From a virus: DNA of 44,896 bases. The notes below the pieces were generated by a model, which was given only the letters and a program-made list of their open reading frames with translations, was not told where the DNA came from and ran no database searches. Location of the stretch: positions 1 to 44,896 of IMG/VR virus record IMGVR_UViG_3300009481_000022; one strand, 5' to 3'. Both the position numbers and the translations under genes were made by a program. Of this stretch, positions 1-44,896 are shown in pieces; the first letter of the stretch is position 1, and each line of letters opens with the position of its first letter.

Positions 1-912
1 AACTTTAAATGTAGAATGTGTGGCGATCAACTATCCTCGTCTTGGGAGGCAGAAAATAGAATACATGCTGTTGATGTAACAGATGCATGGTTAGAGCCTA
101 CTACAAGAGGACAAATTTTTAATTTCCAAAAAGAAGTATTAGAGGAAGAACTACAAGATGCTGTAGACAAAGGATTAATAGAAGAAATATATTGGGTAGG
201 TGGAGAGCCTTTAATGTGGGAAAGACATTGGACTATTATGAACCAACTTGTTTCTACAGGACAATCTAAAGATATAATAATACGATACAATACAAATTTA
301 AGCAAAACAAGTTACCCTAACAAATTTGGCAAAAGATATCAACTATATGATATGTTGGGAGAGTTTAAAAGAATTAATTTGTGTGCTAGTATAGACGCAA
401 CAGGAGATGTTGGAGAGTATATAAGAACAGGATTAAAGTGGGACGAATGGTTACAAAATTTTAAAGAAGGTTTATTTTTAAATGAACTTTATGGTGATGA
501 TGGTATGGTATTAGATGTAACTCTTACAACGCCCGGTTTATTTCATTTAAGAGATATGTTTGATTTAGCAACAGAACTAGATTGTAAAACATATTTTAAA
601 TTTACATACGCATTTGATCCGTCTAAAATAATGGCACCTACTGCACTACCTAAGAATATTACTATACCTGTTTGTAAAGAACTTATAGCATATATGGAAC
701 CTAGAAAGACATGGAAAACACAAGTTTATATAGACTCATTAAAGAACTTAATGGAAAGATCTAGTTTTGATGAAGAGTGGCCTGAACATTATAAATTTGG
801 TTTGATGAAAGGTAAACAACATATAGAAAGATTAGAAAGTATAAGAGAACAAAAAGTTAGATTTAGAGATACACTAAATGCTGATGCGAGGTTGTGGTAC
901 GATGACATCTAA
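1..912 (+). CDS. Radical SAM protein, twitch type (5' truncated)
   Basis: The reading frame is open from the first base, so the true start lies upstream. It opens with NFKCRMCG, the tail of a CxxxCxxC radical SAM [4Fe-4S] motif whose first cysteine would be just outside the window. A GGEPL SAM-binding motif follows (WVGGEPLMWE), then the SIDATGDVGEYIRTG segment that the third paralogue also carries (SLDGSGERGEFVRKG). The N-terminal SPASM/twitch-like part seen in the next two genes must lie upstream. Such proteins use a 5'-deoxyadenosyl radical to modify peptides or small molecules; the substrate here is unknown. The stop overlaps the start of the next paralogue, so it is part of an operon. 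Confidence 0.85.
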   Translation, partial: NFKCRMCGDQLSSSWEAENRIHAVDVTDAWLEPTTRGQIFNFQKEVLEEELQDAVDKGLIEEIYWVGGEPLMWERHWTIMNQLVSTGQSKDIIIRYNTNLSKTSYPNKFGKRYQLYDMLGEFKRINLCASIDATGDVGEYIRTGLKWDEWLQNFKEGLFLNELYGDDGMVLDVTLTTPGLFHLRDMFDLATELDCKTYFKFTYAFDPSKIMAPTALPKNITIPVCKELIAYMEPRKTWKTQVYIDSLKNLMERSSFDEEWPEHYKFGLMKGKQHIERLESIREQKVRFRDTLNADARLWYDDI

Positions 913-2104
913 AACATTTTGCCCGTTGCCGTGGAAACATTTAGCAACACACCCTCATGGAAGATTAAGTTTGTGTTGTGAAGCCGATACCACAATGAAA
1001 ACAGCATTTACAACTGATTTTGGTTTCAATAGAACTCTACAAAATACACAATATAATTATGACACTATAATGAATAGTTCGTCTTTTCGTAATGTAAGAT
1101 TACAGATGTTAAATGGAGAGTATCCACAAGAATGTAAAAGATGTTGGAACTCAGAATCGGTAGGAAACAAAAGCAAAAGAATAATAGAATTAGAAAGACA
1201 TAACTTTACAGAAGAACAAGCAATACAATGTACAGATATAACAGATGGTAGAATAAAAGATATAAGTTTTGAATTTATAGAATTAAGATTAGGTAACCAT
1301 TGTAATTTAATTTGTAGAACATGTAATCCTATTTCTAGTACTCGTTGGAGAAAAGAGTGGCAAAAATTAGGTTTGGAGGCAGGATACAATGCAATACCAC
1401 AACAAGAAATGGATTGGCCTTTAGATCAAGATTTTTGGGATAGTCTACTTTCACATGTAAATGAATTAAGATTTTTATATATTAATGGTGGCGAGCCTTT
1501 ACTTATAGACAAGCATGGTAAGTTTTTAAAAGAACTAATTAATTTAGATATAGCAAAAAATGTTACTATTGTTTATTCTACAAACTCAACGGTATCGGGT
1601 GAGGATTATGAGGATATCTGGAAAGAATTTTATAAAGTAGAAACAATGTTATCTATAGACGATATAGAAGGTAGAAATGAATATATGAGATACCCTTCGA
1701 AGTGGGACAATACAATAAAACAATATGAATGGTTTAAAGAGTTAGGTGAAAGACATGATAACATTAATACAACAATATGTCAGACAGTTTCTATATTGAA
1801 CATATATTATCTAAGTGAATTCTACGAATACTTTAATGGTACACAAATATCCTGCAACTTTGTTACTAATCCTATGTATTACGATCCTGCAATATTACCA
1901 CAGGACATAAAAGATACAATTATTAATAAATACAAAGGGGAAGTATTCTACGATACCATAAAAAATTATTTAGGTATAGAAAACAAAGGTAGAACATTAC
2001 TTCAATTTTTTGATGTTACTAACAGACAAGATGTATTAAGGAAAGAATCTTATAAAGAAACATTTTCTGAATTTTATGATTTGATAAAAGAATATGACAG
2101 ATAA
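902..2104 (+). CDS. Radical SAM protein with N-terminal twitch/SPASM-like cluster
   Basis: 400 residues from the ATG at 902. This start was chosen over an in-frame ATG at 878 because it gives an 11-nt overlap with the upstream stop and has a GAGG sequence about 10 nt before it. The N-terminus FCPLPWKHL carries C7, C25-C26 and a C78xxC81 pair, a typical auxiliary Fe-S (twitch/SPASM-like) domain, here placed before the radical SAM core. The core has CNLICRTC at 134-141 and GGEP at 196-199. It is a paralogue of both flanking genes. Substrate unknown; neighbouring SDR and 2OG oxygenase genes suggest a multi-step tailoring pathway. Confidence 0.86.
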   Translation: MTSKTFCPLPWKHLATHPHGRLSLCCEADTTMKTAFTTDFGFNRTLQNTQYNYDTIMNSSSFRNVRLQMLNGEYPQECKRCWNSESVGNKSKRIIELERHNFTEEQAIQCTDITDGRIKDISFEFIELRLGNHCNLICRTCNPISSTRWRKEWQKLGLEAGYNAIPQQEMDWPLDQDFWDSLLSHVNELRFLYINGGEPLLIDKHGKFLKELINLDIAKNVTIVYSTNSTVSGEDYEDIWKEFYKVETMLSIDDIEGRNEYMRYPSKWDNTIKQYEWFKELGERHDNINTTICQTVSILNIYYLSEFYEYFNGTQISCNFVTNPMYYDPAILPQDIKDTIINKYKGEVFYDTIKNYLGIENKGRTLLQFFDVTNRQDVLRKESYKETFSEFYDLIKEYDR

Positions 2105-3467
2105 TTTAACACAAGACGAAATAGATATTGGCATACGAGCTGAAGATAAAGGTGGCGATGAAAATATACCTTTACTTGATACAACTAAGTGTGCATTACC
2201 TTTAATACATTTACATACTTGGCCTAACAAAAATGTTTTTGCTTGTTGTTTGGGTGGTTACGATACTAAAATAGGTTCCTTAGAAGAAGGTACACTACAA
2301 GAAATATTTAACAACGATATGATGAAAGACATACGAAAGAAAATGTTAAATAACGAAAGACCAAGAGAATGTACTAACTGTTTTAAGGAAGAAGATACCG
2401 GAGGATTTTCATTTAGAAAAACTGCTAATAGAGATTTCAAACATCATTTAGATAAATGGGACGATGTTAAGGAAGACGGCACACTAGAGAAAATGGACTT
2501 AGCATATTGGGACTTTCGTTTTTCAAATGTATGTAGTTTTTCTTGTCGTAGCTGTGGTCCTCAGTTAAGTTCGGGTTGGTATAAAGATACTAAAAAGATG
2601 TATGGTAGTTTGAATTTTGAAGACAACTTTAATCTTATAAAAGAAAGAACAATAGAAGTATGGGATCAACTAGAACCTCACTTCGATACAGTAGAAAGAA
2701 TATACTTTGCAGGTGGTGAACCTTTAATGATGGAGGAGCATTATAGAATACTAAAAAGATTAATAAAGATGGAAAGAAGCGAGGTTGTGTTAATATATAA
2801 TACAAACTTAAGCACATTAAATCTTAAGAAGGATAGTGTATTAGATTTGTGGCCACAGTTTGACCGTGTTGTTATAGAAGCAAGTTTAGATGGTAGTGGT
2901 GAGAGAGGAGAGTTTGTTCGTAAAGGTTTAGTGTGGGATGAATGGAAGGAAAATAGAAAACAAATTGAAAAGGCATGTCCTAATATAGAGTTTAATATTA
3001 ACTATACAATAAGCATACAAAATGTTTTACATGTAAGAGAATGTATGGAAGAATTAATAGACATAAAAGCAATTAATAGTCCTCACAATTTTAGATTTAA
3101 TCTAGTACACCACCCTGTATGGTTAAATGTTATTATGTTGCCAGATCATATGAAACAAACAATAAAAGATTATATGGAAGAATGGAAATTGGATATAAAC
3201 AAAGACTATCCTAGATTAGCTAGAGGCTCTATAACAGCGGCTATAAATTCTTTCTTAGAGTATATGTTTTCTGAGAAAGGAAATCCTAAAATGATACAAC
3301 TATTCTGTAGACAAATGGAGATGATAGATTCTGTAAGAGATGAATGTTGGCAAGAAGCAATACCAGAAATGGCTTGCTTAGATCCTTTATGGAAAGGGGT
3401 AAGAAAAGAATTAAATACATTAGCATTAAGATATGAAACCGGGAGATTATTAGGCTATGAAAAATAA
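2094..3467 (+). CDS. Radical SAM protein with N-terminal twitch/SPASM-like cluster
   Basis: 457 residues, the longest complete paralogue of the tandem trio. C33, C51-C52, C93 and C96 form the N-terminal cluster domain (KCALPLIHLH ... FACCLGG ... RECTNC). The radical SAM core has CSFSCRSC at 147-154 and GGEP at 207-210, then SLDGSGERGEFVRKG, which resembles the first gene. The start overlaps the previous stop by 11 nt, as at the previous junction, implying translational coupling. Divergence among the three cores suggests distinct substrates or consecutive steps rather than redundancy, but that is inference. Confidence 0.86.
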   Translation: MTDNLTQDEIDIGIRAEDKGGDENIPLLDTTKCALPLIHLHTWPNKNVFACCLGGYDTKIGSLEEGTLQEIFNNDMMKDIRKKMLNNERPRECTNCFKEEDTGGFSFRKTANRDFKHHLDKWDDVKEDGTLEKMDLAYWDFRFSNVCSFSCRSCGPQLSSGWYKDTKKMYGSLNFEDNFNLIKERTIEVWDQLEPHFDTVERIYFAGGEPLMMEEHYRILKRLIKMERSEVVLIYNTNLSTLNLKKDSVLDLWPQFDRVVIEASLDGSGERGEFVRKGLVWDEWKENRKQIEKACPNIEFNINYTISIQNVLHVRECMEELIDIKAINSPHNFRFNLVHHPVWLNVIMLPDHMKQTIKDYMEEWKLDINKDYPRLARGSITAAINSFLEYMFSEKGNPKMIQLFCRQMEMIDSVRDECWQEAIPEMACLDPLWKGVRKELNTLALRYETGRLLGYEK

Positions 3468-3984
3468 AGCATTATTATGTGGTGGACACTCTAAATTTGG
3501 AAAAGTGTTTGCCGAACTATTAGAAGAACATTACGACTTAACTAACTTAAACAGGCAACAAATAAATTCGCCTGATATATTAGATGATTTAGACGACGAT
3601 TATGATTTTATTTTCTTTAATCATAACAGGGGCACAGGAGGATTTGAAGATCTAAATGAAAGTATAAAAATTAATTGTATGTTGCCTTACAGAATTGTTA
3701 AGAAACAAAAACAATTAAGAAAGGTTGGTTGGATGATTACAGGCGATTGCCATTTAAATATGGGTTATCCTACAAATCACTATTCATTAGATGAGTCCTT
3801 TCAATGTTATGTAGTTATCAAATCTATACACATGGCACAACAAAGATATTTTTCTCAACAATATAATACCTTTGTATGTGATCCTGGTATGTTAAATGAT
3901 GAAAACCATTTTAGTAAAGCAGAAGAGTTATTAGGATTTTCTTTATCAGATGACGAGTCCGATTTGATATACATGAACCGATGA
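3457..3984 (+). CDS. SDR-like NAD(P)-binding protein
   Basis: 175 residues. The N-terminus ALLCGGHSKFGK (G9, G10, G15) resembles the glycine-rich dinucleotide loop of short-chain dehydrogenases, FFNHNRGTGG sits where SDRs have the NNAG motif, and Y118VVIK122 matches the catalytic YxxxK. It is shorter than a usual SDR (about 250), ending soon after the substrate region. The start overlaps the radical SAM stop by 11 nt and its own stop overlaps the next gene as ATGA. A reductase or epimerase step in the same pathway as the radical SAM enzymes is likely. It could also be a degenerate SDR. Confidence 0.6.
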   Translation: MKNKALLCGGHSKFGKVFAELLEEHYDLTNLNRQQINSPDILDDLDDDYDFIFFNHNRGTGGFEDLNESIKINCMLPYRIVKKQKQLRKVGWMITGDCHLNMGYPTNHYSLDESFQCYVVIKSIHMAQQRYFSQQYNTFVCDPGMLNDENHFSKAEELLGFSLSDDESDLIYMNR

Positions 3985-4556
3985 AACAAATAGATCCAGA
4001 TCACCCTATATGGGAAGTTGATTTTTCTTTGCCAGATATAGAATGGCAACAGAAGGATGACTATGTTCAAGAAGGTCTGGAGATGACAAATTTAAGGCAT
4101 GAACTATTTTGTCCTGTACAGGAAGATTATTTGAAATGGTTGGATGCTTGGAAAACACAATTATTTCAAGTTATAAAACCTTTTAGAAAAGAGGAAACTA
4201 CACCTCCTGTTGCAGTTAAGATGTGGAAAAGATATTTACAAACAATACACTTTCCAGGTGGTTTTGAAAAATACTTAAATATACTATTAGATAAACCTGG
4301 TTTTATTATGAATCCACATGAGGATAATAGATATGTTGTAGGTATATTACTTGTTAATTTACAAGACAATCCTACAGGAACATACTTTACAAGCATAGAT
4401 TACAAGCTTCCTGGAACTAAAGGAAAGGGTGTATTTTTCTTAAATCATAGTAATACAATGCACGGTATTGAACAAAAAGGACCAGGAGATAGAATAATAG
4501 CATACCAACATATATCAATCGGCCACTTAAAAGATATAAATAAAACTGATGGCTAA
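3981..4556 (+). CDS. 2OG-Fe(II) oxygenase family protein
   Basis: 191 residues. The double-stranded beta-helix iron triad is visible: NPHEDN (H113, D115), MHGIEQ (H161), and R171 in GDRIIAYQHI for 2-oxoglutarate binding. Family members hydroxylate or oxidise peptides, nucleobases or small molecules using Fe(II), O2 and 2-oxoglutarate. It overlaps the SDR-like gene by 4 nt, so the two are probably made together. Many marine T4-like phages carry such enzymes without a known substrate. Here the linkage to three radical SAM proteins suggests a shared tailoring pathway. Confidence 0.78.
   Translation: MKQIDPDHPIWEVDFSLPDIEWQQKDDYVQEGLEMTNLRHELFCPVQEDYLKWLDAWKTQLFQVIKPFRKEETTPPVAVKMWKRYLQTIHFPGGFEKYLNILLDKPGFIMNPHEDNRYVVGILLVNLQDNPTGTYFTSIDYKLPGTKGKGVFFLNHSNTMHGIEQKGPGDRIIAYQHISIGHLKDINKTDG
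4535..4542 (+). promoter_or_regulatory. T4-type late promoter box TATAAATA
   Basis: An exact TATAAATA lies inside the 3' end of the oxygenase gene, 6 nt before the ATG of the next gene. T4 late boxes span -13 to -6, so transcription would start at or one base before that ATG. No Shine-Dalgarno is visible. It also encodes part of DIN, so it may be coincidental. Confidence 0.4.
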
Positions 4557-4839
4557 GGTAATACAATTTCCTAAGAAGGAACCAAAGCCCAAACTTATAA
4601 AGGGCTATAGGATGTCCTTCTATACAGAGGACGAAATAGATCTAGCGCTTTTATGTATCAATACATATGGCTGGAATCGTATCGGCTATACTAGAAACAA
4701 TCTTAGTAAAGTAGACCCTTTGTACATAAAAGATTGTTTAATACGAGGCTATAATTCAGATTTGTTTTCTTATCCAGCAAGGAAGCTTATAAATAAAATT
4801 ATAGACGGAATGGAAACTATTGAGGTTAAGGCTAACTAA
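4549..4839 (+). CDS. Hypothetical protein, 96 aa
   Basis: A small protein with a basic N-terminus (FPKKEPKPKLIKGYR) followed by an acidic and aromatic helical part (YTEDEIDLALLCINTYGW). I do not recognise the family. It overlaps the oxygenase stop by 8 nt and is followed closely by the 4841 gene, so it belongs to the same plus-strand run. No signal peptide or membrane segment is visible. Expression may come from coupling to the upstream gene or from the late box just before it. Confidence 0.65.
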   Translation: MAKVIQFPKKEPKPKLIKGYRMSFYTEDEIDLALLCINTYGWNRIGYTRNNLSKVDPLYIKDCLIRGYNSDLFSYPARKLINKIIDGMETIEVKAN

Positions 4840-4840
4840 T

Positions 4841-5176
4841 ATGCCAATATACACATTTGAAAATACAGAAACTGAAGAACAGTTTGATATGATGATGGCC
4901 ATAGCAGATAAAGAAAAATGGCTGGAAAAGAATCCCCACATGAAACAAATTATTACTGCACCAAACTTAAATTTTGGTGGTGTGGGAGATCGTACGAAAC
5001 CAGATAAAGGTTTCCAAGATGTTTTATCAAGAGTAGCAGACGCTAATCCTTATTCACCAATGGCAGATGACTTTGGTAGAAAGGATGCAAAGTCTGTTAA
5101 AATTAGAGACACAGTTAAAAAAGTTAAAAAACGAGTCGGTAATTTGATGAGTGAATCAAAACCGGACAATGTATAA
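4841..5176 (+). CDS. Conserved phage protein, FmdB-like N-terminus
   Basis: 111 residues from the ATG at 4841. An upstream in-frame ATG at 4820 lies inside the preceding gene and is less likely. The N-terminus MPIYTFENTETEEQFDMMM resembles the start of FmdB-type zinc-ribbon regulators (MPxYxFxxxxxGxxFE), but the cysteines are absent. The middle is GVGDRTKPDKGF and the C-terminus is lysine-rich (VKKVKKRVGN). Proteins of this look are common in marine T4-like phages; their role is unknown to me. Confidence 0.65.
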   Translation: MPIYTFENTETEEQFDMMMAIADKEKWLEKNPHMKQIITAPNLNFGGVGDRTKPDKGFQDVLSRVADANPYSPMADDFGRKDAKSVKIRDTVKKVKKRVGNLMSESKPDNV

Positions 5177-5235
5177 AGGAGGCAATAAGAAAATTATATC
5201 ATGTTAGATAAAATCAACTAACAGGAGAACAATTA

Positions 5236-5976
5236 ATGGCTAGAAGAAATCTTCAACTAGTTCAAGACAACAAACAAAAAGGCAGGCGCTCGACGCCACT
5301 AAAAATACAACCAAACGATCTATTCAGATTTGATCCAATTACAGACACTCAATCCTTATTTTGGCAAAAGTACAAAAAGAAAGATGCATTACTCTTACAC
5401 GGCTCTGCTGGTACAGGTAAAACATTTATTGCTTTATATAAGGCTATGGAAGATGTAATTAACAAAGGAGGCCCATACAATAAATTAATTATTATACGAA
5501 GTGCAGTACCCTCCCGAGAAATAGGACACTTGCCTGGTGACTATGGAGAAAAGATAGATGTTTATTCCATACCATATCAAAATATGATGGACGAACTCTT
5601 TCCTCAAAAAGAGAAACCATATGACAGACTGATGGAGCAAAAGAAATTATACTTTATGTGCACCTCGTTTGTTAGAGGTATTACATTAGATAATGCAATC
5701 ATACTTGTTGATGAATGTCAGAATATGAACGACATGGAAATTAACAGTATTATGACAAGAGTAGGACATCAATCTAAAATTATATTTTCTGGAGACTTTA
5801 GACAAACAGACTTATATAAGAACAATGATAAATCAGGACTTAAGAAGTTTATACAAATAGCGGAGAATATGCCGTCATTTGATACAATAGAGTTTGGTCC
5901 TGAGGATATTGTTCGTTCAGAATTAGTCAAAGAGTACATATTAGCAAGGGTAAATTACGAAGAAAAATACGAATAA
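5236..5976 (+). CDS. phoH: PhoH-like P-loop ATPase
   Basis: 246 residues with Walker A GSAGTGKT (56-63), the RSAVPSREIGHLPGD motif typical of PhoH, Walker B IILVDECQN, and SGDFRQTDL near the end. PhoH proteins are ATPases linked to RNA metabolism and phosphate stress in bacteria. They are a common auxiliary gene in marine phages, where the function is still debated. The start has a good Shine-Dalgarno (AGGAG, 5222-5226) after a 59-nt gap. The stop is followed 4 nt later by an early-type promoter, so the next gene has its own transcription start. Confidence 0.95.
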   Translation: MARRNLQLVQDNKQKGRRSTPLKIQPNDLFRFDPITDTQSLFWQKYKKKDALLLHGSAGTGKTFIALYKAMEDVINKGGPYNKLIIIRSAVPSREIGHLPGDYGEKIDVYSIPYQNMMDELFPQKEKPYDRLMEQKKLYFMCTSFVRGITLDNAIILVDECQNMNDMEINSIMTRVGHQSKIIFSGDFRQTDLYKNNDKSGLKKFIQIAENMPSFDTIEFGPEDIVRSELVKEYILARVNYEEKYE

Positions 5977-5980
5977 GTGC

Positions 5981-6009
5981 TTGACTTTTGGTCCTAAAGA
6001 GTGCATAAT
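5981..6009 (+). promoter_or_regulatory. Sigma70-like early promoter P1
   Basis: TTGACT (5981-5986), a 17-nt spacer and CATAAT (6004-6009). The spacer carries GGTCC and AAGAGTG, which recur at the same place in the promoter at 43918 and in part in the one at 6500. The predicted +1 falls on the ATG at 6016 (6 nt after the -10), so the mRNA should be leaderless. Confidence 0.8.
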
Positions 6010-6015
6010 GTACGC

Positions 6016-6519
6016 ATGAAACTAAAGAAAGCCATCGAATTTGCTACTAAAGCACATGAAGGACAGACTAGAAAATACACTGGTGAGCCCTACATTGTAC
6101 ACCCTTTAGAAGTAGCTGATATTGTAAAGACTGTAGAGCATACAGAAGAAATGCTTATGGCAGCAGTTCTACACGACACCGTAGAAGATACTGATACTAC
6201 AATACAAGACATAGACAGAGAGTTTGGACCTGTTGTGGCTCAATTAGTAGAAGAATTAACTGATGTTTCTAAGCCAGAAGATGGTAACAGAGCCTTCAGA
6301 AAAGGGTTAGATAGGGAACATTCAGCACAGGCATCTGCCCAAGGACAAACAATTAAGATAGCAGACCTTATAAGTAACACTAAGTCTATAACAGAACATG
6401 ACCCTCATTTTGCGAAGGTTTACATGAAAGAAAAGGCTTTATTGTTACAAATCCTTGATAAGGCTGATAAAATTCTTTTGAAAAAAGCACAGAAAAAGGT
6501 TGACATTTGGTTCAATTGA
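6016..6519 (+). CDS. HD-domain hydrolase, MESH1/SpoT-like
   Basis: 167 residues. HD-superfamily metal ligands typical of (p)ppGpp hydrolases are visible: H29 in YIVHPLEVA, H53-D54 with E57-D58 in VLHDTVEDT, and the ELTDVSK segment. The small size and lack of a synthetase domain fit a stand-alone MESH1-like hydrolase. It may act on (p)ppGpp or another nucleotide pyrophosphate in the host cytoplasm. I chose the ATG at 6016 because the fold begins KKAIEFATKAHEGQ; a GTG at 6001 lies inside the -10 region. There is no Shine-Dalgarno, and the promoter places +1 at this ATG. The 3' end contains the next early promoter. Confidence 0.82.
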   Translation: MKLKKAIEFATKAHEGQTRKYTGEPYIVHPLEVADIVKTVEHTEEMLMAAVLHDTVEDTDTTIQDIDREFGPVVAQLVEELTDVSKPEDGNRAFRKGLDREHSAQASAQGQTIKIADLISNTKSITEHDPHFAKVYMKEKALLLQILDKADKILLKKAQKKVDIWFN

Positions 6520-6528
6520 GTGCATAAT
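6500..6528 (+). promoter_or_regulatory. Sigma70-like early promoter P2
   Basis: TTGACA (6500-6505), a 17-nt spacer and CATAAT (6523-6528), located in the last codons of the HD gene. It shares GAGTGCATAATGTA with the promoters at 5981 and 43918. The following leader AATAAAAAGTGAGGACT is nearly the same as the one before 43980, and contains the GTGAGG ribosome site for the gene at 6565. Confidence 0.82.
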
Positions 6529-6564
6529 GTATGTATATTAAATAAAAAGTGAGGACTAAATAAT

Positions 6565-6927
6565 ATGAAACAAGAACTAATAACTAAAATCGAAGGACTT
6601 TGTAAAGCAATCGAAGGACAACACTTCAAAGCTTTCCCAAGCCTTAAAGACTACGGTGTTACTTACAAAGCAGGCCGTAAATTCTGTAAAATTATTATTA
6701 CTGACGGCAACGGCGGTGATAGATCTGTATGGGGTTTCGTTAACCTAACACATGAAAAGTTCAACGAAGGCGATGTACTTAAAGCAGCCGGTTGGGCAGC
6801 TCCAGCTCTTAACAAAGCTAGAGGAAATGTTTTAAACGGTTACAGAGTAGGAGCTAGAGAACAATATGGTCCTGGTTACTTGTCTGGTTACTCAGCAGGT
6901 GGAACTAGAGACGGAGGTCTAGTTTAA
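6565..6927 (+). CDS. Hypothetical early protein, 120 aa
   Basis: A soluble, glycine- and lysine-rich protein. The readable core SVWGFVNLTHEKFNEGDVL is followed by an Ala/Gly/Arg-rich tail ending GGTRDGGLV. I recognise it only as a type seen in marine phages, with no assigned role. It sits first behind a strong early promoter with GTGAGG as ribosome site, so abundant early expression is likely. Its codons (many GGC, GCC, AAC) look less AT-biased than in neighbouring genes, which may reflect high expression. The stop overlaps the next start by one base. Confidence 0.7.
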   Translation: MKQELITKIEGLCKAIEGQHFKAFPSLKDYGVTYKAGRKFCKIIITDGNGGDRSVWGFVNLTHEKFNEGDVLKAAGWAAPALNKARGNVLNGYRVGAREQYGPGYLSGYSAGGTRDGGLV

Positions 6928-7109
6928 TGGAAGATAGGGAACACGAATATCTAATGAGCGTCCAGGATGAACTGAGCGCTCATAATGACGCAGCCCAAGA
7001 AGCACATCACATGGAACAAGAAGAAGCCCAAGCAAAAGCAGAAGGTTTTTGTATCCATTGTGGTTCCGATATAGATGATTGTACAGGATATAAATGCTGG
7101 ATTAGATAA
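6927..7109 (+). CDS. Small zinc-ribbon-like protein, 60 aa
   Basis: An acidic, His- and Glu-rich helical N-terminus is followed by C42xxC45 and C52xxxxC57 (FCIHCGSDIDDCTGYKCW), a plausible four-cysteine zinc site. Such mini zinc ribbons often mediate protein or nucleic-acid contacts, but no partner can be named. It overlaps both neighbours by one base, so it is translationally coupled inside the P2 operon with the nuclease that follows. Confidence 0.7.
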   Translation: MEDREHEYLMSVQDELSAHNDAAQEAHHMEQEEAQAKAEGFCIHCGSDIDDCTGYKCWIR

Positions 7110-7771
7110 TGTTTATACACGAGTCGGTTGACTTAGCTCAACTGAAAAGAAAAAATACTGAAGAAGGGCGTCGTTATGAGACGCCCCAAGGTGCTCTTTA
7201 TCCTTCGGTAACGACAATACTTTCCCACAAGTCAAAGCCCTTTATACAAGCATGGCGAAAACGAATAGGTGAGAAAGAGGCAGACAAAATTTCCTCACGA
7301 GCAGCTCGTAGAGGTACAAAAATTCATCATCTTGTTGAACACTATCTCAACAACGATACAGAAAAAGAACAAGAAGGTATCTTAACATTAGATTATATTG
7401 ATAAAGAAATGTATATCAATATGAAAGATCTGTTAGAAGATATCAATAATATTAGATGTTTAGAATCTACAATGTATTCAGATCACTTACGATTGGGTGG
7501 ACAAGTAGATTGTATTGCAGAATATAAAGGTCAACTTTCTGTTATAGATTTCAAAACATCTACAAAAAGAAAAACAAGATCACAATGCTATAATTACTTC
7601 ATACAATGTAGCGCTTATGCTATTATGTTCGAGGAACATACAGGCATACCAATCAATAATTGTGTTATTCTAATGACACAACAAGACGACGGTCCAGTGG
7701 TATTTACTGCTACAAGAGACGATTTCGTACCTAAACTTATCGAAGCTCGAGATGCATACGAGAATAGATAG
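7109..7771 (+). CDS. PD-(D/E)XK exonuclease, MGME1/RecB-like
   Basis: 220 residues. The nuclease core is GGQVDCIAEYKGQLSVIDFK: D134, then D147xK149 on the next strand. It is preceded by RGTKIHHLVEHYL (H73-H74), a helix typical of RecB/Cas4/MGME1-type single-strand exonucleases. The likely role is DNA processing during replication, recombination or host-DNA breakdown, acting in the cytoplasm. The absence of cysteines for a Fe-S cluster argues against Cas4 proper. It is the last gene of the P2 operon; a late promoter follows at 7781. Confidence 0.82.
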   Translation: MFIHESVDLAQLKRKNTEEGRRYETPQGALYPSVTTILSHKSKPFIQAWRKRIGEKEADKISSRAARRGTKIHHLVEHYLNNDTEKEQEGILTLDYIDKEMYINMKDLLEDINNIRCLESTMYSDHLRLGGQVDCIAEYKGQLSVIDFKTSTKRKTRSQCYNYFIQCSAYAIMFEEHTGIPINNCVILMTQQDDGPVVFTATRDDFVPKLIEARDAYENR

Positions 7772-7780
7772 GACGATTTG

Positions 7781-7788
7781 TATAAATA
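7781..7788 (+). promoter_or_regulatory. T4-type late promoter TATAAATA
   Basis: An exact late box in the gap after the nuclease gene, 52 nt before the start of the first lipoprotein. The leader holds a GAGGAG ribosome site. The gp33 coactivator gene in this window supports use of T4-like late transcription. Confidence 0.75.
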
Positions 7789-7840
7789 ATACAAGGTGAC
7801 GATAACAATAATATAATAATAATGTCATCGAGGAGTAAAA

Positions 7841-8128
7841 ATGAAAAGGATACTAGCTATCCTTCCTTTCCTTTTTATTGTAGGTTGTGCCTCAGTAGCG
7901 ACAGGCATAGACACAGCTAGAAATGTAGTAGCAACAAGCGTCTCAACCGTTACAGAGGCAGGTGCTTCTATGGTTGGCGCAGTAGCTAAAGATGTTTCTG
8001 ATGTTGTTTCTACAACGGCAGAAGTAACTGCTGGTGTTGTTGATACTATAGGCGATGAAGTCAAGGACCAAGCAAAAGAGCTTGAAGTTAAAGAACCTGA
8101 CTTCCCTACAGGAGAATTAAAGGACTAG
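7841..8128 (+). CDS. Small predicted lipoprotein A (95 aa)
   Basis: The signal peptide MKRILAILPFLFIVGC ends in a lipobox-like IVGC, with C16 as the predicted lipidated residue. The mature part is a long Ala/Val/Thr-rich amphipathic helix (TEAGASMVGAVAKDVSDVV...), ending EPDFPTGELKD. The same DFPTGxLK ending appears in the -1 frame of the second small lipoprotein at 8572. The Shine-Dalgarno GAGGAG is well placed. Together with the holin-like gene and the secreted hydrolase downstream it could be a spanin-like lysis component or an envelope/exclusion lipoprotein. No family assignment. Confidence 0.75.
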   Translation: MKRILAILPFLFIVGCASVATGIDTARNVVATSVSTVTEAGASMVGAVAKDVSDVVSTTAEVTAGVVDTIGDEVKDQAKELEVKEPDFPTGELKD

Positions 8129-8245
8129 GTAAAGGATCAAACCAATAAGGGGTGGCTGTAAAAGGCGCCCTTTGTTGTCTTTGCACTATTGATATAATTA
8201 ATTGTTACAATTGGCAGAATTATTCCTGTAAATACGGCCAACCCT

Positions 8246-8253
8246 TATAAATA
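8246..8253 (+). promoter_or_regulatory. T4-type late promoter TATAAATA
   Basis: An exact late box 59 nt before the holin-like gene. The predicted +1 (about 8259) is immediately before a perfect 8-bp hairpin. Confidence 0.72.
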
Positions 8254-8261
8254 AAAGTGAT

Positions 8262-8280
8262 ATATAGATTCCATCTATAT
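8262..8280 (+). promoter_or_regulatory. 5'-terminal leader hairpin
   Basis: ATATAGAT (8262-8269) pairs perfectly with ATCTATAT (8273-8280) around a TCC loop, at the predicted 5' end of the late transcript. Such 5' hairpins can protect mRNA from decay; a role here is inference. Confidence 0.5.
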
Positions 8281-8312
8281 GTTTATATACAATTAATTAA
8301 TAGGAGAGTCTC

Positions 8313-8486
8313 ATGACCACAGCAACCTTTGGCGAGGTAGCGAAGTTCATGAAAACCAATGTTGAAAAGATAAGAAGCAATGACAAAGTTTGTCTTGTCT
8401 GCGATGCGATTCAATTAGTAGCGCTTATGATCTTCCCGCTATTATTGCCAGTATTTTTAATATATGCACAAATGGGCCACTTATAG
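8313..8486 (+). CDS. Holin-like single-TM membrane protein (57 aa)
   Basis: Translates as 57 residues starting MTTATFGEVAKFMKTN. A polar N-terminal half with a charged segment (VEKIRSNDK) is followed by one hydrophobic helix around residues 34-51 (LVALMIFPLLLPVFLIYA) and a short QMGHL tail. AGGAGAG precedes the ATG and a late promoter lies upstream. Size, topology and position between small lipoproteins and a secreted peptidoglycan hydrolase fit a holin or other inner-membrane lysis or envelope protein. Two cysteines (CLVC) before the helix are notable. No homologue is recognised. Confidence 0.62.
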   Translation: MTTATFGEVAKFMKTNVEKIRSNDKVCLVCDAIQLVALMIFPLLLPVFLIYAQMGHL

Positions 8487-8500
8487 GACCTAATAGTGCT

Positions 8501-8528
8501 GGATGGGCGGTAGAAATATCGCCCATTC
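8501..8528 (+). terminator. Hairpin, weak terminator candidate
   Basis: ATGGGCG (8503-8509) pairs with CGCCCAT (8520-8526) around a 10-nt loop, with G-C and G-T closing pairs outside. It sits between the holin-like gene and the next late promoter. The 3' flank TCTATTCTG is only weakly U-rich, so it could end or process the transcript. Confidence 0.4.
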
Positions 8529-8539
8529 TATTCTGCGCT

Positions 8540-8547
8540 TATAAATA
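8540..8547 (+). promoter_or_regulatory. T4-type late promoter TATAAATA
   Basis: An exact late box 24 nt before the preferred ATG of the second lipoprotein. Confidence 0.72.
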
Positions 8548-8571
8548 ATTATGTTATTAATGGAGATGAAA

Positions 8572-8709
8572 ATGAAGCAGATCGTTGCTTTATTAATTGT
8601 AACAGGGTTCCTAGCAGGTTGTGGGGCTCAAGTCTCATTAACAGCTTCTGTACCAGAAGGCAAAGACTTAGATGTTACAATTAAAACCTCAGAAACCCCG
8701 GGAAACTAG
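8572..8709 (+). CDS. Small predicted lipoprotein B, zero-frame product (45 aa)
   Basis: The start at 8572 was chosen among four in-frame ATGs (8551, 8560, 8566, 8572) because GGAG at 8562-8565 is 6 nt upstream. MKQIVALLIVTGFLAGC is a lipoprotein signal with lipobox LAGC (C17). The mature part is short and polar (GAQVSLTASVPEG...) and ends SETPGN at TAG. The final codons CCG GGA AAC form a G GGA AAC slippery heptamer, and the -1 frame continues for 18 more residues. The zero-frame product would lack the DFPTG tail that lipoprotein A has. Confidence 0.7.
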   Translation: MKQIVALLIVTGFLAGCGAQVSLTASVPEGKDLDVTIKTSETPGN

Positions 8710-8762
8710 ATAATCAACAACAAGACCCGTATGTTGATTTTCCTACTGGGCAATTAAAGTAA
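8572..8762 (+). CDS. Lipoprotein B, predicted -1 frameshift product (63 aa)
   Basis: After a -1 slip at 8700-8706 the ribosome would read CTA GAT AAT ... to TAA at 8760-8762. This adds LDNQQQDPYVDFPTGQLK to the 45-residue lipoprotein. DFPTGQLK matches the DFPTGELK end of lipoprotein A, so the extension looks like genuine coding sequence. The -1 frame has no start codon of its own between an upstream TAA (8682-8684) and the heptamer, so frameshifting or a mutation is needed to explain it. Frameshift efficiency cannot be read from the sequence. Confidence 0.6.
8700..8706 (+). other. Slippery heptamer G GGA AAC (-1 frameshift site)
   Basis: GGGAAAC is read as (CC)G GGA AAC TAG, the exact X XXY YYZ phase. 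The heptamer type is established in retroviruses, and lambda G/GT uses the near-identical GGGAAAG. The zero-frame stop follows directly. Confidence 0.65.
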
Positions 8763-8786
8763 TACAATGGTCCTATAAGGTCTTGT
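8712..8786 (+). promoter_or_regulatory. Predicted frameshift-stimulating hairpin/pseudoknot
   Basis: AATCAACA (8712-8719) pairs perfectly with TGTTGATT (8732-8739), beginning 5 nt after the slippery site. The loop ACAAGACC (8720-8727) is perfectly complementary to GGTCTTGT (8779-8786), which would close an H-type pseudoknot with a long third loop. The first connecting loop would be 0 nt, so one or two pairs may have to open. Seen by eye; not folded computationally. Confidence 0.5.
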
Positions 8787-8805
8787 AATATACTCCCTAC
8801 GAAAG

Positions 8806-8816
8806 TATAATAAATA
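8806..8816 (+). promoter_or_regulatory. Variant late/-10 box TATAATAAATA
   Basis: This box ends 6 nt before the ATG at 8823, and no Shine-Dalgarno is present. It resembles the other boxes placed at leaderless distance, but it is not an exact TATAAATA. Confidence 0.4.
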
Positions 8817-8822
8817 ACTATT

Positions 8823-8960
8823 ATGCGTAAAAAGAAACTTAAAATCAGGAATCCTGTAGCCCGTTATGCTAAATTGTTTAACAAGGCCACAGTCGTGCCT
8901 GATAAAACTAAGTATAATCGAAAGAAGGATAAGAAAGTTTCTGACGCTGATATAGACTAA
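8823..8960 (+). CDS. Small basic protein (45 aa)
   Basis: The sequence begins MRKKKLKIRNPVARYAKLFN and ends KKDKKVSDADID. Lysine/arginine-rich with the RNPVARYAKLFNKATVVPDK core, it resembles small conserved T4-like phage and proteobacterial proteins (RNPVAK...KAxxxxDKKxxYxRK; I think this is the DUF7230 type). Function unknown; nucleic-acid binding would be a guess. It has no Shine-Dalgarno and lies 6 nt after a late-like box. It is followed by the SleB-type hydrolase 15 nt downstream. Confidence 0.7.
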   Translation: MRKKKLKIRNPVARYAKLFNKATVVPDKTKYNRKKDKKVSDADID

Positions 8961-8975
8961 TAAAGGAGGAACCAT

Positions 8976-9449
8976 ATGCGTAAGTTATGGATAACATTAC
9001 CGATATTATTTTTTGGTTATGTAGGGCAAGTAGAAGCCAATAGTGATGTACATTGTTTGGCAGAAAATATTTACCATGAAGCCCGAGGTGAGTCTACAGC
9101 AGGTAAAATGGCTGTGGCACTTGTTACACTTAACAGAGTAAAGGATGAAAGATTCCCTGATACTGTTTGTGGTGTGGTAAAACAAACTAAATTTTATCCT
9201 AGTGGAAGGATAGATTTACATTCTTGTCAGTTCAGTTGGTATTGTGATGGTAAATCAGATAAACCAAGCGACAAGAAATGCTGGGACGATGCGTTACTAA
9301 TTGCACAAGTTATGATATCATATAGTGCAATAGATGTAACAGGAGGTGCCTTGTGGTACCATAGTCGTAAAGTACAACCAGAGTGGTCTATGGTTTATAT
9401 AAAAACAGTAAGCATAGACAACCATATCTTTTATAAAGACCTTGACTAA
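8976..9449 (+). CDS. Secreted cell-wall hydrolase, SleB/Hydrolase_2 type
   Basis: 157 residues with an N-terminal signal (RKLWITLPILFFGYVGQVEA, cleavage near residue 21). The Hydrolase_2 core is LAENIYHEARGES, with E35 as the likely catalytic acid, then ALVTLNRVKDERFPDTVCGVV and QFSWYCDGKSD. The family cleaves peptidoglycan glycan strands (SleB-type lytic transglycosylase). A strong AGGAGG precedes the start. The signal peptide implies Sec export, so it could be an exported endolysin or act on the host wall during infection. It is the only secreted muralytic enzyme here; a separate T4-type lysozyme lacks a signal. Confidence 0.88.
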   Translation: MRKLWITLPILFFGYVGQVEANSDVHCLAENIYHEARGESTAGKMAVALVTLNRVKDERFPDTVCGVVKQTKFYPSGRIDLHSCQFSWYCDGKSDKPSDKKCWDDALLIAQVMISYSAIDVTGGALWYHSRKVQPEWSMVYIKTVSIDNHIFYKDLD

Positions 9450-9470
9450 AGCATTGGAAGATCATATAAT
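9442..9470 (+). promoter_or_regulatory. Sigma70-like promoter P4
   Basis: TTGACT (9442-9447), a 17-nt spacer and consensus TATAAT (9465-9470). It overlaps the 3' end of the hydrolase gene. The ATG at 9477 is 6 nt after the -10, exactly at the predicted +1. Confidence 0.78.
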
Positions 9471-9476
9471 AAGCAC

Positions 9477-10352
9477 ATGTTAACGGATATACCACATGTG
9501 ATAGTTACAGGCGGTTGTGGTTTTATAGGATCACACCTTACGAAACATCTATTGACGCAAGGTTTTTGTGTTACGGTTGTTGATGACAACAGAACAGGAA
9601 ATGTATTTCACAGTCATGACAGCGTAGAGTATCATAAATGTGATGTTGTAGATTTCAACCCACACAAAAATTCTATAGAACCACCTTCCGCCATTTTTCA
9701 TTTAGCAAACAGCCCTCGAGTAAGGAGGGCTTTGGAATATCCTACAGAAACGATTGTAAACAATATAGGAACAACATGTGCAGTAGCAGATTGGGCTAGA
9801 ATATTTAATTGTAAATTATTCTTTTCTACATCTTCTAGTACACAATATGCAGAGTCTTTAAACAATCCTTATACATTTAGCAAGGTTGTTTGTGAGTCTG
9901 CTCTAAGCATGTACAGAGAATTGTATAGTTTAGATTATGTTTTAATGTATTTCTATAATGTATATGGACCTGGCGAGGCAGACTATGGGCAATACAGCAC
10001 AGTCATTAGAAAGTTTAAACAGGATTATTTGGCAGGAAACCCTTTAACAATATATGGCAAAGGAGATAAAGAGCGTGATTTTACACATATAGATGATGTA
10101 ATACAAGGAATGTTACAACTTACAGCAGATCCTACTAGCCCTTCTATTGCACATTTTGGAAGTGGTAGTCCTAGATCAATAGCATCAATAGCAGATTGTT
10201 TTAAGCATCCCGTTGTACATTCATTTGACAGAAAAGGAGAGGCACAGAGAACACATTGTGAACTTCCTTATATAGAACCCACGCACGATGTACACGAATA
10301 TATAAAGAACTGGGTTCAGGAGAATAAAAGTGGAACCAAAACTAATAATTGA
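9477..10352 (+). CDS. NAD-dependent epimerase/dehydratase
   Basis: 291 residues of the extended SDR family: VTGGCGFIGSHL dinucleotide loop near residue 10, FHLANSPRV, the STSSSTQY serine region, YTFSK as catalytic YxxxK, YNVYGPG, and ERDFTHIDDV. These match UDP-glucose 4-epimerase-like nucleotide-sugar enzymes. It probably makes a nucleotide sugar for the glycosyltransferase two genes downstream. The start has no Shine-Dalgarno and coincides with the predicted +1 of the promoter at 9442. The 3' end overlaps the gp33 gene by 23 nt. Confidence 0.88.
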   Translation: MLTDIPHVIVTGGCGFIGSHLTKHLLTQGFCVTVVDDNRTGNVFHSHDSVEYHKCDVVDFNPHKNSIEPPSAIFHLANSPRVRRALEYPTETIVNNIGTTCAVADWARIFNCKLFFSTSSSTQYAESLNNPYTFSKVVCESALSMYRELYSLDYVLMYFYNVYGPGEADYGQYSTVIRKFKQDYLAGNPLTIYGKGDKERDFTHIDDVIQGMLQLTADPTSPSIAHFGSGSPRSIASIADCFKHPVVHSFDRKGEAQRTHCELPYIEPTHDVHEYIKNWVQENKSGTKTNN

Positions 10353-10629
10353 TAATACAATAAAGATGACAGAAGAAAAAATAAGTGACATATTTTTAGT
10401 AACAAAAGAGTTTCATACCTCTACAGAGTTTTCTCAGTTTATTGAAAAGATGGCTTTTAATACACAATCACCCTGCATGGATATTGTTGTAGATTATTGT
10501 ATAAAAAAGGAAATTGAAATAGAAAGTATATCTAAATTTTTAACAGCTTCTTTAAAGTCTAAGATAAAAGAAGAAGCATTAGACTTAAACTTACTAAAAG
10601 AAAAGAGAAAAAATAAGTTACCATTGTGA
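10330..10629 (+). CDS. gp33: Late-transcription coactivator gp33
   Basis: 99 residues. The pattern FSQFIEKM ... CMDIVVDYCIKKEIEIESISKFLTASLKSKIKEEALDLNLL matches the gp33 family. gp33 bridges the sliding clamp and host RNA polymerase carrying gp55, activating transcription at TATAAATA promoters. The GTG start at 10330 has AGGAGA 7 nt upstream; an alternative ATG lies at 10366. Gene order gp33-gp59-gp32 follows T4, interrupted here by a glycosyltransferase. The presence of many TATAAATA boxes in the window is consistent. Confidence 0.8.
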   Translation: MEPKLIIDNTIKMTEEKISDIFLVTKEFHTSTEFSQFIEKMAFNTQSPCMDIVVDYCIKKEIEIESISKFLTASLKSKIKEEALDLNLLKEKRKNKLPL

Positions 10630-11615
10630 AAATTTTTGTATCAATAGCATCATATCAAGATCCTATACTTAAATATACAATTAAATCTATTACAGAGAAT
10701 GCTAAGTATAAGAACGATTTAGTATTAGGAGTATTTGATCAAGCCGAGGAGACTCTCACAGACTTACCTAGTAATGTAAGATATAAATCCTGTCACCCTA
10801 AAGAAGCTAAAGGTTGTTGTTGGGCAAGAAGTACAATACAAGAAGAATTATTTGAGGGAGAAGATATCTTTATGCAAATAGATTCACATACATTATTTGC
10901 TGAGGATTGGGATAAAAATTTATTACAAAAATATGAGGATTGTAAAAATTGGTTTGAGAAACCTTTAATAACAGGATATCCTAGAGGTTTTGATGTTATT
11001 GTAAAAGGACAAGGATTTTTTAATTCAGACGAAGAGTATATTTTTAAGAAAACAGACAAGAATACAAATACTCATATTATGACAATTCATTTACCTTTTA
11101 ATGATGGATATCATTCAGGACAAATAGCAAAAGGAATGAATGACAGTAAGTATTATAGGGGTTTTGGTTTATCAGCAGGACTTATATTTACAGAAGGAAA
11201 CTTTGTAAAAGAGGTTCCTTACGACCCTAGAATTTATTTTGGTGGAGAGGAAACAACATTAGCAGTAAGAGCTTTTACACATGGTTATGAATTAGTTCAT
11301 GTTCCTGATACACCTTTATGGCATTGGTATAATAGTGATAACCAAGAATTAAAAAGAGAATTGCATTGGAACATGCACGAACAAGACGAAGAGTTAAAAA
11401 AAGCAAAAGACGATTATATTGCATCTGCTAAGAAAGTAGTTGACAATGTATTACAAGGCAAAGATACTTTATATGGTTTAGGAGATAAAAGAACATTAAA
11501 AGACTTTGCAGGACTAAGTGGTTTAGATTATACGAACAAATCTGTACAGATGGATAAATGTTTATTCAAAGAATATGAAGAAGCAGGTTTTACATTAGAT
11601 GATGATTTTGAATGA
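10626..11615 (+). CDS. GlcNAc-transferase-like glycosyltransferase
   Basis: 329 residues, GTG start overlapping the gp33 stop by 4 nt. IFVSIASYQDPIL at the N-terminus, then GCCWARSTIQEELFEGEDIFMQIDSHTLF with a D86-S-H metal motif, and YFGGEETTLAVRAFTHGYEL, match the GlcNAc (Skp1-type, GT60-related) family. It probably transfers a sugar from a nucleotide donor to a protein or glycan, possibly using the product of the epimerase just upstream. Placement between gp33 and gp59 is an insertion in an otherwise T4-like order. Confidence 0.82.
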   Translation: MKIFVSIASYQDPILKYTIKSITENAKYKNDLVLGVFDQAEETLTDLPSNVRYKSCHPKEAKGCCWARSTIQEELFEGEDIFMQIDSHTLFAEDWDKNLLQKYEDCKNWFEKPLITGYPRGFDVIVKGQGFFNSDEEYIFKKTDKNTNTHIMTIHLPFNDGYHSGQIAKGMNDSKYYRGFGLSAGLIFTEGNFVKEVPYDPRIYFGGEETTLAVRAFTHGYELVHVPDTPLWHWYNSDNQELKRELHWNMHEQDEELKKAKDDYIASAKKVVDNVLQGKDTLYGLGDKRTLKDFAGLSGLDYTNKSVQMDKCLFKEYEEAGFTLDDDFE

Positions 11616-12256
11616 GTTACGAAGATAAAGGATTCCAGGCATACAATTTATACCTTTCTATAAGAGCACACTTTCATGGTGGCACAGGTAAAGATTATGA
11701 TATTACAAAAGCCCCTAAACAGGTTAGAGTGTCTTATGAAAATTACAGTAAGAAAGCAAGTATAGCATCTATGTTTCGTATATTAACAGAACGAAATGAT
11801 TACGATACTATACATGATATAATCGTATCTAACTTTGCTCATGGAGACAAATATGGAGGCATGCCATTTGATAGTAATGCAATGGATGTCTATAAAGATT
11901 GGGTATCAAGAAGAAACAAAAGATCATACCAATTTGAACAAGATTTAAATTCTATATATGATAGAATGAAACAGGATAATATAGAGGATTGTACAGTAGA
12001 TTCTGGGCACCCTCTTATTATAAAGATGCTATTAGGAAAGCAAATAGCATTGGAGACAGTCGTTATAATAAACCGTGAATTAAATTTTATTGATGATTAT
12101 AAAGACGATTTGATATTGAAGGATACATGTCTAACGGTAATAAAATATACACCATTCTTAGAACAGAGTACCAAACAGATGTATCTGAAACATCAAAGTC
12201 TTATAAATAAAATTGCTAGGACTAGAAATAGTTCTAATACAACGAAAATAATATAA
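11612..12256 (+). CDS. gp59: Loader of gp41 helicase, gp59-like
   Basis: 214 residues, start overlapping the glycosyltransferase stop by 4 nt. The N-terminus AYNLYLSIRAHF, the SYENYSKKASIASMFRIL region, and FAHGDKYGGMPFDSNAMDVYKDW resemble gp59 of marine T4-like phages. gp59 binds forks and gp32 and loads the replicative helicase. Direct linkage to gp32 downstream and gp33 upstream supports the call. Sequence similarity alone was not tested. Confidence 0.72.
   Translation: MSYEDKGFQAYNLYLSIRAHFHGGTGKDYDITKAPKQVRVSYENYSKKASIASMFRILTERNDYDTIHDIIVSNFAHGDKYGGMPFDSNAMDVYKDWVSRRNKRSYQFEQDLNSIYDRMKQDNIEDCTVDSGHPLIIKMLLGKQIALETVVIINRELNFIDDYKDDLILKDTCLTVIKYTPFLEQSTKQMYLKHQSLINKIARTRNSSNTTKII
12202..12209 (+). 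promoter_or_regulatory. TATAAATA box upstream of gp32
   Basis: An exact late box within the 3' end of the gp59 gene, 76 nt before the gp32 start. It could give a late gp32 mRNA, or be incidental in AT-rich coding sequence. Confidence 0.45.
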
Positions 12257-12285
12257 CGCAATACAACGCAAATACGGAGGAAAAT

Positions 12286-13215
12286 ATGTCGTTAAATACA
12301 CTTTCACAACTACGCCAACAGCGCGGAAATTTCGATACCCTAATGAAGGAAGTCGAAAAAATCTCAAACCCACAGTCAAACTTTAAAAAAGGTGACGACC
12401 GTGAGTGGAAACCCACAGTAGACTCAGCAGGTAACGGTTATGCCGTTATTAGATTCTTGCCCTTATCTAAAGGTGCAACGGATACTGAAGTTCCTTGGGT
12501 AAGAATTTTCAACCATGGATTTCAAGGTCCTGGTGGAAAATGGTATATTGAGAATTCTCTCACAACTCTAAACAAACCTGATCCTGTTTCAGAATTAAAT
12601 ACTGAACTATGGAACAGTGGTGTAGACGCTAACAGAGAAATTGCTCGTAAACAAAAAAGACGCTTGAACTATTGGGCTAACATTTTGGTAGTCGAAGATC
12701 CAAGCAATCCAGACAACGAAGGTAAAGTTTTTATCTACAAGTTTGGTAAAAAGATCTTTGATAAGATCCAAGATGTTTTGAAGCCAGAGTTTCAAGACGA
12801 GAAACCAGTTAATCCTTTCGATTTTTGGGAAGGAGCAAACTTCAAACTAAAAATTAGACAAGTAGAAGGCTATCGTAATTATGATAAAAGTGAATTTTCT
12901 ACGCCTTCTGCTGTTGCAGATGATGATACTAAGATTGAAGAAATTTGGAATAAACAATATGACTTAGGTACACTTGTTTCTTCAGATCAATTTAAGTCTT
13001 ATGAAGATTTGAAAGCTAAATTGGATATGGTTTTAGGTTCTAAAACTGTACCTACAGCGGAGTCTATCTCAGCACAAACTAATGATGCTGCTGATGATAA
13101 CTTTGTTGAGGCTGTCAAACAAGCAGCACCTGCACCTGTAGCATCAGAACCCGTTGTCGAAGATGACGATGATGATACACTTTCTTACTTCAAACAGTTA
13201 GCTGATGAGAAGTAA
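12286..13215 (+). CDS. gp32: Single-stranded DNA-binding protein gp32
   Basis: 309 residues. The basic N-terminal LSQLRQQRGNFDTLMKEVEK region mediates cooperativity, RIFNHGFQGPGGKWYIENSL and KRRLNYWANILVVEDP lie in the OB-fold core, and the acidic tail EDDDDDTLSYFKQL is the protein-interaction end. The protein contains no cysteine, so the zinc site of T4 gp32 (one His and three Cys) is absent. CGGAGG is a strong ribosome site. The gene ends 20 nt before a strong terminator. Confidence 0.95.
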   Translation: MSLNTLSQLRQQRGNFDTLMKEVEKISNPQSNFKKGDDREWKPTVDSAGNGYAVIRFLPLSKGATDTEVPWVRIFNHGFQGPGGKWYIENSLTTLNKPDPVSELNTELWNSGVDANREIARKQKRRLNYWANILVVEDPSNPDNEGKVFIYKFGKKIFDKIQDVLKPEFQDEKPVNPFDFWEGANFKLKIRQVEGYRNYDKSEFSTPSAVADDDTKIEEIWNKQYDLGTLVSSDQFKSYEDLKAKLDMVLGSKTVPTAESISAQTNDAADDNFVEAVKQAAPAPVASEPVVEDDDDDTLSYFKQLADEK

Positions 13216-13233
13216 ATAAAACATAGAGTTTTG

Positions 13234-13260
13234 GGAGGCTCCTTACGGAGCCTTCTTTTT
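13234..13260 (+). terminator. Rho-independent terminator after gp32
   Basis: AGGCTCC (13236-13242), loop TTAC, GGAGCCT (13247-13253), then TCTTTTT. Two more closing pairs extend the stem. It is a textbook terminator separating the gp32 operon from the desaturase. Confidence 0.93.
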
Positions 13261-13265
13261 ATCTA

Positions 13266-13273
13266 CATAAATA
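13266..13273 (+). promoter_or_regulatory. Late-like box CATAAATA
   Basis: A one-base variant of TATAAATA, exactly 5 nt before the desaturase ATG and just after the gp32 terminator, which makes a new promoter necessary here. The predicted +1 is the A of the ATG. Confidence 0.6.
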
Positions 13274-13278
13274 GTAGT

Positions 13279-14010
13279 ATGTTTAATTTATCCTACACTA
13301 CAAAGGTAGCAGTAAAAATTGTTTTATTATATGCAGTAGCATTAATTTGTGTTCCTTTGTGGTTTATATTTGAACAACCCTCAATCGGCGAAGTCATATT
13401 TTGGTTTGCACTAGCAGCATTTGTTTCACGAATAGCAAATGTAGGATATCATAGATGGCTTACACACGCACAGTTTATACCTAGTTGGTTTGGCAGAAAA
13501 TTAATGTTGTGGTTTATGGTAATGACAGCAGAAGCACCTCCAGGACATTATGTAGTATCTCACTTACAACATCACGCTAACACAGATGAAGATGGAGACC
13601 CTCATGGTCCTAATCAAATAGGTTTTAAAAGACTATTCTTTGGACAATATGATGAAGTAAAACCTCGAGTAGGTTTCCTTAGACACTATTCTAAGCAAAA
13701 GGATGCACAATTCGTTACAAAACATTATTGGTTATTATACTTAATTAATTGGATTGTGTTTGCTCTTATAAGCAAATGGCTTACAGTATGGTTAGCATTT
13801 ATGTTTGCTTGGAGTTGGATATGGTTTCTAGTTATTAATTGGGGAGGACATGGAGGTAAAAAAGGAGAACCTACAAACCTAAATTGGTTATGTAATATCT
13901 TCATGGGAGGAGAAGACTATCATAAAAATCATCACGACAAACCGGGACGATTAGTATATGGTAAGTACGATACAACAGGCAGATTTATTGTGCCTTTACT
14001 ATTAAAATAA
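13279..14010 (+). CDS. Membrane fatty-acid desaturase
   Basis: 243 residues from the ATG at 13279; reading further upstream would run into the gp32 terminator. Three histidine boxes of the di-iron acyl desaturases are present: HRWLTH (58-63), HLQHH (95-99) and HKNHH (215-219). Several hydrophobic helices flank them (11-31, 37-51, 74-83, 151-186). It would insert double bonds in host membrane acyl chains. As a phage auxiliary gene it may tune membrane fluidity or lipid supply during infection. There is no Shine-Dalgarno; the late-like box sits at leaderless distance. Confidence 0.92.
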   Translation: MFNLSYTTKVAVKIVLLYAVALICVPLWFIFEQPSIGEVIFWFALAAFVSRIANVGYHRWLTHAQFIPSWFGRKLMLWFMVMTAEAPPGHYVVSHLQHHANTDEDGDPHGPNQIGFKRLFFGQYDEVKPRVGFLRHYSKQKDAQFVTKHYWLLYLINWIVFALISKWLTVWLAFMFAWSWIWFLVINWGGHGGKKGEPTNLNWLCNIFMGGEDYHKNHHDKPGRLVYGKYDTTGRFIVPLLLK

Positions 14011-14012
14011 TT

Positions 14013-14783
14013 ATGTTTGATATACCTATATACCACAAATCAGATATAGCAAAAGAGTTATTACCTCATCTACAAACAGAGGTTCAAGCAGAATACGATA
14101 GAAGAGAATTTTACGAAAAAGCAAATCCTGAAATGGGAAGTCATTATAGAAAACTTTCTGTATATGATGAGAAAGGAGAACATGCATCTGTTACACTTTC
14201 AGACCCTATGGTAAATATAACTCATTACCCAGAATTACAAAAAATAATACATACACACGCAATAGAATATTTAAACAGTTTAACTTCATTTCCTTTTGCA
14301 GATATGTTGGAAATGAATTGGAATCATTATTCTTGGTGGTCCTGTTTTGACGGAGGAGATAGTTATTCATGGCACAATCATAGTCAGTTCTTTCTTATAG
14401 CAACTTACTATTTAGAGTGTGATGAAGAACATACACCTATAGCATTTAGAAATCCTATAGGAAATTTGTTAGAAGCATGGTTACCAGGCAAAATGACGGG
14501 TATAGATACAGAGGTTGTTATAAAACCTAAAACAGGAGATTTAATGATTTGGCCAGCATGGTTAGAACATTATGTATATAACAAAACTTTGTGGCAACTA
14601 GAACAACAAAACGATCCTAATTTAACTACACATAGAGGTGGTAATTGGAATAAGATTGTTGCAGGACATAATCCTAAAAATTCTAGTTACGAGTCTATAA
14701 GAAAAAGTATTACTATAAACTATATGAAACCAGCAGAATTGTTTGGTTGGCATATTAAAAGAACGGGAAACAATAATGAATAG
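14013..14783 (+). CDS. 2OG-Fe(II) oxygenase, PF13759-like
   Basis: 256 residues. WHNHSQFFLIATYYLE supplies H121/H123, GDLMIWPAWLEHYVY supplies H186, and RKSITINYM supplies R230, the layout of the putative 2OG-Fe(II) oxygenase family common in cyanophages. Start 2 nt after the desaturase stop, so the two are probably cotranscribed. Substrate unknown. It is unrelated in detail to the oxygenase at 3981, so this phage carries several distinct versions. Confidence 0.8.
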   Translation: MFDIPIYHKSDIAKELLPHLQTEVQAEYDRREFYEKANPEMGSHYRKLSVYDEKGEHASVTLSDPMVNITHYPELQKIIHTHAIEYLNSLTSFPFADMLEMNWNHYSWWSCFDGGDSYSWHNHSQFFLIATYYLECDEEHTPIAFRNPIGNLLEAWLPGKMTGIDTEVVIKPKTGDLMIWPAWLEHYVYNKTLWQLEQQNDPNLTTHRGGNWNKIVAGHNPKNSSYESIRKSITINYMKPAELFGWHIKRTGNNNE

Positions 14784-15222
14784 AGAAGAAGTTTACGAAC
14801 AACTAAAAATAGATGAAGGAGTAGTCTATGCAATCTACAACGATCACCTCGGGTATCCCACCTTTGGAGTCGGTCACCTTATCAAGGAGAGTGACACGGA
14901 ACATGGAAGGCCAGTTGGAACTCCAATTGACGAAGAAAGAGTTAGGTCGTGTTTCGAACAAGACCTTGACATTGCCATTGGAGAGTGTTCAGCTTTATAC
15001 GGAGAGAGGGAATTTGGAGAACTACCCGATCCAGTCCAGCAAATCTTGGTTAATATGATGTTTAACATGGGACGAACTAGACTATCTAAGTTTAAAAAAA
15101 TGAACGCAGCTATAGCAGAAGGAGATTGGAAAACTGCAGCTGTTGAAGGTAGGGATAGTCGTTGGTATAACCAAGTTAGAAATAGAGCTGAAAGATTGAT
15201 GAAAAGATTGGAAGTAGTTTAG
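14776..15222 (+). CDS. T4-type lysozyme (GH24)
   Basis: 148 residues. The N-terminus LKIDEGVVYAIYNDHLGYPT carries E14, D23 and T29 with the same spacing as T4 lysozyme E11/D20/T26, followed by FGVGHL. It hydrolyses the peptidoglycan glycan backbone. There is no signal peptide. In T4 one such domain sits inside baseplate gp5; the gp5 of this phage lacks it, so this free enzyme may be the tail-associated or the lytic enzyme. It overlaps the oxygenase gene by 8 nt. The stop converges with the minus-strand tape-measure-like gene, overlapping by 4 nt. Confidence 0.92.
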   Translation: MNREEVYEQLKIDEGVVYAIYNDHLGYPTFGVGHLIKESDTEHGRPVGTPIDEERVRSCFEQDLDIAIGECSALYGEREFGELPDPVQQILVNMMFNMGRTRLSKFKKMNAAIAEGDWKTAAVEGRDSRWYNQVRNRAERLMKRLEVV

Positions 15223-18128
15223 ACCATTCGTCTATCATAATACCTTTCAATGGTACTATAATTATTTCTCACGCCTGGTGAGCCTATAGCAACTGCTACT
15301 TTACTGTCTGCTTTAGGAGCTGCCGGTGCTTGTGTAGTATTGTTTACTACAACGGGAGCGCTAGAATCCATAGTATCTGCCTCTTTACCTAAACGAGTCA
15401 TGTTATCCACAGCTTGTCCTGTGGGCGATACACTTGATTCAATACTGCCACGGGGCGAGTTGGGGTGGACTGCATCCCATGTTCTCCGAGATATCTCTTC
15501 CTCACTAAGTCCTGTATCCTTTAGAATTTGAGCGTGCTCTTTCATAAATTCTTCATCATTCTCTGCAGCCAGTGGATTGAATATATTGTATCTTTGGTTC
15601 ATTCCGCCTTCCATTGTCGCTCTATCCATTTCTGATACTTCTGTTCCAAATGGACCTTGGAAAGTTTCGTTGTTAAACACTGCTGCCGAGGCTGATGTAC
15701 CTTCAAAGTCAAGGTCAGTTCTGTCTACTCCTCCTATTGCTTGAATTTCTCCTTCATTATTCATTAACGCTTTTACAATGGCAGCATTTTTAATAGCGGC
15801 TTTATCATTATCTGATATATCTTCTCCCGCTTCTTTCAATAGTTTATCTTCTATCTGTTTAGCTTCTTGTTTAATTTTGCCTGCAAGAGCGCTATCTTTA
15901 TCTTCAATTTGTCTCATTGCTGTATCAGCTTGTGCGTTTGACTCTTCTAACTCACTTGCACTAACTGGAATAGCATCTGCTATTTTACCACCAGCTTTCT
16001 TGCCTAACCAACTACCACCAAAGTAACCAATAGCTCCACCAATTAATCCACCAATTGCTGTTCCTACAACAGGAACAACAGAGCCAATTGCTGCACCAGC
16101 AGCTGCTCCTGCTATAGCTCCTCCTGCTCCACCTGTACCTTCACCTATTGCCTCACCTTTTGCTACTTGTTCTTCTTCAGCTGTTAATTGTCCGGCATCA
16201 GCCATTGCCTCAGCTTCTCTACTTCCAGATACTGCTGTATAAATCCCAGCCCCTACACCAGCTACAGCTGCTAATGGGCCTCCAAATCTAGCTGCGCCTT
16301 TAAGTAATCCTTTTGCTCCTCTAGCAAATCTTCCACCTTTACCTTTACCTTTACCTTTATTCTTACCGCCTCCGCCAACGGGTGGAAACATTCCTCCACC
16401 GCCTCCGCCACCGCCTGATGCAGTTTGTTCTAACTGTTCTAATATTTTTTGTAATGTTTCTTCTGTTGCTGGTTTGTCAGAATCTTTAGATGTACCCGAT
16501 CTTCCAGATACTAATTTTTCTCTTTTACTTTGTTTTCCTGCTGCTCCTGTACCAGCTGCTTCAAGTGTTTCAGATGCTTGAGCTACACTTTCTCCTGATG
16601 TACCATCTATTTGAACAACATCTCCTCCAGGTGTTCCTATACCGTATTGTTCGCTCCATTCTTTTTTCTTCTTATCTTCCCAAGTTTCTTTAGGATCGCC
16701 TGTAAGACCTAATCCTTCATCTCCTTGCATACGCTCCATTGCGTCTTTTTGACTTTCAATTTCAAACCCTTGTTGTACATTTTCTTGGAATTGTAGTCTG
16801 CCTTGTAGTCCTTCTACATTAGCTAATTTTCCTGTGCCTGCTTTACCGAAGAATCTATCGGCTCCAAATGCCTCACCCAATCCTTTCTTAGATAAAATAT
16901 CTGTTCCTGCATTTATACCTAAGAAATTTGTTTTAATTCCTGTTCCTAAATTTTTAAGAAATCCACCTTGTGATTTATCTGCTACAGAATCCAGGCCTAA
17001 TTTACCTGCTAGTTCTTCACCACCTGTCTTTTTTAATTTTTCAATTTTTTCCATTACATCTTTTTTAGTGCCTTTGCCTGTTTGCATGGCTGAAAAAGCT
17101 GCTGTTAATTCTGATAAACTTCCTTGTGCTGCCTCATTATTGTCTAATGCTTTTTGTACTTCTGCTGCGTTATATCCTATGTTTTTAGAAAGTTCTGCTG
17201 CTCCCTCAGAGGCTCTAAATTGGGAACCAGATCTTGTTGTACCCACTAACCCTTGTGATATTCTAACATCTTCTGCTAACGCTTTAACAGGGTCTGTGGC
17301 TGTAAATTTGTTTGTATCGGCGTCTCTGAATTTGGCAGTTCCTGTTGTATAATCTCCAGCTCTTTTAATATTTTTACCACCAATTCTTAATTGTTCACCT
17401 TCTTTAAATGTAAGCATTCCGCCTTCATTCTTCCATTGTCCACTTAATTCGTCACCTGTTATTTTTTGTTTGTTTAAACTTTTGTCAGTAGTTTTTACAT
17501 TCTTACCCAAATCATGAATGTCTGTTACATTCCTTTCTCTCTTTAATGCAGCCTGATCTCTATCATATTGTGCTGCGTAGTCGGCGTCTGACATGCCATA
17601 TCCAGAACGCTTATCTTTTGTATCAAGTTTTTTACCTGATCCTGATATTGTAGTTTTATCTGCAGTCTTTTTAATTTGTTCACTATCTGCTGCTAGTTTA
17701 GAATCTGTTTGTGCGCTTGCTGATTGTGTATCGGATACTGTTTTTTGTATATTATCTAACCCGTCCAGTTTTTTCATTATCTGTTGGTTTTGTTCTAATA
17801 TAAGTTCTCGAGCTACTTTTGCACCCGTGTTATGTTTCCTTTGCTTTTTATTATCATCTATAAGTTGCTTCTCAACAGCTGCAGTCTTAGCTCTGTCCTT
17901 CCTTTCAACATTAAACATAATGACTTCTTTAGCAATTTGAAGTGCATTAGCTTTTTTGTTAGATTGGGCGTCGTCTTTTAATTGAGATGTATCAGCAGCA
18001 GTATCGTCGTGTCTTTCATGTAGAGCTTGTTCCAGCTCTTTCATTTCCGAAGACTGAGCTATATCCGACTCTTTCGGATCTAACTCTTTCATCTTTGCTA
18101 ATATTTCTTCTATCTTTTTATCGGACAT
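15219..18128 (-). CDS. Tail tape-measure-like structural protein
   Basis: 969 residues. A charged, coiled-coil-like N-terminal half is followed by a Gly/Lys-rich linker near 573-599 (GGGGGGG, NKGKGKGKGG). Hydrophobic Gly/Ala-rich segments follow near 613-634 and 673-706 (GSVVPVVGTAIGGLIGG). Long helical regions with membrane-like stretches are usual for tape-measure proteins. It starts 2 nt after the end of the gp26-gp51 frameshift product, the position tape-measure genes hold behind tail chaperones. At about 1.5 angstrom per residue a full-length helix would span roughly 145 nm, an upper bound. No clear similarity to T4 gp29 was seen by eye. Confidence 0.55.
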   Translation of the reverse strand: MSDKKIEEILAKMKELDPKESDIAQSSEMKELEQALHERHDDTAADTSQLKDDAQSNKKANALQIAKEVIMFNVERKDRAKTAAVEKQLIDDNKKQRKHNTGAKVARELILEQNQQIMKKLDGLDNIQKTVSDTQSASAQTDSKLAADSEQIKKTADKTTISGSGKKLDTKDKRSGYGMSDADYAAQYDRDQAALKRERNVTDIHDLGKNVKTTDKSLNKQKITGDELSGQWKNEGGMLTFKEGEQLRIGGKNIKRAGDYTTGTAKFRDADTNKFTATDPVKALAEDVRISQGLVGTTRSGSQFRASEGAAELSKNIGYNAAEVQKALDNNEAAQGSLSELTAAFSAMQTGKGTKKDVMEKIEKLKKTGGEELAGKLGLDSVADKSQGGFLKNLGTGIKTNFLGINAGTDILSKKGLGEAFGADRFFGKAGTGKLANVEGLQGRLQFQENVQQGFEIESQKDAMERMQGDEGLGLTGDPKETWEDKKKKEWSEQYGIGTPGGDVVQIDGTSGESVAQASETLEAAGTGAAGKQSKREKLVSGRSGTSKDSDKPATEETLQKILEQLEQTASGGGGGGGGMFPPVGGGGKNKGKGKGKGGRFARGAKGLLKGAARFGGPLAAVAGVGAGIYTAVSGSREAEAMADAGQLTAEEEQVAKGEAIGEGTGGAGGAIAGAAAGAAIGSVVPVVGTAIGGLIGGAIGYFGGSWLGKKAGGKIADAIPVSASELEESNAQADTAMRQIEDKDSALAGKIKQEAKQIEDKLLKEAGEDISDNDKAAIKNAAIVKALMNNEGEIQAIGGVDRTDLDFEGTSASAAVFNNETFQGPFGTEVSEMDRATMEGGMNQRYNIFNPLAAENDEEFMKEHAQILKDTGLSEEEISRRTWDAVHPNSPRGSIESSVSPTGQAVDNMTRLGKEADTMDSSAPVVVNNTTQAPAAPKADSKVAVAIGSPGVRNNYSTIERYYDRRMV

Positions 18129-18130
18129 TT

Positions 18131-18328
18131 TTAATATTTCCTTGTTTCTGCTCTTTCTTTAGCCTTCTCAGCTTTCTGTTTCAGATGTAGAATTAGCATA
18201 TTGACATAAACTTCCCTTTCCCAAGGCATCATGTTTTCTAGCTCTGTCAGACTATATTGATGCTCTTGCATTAACAAAAAGTTAGTCTTGTAATAGTTTC
18301 CAAGACTCTCCTGAGAAAGGATTAGGCG
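18131..18328 (-). CDS. gp51: gp51-like extension of gp26, predicted -1 frameshift
   Basis: The -1 frame is open from the slippery site and adds 65 residues, RLILSQESLGNYYKTNFLLM then QEHQYSLTELENMMPWEREV and a Lys/Glu-rich helix ending RKY. The NYYKTNFLLMQEHQYSLTELENMMPWERE core resembles baseplate-hub assembly protein gp51 of marine T4-like phages. No ATG, GTG or TTG precedes NYYKTNF in this frame; an internal ATG at 18271 would cut off that part and lacks a Shine-Dalgarno. A fusion of 294 residues with gp26 is therefore the simplest way to express it. Confidence 0.68.
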   Translation of the reverse strand, partial: RLILSQESLGNYYKTNFLLMQEHQYSLTELENMMPWEREVYVNMLILHLKQKAEKAKERAETRKY

Positions 18329-19014
18329 AAAAAATGTTCGTACCCATTGATATTAATTATTTGTTCTGCCTCACAATGTGGACATTTATAATCAATATTA
18401 TGTGATAGAATAGGTATCGCTCTAAGAAATTCTCTCATTTCACCAAATGATTCTACAGGAAGATTTTCTACAAACTCTTGTAGCTCTTCTCTTGTAACAT
18501 CATTAATACTAACTTCTTCCTCTTCTGTTATGATAGATTCTATACAGTTAGCAATAGTATCAATATCTGACTGTTTATCCTCAGCTACTACATCAAGAGC
18601 ACGAGGATATCTCATTTTAATAACAAACTCTTCTCCTACTTTGACTTCATTGTCAGGTAAGGAGTCTAAACCTTTGACTGTTAAGTCTTTAAGTTCCATC
18701 TCATATTTTGTGGATTTTTTACATTCTCCACAAACAAGATTGAACTCTTGTGTGCTTCCTATTGAAGCCTCTCGAATTCTTATGAATAAGTCTTGCATAT
18801 CAAACATAGCTAATTTAGTAGCATCGAGTTTATCGAATGTACAATTTTCTATAATTTGTCCACAAGCATTAATCATGTCTTTGAATTCTTCACTTTCACT
18901 AGCCAACATAAGAATCTTTTCTTCCTTTACAAGAAAGGGTCTGAACTTTACAGTCTCTCCTGTAGATGGAACAGTAGTCTCAAATATTGGTGTTTCTACT
19001 TTAGGTAATGACAT
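18322..19014 (-). CDS. gp26: Baseplate hub/tail assembly protein gp26
   Basis: 230 residues. The start MSLPKVETPIFETTVPSTG with FRPFLVKEEKILMLA is characteristic of the T4 baseplate gp26 family. CGECKK (near 125) and CPHCEAEQ near the C-terminus form a likely four-cysteine zinc site. GGAG lies 9 nt before the ATG. The gene ends in a slippery heptamer, so a fraction should continue into the gp51-like extension. Position directly before the tape-measure-like gene suggests that gp26 and gp26-51 act as tail-assembly chaperone partners, as lambda gpG and gpGT do. Confidence 0.85.
   Translation of the reverse strand: MSLPKVETPIFETTVPSTGETVKFRPFLVKEEKILMLASESEEFKDMINACGQIIENCTFDKLDATKLAMFDMQDLFIRIREASIGSTQEFNLVCGECKKSTKYEMELKDLTVKGLDSLPDNEVKVGEEFVIKMRYPRALDVVAEDKQSDIDTIANCIESIITEEEEVSINDVTREELQEFVENLPVESFGEMREFLRAIPILSHNIDYKCPHCEAEQIININGYEHFFA
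18328..18334 (-). other. Slippery heptamer T TTT TTC in gp26
   Basis: On the minus strand gp26 ends CAT TTT TTC GCC TAA, so T TTT TTC is in exact X XXY YYZ phase, two codons before the stop. A 7-bp hairpin (AGTCTTG/CAAGACT, 18301-18307 with 18284-18290) lies 20 nt downstream, further than the usual 5-9 nt. Confidence 0.68.
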
Positions 19015-19028
19015 ATTTTATCTCCAAA

Positions 19029-19865
19029 TTAATCATCAGAATTAAACGCAGGCAAGTAATCGCCACCGGTTCTAGTAAGCTCTCTATCAAGACCTGTTAT
19101 AACTTCTTGAACATTGTTAGGATCTTGTGAGTAATGGCCTTTTTTACTTGGCACGAAGGAAACTTTTCCATCTCCATCTTTCTCCAATTTACCCGAATTC
19201 ACTCCTGTGTTGTTCTCTTTGTATCCGTTACTAAGAACCATTTTAGCTTCCATATCACTTTTGTAAGGTCCATAAACTTCTGAAGAGTCCCAATACGCTG
19301 ATGATATTATTAATGTATTTCTAACAGCACTTACAGTTCCACTAGACAGAGGTACCAAGTTAATTACTTTAGGCATAGCCTCATATAGAGTCCATTGTTT
19401 TTTAACATTGTCCTGTACATCTAATGCTTTAATAATTATTTCTGTTGTTACACTATCGGGATAACCTATTTCTTGGCTGACAGTATCAGCACAAGCGTTT
19501 ACCCAATGTTCAAAGAAACTTCTCAAGAACCAATCTTGATCTGTAAGAAATGTAAAGTTAATTTCGTTTCCTAGGAAACCTACTTTTGTGTTTCTAAAGA
19601 AAGTCCAAGGACCTACATTATATTCTTTGTTACTTAATATCATACCAGGTATTTGTACTTCTTCACAAAATAGACAAACATCGGTTGTAAGATTTTTAAC
19701 ACCATCGGCAAATTGCCAGTTCTTAAGATCTTCATTTGCTCCGGGGCCTTCAATTAATTTACCAATATTGAATTCTACTTCAAATCTTTCTGCACGGGCA
19801 AAGGTTCTTTGTTTAAGTTCCTCTCTATACCGTTTAAAGGTTCCCCATGATTTTCCTTGAGCCAC
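19029..19865 (-). CDS. gp54: Tail-tube initiator, gp54-like (gp19 fold)
   Basis: 278 residues with a GTG start (GGAG upstream). SWGTFKRYREELKQRTFARAERFEVEF, then LFCEEVQIPGM, YNVGPWTFFRNTKV and TFLTDQDWFLRSFFEHWVNAC match the gp54/gp19 tail-tube fold. gp54 sits on the baseplate hub and starts tube polymerisation, next to gp48. It begins one base before the stop of the preceding gene is cleared, so it is coupled. gp19 itself is an alternative, but the neighbouring baseplate genes favour gp54. Confidence 0.78.
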   Translation of the reverse strand: MAQGKSWGTFKRYREELKQRTFARAERFEVEFNIGKLIEGPGANEDLKNWQFADGVKNLTTDVCLFCEEVQIPGMILSNKEYNVGPWTFFRNTKVGFLGNEINFTFLTDQDWFLRSFFEHWVNACADTVSQEIGYPDSVTTEIIIKALDVQDNVKKQWTLYEAMPKVINLVPLSSGTVSAVRNTLIISSAYWDSSEVYGPYKSDMEAKMVLSNGYKENNTGVNSGKLEKDGDGKVSFVPSKKGHYSQDPNNVQEVITGLDRELTRTGGDYLPAFNSDD

Positions 19866-20489
19866 TTACTTTCTCCTACTTAATGCCGCTGTATTTACTG
19901 ACATGCGTCGTTTTCTTTCTGGTTTTTCCATTGTGTTTTGATATACAGTTCTCTCTGTAGCTCCTACAAATTTTTGTACAGGAAGAAATATAGCTGATTT
20001 CCAATTTTTAGGATCTACTTCTATCATCTCTCCTGTTATATTAGCTGTTAAATATTTTTTAACAGAACCTCTAACTTCTGGGAACCTTGAGAAGTTTCTT
20101 ACAGAAGCCCATGTTGATCTTAATGTACTTTTATCTGTAATATTTTGCTGATCTACAGGATATATTTTATCCAATAGATTAGCTCTAAATGTAGGAGCCA
20201 GATAATGTAAATTAATACCACTAAAACCTTGTGGCATAGGTTCTGTAATCACTACAAGAGGAACAGTATCATAATAAGGTAAGTCTGCTTTCCATTTAGG
20301 ATCGTAAGAAAACATATACATTTTACCTACTTCTAATTGTCTAGCTTTTTTACCAAGATCTGTACTTCGTGCCTCTTGGAATGTATTAACTCCTCTAGCA
20401 TAATCACGGACAGCACGAACATACCATTGGACTGATCTGTCCAAGTTATCTCCAGCTGCTTGTCGTATGTCTGCAAAAGGTGTCGCCAT
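19866..20489 (-). CDS. Conserved T4-like virion/morphogenesis protein
   Basis: 207 residues. GKMYMFSYDPKWKADLPYYD, PLVVITEPMPQGFSGINLHY and a basic C-terminus (ERKRRMSVNTAALSRRK) are visible. I recognise the type from T4-like marine phages, where it lies by gp4; in T4 the gene next to gp4 is the DNA end protector gp2, so it may fill that role, but I cannot confirm this. The ATG is 5 nt after a perfect minus-strand TATAAATA and has no Shine-Dalgarno. Confidence 0.6.
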   Translation of the reverse strand: MATPFADIRQAAGDNLDRSVQWYVRAVRDYARGVNTFQEARSTDLGKKARQLEVGKMYMFSYDPKWKADLPYYDTVPLVVITEPMPQGFSGINLHYLAPTFRANLLDKIYPVDQQNITDKSTLRSTWASVRNFSRFPEVRGSVKKYLTANITGEMIEVDPKNWKSAIFLPVQKFVGATERTVYQNTMEKPERKRRMSVNTAALSRRK

Positions 20490-20494
20490 GTAAG

Positions 20495-20502
20495 TATTTA
20501 TA
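20495..20502 (-). promoter_or_regulatory. Minus-strand late promoter TATAAATA
   Basis: Minus strand reads TATAAATACTTACATG: exactly 5 nt between the box and the start of the 20489 gene, so +1 falls on the A of ATG. It follows directly on the gp4 stop codon. Confidence 0.75.
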
Positions 20503-20949
20503 CTAGATACCCAATTCTTTTTCAGTAACTATCTTAAATTCCATGCCTTGAGCTTTACAAAAATCCTTTGCATGTTTCCATTTGGCCTCGTTTACTCCGT
20601 ATTGTGCTATCTCTTGCAGATGTCTTTTGGTTCTACGCTTCTGAGGTGAGGGAGGTTTAGTAAATCTTTCTGGTTTTACTTCGATTAAATATTTCTTTAT
20701 CTTATTTTTTTCTTGTACTTCTATATAGAAATCAACCATATACCTATGTACTTTATTGTCTAAAGGATTACGATAGGGTATTGCAATCTCTTCTGATACC
20801 CAACCTTTTATAGAACTGCTTAGATCACACCAGTTCATAAACTTTAATTCATAACTTGATCTATAGGTTATTGCATTGAAGTCGCCAAGATATTTCATTG
20901 GATTACGAGGAATAAACTTTCCTTTATATATTTCTTTGGCATAAACCAT
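20503..20949 (-). CDS. gp4: Head completion nuclease gp4
   Basis: 148 residues from the ATG at 20949; an upstream in-frame ATG at 21000 would overlap the divergent gene and its promoter. YKGKFIPRNPMKYLGD, ITYRSSYELKFMNWCD, PYRNPLDNKVHRYMVDFYI and YLIEVKPERFTKPP match gp4 (gp50), a nuclease-fold protein with D...ExK (VDF...EVK). It acts in head completion after DNA packaging. It is the first gene of the minus-strand run and divergent from gp48. Confidence 0.88.
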   Translation of the reverse strand: MVYAKEIYKGKFIPRNPMKYLGDFNAITYRSSYELKFMNWCDLSSSIKGWVSEEIAIPYRNPLDNKVHRYMVDFYIEVQEKNKIKKYLIEVKPERFTKPPSPQKRRTKRHLQEIAQYGVNEAKWKHAKDFCKAQGMEFKIVTEKELGI

Positions 20950-20956
20950 ATAAATA
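20949..20956 (+). promoter_or_regulatory. Late promoter TATAAATA for the gp48 operon
   Basis: An exact box 37 nt before the gp48 ATG in the divergent gp4/gp48 gap. It overlaps the gp4 start codon. A minus-strand variant TAATAAATA at 20976-20984 may serve gp4. Confidence 0.65.
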
Positions 20957-20993
20957 AGAATATAAGTTAAATAACTATTTATTAGGATAATAT

Positions 20994-22136
20994 ATGGCAA
21001 GTTCCGATAAACATTTAGAAAGAGGAGGTACCTACTTCAAATACCCACAAGAACTAGGGCAAGCACAGTTTCCTCATGCTGTTAAATTTTATGTAAATGC
21101 TCGAAAAACTGTAGCAGTAAACAACGAAATTGCCGCTTTCGAATTTACTGACGAGGAAAGACAAAAATTTAATAATGAAAATAGATCCAGTTCAGAACAA
21201 TACGAAACAGCAGCAATGATTTCTGGAGGTTTGGCTGCAGCTGTAGGTACCTATGCAGCAGCAAAAGGTATTACAGGAGAGGGTGTATCAGGCATGATGA
21301 GAACAGTACAAGTGGGTGCAGGTGCCGCTGTTGGTGCAGGAATTGCATCTGCAGTTGCAGATAATATGGAACAAGTAAGATTGAAGAATGCGATATCCTT
21401 ATTCATACCTCAATCAGTCGTTGCAGGATATACAGCCAATTGGGACGAAGCAGATTTAGGACCTGTAGCAGGTATGTTAGGAACAGGCGGTATTTCTAGT
21501 GGCGATGCATTAGTGGGTAACGCAGCAGAACTTATAGGTAGAGGATTAGTATCAGGTGCAGCGAATATAGCATCCTCAGTAGGTATAGGAGATATTAACT
21601 TTAGTGGAATGTTTGAAGCTACAAGTAAGAAAGTAGAAAATCCATACAAAGAACAATTATTTAAATCAATGGGATTTAGGCAGTTTTCTTTTCAGTATAA
21701 CTTTTCACCTAAAAACGAAGGTGAAGCAAAAGAGGTTCAAGACATTGTAAAATTGTTTAAAGAAAACATGCACCCTTCTGTAGACGAGTCAGGATTGTTT
21801 TTAATTTATCCTTCAGAATTTTCTATAGAGTTTCAATCATTAGATAGTGCCGGCGAGCTAGTAAGAAATCATAACTTACCTGCAATATCATCTTGTGCAT
21901 TAAAAAATGTTAAGGTTACATATGGTCCTGATGGTATGTTTAACGCATTTAAAAATTCAGGCGGTATGCCAACTGAAACTACTATGGAATTACAATTTGT
22001 AGAACTAGAAACTCTCACAAGAGAAAGAATAAATGAATTGGAACCAACTCAAAAAGAAGTAGAAAAAGAAAAGAAAGAGGAAAAAGACCCTGAAGCACCC
22101 GTAGCCCAGAGGGGACATATAGGAAGGAGTATCTAA
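20994..22136 (+). CDS. gp48: Baseplate tail-tube cap gp48
   Basis: 380 residues. Central hydrophobic Gly/Ala segments (GGLAAAVGTYAAAKG, VGAGAAVGAGIASAV) are followed by GFRQFSFQYNFSPKNEGEAKEVQDIV and LIYPSEFSIEF, typical of gp48. The protein caps the baseplate hub and, with gp54, seeds the tail tube. The charged tail (EVEKEKKEEKDPE) is likely disordered. First gene of the plus-strand baseplate operon; its stop overlaps gp53 as TAATG. Confidence 0.85.
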   Translation: MASSDKHLERGGTYFKYPQELGQAQFPHAVKFYVNARKTVAVNNEIAAFEFTDEERQKFNNENRSSSEQYETAAMISGGLAAAVGTYAAAKGITGEGVSGMMRTVQVGAGAAVGAGIASAVADNMEQVRLKNAISLFIPQSVVAGYTANWDEADLGPVAGMLGTGGISSGDALVGNAAELIGRGLVSGAANIASSVGIGDINFSGMFEATSKKVENPYKEQLFKSMGFRQFSFQYNFSPKNEGEAKEVQDIVKLFKENMHPSVDESGLFLIYPSEFSIEFQSLDSAGELVRNHNLPAISSCALKNVKVTYGPDGMFNAFKNSGGMPTETTMELQFVELETLTRERINELEPTQKEVEKEKKEEKDPEAPVAQRGHIGRSI

Positions 22137-22654
22137 TGTATTTTAAAGCACTGCCTAAAATGAAATATCCAGTTCCAACTTCTGACGGCAAAATTAAAGG
22201 TAAGATTGTTACTGATATTTTTAGGCGTGTTCAATTAGATAGATTTTTTACTAATAGACAAACATTAGTAGATATTATTCTTGACGATAACGACACACCA
22301 GAAAGTGTAGCATATAACTATTATGGCTCTACACAATATCATTGGTTAGTATTGTTGTCTAATAGTATTGTAGATGTGGATAGAGAATGGCCGTTGTCTT
22401 ATAACCAACTTAATGATTATATATCAGATAAGTATGGAGCAAATAATTCTCAAGATGTACATCATTATGTAGACGCTACAAGAGAAGATATAATTGTAGA
22501 TTGGGACGCAGGAAAATTAGCTGCTGGAGAAATAAAAGAAGTTACAAACTTTACATACGAAAACGATAAAAACGATAACAAAAGACAAATATTTTTATTA
22601 GATAAAAGATTCCTTAAGGACATAGTTACACAGTATAAAAAATTGGTGAAGTAA
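22136..22654 (+). CDS. gp53: Baseplate wedge gp53
   Basis: 172 residues. MYFKALPKMKYP, VTDIFRRVQLDRFFTNRQTL and DTPESVAYNYYGSTQYHWLVLL are the gp53 family signature (a LysM-like fold with the YG..QYHW segment). gp53 clamps neighbouring wedges around the hub during baseplate assembly. Coupled to gp48 by a one-base overlap. Confidence 0.92.
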   Translation: MYFKALPKMKYPVPTSDGKIKGKIVTDIFRRVQLDRFFTNRQTLVDIILDDNDTPESVAYNYYGSTQYHWLVLLSNSIVDVDREWPLSYNQLNDYISDKYGANNSQDVHHYVDATREDIIVDWDAGKLAAGEIKEVTNFTYENDKNDNKRQIFLLDKRFLKDIVTQYKKLVK

Positions 22655-22658
22655 TATC

Positions 22659-24041
22659 ATGGCGGAAACAACCGACGAACAATTAAATAAACCCGGTGAT
22701 GTAAGAGTAGATGAGTTATTCATCACATTATCTAATGGTGAAAATTATGATCTATTACCCTTCTTTGTAGAATTAAATTTATATGAAGATGTGTGGAATG
22801 TTTTCCTTTCAGGAAATGTTATTTTAAAAGACGCTATTAATTTAATTGGTACAGGACCTATTGCAGGTGGAGAAGGTATTACAATGAAATTAAGAACACC
22901 TACTTATGATGATATACCTGAAAATGTAATAGACAAAACATTTCAAATATATGCTATAAAAGATAGAGTTTTAAATAACGATAGAGAGCAAATTTATATA
23001 CTACATTTTATTTCTATAGAAGGAATGAATGATCAAGGTGTAGTATTGTCCCAAAGATTCCAAGGTAATACAGGTGAAATAGCAGAAAAAATATATGCAG
23101 ATTATGTAGTAGAATCTAGAAGACCCTTAGAAGGTACAGAACCTACAAAGATGCTTATAGGAGATTTACCACACGCTTCTAAAGTAAATTTTCTAGCAAA
23201 CTTATGGACACCAATACAAACATTACAATTTTTATCTAAGTATTGTAAGGGCAACAAACACATAGGAGCTGATTTCATATTTTTTGAAAGTAATAAACAG
23301 TTTTATTATACATCAATACAAAATTTAATATCAGCACAAAGGGATTTAATATTTGACGAATATATTTATACGCCTCCAGGCATGGATTTGCCTCACAGAG
23401 ATGGTGGAGAAACTTATACAGGAGTTAAATTACCTAAGACATTCGTTACTATAAGTTCTATACAAGTACCTAGAACAATTGATATTATAAATGGACAAGA
23501 TAGTGGGTATTATTCTCAAACTGTAAGAGCATATGATTTGTTTACAAAAGAAAGAGTAGAACAGAAGTTAGATGTAAGAGAAGACTTTGATAAGTTTGCT
23601 CACACAGATCCTGGAATACCTATACCAGAAGGCATACAAAGAAATCCTTTTGCAATGACTACAATAAAAGTTTTAAATAGTGTAAACAATATGACACAAT
23701 CATTTAACTTGCCAGGCTCATCATCAGGTAATTCAGATAATGAAAATATAATTGGTGCAAGTTTATATAGAGACAATTATTTTAATTCTTTCAAGGACTA
23801 TACATTTGAAATAGAAGCTCCTGGAAGAACAGATATAGAAGTAGGAAGACTAATTAATTTACAATACCCTTCTCCTATAACTAAAACAGAAGATGTAAAT
23901 CCAGACGATTTGTTTGATAAACAATTATCTGGTAAATATTTAATAACAGCAATAAGACATAAAATAGATACTGTTGCACATATAATGAAAATGGAAATAG
24001 TTAAAAATGGATTACCAGAATCCATGGGGGAGCCTGAATAA
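22659..24041 (+). CDS. Baseplate hub subunit, gp27-like
   Basis: 460 residues. The N-terminal VDELFITLSNGENYDLLPFFVELNLYEDVWNVFLSG and late VGRLINLQYPSPI ... GKYLITAIRHKID segments suit the two-layer hub fold of gp27/gpD proteins, including the final hub beta-barrel that carries the spike. It lies directly before gp5, as hub genes usually do. Longer than T4 gp27 (391). Direct homology to T4 gp27 is not evident by eye, so this is a functional call. Confidence 0.65.
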   Translation: MAETTDEQLNKPGDVRVDELFITLSNGENYDLLPFFVELNLYEDVWNVFLSGNVILKDAINLIGTGPIAGGEGITMKLRTPTYDDIPENVIDKTFQIYAIKDRVLNNDREQIYILHFISIEGMNDQGVVLSQRFQGNTGEIAEKIYADYVVESRRPLEGTEPTKMLIGDLPHASKVNFLANLWTPIQTLQFLSKYCKGNKHIGADFIFFESNKQFYYTSIQNLISAQRDLIFDEYIYTPPGMDLPHRDGGETYTGVKLPKTFVTISSIQVPRTIDIINGQDSGYYSQTVRAYDLFTKERVEQKLDVREDFDKFAHTDPGIPIPEGIQRNPFAMTTIKVLNSVNNMTQSFNLPGSSSGNSDNENIIGASLYRDNYFNSFKDYTFEIEAPGRTDIEVGRLINLQYPSPITKTEDVNPDDLFDKQLSGKYLITAIRHKIDTVAHIMKMEIVKNGLPESMGEPE

Positions 24042-25567
24042 TGAGTAGTTTAAAAAACTTTGGAAAATTAAATATACCAGATTGGATTTGGTGGATAGGT
24101 ATTATTGAATCCAGAGCTGATGTAACACAGACAGGAAGATATAGAGTTAGAATAATGGGGTATCATACTGCTGATACTGAAGAATTACCTACAAAAGATT
24201 TACCTTTTGCCACCGTTGTTAATAGTGTTACAAATGCAAGCACATCAGGCATTATGGAAAATCCTAATCTATTACCTGGCTCAACAGTAGTAGGATTTTT
24301 TGCAGATGGAGAAGAAGGACAATTTCCTATTATACTAGGTTCTTTTGCAGGACTGCCTCAGAAAAAGAATGAAGATCTTACAATAGAAGATGGATTCAAC
24401 GATCCAAATAAAAAATATCCTAGAGGAGGCTTTGATGAAGACGCTCCTGAAGGATTTGCAGGTGTAGGTGAACCAGACATTTCTAGACTTGCAAGAGGAG
24501 AGAAGGCAGAAGAACATTACAGTCTAGTTACTAAAAGAGCAGAAAGAGAAAAAGATATAAGAACAGCTTCTGCACCTACAGTAGAAGCAGACGGTGTATT
24601 AGATGATATATCAAATAAAGACTATGAAGGTAAAACATGGGAAGAACCATATGCAAGAGGACAAGGACCATATGATACTTTTGAAATGTCTGAATTCAAA
24701 CCTAAGTATTGGGACTCACTTAAAGATTTAAAAGAAGGTGGAGATGGTGTCCCTAAAGAACCTGGAACATATACATCTATGTATCCTTTTAATCTTGTTA
24801 GAGAAACAGAAGCAGGGTTTACACAAGAAATAGACAATACAACAGGAAATGAAAGATATGCTTGGTATCATCCTGTAGGAAACTTTGAAGAAGTACAAGC
24901 AGACGGAACAAGAATTAATAAAATTAAAGGATCGGATTATGAGATTACAGTTAAAGACAAAAATGTTCTTATCAGAGGTTCTTGTAATGTAACTATTGCA
25001 GGTGATGCTAAATTATTAGTACATGGAGACAAATACGAAGAAGTAGAAGGCAATTACTTTTTAAAAGTACATGGAGACAGAGTAACTAAAATACAAGGCA
25101 ACGATGCCAAGGTAGTTAATTCAGATCAAAACTACAGCATAGGAGGTAATAGATCTGTTCGTGTAGCATTAGACGACTCTGCTACAATAGTAGGAAAACA
25201 AACACAAACAGTTGCAAAAACAAAAACAGAATCAGTAGCTGGAAAAGTTTCAGAGGATTTTGGAGATGGGCAATTAACAAAAGTAACAGGCAATATAATA
25301 CAAAGAACATCTAACGCATTCCAACAAATGGCAGGTGGTATTATGTCTATATTGTCTGGTTCAGATATGACATTAAAAACAGCTACCAAGATGACAGTAG
25401 AAGCACAAACAGAAATGACAATAGATGCTCCTACAATGTCTATAGATGGACCGGCTGGAAACATTACTTCTAATGATGTAACATTACATACGCATACACA
25501 TGCACAAGGTAATGATACAAGAGGTGATGGACAATCGGAAACAAACGCACCAACAGGAGGATCATAA
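24041..25567 (+). CDS. gp5: Baseplate central spike gp5 (no lysozyme domain)
   Basis: 508 residues. The N-terminal OB-fold (WWIGIIESRADVTQTGRYRV ... VVGFFADGEEGQFPIILGSF) is followed by a linker and a repetitive beta-helix (GDKYEEVEGNYFLKVHGDRV, SIGGNRSVRV, TESVAGKVSEDFG). The T4-type lysozyme domain that T4 gp5 has between these parts is absent. The C-terminal tip contains LHTHTHAQG, with H483, H485 and H487 suited to binding an iron ion as in P2 gpV-type spikes. One-base overlap with the hub gene. Confidence 0.87.
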   Translation: MSSLKNFGKLNIPDWIWWIGIIESRADVTQTGRYRVRIMGYHTADTEELPTKDLPFATVVNSVTNASTSGIMENPNLLPGSTVVGFFADGEEGQFPIILGSFAGLPQKKNEDLTIEDGFNDPNKKYPRGGFDEDAPEGFAGVGEPDISRLARGEKAEEHYSLVTKRAEREKDIRTASAPTVEADGVLDDISNKDYEGKTWEEPYARGQGPYDTFEMSEFKPKYWDSLKDLKEGGDGVPKEPGTYTSMYPFNLVRETEAGFTQEIDNTTGNERYAWYHPVGNFEEVQADGTRINKIKGSDYEITVKDKNVLIRGSCNVTIAGDAKLLVHGDKYEEVEGNYFLKVHGDRVTKIQGNDAKVVNSDQNYSIGGNRSVRVALDDSATIVGKQTQTVAKTKTESVAGKVSEDFGDGQLTKVTGNIIQRTSNAFQQMAGGIMSILSGSDMTLKTATKMTVEAQTEMTIDAPTMSIDGPAGNITSNDVTLHTHTHAQGNDTRGDGQSETNAPTGGS

Positions 25568-25568
25568 T

Positions 25569-26171
25569 ATGAGTTGCGGACCGTCAAAAGAATTATTAGC
25601 AGTTGCAGATCAAATAGATGCGTTGAACGCACAATTAGACGCAGCTATAATGGATATACCTGGCATGGGTGAACTTGCAGGATTAAAAGGCAAAGTAGAA
25701 GGAGAGGCACAAAAATTAAAAGATAAGTTAAGCGCTGCTTTACCGTCTATTAGTTTCCCTAATGTACCTTTTGGCCAACAGTCATTACAAGATCAAATAA
25801 AATCTGTAGCCGGTTTAATTGCATTAGGTATAGCGGGTAAAGATCAATTAGAGAATCAAATAGATTTTCTAAAAGCAAAATACAGTGGTATGGATGTTGA
25901 TATTGATAATATTGCAGACTTGTTACGACAAGGAGCAATGGATTTAGACTCTATTTGTAAAATGGTTCCTAATATACAAACACAAGGAATAGATCTTACA
26001 GTAAAAGGAATACCTACATCTTTTCCTGATATAGATCCTGTAGCTATTATTAGAGGCAACCCTGTACCAGAGATGCCTTCAATAGATAATGTTTACATAG
26101 ATAAGAATGTAAGATCAAAAGAACAAGCAGAGGAATTTTTAAATATTGAACTGCCTAACTTTGACTTTTAA
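25569..26171 (+). CDS. Conserved baseplate-operon protein, 200 aa
   Basis: The start at 25569 was chosen because the in-frame ATG at 25500 lies within the end of gp5. MSCGPSKELLAVADQIDALNAQLDA opens an alanine-rich helical protein with a central ISFPNVPFGQQSLQDQI segment and a Pro-rich C-terminus (GNPVPEMPSI). Similar proteins accompany gp5 and gp25 in marine T4-like phages. Role unknown; a hub or spike accessory is plausible. Confidence 0.65.
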   Translation: MSCGPSKELLAVADQIDALNAQLDAAIMDIPGMGELAGLKGKVEGEAQKLKDKLSAALPSISFPNVPFGQQSLQDQIKSVAGLIALGIAGKDQLENQIDFLKAKYSGMDVDIDNIADLLRQGAMDLDSICKMVPNIQTQGIDLTVKGIPTSFPDIDPVAIIRGNPVPEMPSIDNVYIDKNVRSKEQAEEFLNIELPNFDF

Positions 26172-26172
26172 G

Positions 26173-26180
26173 TATAAATA
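26173..26180 (+). promoter_or_regulatory. Late promoter TATAAATA before gp25
   Basis: TATAAATACTAATATG: a perfect box, a 5-nt gap and the start codon, with no Shine-Dalgarno. Nearly identical to the minus-strand arrangement at 20495. Confidence 0.78.
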
Positions 26181-26185
26181 CTAAT

Positions 26186-26590
26186 ATGGCTATACTTAAA
26201 CAAAAAAGAGCAAGAATTTATAAAGACTTTGATCTCTCGTTTGGTAAAAATTCTTTATCGGGAGATATTAATAAAAAACTTGATGTAAATGCCGTGAAAC
26301 AGGCAATGATTAATTTAGTCATGACTCAACCTTTTGAAAGGCCTTTTAATCCTTTACTAGGATCTGAGATAAATAATTTGTTATTTGAACATATGGATAC
26401 TTTTACTAGCGATGCTATACAAAAGAATTTATTATATTTGTTTAGAAATTATGAACCCAGATGTAGGATAACGGATCTAAGAGTAAAACCTTATTATGAA
26501 TTAAATGAATATGTAGTATCAATAGATTTTCATATTACAGGTATAAATGAACCACAAGAATTAGAAGTAAGACTAGAGAGGCTAAGGTAA
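26186..26590 (+). CDS. gp25: Baseplate wedge gp25
   Basis: 134 residues, full family length. KRARIYKDFDLSF, AVKQAMINLVMTQPFERPFNP, GSEINNLLFE and the diagnostic NYEPRCRI (EPR motif) are present. gp25 forms the core of the wedge with gp6 and starts sheath polymerisation; its family is shared with type VI secretion TssE. Preceded by a late promoter at leaderless distance, and coupled to gp6 by TAATG. Confidence 0.95.
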   Translation: MAILKQKRARIYKDFDLSFGKNSLSGDINKKLDVNAVKQAMINLVMTQPFERPFNPLLGSEINNLLFEHMDTFTSDAIQKNLLYLFRNYEPRCRITDLRVKPYYELNEYVVSIDFHITGINEPQELEVRLERLR

Positions 26591-28494
26591 TGGCGCAATT
26601 AAATACAACAGAATTAGACTTTGAGAATATAAAAATAAATTTAAAAAATTTCTTAAAGTCACAGACAGAATTTTCAGATTACAATTTTGAAGGTTCTGGT
26701 ATGGCAGTAATGATAGATTTATTGGCATACAATACACACTATCAAGGTATGTTAGCACACATGTTAGCTAACGAAAATTTTATAGATACAGCAGTTAAAA
26801 GAGAGTCTGTAGTATCTATTGCAAAAGCATTAGGTTATACACCGAGATCTTATTTAGGAGCCAGCGCAACAGTATCAATAACAGTTACACCTCCTGGTTC
26901 ATTTACAGGAACCAATCTTACATTATCCAGAAATGCAATTTTTACAAGTTCAGTCAACGGTACAACATATAAATTTTATCCTTTAGAGGATGTTACAACA
27001 GCTGCTATAATAGATGAGGGTGTAAAGAAATTTGTTTTTACTGATCTAATTTTAAAAGAAGGATTAAGAACTGCAAATTCTTTTACAGTACAAGCAGCAA
27101 ATCCTCAAGGCCCTTATATTATTCCTAATGAGAGTATAGACGCTACTACAATAAGAGCGAGAGTACAAACATCTTTATCTGATACATCTTTAACTACATG
27201 GAATAAATCTACAACATTATTAGATGTTAAAAACGATTCTAGAGTATATTGGTGTGAAGAAGGTATAGATGGTTTAACACAATTAAGATTTGGAGATGGT
27301 GTACTAGGACAAAAATTATCTGTAGACAATGTTTTAATTGTAGACTATATTGCAAGTTCAGGTAAAACAGCAAACACTGCTAAAACATTTTCAGCAACAT
27401 CTACAATATCAGCAAGTGGAGAAACAGTTTCAGTTACCACGACAAGTCCATCATCAGGCGGTAATATACAAGAATCAGTAGATGAGATTAGATTTAATGC
27501 ACCTCGTTACAACGCTACAAGAGATAGAGCAGTAACTGAAACAGATTATAAGACACTAATATTACAAAGCAATGCTAATATACAATCTGTTGCAGTGTGG
27601 GGAGGAGAGAAAAACGATCCTCCTATGTATGGAAAAGTTTTTATATCTCTAAATCCTGTACCAGGACAGGTTATCACAGAACAAGATAAAGATAATATTA
27701 AGAACAGTATTATTGATCCTAAAACACCTGTAGCAATTATGCCAGAGTTTGTTGATCCTGAATACACATACATACAGTTAGAAATTGATACTACATATGA
27801 TCCTAAAATTACATCACTGGCAAAAGGACAAGTAGAGGCAGCTGTATTACAACAAGTAGATGCGTATTTTTCAAATCAATTAAACAAATTAAATAAAAGT
27901 TTCTATTATAGTAGACTACATGATTTGATTAACAAACAAACACAATCAATTATATCTACTAATATAAGATTAGGACTACAAAAAAGACAAAAACCTGTAT
28001 TTAATACTACACATAATTATACGGTTAGTTTTAATCAAAAATTACAACCCAGAGAATTAGGAAGCACATATTTTGATATAGAAATATCAGGTGTTACACA
28101 TAAAGCCATATTATCAGACACACCGGCATCTACAGTAGTTGCTCCTTCATATAGTGGAACAGGTACAGTTAATGCAATTGGAACAGACGGACAAAACTTA
28201 GGTGCAGTAGGCACAATAGATTACGATTCCGGAAAAGTAGATTTACCTTCCATGACACTTAAAAAATTATATGGAACAGAAACAAATTTAAGAATTAATG
28301 TTACACCACATGATAGTATTAAAGACATTACTACACAAGCTCTTATTAGAACTTCCGATACTAGCACAGCAGCAATCGTTGCTAAACCTTCTAGAAATAC
28401 AGTTCTATTATTAGATGATAGTGTTTTGAATGCTACAATTAATACACTATCAGGTGTAAGAATAACAGCAACTAAAGAAGTAGAAGAAGTTTAA
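26590..28494 (+). CDS. gp6: Baseplate wedge gp6
   Basis: 634 residues, close to T4 gp6 (660). The N-terminus [31 protein letters not shown], then [44 protein letters not shown], is the classic gp6/J-type signature. The middle has [30 protein letters not shown]. gp6 forms the iris-like ring of the baseplate. One-base overlaps on both sides tie it to gp25 and the next gene. Confidence 0.95.
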
Positions 28495-31400
28495 TGGCGG
28501 ATTATATCCCATCATTTTATAGATATGTAAAATCTATAACAGTAACTAATGGAGGCACAGGATACTTTTCTGGAACGCCTACCATTGAAATTACTGGCGG
28601 TGGAGGTACAGGAGCAACAGCTACAGCAACAGTATCTAGTGGAGCAGTTACAAGTTTTACTATTACAAACAAGGGTACAGGTTATACATCGGTACCTACA
28701 GTTACAATAACAGGTGGTGGCGGATCAGGCGCTGTTGGTACAGCAGTTTTAGATTCAGCACAGGACAATGCGTCTTTAGAAATAAGAAATAGAAGTTATT
28801 TAGTTAAAGAACAAATACCCGAACACATAAAAGATAGTTACCCTGTCTTTGTAACATTCCTAGAAAAGTATTATGCTTTTATGGATACAAATTATAAAGA
28901 TCCAACAAACTATACTTCTGATATAGATTATACAAATACACAATTCTTAGATAAATGGAGAGGAGCATTAGTATCAGACTTCCCTTCATTACTATCAGTT
29001 GATAAAGCTTTTTTCTACAAAAGAGCAAAAGACTTTTATGAATCTAAGGGTAGTAGACGATCTATAGAAGCGTGGTTTAGAATAATATATGATGAGAATG
29101 TAGATGTAACTTATCCTTATCAGTATGTTTTAAAACCTTCTGATGGTATCTACAATGTAGAAAAAACAATTAAAATACAAGAAGCAGAACATGGCGGAGG
29201 TAGTTTAGAGCCTTTAAATTTAGAAGGTAAAAAGATTGATATACGATATTCTGAAACTACAGGTACGGTTACAGTAACAAAACATACAAACGCTAATGTT
29301 AAAAGAGTAGAAAAGAATACATATCAAACAAATGGTTTGACATTACAAAGATTTGAATTAGTATTAGACTTTGATGATGCTAATGTTACAACTATTAATG
29401 GACCAGGTGCTGGAGCCGTTGTAACAGCCACAGTATCCGGCGGAGCAATTACAGACTTCACAGTAACAGATGGTGGTTCAGGATATATTGCAGCACCAAT
29501 AGTACAAATATTTCCTAATGCAAGCGATACAATTACAACAACTGCAACGGCACATGCTCTAGTAGAGAATGGAGTAATAAAAGATGTTGTAGTAGATAAC
29601 GGAGGAGCAGGATATAACAATGCGCCTGGAATAGAGTTTGATACAGATACAATTAGATCTTATGTTGTAGATGATGGTGCAGGTAACGCAGACGAAGATA
29701 TATATGGTTATCTTGTTAGAGTATTAACAAGTGTAGGATTTAAATCTTATAGTGGTTCAGAGGCAGACGCAGGATTTAAGATAGGACAAATTTATGCTAT
29801 TAATGAAACTGGCGATGACGGTAAAGCGTATGCTGTAACAGGTTATTTTGCTGATGACTATACATTTATAGGTGGACAAAACGATGCCTTTATAAGAATA
29901 ACAGCAGTAACAAGTGCGGGGCTACCTTCGGCGTTCACAGTAATTAATCCAGGATCTACATTCTTAAATGACACAGCAGATATTCAAATAACTTCTCCTA
30001 AAGGAGAAACATGTACAATTACATTAACAACAGGTTATCTATTCGAGTATGAAGGTAAATGGAAAAACGATCAAGGTAAATTGTCTGATGTTAATGTAAT
30101 TGCAGATAACAAAAGATATCAACCATTCTCTTATGTAATTAAATCAGGCATATCACAAACCAATTGGGATAGAGGTTTGAGAGATACAGTACACCCTGCA
30201 GGTATGGAGGTGTTCGGAGATTTAATTATAAGAAGTGTGGTAGACTTTAATGTACTATACGAAGTCGAATCTACAGGATATACATTCTACATATTTGATG
30301 CAGATGATATTGTTACAACTGTTGAAACAGGTCCATTGTTTGACTTTACTAAACTTCTTACAGAGGCACCTAGTGCAACAGAGGCACATGCAATAGCATT
30401 TACACCAGGAGGTAAGACAGATACAGCACTTGCTACAGACCAAGGATCTAATCCTTATGTTGTAAGTGGATATTGGAATGATGATAGTGATGGTGTATCA
30501 TCAGATAACTATAATATTGGAGATGAGCAATTTGTTAAAGCAATCTCCAAACCATTCACAGAAGTATTATCAGTAAATGATACAATAACAGAAAGTGATA
30601 TAGACATATCATTCTTTAGAACATTTACTGAAACAAGAAATGCTACGGAGTCAATGGCAAAAGCATTTACTAAAGTGTTTGATGATGGTTTTGTAAACAA
30701 TTATTGGACACCGGCAAATGGAACAAGCGCATATACAAATGACTTAGCAGATAATGGTGATTATCAGTATTATGTTGCAACAAGTTTAGGAGCGGTATCA
30801 GTATCAGACTCTGTTAATGTATTAAGAATATTAGGAGTTCAACCTACTGATACAGTTAGCGTAACTGAAGTTGCACAAATCGTGGCACAATTTAACATAT
30901 CACCAAGTGATACAGGTACTGCACAAGAAAGTATAGCAGTTACATTTATTACATCATTTAGCGAAACGGGTACGGCTAGTGATGCCCAAGCGAAAACAAT
31001 TGGTAAAGTATTAGCACATTCAACTTCTAATACTGATTCAGAAGTTTTAGCTCTTTCATTAGCAAAAACAGAAACAGTAACAACAAGCGATACAGATACA
31101 TATTCTCTCAGCAAGTTTGCTACAGATACGACTTCAGGAGTTTCCGAAAGTCTATCAAGGACACTTACATGGCAGAGAACATTTACAGAATCGCCTAGTG
31201 CTACTGGACTTCCGATAAAAGCTCTATCCAAGCCTTTCTCGGATTCAGCAAGTGCTGGAGATAACTTGAGTTCTCAACTTACTAGGCAGGTAACAGCGTC
31301 AGATACTTTGAGCAACATTACAAGTACTCAAGTACTACAAATTAATAAAGCAGTTTCGGAAACAATATCTACATCCGAGGCTATAAACAGTATAAATACA

Positions 31401-31574
31401 AGTAAAGGATTAACAGAAACACCAAATGGTACAGAATCCTTAGCAAGTGCGCTATCCAAACCAGCAACCGATAGTAGTACTGCTACAGATACGGGTACTG
31501 GTAAGATGCAGGATTATGTAGATCCCACTTACTTAGACTCAGACTATGTTGGTTCTAGTTGGAACTTTACATAA
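28494..31574 (+). CDS. Large baseplate/tail structural protein with beta repeats
   Basis: 1026 residues. [11 protein letters not shown] is followed by two GTGYxSxPTxxIxGGGGxGA repeats (about 15-85), then a helical conserved core ([26 protein letters not shown] ... [20 protein letters not shown]). Another pair of beta repeats lies near 300-385. From about 615 to 1005 the protein is built of Thr/Ser-rich repeats of the type FTETxxATESxAxAxSKPF. It lies where T4 has gp7 and may be the peripheral wedge protein, with repeats as added surface modules. Role inferred from position. Confidence 0.72.
30340..31510 (+). repeat. Degenerate Ser/Thr-rich tandem protein repeats
   Basis: The C-terminal third of the 28494 gene encodes degenerate units around 'ETxSATESxAxALSKPFTDSxSAxDT'-like cores, for example [60 protein letters not shown] and [18 protein letters not shown]. 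They look like a fibrous or adhesive surface segment. Confidence 0.65.
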
Positions 31575-31599
31575 CGGATAAACATATTAGGAGAATAAA

Positions 31600-32043
31600 A
31601 TGTTTAAAAATGATAAATCGAAAGCTACAGGTAAGCTTACCGTTGAAATCAAGAACAAGCAAGGCAAAGTAATCGACACTAGGGAAGTTAAAAACCTAGT
31701 AGTTGATGATGGCCTTGAGTACATTGCATCTAGAATGAAAGATGCATCAGCTACAGCTATGTCTCACATGGGTATAGGAACAGGATCATCAGCAGCAGCT
31801 GCTAGTGATACTGCTCTAGGTACTGAGGCAGCTAGAGTAGCTCTTACTTCTACCACAGTTACAGCTAATGCTGTTGCTTATGTTGCTTCTTTTGGAGCAG
31901 GTACAGGTACAGGAGCTATTACAGAAGCAGGTATTTTAAATGCAGCTTCAAGTGGTACTCTTCTTTGTAGGACTGTTTTCTCAGTCGTAAACAAAGGCGC
32001 GTCAGATTCAATGACAATTACTTGGACAGTAACAATTTCGTAA
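31600..32043 (+). CDS. Putative tail structural protein, 147 aa
   Basis: N-terminal KLTVEIKNKQGKVIDTREVKNLVVDDGLEYIASRM, then MGIGTGSSAAAASDTALGTE, ITEAGILNAASSGTLLCRTVF and a beta-strand end. The GxGT ... TEAGI layout recurs in small phage tail-tip or fibre-associated proteins. AGGAG precedes the start. It lies between two baseplate genes. I cannot name a T4 counterpart. Confidence 0.65.
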   Translation: MFKNDKSKATGKLTVEIKNKQGKVIDTREVKNLVVDDGLEYIASRMKDASATAMSHMGIGTGSSAAAASDTALGTEAARVALTSTTVTANAVAYVASFGAGTGTGAITEAGILNAASSGTLLCRTVFSVVNKGASDSMTITWTVTIS

Positions 32044-32052
32044 GGTAAATAG

Positions 32053-33639
32053 ATGGCTCTAGTACTTCGAAGACTAGGTAGGGTTGAATTAGCAAGGACA
32101 TTCCATAGAGATGTTCGTAATAACAACGACTACTTTCATTTTGCTGTAGGCAGAACAGAGGCTTGGACAGATGAGACAAGCCCTGAAACACCTATTGACA
32201 ATGATTCTTATGTCTCGAAGTTTAGAAGGAGCATGATGTTTACACAACGGATTGACTCTGCAGATGTTTGCTTACTAGCAAAACGAGTAAATTGGGCTAC
32301 AGGCACGGTGTATGATGAATATGATGATAATATTTCGTCTAGTAATCAATCATACTCCGGAGCCTCCAATTTAGCAGATGCGAATTTCTTTGTTGTAACA
32401 GATGAATTCAAGGTATATAAATGTATCAGTAATAATAATAACGGACAAAGTACAGTCAAACCTACAAGTACAGGAACATCTGTATTTGAGTTGGCTGATA
32501 ATTATAACTGGAAATTTATGTTCCAAATCTCGGCATCCGATCAAAACAAATTTTTGGATGCCGATTTTGTTCCTGTTAGAAAACTTACAGGAAATCCTAC
32601 ACATGATGTTACCGGCGAAGTAGATAGTGTTACAATTACAGCAGGAGGCACAGGTTATACAAGTGCACCTACAGTAGTTATACAAGGCGACGGAGATGGT
32701 TTAGCAGCAGGAACTGCAACTATATCAGGCGGTGCAGTAACAGGTGTTACAATCACAGCATCCGGTTCAGGTTATAGTTTTGCATTTATAACTTTTAATG
32801 GCGGTGGCGGTTCAGGAGCAGTAGGAAGTGTTAATTTAGGAGACGCAGATTCATTACCAGCATTACAAAGTGCTGTAGAAGGAGCGTCTGTAAACGGCAC
32901 ATTAGATAGAGTTATTGTTACAACAGCAGGACAAGACTACGCAGCTAATGATGTACAGGTTACAGTAACAGGAGATGGCACAGGAGCAGAAGCAAGTGCT
33001 TATGTCAACGCAGCTACAGGAGCTATTACAAAAATAAGAATTACAAATCCTGGATCTAATTATTCTTATGCCGATATAGCTATTGTAAACACATCAGCTC
33101 CTGGCACAGGAGCAGTAGCAAGAGCCATAGTATCTCCTCAAGGGGGACATGGTTCAAATGCACCTAGAGAATTATTTGCTAATAATTTAGGTGTTACAGT
33201 ATCATTCTCAGATAATGATAATAAAGATTTAGTATTAGGCAATGACTTTAGACAAATTGCACTAATTAAAAATATAAAAACACCAGCAGGTGTTACATAT
33301 ACAACGAACACAGCAACGGCTTGTCATATTATTAATGTAGCAAGCGTTGCAAGTTATGCTGTCGATGACATCATAACAACAGATGACGGAGGATCGTTTA
33401 CAGTCATACAAATAGATTCAACTAATAAAAATATTTACTTGACATCTACAATTCCTGTGATGACAACCAATTCCGTTTTAACAAATACTACTCAAAACAT
33501 CAGCAGTTTGAGTATAAATAGTATAACAGATCCAGAAGTAGATAATGCTACAGGAGAGGTTATTTACTTAGACAACAGGTCGCCGGTTATTAGATCGGCG
33601 GATCAAGTAGAACAGATAAAGGCATTGATTAGGTTTTAA
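32053..33639 (+). CDS. gp8: Baseplate wedge gp8 with inserted beta repeats
   Basis: 528 residues, longer than T4 gp8 (334). NDYFHFAVGRTEAWTDETSPETPIDND, TGTVYDEYDDNISSS, FFVVTDEFKVYKCISNNNNGQSTVKPT and YNWKFMFQISASDQNKFL are gp8 features. Residues about 190-360 hold GTGYTSAPTVVIQGDGDG-type repeats like those in the 28494 and 33643 genes, accounting for the extra length. The C-terminus EVIYLDNRSPVIRSADQVEQIK is the conserved gp8 end. Confidence 0.88.
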   Translation: MALVLRRLGRVELARTFHRDVRNNNDYFHFAVGRTEAWTDETSPETPIDNDSYVSKFRRSMMFTQRIDSADVCLLAKRVNWATGTVYDEYDDNISSSNQSYSGASNLADANFFVVTDEFKVYKCISNNNNGQSTVKPTSTGTSVFELADNYNWKFMFQISASDQNKFLDADFVPVRKLTGNPTHDVTGEVDSVTITAGGTGYTSAPTVVIQGDGDGLAAGTATISGGAVTGVTITASGSGYSFAFITFNGGGGSGAVGSVNLGDADSLPALQSAVEGASVNGTLDRVIVTTAGQDYAANDVQVTVTGDGTGAEASAYVNAATGAITKIRITNPGSNYSYADIAIVNTSAPGTGAVARAIVSPQGGHGSNAPRELFANNLGVTVSFSDNDNKDLVLGNDFRQIALIKNIKTPAGVTYTTNTATACHIINVASVASYAVDDIITTDDGGSFTVIQIDSTNKNIYLTSTIPVMTTNSVLTNTTQNISSLSINSITDPEVDNATGEVIYLDNRSPVIRSADQVEQIKALIRF

Positions 33640-33642
33640 CAA

Positions 33643-36600
33643 ATGGCATTAAATTTAAATACATCACCATATTACGACGACTTTAACGATGACAACAGAT
33701 TCCATCGTGTGTTGTTTAAACCTGGCGTACCAGTACAAGCTAGAGAGCTTACACAATTACAAACTATCTTACAAGACCAAATGGAAAAAGGTTTTGGTTT
33801 TGTTGTACAAGAAGGTGCAGTAATAACAGGTTGTGCAGAGACACTTAGAGATGTAGATTATATTAAAGTCAACGACACAGACGCAGCAGCTGCTACAATA
33901 AACAATACAGACCTAGTAAAATATAAAGATAAAGAAATTGTAGGTTCTGTTACAGGTTTAAGAGCAGTAATACAAGATACAGAAACAGGTACTGTAGCAG
34001 GAAATCCTAACTTAAAAACTTTATATATTAAATATTTAAATACAATTTCAGGACATACACACTTTGCTTCTGGAGAAACTTTAACAGTTTATACAGCAAA
34101 TGAAGGCACAACTGCATCTATAGCAGCAGGAACAGATTTAAATGGATACACTTTTGTTGTAAACAATTTAACAGATAATACAAGAGCAGGAACATATTAT
34201 GGTAATACAAGTGATATTACCTTACAGCCAGGCATTATACATGCTCGTGGCTCATTTATTAAAACAGATAAGATTACAGTAAGATTAGACAAATACAACA
34301 ATTTAAAAAGAAAACATATAGGGTTTGTTGTAACAGAATCTTTACAACAATCTGCAACAGACACTACACTATTAGATCCTGCACAGGGTTCATATAACTA
34401 TAATGCACCTGGAGCAGACAGATTAAAATATACAGTTACATTAGCATCGTATGATGATACAGCAACTAAACCTGAAAACTTTTACACATACGCACATGCT
34501 AGTATAGATGGTATAGAAAGAATAGGCCTTAAAGATAATCCTTTATCAGGCTTAGGAGAAATATTAGCAAATAGAACATACGACGAATCGGGTAATTATC
34601 TTGTTAGAGGTAATAATGTTTCATTAAGAGAACATTTAAATGATGGCACAAATGGTGGTGTTTACGCATCCGGAGATGCTGGTTCAAGAGCAGCTCTTGT
34701 AGTACAAGTAGATCCTGGTGTTTCTTATGTAGGAGGTTTCAAAAGAGAATTACAAAGTTCTAAAAGAATACCTATAATGAAGGCTAGTCAGTTTATCACT
34801 AAAGAGGCACAGCCCATTTCAACTTCATATGGTAACTACATAGAGATTAATTATGTAGAAGGATTATTTGATGTTGATGGTGGCGCTAAAATAGAATTAT
34901 ATAACGCAGTACAAGACGGAAATGCCTCAGCACAAGGAAGCAAAGTTGGAGAAGCCAAAGTAAGACAACTTGTTTATTCAAGTGGCACACCAGGTAATAC
35001 AGCAGCAGTTTATAGACTTTATGTTTATGATCTCCAAATGTTAAGTGGAGACTTTACAGCAGTTAAAGGTGTAAGGTATAATAGCGGCGATACTTGGGGA
35101 GGAGTAGCTAATACAGTTCTTGTATCAAGTAAATCAGAAATTAAAGAAAGTAAAGTAAACAAATTGGTTTACAGATTATCTGAAAATAATATTAAAACAT
35201 TAAAAGCAGAATCAGGTGGAACATACGATTACACATATCAATACCAAAAGGAATTTGATATATCACTAAACACTACTGATGGAACAGGTTCATTAACATT
35301 ATCAGGTAACGAAACATTCCCTTATTCAGGAACATTAACAGACACACAAAAAAGAGATTTCATACTTATAGCAAAAGCAGGCTTTACACAAAACTCTGCT
35401 ACAGTTGCAGTAGGCGAACATATAGACCTAACTTCAAATAATAGTAATGCATCTGTTACAGTAAACAGTGCAACATCAATTACTATTGATACAGGTGGAG
35501 CTATTACAGGAACAAGTACAGTAAGAGTTTATGTACCTGTACAAGTATCAGATGCTACACCAATTGCTAAAACATTATCATCTGATAAGTATGTAAAAAT
35601 AGATACAAATTCACACTCTGCATCAACATCAGGAGAATATAGTATTGGTGTTGCAGACTTATATAAAGTAGAAAGTATTAGAGCACATACATCTGCTTTA
35701 ACATCAGATACAGATGGAATAGATGTTACAAACGACTTTAGAGTATCTGACGGACAGGAAGATAACTTCTACGGACTTGCAAAAATAATTAAGAAAAATT
35801 CAAGTACATTAAATCTTACAACTTACGATCATTTATTAATTAAATATTCTTACTTTGACTCTACAGTATCAAGCGCTTCATTTGCTTGTTTTGATAGTTA
35901 TCCTGTAGATGATACAACAGCAAGTTTACCCTCAGGTAAAGTTAGAACAGAGGATATACCTAACTTCCAATCACAAAAATATGGAGAGTTTAATTTAAGA
36001 GATTGTGTTGACTTCCGTCCTTATATGACAAACACAGCAACAATTACAGGAACAATAGCAAGTGCTACAACAAACCCTGCTAATGATAAAATAATAAATA
36101 GACCAGGTTCAGGGCTAACTAATCCTTTACCTACAAAAACATTTAGTACAGATTTAGCTTATTACATAGGTAAAAAACTTAGAATTGTATTAGACTTTGA
36201 TGGCAATTATAGAGTAGTAGAAGGATCGTATAGTCAAAATCCTAAAATGCCAGCAGAACCTTCACAGTCTATGACAATGGCAGAAATAGATCTTGTACCT
36301 TTTCCTTGTTTATCACCTGAGTATGGTAAGGTAAAACAAAAAGGACAATATACAACTTCTATTAAAAATGTATCTCAAAAACGATACACAATGAAAAATA
36401 TTAGTGGCCTAGAACAAAGAATTAAAAACTTAGAATACTATGCCTCATTAAACTTATTAGAAAATTATGCTAAAGATCAAACTATTGTTAATTCCTCAGG
36501 TACAGATAGATTTAAAAATGGTATCTTAGTAGATCCATTTACAGGACACAATGTAGGATCTGTATTAGATCCTGATTATAAAATATCAATTGATCCTGAG

Positions 36601-39600
36601 AAAAAACATGCAAGGCCATTTTTTGTATTAGAAAATATAGACACAAAAGTAGCAAGTAATATAGACAGAGATGCTACTTTCGCAGGTACACAATTAAAAT
36701 TAACAGGCAATACAGTAACATTACCGTTCAATAGAATGGTTCTTACAGACCAAATGCAAGCTTCTCAGACAGAGAACTTAACAAAAGAATTATTATTTAA
36801 ATACAACGGAGAGATGGAACTAACTCCTGATGTAGACAACTTTATAGACACAGCAGTTCAACCAGCAGTCAATGTAAACTTTGATGGTAACTATGATGCT
36901 TGGGAGAACATGGCAAATGCTTGGGGCACACAATGGGGTTCATGGGAAGATTCAGGTGCTGCCAATGTAACAAGTTCTACTTCAGCATTAGACACATACA
37001 GCACAAGCACTGAGCGCTTTGGCGGAAGCAGTGCAACATTTACCACTACAACAACAGAACAACAGCAGACAAGATCAGGTATAGCGTTAAATGTTTCTGC
37101 CATAACTGAAGTAAACTCTCTAGGAGAGAAAATAGTAGACATGGCAATAGCGCCATTTATGAGAAGTCGTCAGGTTACAGTTACATGTACTAGATTAAAA
37201 CCTGAGACAAGAGTTTATCCATTCTTTGATGGAGAGGCTGTATCAGATTTTTGTACATTACCAGATGGAACTACAACTACATTGTCAACAGACGGAGATG
37301 GAAAAGTAACATTTTTGTTTACAATTCCTGCAGGAAGATTTAAAGCGGGTTCAAGAGTATTAAAAGTAACTAACAATTCAGATAATGGAACAAACAATGT
37401 TACAACACAGGCAAATGCTATTTACGAATCTTCAGGTTTCATACAACAGAAACAAGATACTATTGTAGGATTTAAATCTGCAAATGTAAATTCAACACAA
37501 TTTTCGGATAGTAGAGTAGTAACGGAGACATCATTTGATGTTAGTATAGGAGCAGGAACACCTTTACCACCTCCTCCTCCACCTACTATTATTAATAACC
37601 CAGTACCTGTACCGGTACCGGTTACACCTGCACCGACGCCTCCTCCTGATGTAGGTTTACCTCCTGCAACAACTTCACCGTCGGCTATAACATCAACACC
37701 GGAGGTAACACCTGTTACAACAACGGCTGGACCTACAACGACGGCTAATACACCAATATCAACACCGGTGGTAACAACACCATCCCCAATAATAGACTTT
37801 GTTACAACAACACCAGCACCACCTACAACTACGCCTTTTGTTATTGATTTTGATGTAGATGAGTTCTTGGCAGACTTTAGATGGGACTTTAATTTCGGTT
37901 GGGGTATGGACCCATTAGCACAAACATTCACAGTACCTAATGTTCCTGGCGGAGCGTTTATTACTGACATTGAAATATTCTTTAAAAACAGGCCTGCTAC
38001 AGGTAATAATGGTGTTACAATGCAAATAAGAGAGGTTATTAATGGTGTGCCTGGACCTCGTATTTTGCCTAACGGTAGTAAGAGAGTGGAAAGAGCAGAT
38101 ATTATTACTTCATCAGAATCGGGAGGCACAACAACAATTAATCCAACATCATTTACATTTAATAATCCTGTTTACTTACAAGGAGACAAAGAATATTGTT
38201 TCGTTCCCAAACCTGAAAATGATGATACAGGATATGACATATACATTTCTCAATTAGGAGAAAATCAAGTAGGAACAACAGAAAGAATTACAAAACAACC
38301 ACATGGTGGTATGATGTTCTCATCAGCTAACGATAGAACTTGGAACGCACATCAGAATCAAGACATAATGTTTAAGATGCACAGAGCATCATTTAAACAA
38401 GGAACAGTTTCAGGTAAAGTTTCCAATGATAATTTAGATTGGATAAACTTTAGTTCTTACAGTACAACATCAGCAATAGCTTGGACGGCAGGAACAAGTT
38501 TAGTAGGACATACACCTACAATTACTAATGCAGGAACAGGATATACAGGACTTACACCTACAGTTACGGTAACTAATACAGGAACTAATGGTACAGGTTT
38601 AACAATGACAGCAACAGTAACAGGAGATGTTATAACAGCTCTTACAGTTACTAACCCTGGTTCAGGTTATACAAGTGCTCCTACAATAGCAATTTCTGCA
38701 GGAACAGGAACACAAGCAACAGGAACATTAACCTTACAACAAGGTAAAGTAGTAAACTATAATGGATTAGACGAACAAGTTACAGTAGATAGAGGAACAG
38801 ACACAACAGCGTTCACTGCCTCACAATTAATAGGTAATACACAAGGCTATGGAACAATTAGTTCGTTTACAGATAAAGTTATAAATGAAGTTGCACTAAA
38901 CGCAGCTCTAATGACACCACATCAAACAACAACTGCTACTGCAAGAGTTTCAATTAATGAAACAGGTGCAGGAAGCGCAGTAGGAGATCCAGGTGTAACA
39001 GAAGTTTATAATGAATTAGACTTTAATACTACAACACAATTAGATAAAGAACATACAATTTATAGTAGATCAAACGAAATTAGTACTTACAGTGCTAATA
39101 AAACAGCACTATTAGAAGTTTCAATGACAACCAACTTTGAAAATATTAGTCCAGCAATAACATTAGATCAATTAGATCTTTTATGTATTGCTAATAGTGT
39201 AAACAATGATTCTACTAATGAAGATACAAGATATAAAGGAAATTCTTCTTCTCGGTATATAACAAGAAGAGTTAATCTTGAGGATGGCCAAGACGCTGAA
39301 GATATCATGGTATATCTAGATGCTGCCATTCCGACAGAAGGAAATGTTAAGGTATATGGAAAACTAATGAATTCCTCAGACCAAGGCAATTTCCAAGAAG
39401 ATTTAAGCTGGGTTGAATTATCATCAAGAACTGACCCGTTTGAATCAACAACTGATTTTGCAGAGTATAAGTATAACTTACCTTCCAAAGGTTCTAACGC
39501 AGCAGGACTTAATGGTTCAGGTATATACGAATACGATGTTAAATCTTTATTAAGTATTGCGGTTACAGCAGGAGGTTCTAGTTATAGTTCTTCTCCTACT

Positions 39601-39885
39601 ATAACAATAACTGGCGGAGGTGGTTATGGAGCAGCAGCTACAGCAACCGTATCCGGCGGAGTAATACAATCCATCGAGATTACTAATCCAGGTAGAGAAT
39701 ATACATCTACACCAACGGTTACAATTACAGACAGTGGTGGCTCAAGTGCTACGGCAACTGCTACTGTAGGTACAGTAACACATACAGGCTTTAAAACCTT
39801 TGCAGTTAAGGTAGTGCCTTTAAGTACAACAACATCTAAAGTACCTTTCTTTAAGGACTTAAGAGCTATAGCGTTGCAGGTGTAA
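33643..39885 (+). CDS. Giant DUF4815 tail/baseplate protein (gp10-like position)
   Basis: 2080 residues. The DUF4815-type start NLNTSPYYDDFNDDNRFHRV with LFKPGVPVQARELTQLQTIL extends through a long conserved region (to about 1260). A Pro/Thr-rich hinge near 1305-1400 (PPPPPPTIINNPVPVPVPV) separates it from FGWGMDPLAQTFTVPNVPGGAFITDIEIFF, a jelly-roll-like receptor or pin domain. GTGYTSAPT repeats occur near 1625-1695 and 1970-2045. It probably forms a peripheral baseplate protein or short fibre. The whole is one uninterrupted frame of 6.2 kb. Confidence 0.8.
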   Translation: MALNLNTSPYYDDFNDDNRFHRVLFKPGVPVQARELTQLQTILQDQMEKGFGFVVQEGAVITGCAETLRDVDYIKVNDTDAAAATINNTDLVKYKDKEIVGSVTGLRAVIQDTETGTVAGNPNLKTLYIKYLNTISGHTHFASGETLTVYTANEGTTASIAAGTDLNGYTFVVNNLTDNTRAGTYYGNTSDITLQPGIIHARGSFIKTDKITVRLDKYNNLKRKHIGFVVTESLQQSATDTTLLDPAQGSYNYNAPGADRLKYTVTLASYDDTATKPENFYTYAHASIDGIERIGLKDNPLSGLGEILANRTYDESGNYLVRGNNVSLREHLNDGTNGGVYASGDAGSRAALVVQVDPGVSYVGGFKRELQSSKRIPIMKASQFITKEAQPISTSYGNYIEINYVEGLFDVDGGAKIELYNAVQDGNASAQGSKVGEAKVRQLVYSSGTPGNTAAVYRLYVYDLQMLSGDFTAVKGVRYNSGDTWGGVANTVLVSSKSEIKESKVNKLVYRLSENNIKTLKAESGGTYDYTYQYQKEFDISLNTTDGTGSLTLSGNETFPYSGTLTDTQKRDFILIAKAGFTQNSATVAVGEHIDLTSNNSNASVTVNSATSITIDTGGAITGTSTVRVYVPVQVSDATPIAKTLSSDKYVKIDTNSHSASTSGEYSIGVADLYKVESIRAHTSALTSDTDGIDVTNDFRVSDGQEDNFYGLAKIIKKNSSTLNLTTYDHLLIKYSYFDSTVSSASFACFDSYPVDDTTASLPSGKVRTEDIPNFQSQKYGEFNLRDCVDFRPYMTNTATITGTIASATTNPANDKIINRPGSGLTNPLPTKTFSTDLAYYIGKKLRIVLDFDGNYRVVEGSYSQNPKMPAEPSQSMTMAEIDLVPFPCLSPEYGKVKQKGQYTTSIKNVSQKRYTMKNISGLEQRIKNLEYYASLNLLENYAKDQTIVNSSGTDRFKNGILVDPFTGHNVGSVLDPDYKISIDPEKKHARPFFVLENIDTKVASNIDRDATFAGTQLKLTGNTVTLPFNRMVLTDQMQASQTENLTKELLFKYNGEMELTPDVDNFIDTAVQPAVNVNFDGNYDAWENMANAWGTQWGSWEDSGAANVTSSTSALDTYSTSTERFGGSSATFTTTTTEQQQTRSGIALNVSAITEVNSLGEKIVDMAIAPFMRSRQVTVTCTRLKPETRVYPFFDGEAVSDFCTLPDGTTTTLSTDGDGKVTFLFTIPAGRFKAGSRVLKVTNNSDNGTNNVTTQANAIYESSGFIQQKQDTIVGFKSANVNSTQFSDSRVVTETSFDVSIGAGTPLPPPPPPTIINNPVPVPVPVTPAPTPPPDVGLPPATTSPSAITSTPEVTPVTTTAGPTTTANTPISTPVVTTPSPIIDFVTTTPAPPTTTPFVIDFDVDEFLADFRWDFNFGWGMDPLAQTFTVPNVPGGAFITDIEIFFKNRPATGNNGVTMQIREVINGVPGPRILPNGSKRVERADIITSSESGGTTTINPTSFTFNNPVYLQGDKEYCFVPKPENDDTGYDIYISQLGENQVGTTERITKQPHGGMMFSSANDRTWNAHQNQDIMFKMHRASFKQGTVSGKVSNDNLDWINFSSYSTTSAIAWTAGTSLVGHTPTITNAGTGYTGLTPTVTVTNTGTNGTGLTMTATVTGDVITALTVTNPGSGYTSAPTIAISAGTGTQATGTLTLQQGKVVNYNGLDEQVTVDRGTDTTAFTASQLIGNTQGYGTISSFTDKVINEVALNAALMTPHQTTTATARVSINETGAGSAVGDPGVTEVYNELDFNTTTQLDKEHTIYSRSNEISTYSANKTALLEVSMTTNFENISPAITLDQLDLLCIANSVNNDSTNEDTRYKGNSSSRYITRRVNLEDGQDAEDIMVYLDAAIPTEGNVKVYGKLMNSSDQGNFQEDLSWVELSSRTDPFESTTDFAEYKYNLPSKGSNAAGLNGSGIYEYDVKSLLSIAVTAGGSSYSSSPTITITGGGGYGAAATATVSGGVIQSIEITNPGREYTSTPTVTITDSGGSSATATATVGTVTHTGFKTFAVKVVPLSTTTSKVPFFKDLRAIALQV
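37560..37850 (+). repeat. Pro/Thr-rich hinge region
   Basis: Low-complexity coding stretch in the DUF4815 gene: PPPPPPTIINNPVPVPVPV then repeated TTxxPTTTxxTP units. It is likely a flexible or extended linker between the baseplate part and the distal domain. Confidence 0.7.
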
Positions 39886-39886
39886 G

Positions 39887-40117
39887 ATGAATAAGATACC
39901 TACAGGGATTATAAATATTGAAGGAGAAAGGGATCTTGTAAGAGATCGTAACTCAAAGGCCTTACTCAATACAAACAACGAAAGTCTTAAAGCATATAAA
40001 ATCAAAAGAAATGCTAATCTTAAGATAATAGAGTATGAAAATGATATAAATACTTTAAAGACTGAAATTGTTGAGATAAGGAAAACTTTAGAAATTTTAG
40101 TCAACAAAATTACATAG
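39887..40117 (+). CDS. Small coiled-coil tail-associated protein (76 aa)
   Basis: IPTGIINIEGERDLVRDRNSKALLNTNNESLKAYKIKR is followed by a heptad-like helix (IIEYENDINTLKTEIVEIRKTLEILVNKI). Proteins of this pattern (ALLNTdxxaLxxYKxxR plus coiled coil) occur in marine T4-like phages by fibre genes. It begins one base after the giant gene ends. Function unknown; trimerisation or assembly help for fibres is plausible. Confidence 0.7.
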   Translation: MNKIPTGIINIEGERDLVRDRNSKALLNTNNESLKAYKIKRNANLKIIEYENDINTLKTEIVEIRKTLEILVNKIT

Positions 40118-40125
40118 GAAGAAAC

Positions 40126-40656
40126 ATGGCAACTTTAACATTAAGATCAGCAAAAGGTAGTCCTCTTACTAACAATGAGGTTGACGCTAACTTTACCAAT
40201 CTTAATACTGATAAATACGAGTCAGGTAATAATGCTACATTTGGCACTATTGCAGGAACAACTGTATCTGTTACTTCTGTTACAACAACAGGTGCTTTAA
40301 GTGTAGGAGGTTCTTCCACACTAAGTACATCTGCTACAGTATCAGCAGCAGGCACAGATCAAGCAGGTGGTACAGCATTAACAAAGTCATATAATATTGT
40401 AACAACTTGTGCAGCTAACGCGGGGGTAGTACTCCCAGATTGTGCATCAGGTTTGGAATCATTTATATTAAATGACACGGCTAACAATCTTAAGGTTTAT
40501 CCTGCTTCAGGTGAATCTATAGACGGAGGCTCTGCAAACGCAGCAGTTGATTTGTCACCTGGACACTCATTAAAATTGGTAGGAGTAAGCGCAACAAAAT
40601 GGAATAGGTTAAGTCCTGTTATCATTTATAACTCATCGGGAACAAGAGTAAACTAA
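40126..40656 (+). CDS. Tail fibre-like protein, 176 aa
   Basis: MATLTLRSAKGSPLTNNEVDANFTNLNTDKY is a common N-terminus of marine phage fibre proteins. A Thr/Ser-rich beta segment (TTTGALSVGGSSTLSTSATV) and a globular end (YNIVTTCAANAGVVLPD ... GHSLKLVGVSATKWNRL) follow. AGGAAGAAACATG gives a ribosome site. It likely works with the next gene as part of the fibre. Confidence 0.72.
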   Translation: MATLTLRSAKGSPLTNNEVDANFTNLNTDKYESGNNATFGTIAGTTVSVTSVTTTGALSVGGSSTLSTSATVSAAGTDQAGGTALTKSYNIVTTCAANAGVVLPDCASGLESFILNDTANNLKVYPASGESIDGGSANAAVDLSPGHSLKLVGVSATKWNRLSPVIIYNSSGTRVN

Positions 40657-40670
40657 AGAGAAGATAGAAT

Positions 40671-41951
40671 ATGAGACCTCTAAGAATTAAAGCATCAGCA
40701 TATCCAGTTAGTTCTGGCAACCTTCAGGGCTTGCAAGAAATGACAGACGCAGAAATTGAGCAGTATTATAGTGCAATTCTAACAAAAGACTTCGCAGACA
40801 ATACTGACGGATCGGGTACGGCAGAGATTAATATCAATGGAGGATCTGGTACATCTATTGGAACAGCAACCGATACTAAAAGAGATGACGCAGTAGGAAC
40901 ACACCCAACAGATGGTGCAAGTTCTACGGTTACAACTTACACTGCTAAACAAATAGAAACAGCAGCATCAGAAAGTATTACTAACAGACCTTTAGGATAT
41001 GTATCCTCAGGAACAGTTGGTGTACATGAATTCGATGATACAGAATTAGACACAGACATTTTAGATAAAGTAGCAGATGATTTTGCTGCACAAGGCGACT
41101 ATACAATAGGTCAATATAAATTGTCTACAAGCTCACCATCAGGTGGTACTTGGACTTCTCGCTACACATTAGCAAACACAGAAATAGATGGTACAACCAC
41201 AAATTATTACATTTGGCAAAAAACAACAGCTACAAGTTCTGCAGTAGATAATTACAAGCCATTAAAAGTAACAGGTGGCGGAGCTGGTGTACAGGAAATG
41301 ACAGTTGCAGAGATGGAACAAATTGTTCCTAATTTAAGAAACTACATGATTTCTAGTGGTAAAGGGAAATATGTATTACAAGCAGCAGCCCCAGGTTCAG
41401 GTACTTGGGTAGATCAAGGTTCATTTATTGATACAAAGAAAGAAGTAGCAGCACAAAACTACACAGGAGCTTATTCAGGTACATACACCGGAGCTTATAC
41501 TGGTGGTTATACAGGTGCTAAAAACTATGCAGGCAACTACACAGGCGCTAAAAACTATGCAGGAAGTTATGTAGGAACCTCAGGCTATTCAGGCACATAC
41601 ACAGGAACCTCAGGTTATTCAGGCAACTACTCAGGTAACTACACAGGAAACTATGCAGCAGACTATGATGGTTATGCAGGTACTACATACTCAGGAACCT
41701 ACACAGGTACATATACAGGATACTACACAGGCGCCAAAAACTATACAGGATATTATACAGGTGCTAAAACATATGGTGGAACCTACACAGGAACATCTGC
41801 TTATGCGGGCACATACACAGGAACATCTGCTTACTCAGGCTCATATTCAGGTAACTATACAGGATATTACTCAGGTACATATTCAGGAGATACAATCCAA
41901 AGTTCAAATGAGAATGTCAGTACGGTAAAACTGTGGCTTAGAACTGCTTAA
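40671..41951 (+). CDS. Tail fibre with Tyr-Gly tandem repeats
   Basis: 426 residues. The N-terminal domain (MRPLRIKASAYPVSSGNLQG) carries two EMT-A-E-E-like segments (LQEMTDAEIEQYYSAIL and VQEMTVAEMEQIVPNLRNYM). From about residue 263 to 406 it is almost entirely YxG units: NYTGAYSGTYTGAYTGGYTG and similar. This is a likely extended beta fibre or adhesive stalk. The short C-terminus is SSNENVSTVKLWLRTA. Role in host recognition is inferred. Confidence 0.75.
   Translation: MRPLRIKASAYPVSSGNLQGLQEMTDAEIEQYYSAILTKDFADNTDGSGTAEININGGSGTSIGTATDTKRDDAVGTHPTDGASSTVTTYTAKQIETAASESITNRPLGYVSSGTVGVHEFDDTELDTDILDKVADDFAAQGDYTIGQYKLSTSSPSGGTWTSRYTLANTEIDGTTTNYYIWQKTTATSSAVDNYKPLKVTGGGAGVQEMTVAEMEQIVPNLRNYMISSGKGKYVLQAAAPGSGTWVDQGSFIDTKKEVAAQNYTGAYSGTYTGAYTGGYTGAKNYAGNYTGAKNYAGSYVGTSGYSGTYTGTSGYSGNYSGNYTGNYAADYDGYAGTTYSGTYTGTYTGYYTGAKNYTGYYTGAKTYGGTYTGTSAYAGTYTGTSAYSGSYSGNYTGYYSGTYSGDTIQSSNENVSTVKLWLRTA
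41457..41890 (+). repeat. YxGx tetrapeptide coding repeat
   Basis: About 430 bp of degenerate 9-12-bp units (TAC/TAT-ACA/TCA-GG-N plus one codon) encode Y[ST]G[TANY] repeats, with longer blocks such as TGAKNYAGNYTGAKNYAGSY and TSGYSGTYTGTSGYSGNYSG. The third codon positions vary, so selection acts on the protein. Confidence 0.85.
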
Positions 41952-41958
41952 TTAGCAG

Positions 41959-41966
41959 TATAAATA
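41959..41966 (+). promoter_or_regulatory. Late promoter TATAAATA
   Basis: An exact box in the gap after the fibre gene, 21 nt before the next ATG, followed by a GGAG ribosome site. It starts the last late operon in the window. Confidence 0.75.
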
Positions 41967-41987
41967 AATTTACATTATGGAGATATT

Positions 41988-42488
41988 ATGGCAAACGAAA
42001 AAGTCGTACTTGAAATTGATCCTAAAGATATAAGTACAGTCCCAGAAGAAATAAAGAAAAGAAACTTTGTTTACAAAGCTCCTTATTGGTCTAATAAGGA
42101 AGCCAAACACATTATCGTTACACTAGAGTATGAAGACGGTAGAAAGTCTACAGCATCAATACAAGACAAAGATGGAACCAATCCAGACTACATAGCAATA
42201 CTAGAAGAATTTGGAGAGGAAGTATTAGATAAAAATACTGAAGAAGGTGTAAAGCGCCGTGATGAACAAATCAAGAAAAGACTTCAACGAAAAGAAACAG
42301 AAGCAGTTAGAGCTAGACAGGAACAATTATTTGGCGCTAAATTACAAGCATTTGAAATAGGTGCAGTTAAAGAATCTAAGAATACAAATCTAAAACGACT
42401 TATCCGTAAAGCCAAATCTCCTATGGAAGTACAAGCATATACAACTATATTATTAATGGAGACAATGGATGAACACAAGGAATCCTGA
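41988..42488 (+). CDS. Hypothetical protein, 166 aa
   Basis: A beta-type N-terminal half (VVLEIDPKDISTVPEEIKKRN ... HIIVTLEYEDGRKSTASI) is followed by a charged helical half (VKRRDEQIKKRLQRKETEAVRARQEQLFGAKLQAFEIGAV) and a short helical end with SPMEVQAYTTILLMETM. I have no firm family. Position after the fibre gene and the helical charged body suggest a fibre-assembly or accessory role. It overlaps the following glycosyltransferase by 20 nt. Confidence 0.68.
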   Translation: MANEKVVLEIDPKDISTVPEEIKKRNFVYKAPYWSNKEAKHIIVTLEYEDGRKSTASIQDKDGTNPDYIAILEEFGEEVLDKNTEEGVKRRDEQIKKRLQRKETEAVRARQEQLFGAKLQAFEIGAVKESKNTNLKRLIRKAKSPMEVQAYTTILLMETMDEHKES

Positions 42489-43221
42489 AGATTTTCCTGA
42501 GAACGGTTTTGTAATTGTAGCATCCTTAAAGGAAAGATATTATCAAGCAGCTATAGAATGTGCTGAGTCAGTTAAACTCTTTTGGCCTGACGCACATATA
42601 ACAGTATATGTAGATCATGAAGAATGGATTAGACCTTCTGATTGGAATGTAGCAGATTGGATAGTACATTGGGAAGTACCTAAACACATTAGAGCAAAAC
42701 TTTGGGCTTTAGGCAACACACCTTATAAAGGAATAACTTGTTATTTGGATGCTGATATGTATTGTCAGCATGAAGATGTAGAGTTTATATTTGATCAACT
42801 ACCTGACGATTTAGATTTATTGTTTACAAAAATTAGACCTTACAATGCTAAGGTAACTAAACTTACAAACACAGAAGAAATGACAGCACATTGTGGTATG
42901 TTCTTATATAGAAATAATCCTCATACAATTAAACTTATGGAAGATTGGTATGGAGAGTATTGTAAACAAAATTTAAAAAATAAAAAAGGTGGTTGGGTAC
43001 ACGAATTAGATGGTGATTATCCAGACGATGTAAGAAAGTGGGACACTTTTACAATGTGGCGATTACTTACATACGGAGATGGAAAAGTTAAGTGGGATGA
43101 AAACTTACATATAAGATGGAATTTTATTAATGGACACATGGATGACGAACTTGAAGGTGAGGATATTGTTTTTTGGCATTACACTATCCCAGAACATGAA
43201 GTACATTTAGGCAGAAAATAA
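42469..43221 (+). CDS. GT-A type glycosyltransferase
   Basis: 250 residues. GFVIVASLKERYYQAAIECAESV is the nucleotide-binding start, CYLDADMYC contains the DxD metal motif (D94-A-D96), and HCGMFLYRNNP and a late HIRWNFINGH segment follow. The layout matches GT8-like or related small glycosyltransferases. It may glycosylate the fibre made by the adjacent genes or a host surface glycan. Overlaps by 20 nt upstream and by 1 nt downstream. Confidence 0.78.
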   Translation: MNTRNPEDFPENGFVIVASLKERYYQAAIECAESVKLFWPDAHITVYVDHEEWIRPSDWNVADWIVHWEVPKHIRAKLWALGNTPYKGITCYLDADMYCQHEDVEFIFDQLPDDLDLLFTKIRPYNAKVTKLTNTEEMTAHCGMFLYRNNPHTIKLMEDWYGEYCKQNLKNKKGGWVHELDGDYPDDVRKWDTFTMWRLLTYGDGKVKWDENLHIRWNFINGHMDDELEGEDIVFWHYTIPEHEVHLGRK

Positions 43222-43868
43222 TGAAATGGATCAACATATCAGATGAACTTCTAGAAATGTTAGATCCTTATGCCGAATGGTTTTTCCAACAAGACTTAAA
43301 TTGGATAAACGAAAAGGCAAACAAAAACGAAAAGAACACTAATACAATAGACCATGCTTGTGGAGATGATTATCTAAAAGAAATAGTAGATAAAGATGGA
43401 AGGCATGAGGGATATCCTGAGATATCATATAGTTTTGATCTTAACCAGGGAGGAGTACCTGGTGAGTTTCAAGAGAAATACAATGAGCTAACTGATGAAC
43501 TCCTGGCATTCTTAGGTGCCAGGAACCAAGCTGTTCATGTATATTATCCTAAGAATGGATTCATGGGTTGGCACAATAATTGGAATGCACATGGATACAA
43601 TATATTATTATCATATACGAAACATGGGGGTGGGTTCTTTAAGTATAGAGATCCTGCCACCCATGAAGTAGTAAAGATGTTAGATCCTGGTGGATGGTCT
43701 GGTAAAGTAGGATATTATGGCAGGGGCAGAGAACCCGATAAAGTCTACTATCATTGTGCTGGAACACACGAACCTAGGCTCACATTAGGGTTTGTTATCC
43801 CTAATATCGACATGTGGCGGTCCATGATTGAGGAAATATCTGGAGAAGATGCCTCACATTTCTCCTAA
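43221..43868 (+). CDS. 2OG-Fe(II) oxygenase-like protein
   Basis: 215 residues. AVHVYYPKNGFMGWHNNWNAHG supplies H118, then ILLSYTKHGGGFFKYRDPA, and YYHCAGTHEPRLTLGFVI supplies a distal His (H178 or H183) and R186. The first motif reads H-x-N (H118, N120) instead of H-x-D, so metal binding may differ. Coupled to the glycosyltransferase by a one-base overlap. The substrate could be the fibre or the sugar product. Confidence 0.68.
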   Translation: MKWINISDELLEMLDPYAEWFFQQDLNWINEKANKNEKNTNTIDHACGDDYLKEIVDKDGRHEGYPEISYSFDLNQGGVPGEFQEKYNELTDELLAFLGARNQAVHVYYPKNGFMGWHNNWNAHGYNILLSYTKHGGGFFKYRDPATHEVVKMLDPGGWSGKVGYYGRGREPDKVYYHCAGTHEPRLTLGFVIPNIDMWRSMIEEISGEDASHFS

Positions 43869-43917
43869 ACCCTTGTTCTTACAGTAAAAAAGATTTCAAA
43901 AAAACCCTATAAATCGC

Positions 43918-43946
43918 TTGACTTATGGTCCGTAAGAGTGCATAAT
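43918..43946 (+). promoter_or_regulatory. Sigma70-like early promoter P3
   Basis: TTGACT (43918-43923), a 17-nt spacer and CATAAT (43941-43946). Spacer and downstream bases (GGTCC, AAGAGTG, GTACGCAT) are almost the same as at 5981. The leader AATAAAAAGTGAGGACT matches the one before 6565. The gap 43869-43979 holds nothing else I can identify. Confidence 0.85.
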
Positions 43947-43979
43947 GTACGCATAAACAATAAAAAGTGAGGACTTAAT

Positions 43980-44396
43980 ATGTATTTAGATAACGAAGTA
44001 ACAATAGCAGGTGAAACAGTTCGTAAGGAACGATTTGGAATGGCCAGCATCCACAATGAGAACAAGACTTTTACAGGCGATGTACTGTATAAAGATCAAG
44101 TTCGTAATTCATACGACAATTCAATTGAAACCAAATTCCAAGACACAGCTCAAGTAGATGGTCTTACAGTTTGGAAATCAAATGGTGAGGTTCCATTCGC
44201 AGACATGCTATTAGACTTTGTACAAATTGGTGCAATTACTTTAGAACAAGCAGAGTTCTCACTAATACAAAAACAAAAAGATCAAAGCGCAAGTCTTGAT
44301 ACTTTGTTTAGAGCAGACGACGGCAACATTTACTTAGGTGAAGGTGCCCTAGACTACCGTGAAGAAAGACTAGCAAAACTAGCGGAGGTGGCGTAA
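43980..44396 (+). CDS. Hypothetical early protein, 138 aa
   Basis: A soluble, mixed protein with MYLDNEVTIAGETVRKERFG at the start and a helical end (DYREERLAKLAEVA). I do not recognise it. A strong early promoter and GTGAGG ribosome site precede it, so early abundant expression is likely. Its stop overlaps the ligase start by one base, which suggests a replication-linked operon. Confidence 0.72.
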   Translation: MYLDNEVTIAGETVRKERFGMASIHNENKTFTGDVLYKDQVRNSYDNSIETKFQDTAQVDGLTVWKSNGEVPFADMLLDFVQIGAITLEQAEFSLIQKQKDQSASLDTLFRADDGNIYLGEGALDYREERLAKLAEVA

Positions 44397-44896
44397 TGAT
44401 ATTTCCTTTACCAACACTCTACAAAAGAGACACGAACGGAAACATTCGTGAACTAACAGTTGAATATTCTAATGGCGTAGTAAATGCTACTAGAACTATT
44501 GCTGGTATAAAAGACGGCAACCTAGTTACAAGTGGTTGGAAAGATGCTATAGGCAAGAACACAGGCAAAGCAAATGCTACTACAGATGCTGAACAAGCAC
44601 AAAAAGAAGCACAAGCAATGTGGGATAAGAAAGTAGAAAAAGAATACTTTGAAGATATCTCTAAGGTTGATACTTACGATAAGTTCAAGCCACAACTAGC
44701 ACATGACTACACAAAAAGACCACAGTCAGATGGTTTCAGTCAACCTAAGTTAGATGGTATTAGATGTATTGCAAGAAAAGATGGTTTGTTTACAAGAGCA
44801 GGAAAAGAAATTACAACATGCGATCATATCTTTACAGCACTATATTCATTCTTTGATCAGAATCCTAATGTTATATTAGATGGTGAACTTTATAAT
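44396..44896 (+). CDS. ATP-dependent DNA ligase, N-terminal part with WGR-like domain
   Basis: 167 residues visible, cut by the window end. The first about 85 residues (LYKRDTNGNIRELTVEYSNG, GWKDAIGKNTGKANATTDAEQAQKEAQAMW) resemble a WGR-type domain, known from PARPs and some phage ligases. Motif I follows: QPKLDGIR with K118 as the adenylated lysine. VILDGELYN (DGE 162-164) is motif III. The enzyme seals nicks in replication. Coupled to the preceding early gene by TAATG. Confidence 0.87.
   Translation, partial: MIFPLPTLYKRDTNGNIRELTVEYSNGVVNATRTIAGIKDGNLVTSGWKDAIGKNTGKANATTDAEQAQKEAQAMWDKKVEKEYFEDISKVDTYDKFKPQLAHDYTKRPQSDGFSQPKLDGIRCIARKDGLFTRAGKEITTCDHIFTALYSFFDQNPNVILDGELYN

Follow-up and report, generated by a model that had tools for sequence, protein, structure and literature searches.

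Leaderless translation is generally regarded as a rarity among phages and, to our knowledge, does not figure in the textbook account of the T4 programme. In phage lambda, the cI mRNA is translated from its 5′-terminal AUG, and leaderless mRNAs in general prefer AUG as the start codon (PMC9031893). In the Deinococcus-Thermus group, a -10 motif found 6-7 bp before the ORF yields leaderless mRNA, with RNA-seq support (PMC12340547), and the leaders measured in Lactococcus cremoris are either absent or long, none being of 4-14 nt (PMC10986495). The late promoters of T4 depend on gp55 and consist of an 8-bp TATAAATA box that begins at -13, roughly one turn of the helix above +1, without a -35 site (PMC2988020). 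The phages described here share this box, and gp55 homologues are present among them, but no scanned T4 box lies 5 nt before the ATG of an ORF of at least 60 aa, and T4 genes have leaders. Whereas the Deinococcus-Thermus genes are bacterial, are read with a host sigma factor and make up about one third of genes genome-wide, those considered here belong to phages, most of them have a phage late sigma box set at one fixed register, and each phage genome has 3-9 genes with such a box. Lambda cI, in turn, is a single repressor gene of a temperate phage, unlike the several genes per genome, virion proteins included, considered here.

The window, by which we mean the whole stretch of DNA analysed, comes from IMG/VR, where it is entered as a linear virus sequence of 44,896 bases; its G+C content is 35%, and it represents part of the genome of a marine T4-like phage. 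Its T4-type genes include gp32, gp59, gp2 and gp25, and its cargo genes encode radical SAM proteins, a desaturase and an epimerase among others. A lysozyme-like frame (MNREEVYEQLKIDEGVVYAIYNDHLGYPTFGVGHL), named by eye, spans 14743-15222 and overlaps a 2OG oxygenase gene; its true start is probably the ATG at 14776. Judged by the gp25 protein, the named phages closest to it are cyanophages P-RSM4, S-TIM4 and S-SM1, Pelagibacter phage HTVC008M and Methylophilales phage Melnitz; a megablast search of phage records with the first 20 kb of the window found no match. The comparison covered four genomes of the window clade and the isolates HTVC008M, Mosig and Melnitz, and included the full sequence of a 170-kb IMG/VR relative. 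Homologues of gp55 were detected in the 170-kb relative (E 1.7e-18), HTVC008M and Melnitz, and a gp55 search of the window fragment found none.

The original prediction held that several genes of the window lack a leader, having late boxes 5 nt before the ATGs at 13279, 20489 (minus strand) and 26186, sigma70 -10 boxes 6 nt before 6016 and 9477, and two looser cases at 6 nt, 4549 and 8823. All of these positions and distances proved correct.

Late boxes at exactly five nucleotides

A T4-type late box, CATAAATA, occupies 13266-13273 on the plus strand, 5 nt before the ATG of a putatively leaderless gene for a fatty acid desaturase (13279-14010, plus strand; PF00487, E 1.6e-12), and the 5-nt spacing recurs in all relatives examined. 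Directly upstream of the box lies an intrinsic terminator with a 10-bp stem and a U-run (13233-13261, plus strand; fold -18.6 kcal/mol, z -4.0), and the order after gp32 is hairpin with U-run, late box, 5 nt and desaturase ATG. The hairpin between gp32 and the desaturase is kept in relatives, with a compensatory change. The slot behind gp32, made up of terminator, late box, 5 nt and ATG, is seen in the window (13216-13279), in locus L038, in HTVC008M (6205-6280) and in Mosig (106671-106744), and the gene it carries differs between lineages: the desaturase in the window, a 2OG oxygenase in L038 and HTVC008M, and gp2 in Mosig. The terminator stands immediately upstream of the box in three lineages with three different genes. 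With such a terminator in front, the genes in this slot are unlikely to draw most of their mRNA from longer transcripts that read through from upstream, and the desaturase's own promoter is probably its main mRNA source.

The second late box, TATAAATA with the spacer CTTAC (20495-20502, minus strand), lies 5 nt before the ATG at 20489 of gp2, the DNA end protector and a putative leaderless gene (19866-20489, minus strand; phrog_429, E 3e-46), and occupies the 13-nt gap behind the stop of the upstream gene. The 5 nt are kept in 24/24 close relatives, and HTVC008M, Mosig and Melnitz also carry gp2 in this form; in more distant gp2 relatives no box is present, and gp2 begins right at, or overlapping, the stop of the gene before it. 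The third, again TATAAATA but with the spacer CTAAT (26173-26180, plus strand), precedes by 5 nt the ATG at 26186 of the baseplate wedge gene gp25, likewise putatively leaderless (26186-26590, plus strand; PF04965, phrog_261). Box, 5 nt and ATG are found in 17/17 gp25 relatives, with differing upstream sequence and spacer letters, and HTVC008M has the same arrangement; exceptions are Mosig, with 8 nt, and Melnitz, with a leader carrying a Shine-Dalgarno site. With sequences collapsed by N-terminus, 5 nt is found at 26 distinct starts, and spacings of 0-4 or 6-16 nt do not occur.

Two late boxes stand head to head in the window at 20949-20994, between a plus-strand gene that starts at 20994 and a minus-strand gene that starts at 20949, the latter upstream of gp2 and gp4-like by position. 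This divergent pair is conserved in the 170-kb, 55-kb and 38-kb relatives.

Box-to-ATG distances were scanned by taking every TATAAATA in a genome and every ATG within 60 nt that opens an ORF of at least 60 aa; any first base of the box was allowed in the 5-nt counts. Across the four window-clade genomes, HTVC008M, Mosig and Melnitz the spacing is bimodal: one isolated peak falls at exactly 5 nt, and genes with leaders mostly begin 12 nt or further from the box. In the window clade, HTVC008M and Melnitz there are none at 4 nt and few or none at 6-11 nt. The 5-nt counts are 3 in the window, 9 in the 170-kb relative, 9 in HTVC008M, 3 in Melnitz and 6 in Mosig. By themselves, the three late-type cases of the window give a modest P = 2e-4; the 170-kb relative, with nothing at 0-4 or 6-11 nt, gives P = 1.3e-8, and the peak in HTVC008M P = 4e-11. 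The peak is missing from T4, the cyanophages Syn9, P-RSM4 and S-PM2, and Pseudoalteromonas phage XG4, with one such ATG at 5 nt in S-PM2 and none in the others. The 5-nt ATGs of three isolates are all starts in the deposited annotation (18/18), which is independent of the scan, and 30/30 starts at this distance are ATG, with no GTG or TTG, matching the AUG preference of leaderless mRNA. The implied gap in leader lengths resembles that of Lactococcus, where it was measured in a bacterium; here it is implied from sequence. The original prediction expected distance peaks at 5-6 nt rather than a flat distribution, and this held for the late box, whose peak is sharp; the sigma70 peak at 6 nt is weak.

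Genes resembling GIY-YIG endonucleases by eye start exactly 5 nt past TATAAATA in L097, in L128 and at 155782 of the 170-kb relative; as these contigs are unrelated, mobile endonucleases may carry the box-5 nt-ATG module with them.

Wider occurrence was surveyed in IMG/VR with a pattern that joins TATAAATACT to TATGGC across a gap of variable length, that is, a box followed by CT and an MA start. The stretches retrieved, counts that are indicative only because the pattern fixes CT and ATGGC, were 91 at 4 nt, at least 120 at 5 nt (the commonest spacing among those tried), 102 at 6 nt, 36 at 7 nt and 59 at 9 nt. Among those examined, an ORF of at least 60 aa was present in 71%, 94%, 74%, 75% and 19%, respectively, the baseline for any TATGGC in the IMG/VR loci scanned being 49%. 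A universal 5-nt register was rejected, as many real gene starts in IMG/VR have 4 or 6 nt instead. Given how frequent these two spacings are, it is safer in general to speak of a leader of 0 plus or minus 1 nt; as an indication only, near-zero leaders appear widespread in IMG/VR, and the strict 5-nt register belongs to the lineages studied. Tail-sheath-like frames starting MALT[IL]QSPGVQI have a 6-nt CTTTAT spacer in L601, L629, L637, L639 and L642, which suggests lineages with a shifted start site.

Sigma70-type genes, looser cases and Shine-Dalgarno content

At 5981-6009 (plus strand), a sigma70-type promoter, TTGACT-17-CATAAT, has its -10 box ending 6 nt before the ATG at 6016 of a putatively leaderless HD_4 phosphohydrolase gene (6016-6519, plus strand; PF13328, E 5.6e-21). 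Promoter and 6-nt spacing are kept in 8/9 close relatives, and relatives include forms one codon longer at the N-terminus, in which the ATG is still placed at the promoter. The promoter TTGACT-17-TATAAT (9442-9470, plus strand) similarly ends 6 nt before the ATG at 9477 of a putatively leaderless gene for a nucleotide-sugar epimerase (9477-10352, plus strand; PF01370, E 8e-41), an arrangement kept in 7/7 relatives. Both promoters have -35 and -10 hexamers about 17 bp apart. Genome-wide, a -10 box at 6 nt was counted twice in the window, three times in the 170-kb relative, twice in HTVC008M and never in T4, and the distance in Melnitz is 7-8 nt. This weak peak is suggestive only, and it is ortholog conservation, not a strong genome-wide peak, that supports the putative sigma70 subclass. 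Whether the host might share this spacing was examined in 400 kb of a SAR11 genome, which has a slight excess at 6-7 nt.

Three near-identical sigma70-type promoters with GTGCATAATGTA lie in the window at 5981, 6500 and 43918; one is putatively leaderless and the other two lead into an GTGAGGACT Shine-Dalgarno leader. The 170-kb relative has several copies like these. At 43918 the promoter sequence is GTACGCATAAAC and a Shine-Dalgarno leader follows, and at 5981 it is GTACGCATGAAA, the same position now being the start codon; compared as predicted promoters, the two are a near-natural experiment.

In the looser cases, a late box TATAAATA (4535-4542, plus strand) lies 6 nt before the ATG of a possible leaderless gene with no assigned function (4549-4839, plus strand), whose relatives have spacings of 5, 6 or, in one, 8 nt. 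A late-like box AATAAATA (8809-8816, plus strand) lies 6 nt before the ATG of a possible leaderless DUF7230 gene (8823-8960, plus strand; PF23876, E 9e-11), whose relatives have exactly 5 nt in 4/7 and 6 nt in the other three. Both are possible, weaker members that vary among relatives.

These genes had been said to have no Shine-Dalgarno site, in contrast to genes with longer leaders. The anti-Shine-Dalgarno pairing energy has a median of -0.9 kcal/mol at the seven box-adjacent starts versus -6.6 kcal/mol at 38 other starts in the window (P = 8e-5), and the longer-leader genes at 7841, 8313, 8572, 12286 and 41988 do have Shine-Dalgarno sites (-6.4 to -9.5 kcal/mol). Part of this deficit is nevertheless mechanical, as -13 to -6 is taken up by the box, and low pairing is a consequence of the layout, not independent evidence. 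Ordinary overlapping genes (878, 2094, 3981, 10626, 11612 and 28494) are also without a Shine-Dalgarno site, and its absence alone was rejected as proof of leaderlessness since coupled genes lack one too.

Transcription start and competing readings

The position of the transcription start was assessed at 133 boxes of these phages not followed by an ATG at 5 nt. A purine stands at position 6 after the box in 116/133 (87%; background 61%; P 1.6e-11) and at position 5 in only 39%, that is, a Y(-1)R(+1) initiator, and T4 and the cyanophages have the signature at the same position. Because these boxes have no ATG there, the purine places +1 independently of the start codon; the predicted +1 of the 5-nt class is the base that holds the A of ATG, as had been proposed. 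For the sigma70 pattern TTGAC-17-[TC]ATAAT, pyrimidine-A occupies positions 6-7 after the -10 box at 19/23 sites, or 14/18 leaving out genes with an ATG there. A literature search found no published transcript starts for these phages.

The reading that we favour, at a probability of about 85%, is that these genes form a leaderless class with exact-register promoters and mRNA beginning at AUG. At 13279, 20489 and 26186, host RNA polymerase with the phage sigma factor gp55 would transcribe late from a bare TATAAATA box, starting RNA on the sixth base after it, the A of ATG, to give a 5′-AUG mRNA with no leader; at 6016 and 9477, sigma70-type promoters would start RNA on the seventh base after the -10 box. 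These mRNAs without Shine-Dalgarno sites would be translated by leaderless, 70S-type initiation on the 5′-terminal AUG. Promoter and start site together would take only 13 bp, which fits between genes or behind a terminator in tightly packed genomes and could give a single gene its own expression. The original suggestion that leaderless translation is a used strategy is supported by the 5-nt peak, the initiator, the orthologue spacing and the terminator, from which we infer the 5′ ends and translation mode of these genes.

Compaction with translational coupling could also bring boxes close to start codons: the genes would be translated by ribosomes that reinitiate past the upstream stop of a read-through mRNA, and the boxes would lie near the ATG because intergenic space is short. 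The starts of gp2 and gp25 do lie 13-14 nt past the upstream stop, and in S-PM2 and distant gp2 relatives gp4 and gp2 are directly coupled without a box; both genes, standing behind same-strand genes, could also be read from longer mRNAs in this way. Compaction predicts a spread of spacings, however, and a single 5-nt register is seen, the desaturase sits behind a strong terminator, and 6016 and 9477 each have a complete -35/-10 promoter just in front. We consider this account unlikely.

It is very improbable that the A+T-rich TATAAATA acts in the RNA as a non-Shine-Dalgarno, S1-type ribosome site and is no promoter. Such a role would suit starts that lack a Shine-Dalgarno site and have the box in its usual place, but the same word is found 20-60 nt ahead of genes whose Shine-Dalgarno sites are good, the box carries the initiator signature at the promoter-predicted position, and gp55 is encoded. 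Chance would deserve attention in a genome of 35% G+C, where boxes are frequent and the window alone offers few cases; yet 55 permuted words of the same composition gave at most 2 matches at 5 nt versus 7-9 for TATAAATA, T4 has none at the same G+C, and orthologues conserve the spacing. Chance is thereby already refuted for the late-box class and its probability overall is minimal, the sigma70 class having less genome-wide support.

Leaderless mRNAs and -10-adjacent genes are already known; the exact-register late-promoter class appears undescribed. A search of the open-access literature found no paper describing leaderless genes as a class in T4-like phages, and the passages of the Melnitz paper that bear on the subject list early and late promoters with no mention there of a leaderless class. 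Tentatively, and at somewhat less than even odds, the leaderless reading may be extended to environmental T4-like phages in general: a 13-bp module of late box, 5 nt and AUG would fuse transcription and translation initiation in one register, drive virion genes and give cargo (desaturase, 2OG oxygenase, endonucleases) its own late expression wherever placed, including the recurrent slot behind the gp32 terminator. Late mRNAs would then fall into two classes, leaderless and Shine-Dalgarno-led, possibly differing in their response to ribosome changes during infection.

The late-box register predicts exact 5′ ends and helps to call gene starts. The putative leaderless class is conserved, includes the virion proteins gp2 and gp25, and occurs in phages that infect the abundant marine bacteria SAR11 and OM43; with it one could ask, in a natural system, under what circumstances a genome prefers leaderless to Shine-Dalgarno initiation.

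Follow-up and report, generated by a model that had tools for sequence, protein, structure and literature searches.

The gene 26 junction and its surroundings

The DNA analysed here (the window) is a 44,896-base IMG/VR virus fragment in which a gene of the T4_baseplate family, gene 26, is encoded on the minus strand (Table 1). Its 3′ end reads GGG TAC GAA CAT TTT TTC GCC TAA, which places a T TTT TTC heptamer (18328–18334) in exact X XXY YYZ phase within gp26, one sense codon ahead of the stop; the same spacing is found in 116 of 144 relatives. The gp26 protein matches PF12322 with E=4.5e-58 (196.9 bits vs a curated cut-off of 24.5) and phrog_150 with E=8.7e-59. The −1 frame stays open for 65 codons past the slip and terminates 2 nt before the ATG (18128) of an open reading frame (ORF) of 969 aa; the predicted frameshift product comprises 294 aa. 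The extension matches phrog_634, ‘baseplate hub assembly catalyst’, with E=3.1e-25, and it also matches positions 234–276 of phrog_150, directly past the part occupied by gp26. An earlier note on this DNA had pointed to the in-phase heptamer, the 65-codon open frame ending 2 nt before the next gene, the gp51-like sequence in the extension and the lack of a start codon in its first part, and all of these are borne out by the sequence and coordinates; the first in-frame start-like codon of the extension is a TTG at 18277. The hairpin that it described (AGTCTTG...CAAGACT) likewise lies exactly 20 nt 3′ of the heptamer.

Table 1. Features at the gene 26 junction and in its neighbours (window coordinates)
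Feature	Positions	Strand	Basis
gp26 (T4_baseplate family), short form, 230 aa	18322..19014	-	PF12322, phrog_150, AF2
Slippery heptamer T TTT TTC in gp26 reading phase	18328..18334	-	read directly
gp26 zero-frame stop TAA, one sense codon past heptamer	18322..18324	-	
-1-frame extension (gp51 domain), 65 codons past slip	18134..18328	-	phrog_634, conserved alignments, AF2
Stop codon TAA of -1 frame	18131..18133	-	
GGG at -11 to -9 of heptamer, weak Shine-Dalgarno (SD)-like site	18343..18345	-	conserved position in relatives
Possible stimulatory hairpin, 7-bp stem, -7.3 kcal/mol, spacer 20 nt	18284..18307	-	
969-aa protein, candidate tape measure	15219..18128	-	position; Gly/Ala-rich hydrophobic segment; partial tape-measure PHROG matches
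Tail-tube-like protein (gp54/gp19-like), just upstream of gp26	19029..19865	-	phrog_45 tail tube, E=2.7e-19

Among ORFs of at least 100 aa in the window, gp26 alone combines such a heptamer in its last 60 nt with a −1 frame that runs on for over 20 codons. Because it is the sole such ORF, and because the same layout recurs in all 150 of the junctions described below, the slip site is not a chance occurrence.

The 969-aa protein is probably the tape measure. In 87 complete relatives the corresponding large downstream gene encodes 430–1139 aa (median 608), with a strongly hydrophobic segment in every case, and one depositor labels the HTVC008M counterpart a putative tape measure. A search of these 87 complete downstream proteins with a hidden Markov model (HMM) of T4 gp29 gave no credible match. 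Many relatives (L001 1716–2045, L180 5897–6229 and about 30 panel loci) have a small ORF of about 83–173 aa, often about 107, that separates the large gene from the extension. An EF-hand-like ADTNGDGKV motif is encoded by this ORF in Melnitz and HTVC008M; the window lacks the ORF.

Elsewhere in the window, three consecutive radical-SAM-like genes on the plus strand (16–912, 878–2104 and 2094–3467) are followed by a PhoH gene (5236–5976) and, further along, by genes for a nucleotide-sugar epimerase (9477–10352) and a glycosyltransferase (10626–11615). A fatty acid desaturase gene (PF00487, 13231–14010) adjoins a 2OG-Fe(II) oxygenase gene (PF13759, 14013–14783), also on the plus strand, in this T4-like phage, and a phage lysozyme gene (14743–15222) comes after the pair.

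Conservation of the slip site among relatives

The earlier note had asked whether the heptamer and the frame relation are conserved across marine T4-like phages. A panel of 150 distinct gp26/gp51 junctions was assembled from two IMG/VR scans and from named phages; 144 of these are non-redundant. The panel is diverse, with 119 clusters when grouped at 70% protein identity and 55 when grouped at 50%. All 150 junctions have the −1 relation, an open −1 frame and an in-phase T TTT TTN. The last base of the heptamer in the 144 non-redundant loci is C in 94, T in 40, A in eight and G in two. The codon ahead of the Phe-Phe pair is AGT, AAT, GAT, TCT, CAT, GCT or GGT, and thus ends in T in all 150 junctions, against a background of 37.6% NNT codons in gp26. 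Other Phe-Phe pairs in gp26 are written T TTT TTN in only 4 of 123 cases, and the in-phase heptamer occurs elsewhere in gp26 at 19 of 32,872 codons. Judged by these counts, the heptamer is kept at the nucleotide level beyond the constraint of the amino acids it encodes. Named relatives with T TTT TTC/T/G at the same place include Kyanoviridae cyanophages, the pelagiphage Mosig, Melnitz, phiM9 (Pootjesviridae), Aeromonas phage PX29, a KVP40-like vibriophage, phiAS5, Mendera, Variovorax phage V45v66 and HTVC008M. The panel sequences are not independent events, yet in this sampling the pattern covers several virus families.

The sequences flanking the heptamer were also compared. G is found at −11 in 143 of the 144 loci and at −10 in 142, and the energy of the SD-like duplex upstream of the slip averages −5.94 in the panel vs −4.86 in synonymous resamples (none of 100 as low) and −1.50 at control positions. 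The element is weak in this phage (−3.7 vs the panel mean of −5.9). Just past the slip, the predicted RNA structure lies 2.95 kcal/mol below synonymous controls, compared with −0.5 to −1.0 in control regions; the excess also holds against dinucleotide controls and falls to about zero beyond 60 nt. No covariation was detected in the panel at the column pairs of the downstream hairpin, so that no single conserved stem can be claimed, and a hairpin at a fixed conserved position is ruled out by this result together with the lineage-specific registers. The earlier note had regarded the hairpin 20 nt downstream as a weak point; such hairpins are common in relatives, and the structure is real in aggregate, although its register is not fixed. 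The conservation of the internal SD-like sequence and the excess of downstream RNA structure suggest that both may act as stimulators.

A separate start for the gp51 domain was sought in the same loci. Residues 1–18 of the extension have a mean modal conservation of 0.65, vs 0.49 in the body of gp26. The commonest first ATG is at residue 19 and lacks a Shine-Dalgarno site. Mean anti-SD duplex energies are +0.43 for internal gp51 ATGs, −5.41 for gp26 starts and −3.41 for the next gene, and 2 of 188 candidate internal starts have an SD energy of −5 or below. According to the earlier note, a frameshift would be contradicted if gp51 in relatives had its own conserved start and the slippery site were missing; no such case was found among the close relatives. 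Several database records leave the extension unannotated and others annotate separate gp51 genes with varied starts; the joined product is annotated in none of the records inspected.

In Ackermannviridae the −1 extension is conserved and the T TTT TTN heptamer is lost: the junction reads GAA ATT TTC ATT TAA in Salmonella phage Marshall (L177, 4495–5480) and CAG GTT TTC ATC TGA in Serratia phage phiMAM1 (L179, 1495–2420). The gp51 domain is unannotated in both phages, and there is no start codon near the junction. The Ackermannviridae-like VP-1 and the related K475 have TAATG, with the ATG overlapping the gp26 stop, and to judge from this arrangement the gp51 domain may be translated independently in at least one branch, that of the VP-1/K475 type. 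The record of Stenotrophomonas phage IME-SM1 (L012, about 2216–2221) has five T where the near-identical Mendera (L176) has six, and gp26 runs on in that record owing to the missing T. IME-SM1 looked at first like a +1/−2 variant, a reading rejected because the additional T is present in Mendera, together with the standard −1 site; the short run probably reflects either a genuine indel or an error in sequencing the homopolymer.

These data bear on three explanations other than ribosomal frameshifting. The gp51 domain could be a separate protein, with ribosomes re-initiating, or initiating in a coupled manner, at a non-AUG or internal start just past the gp26 stop, the poly-T being incidental, as the varied gp51 starts chosen by depositors and the TAATG of VP-1 and K475 would allow. 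However, the first 18 codons of the extension contain no ATG in 102 of the 144 loci and no ATG, GTG or TTG in 63, the internal ATGs lack SD sites, an invariant heptamer preceded by varied codons that all end in T is left unexplained, and gp51 of the T4 type is itself a gp26-like domain fused to the extension; we therefore consider a separate gp51 very improbable in the panel at large. Nearly the same low probability, if anything a shade lower, attaches to slippage by RNA polymerase, which would add or drop a U on the T run. A run of six T is short for polymerase slippage, and six is the length in 104 of the 144 loci; the run reaches seven or eight in the other 40, but the X XXY YYZ phase and the upstream SD-like element fit slippage by the ribosome. 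An error of sequencing or assembly that joined two frames has a negligible probability: homopolymer differences do occur, as between IME-SM1 and Mendera, but the same out-of-frame layout in 150 distinct junctions from many assemblies refutes it. A programmed −1 frameshift at the gp26/gp51 junction is, on this comparative sequence evidence, very likely.

gp26 and gp51 of the T4 lineage

In T2, RB49, KaAlpha and CF1, gp51 is encoded on the strand opposite to gp26, and gp26 of T2 and RB49 ends without a slippery site. Residues 1–201 of T2 gp51 match PF12322, and the protein spans positions 13–280 of the 282 in phrog_150, whereas T2 gp26 spans only 14–235. An HMM built from the predicted gp26-51 fusions, with T4-type sequences left out, aligns with RB49 gp51 over profile positions 22–290 (E=5e-20) and with T2 gp51 over 22–279 (E=1.6e-15), both in a 4-sequence database and each as a single domain across the slip junction. 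By sequence, T4-type gp51 is homologous to the predicted gp26-51 product, and colinear with it, over its full length; the short form has its counterpart in T4-type gp26. The earlier note had stated that T4 encodes gp26 and gp51 separately. There are indeed two genes, but gp51 is not merely a detached domain: it has its own gp26-like N-terminal domain joined to the extension and can be described as a hard-wired long form. Pfam and PHROGs already imply that gp26 and gp51 belong to the same family; what is new is to read gp51 as the longer member of a frameshift pair.

When the shared domain is placed in an unrooted tree, the gp26 and gp51 sequences of the T4 type group in a single clade (99/97), apart from 24 others; four Straboviridae phages that have the slip site are among those 24. 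Because the two proteins group together, the T4 lineage apparently swapped frameshifting for gene duplication, most economically by a duplication within that lineage; the direction of this change is inferred, the tree being unrooted.

A predicted pair of short and long chaperones

An AF2 model of gp26 has a pLDDT of 91.9 and matches the viral hub-chaperone family, and a model of the extension consists of three helices (pLDDT 87.8). Searches of gp26 against the PDB gave neither a sequence nor a fold match, and the extension has no match in Pfam; its PDB sequence matches were rejected as chance coiled-coil matches. No homology to the known G/GT tail assembly chaperones was thus found in sequence or fold and, as no match to a solved tail chaperone turned up, the comparison with G/GT is one of analogy.

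As an analogy, the likeness to lambda G/GT drawn in the earlier note survives, though not as common descent as far as tested. A short and a frameshift-extended form are encoded just before the large gene taken to specify the tape measure. In lambda gpG/gpGT (and in P2 E/E+E′ and similar systems) a small gene that lies before the tape-measure gene likewise has a −1 slip close to its 3′ end, which yields a minority, C-terminally extended form, and the products aid assembly. The present system differs in belonging to large contractile phages of the T4 superfamily, in its gp26/gp51 hub chaperones, in the T TTT TTN heptamer with an SD-like element upstream, and in a T4 branch that appears to use gene duplication instead. 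The −1 frameshift of E. coli dnaX combines a slippery heptamer with an internal SD sequence upstream and a stem downstream. The candidate signals here have a similar layout; the gene is unrelated, and the frameshift product is the shorter form there and, as predicted, the longer one here.

We propose that most ribosomes would terminate after gp26, and that a minority would slip back by one base on T TTT TTN, with tRNA-Phe in both sites, and read on through the gp51 domain to give gp26-51. The internal SD-like sequence, about 8–10 nt upstream, and lineage-specific downstream RNA structure would probably raise the slip rate. The two products would then form a chaperone pair for assembly of the tail or baseplate hub, comparable to lambda G and GT, in which the long form would be the scarcer; the tape measure is probably encoded by the large gene that follows. 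T2, RB49, Karamvirus and Moonvirus, of the T4 lineage, have two genes on opposite strands, and there the paralogues gp26 and gp51 would supply the short and the long form, respectively. Taken as a whole, a programmed −1 frameshift conserved across the wider T4 superfamily where gene 26 ends, producing a G/GT-like pair with paralogues in the T4 lineage, is in our estimation highly probable. The sequences show the layout, its conservation, the missing signals for a separate start and the match of T4-type gp51 to the entire fusion; the slippage and how often it occurs, the action as chaperones and the assignment of the tape measure are predicted. No prior report of a gp26/gp51 frameshift was found in the open literature searched, a scope outside which most subscription papers fall.

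The frameshift could be real and both forms nonetheless be baseplate-hub proteins with no part in chaperoning the tape measure, so that the likeness to G/GT would extend only to the coding trick. In T4, gp26 and gp51 are known to be chaperones for assembly of the hub, gp51 being essential, absent from the final particle and ‘of unknown function’ (PMC3004832), which suits a role confined to the hub, as do the lack of any fold or sequence tie to G/GT proteins and the presence of genes 27 and 28 between 51 and 29 in T4-type phages. Against this, in the frameshifting phages the pair adjoins the large tape-measure-like gene, or is separated from it by one or a few small ORFs, as in G/GT phages, and T4 gp29 is both a hub component and the tape measure (PMC3004832). 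We hold the hub-only alternative to be unlikely, and a G/GT-like role of gp26 and gp26-51, argued by analogy, to be likely.

Atkins et al. (2016, PMC5009743) describe wide conservation of G-T frameshifting among long-tailed phages ‘except T4’. Two forms made from duplicated genes would explain why T4 seems an exception among tailed phages. We find it reasonably probable that a two-form tail chaperone is general to the T4 superfamily, with the T TTT TTN frameshift as its ancestral or prevailing encoding and T4 gp26/gp51 as a replacement by duplication; gp51 would then be a hard-wired ‘GT’ with the role of the long-form chaperone, and T4 would be exceptional only in how the pair is encoded. If the frameshift reading is right, the gp51 gene calls in many phage records are the end of a fusion protein, and the reading points to a tape-measure gene missed in a survey of pelagimyophages, where none was identified (PMC7029224). 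It would also give gp51 a testable role, and abundant marine myophages, with much of the T4 superfamily, would fall under the same short/long rule: one pair of forms with two encodings, by frameshift and by gene duplication.
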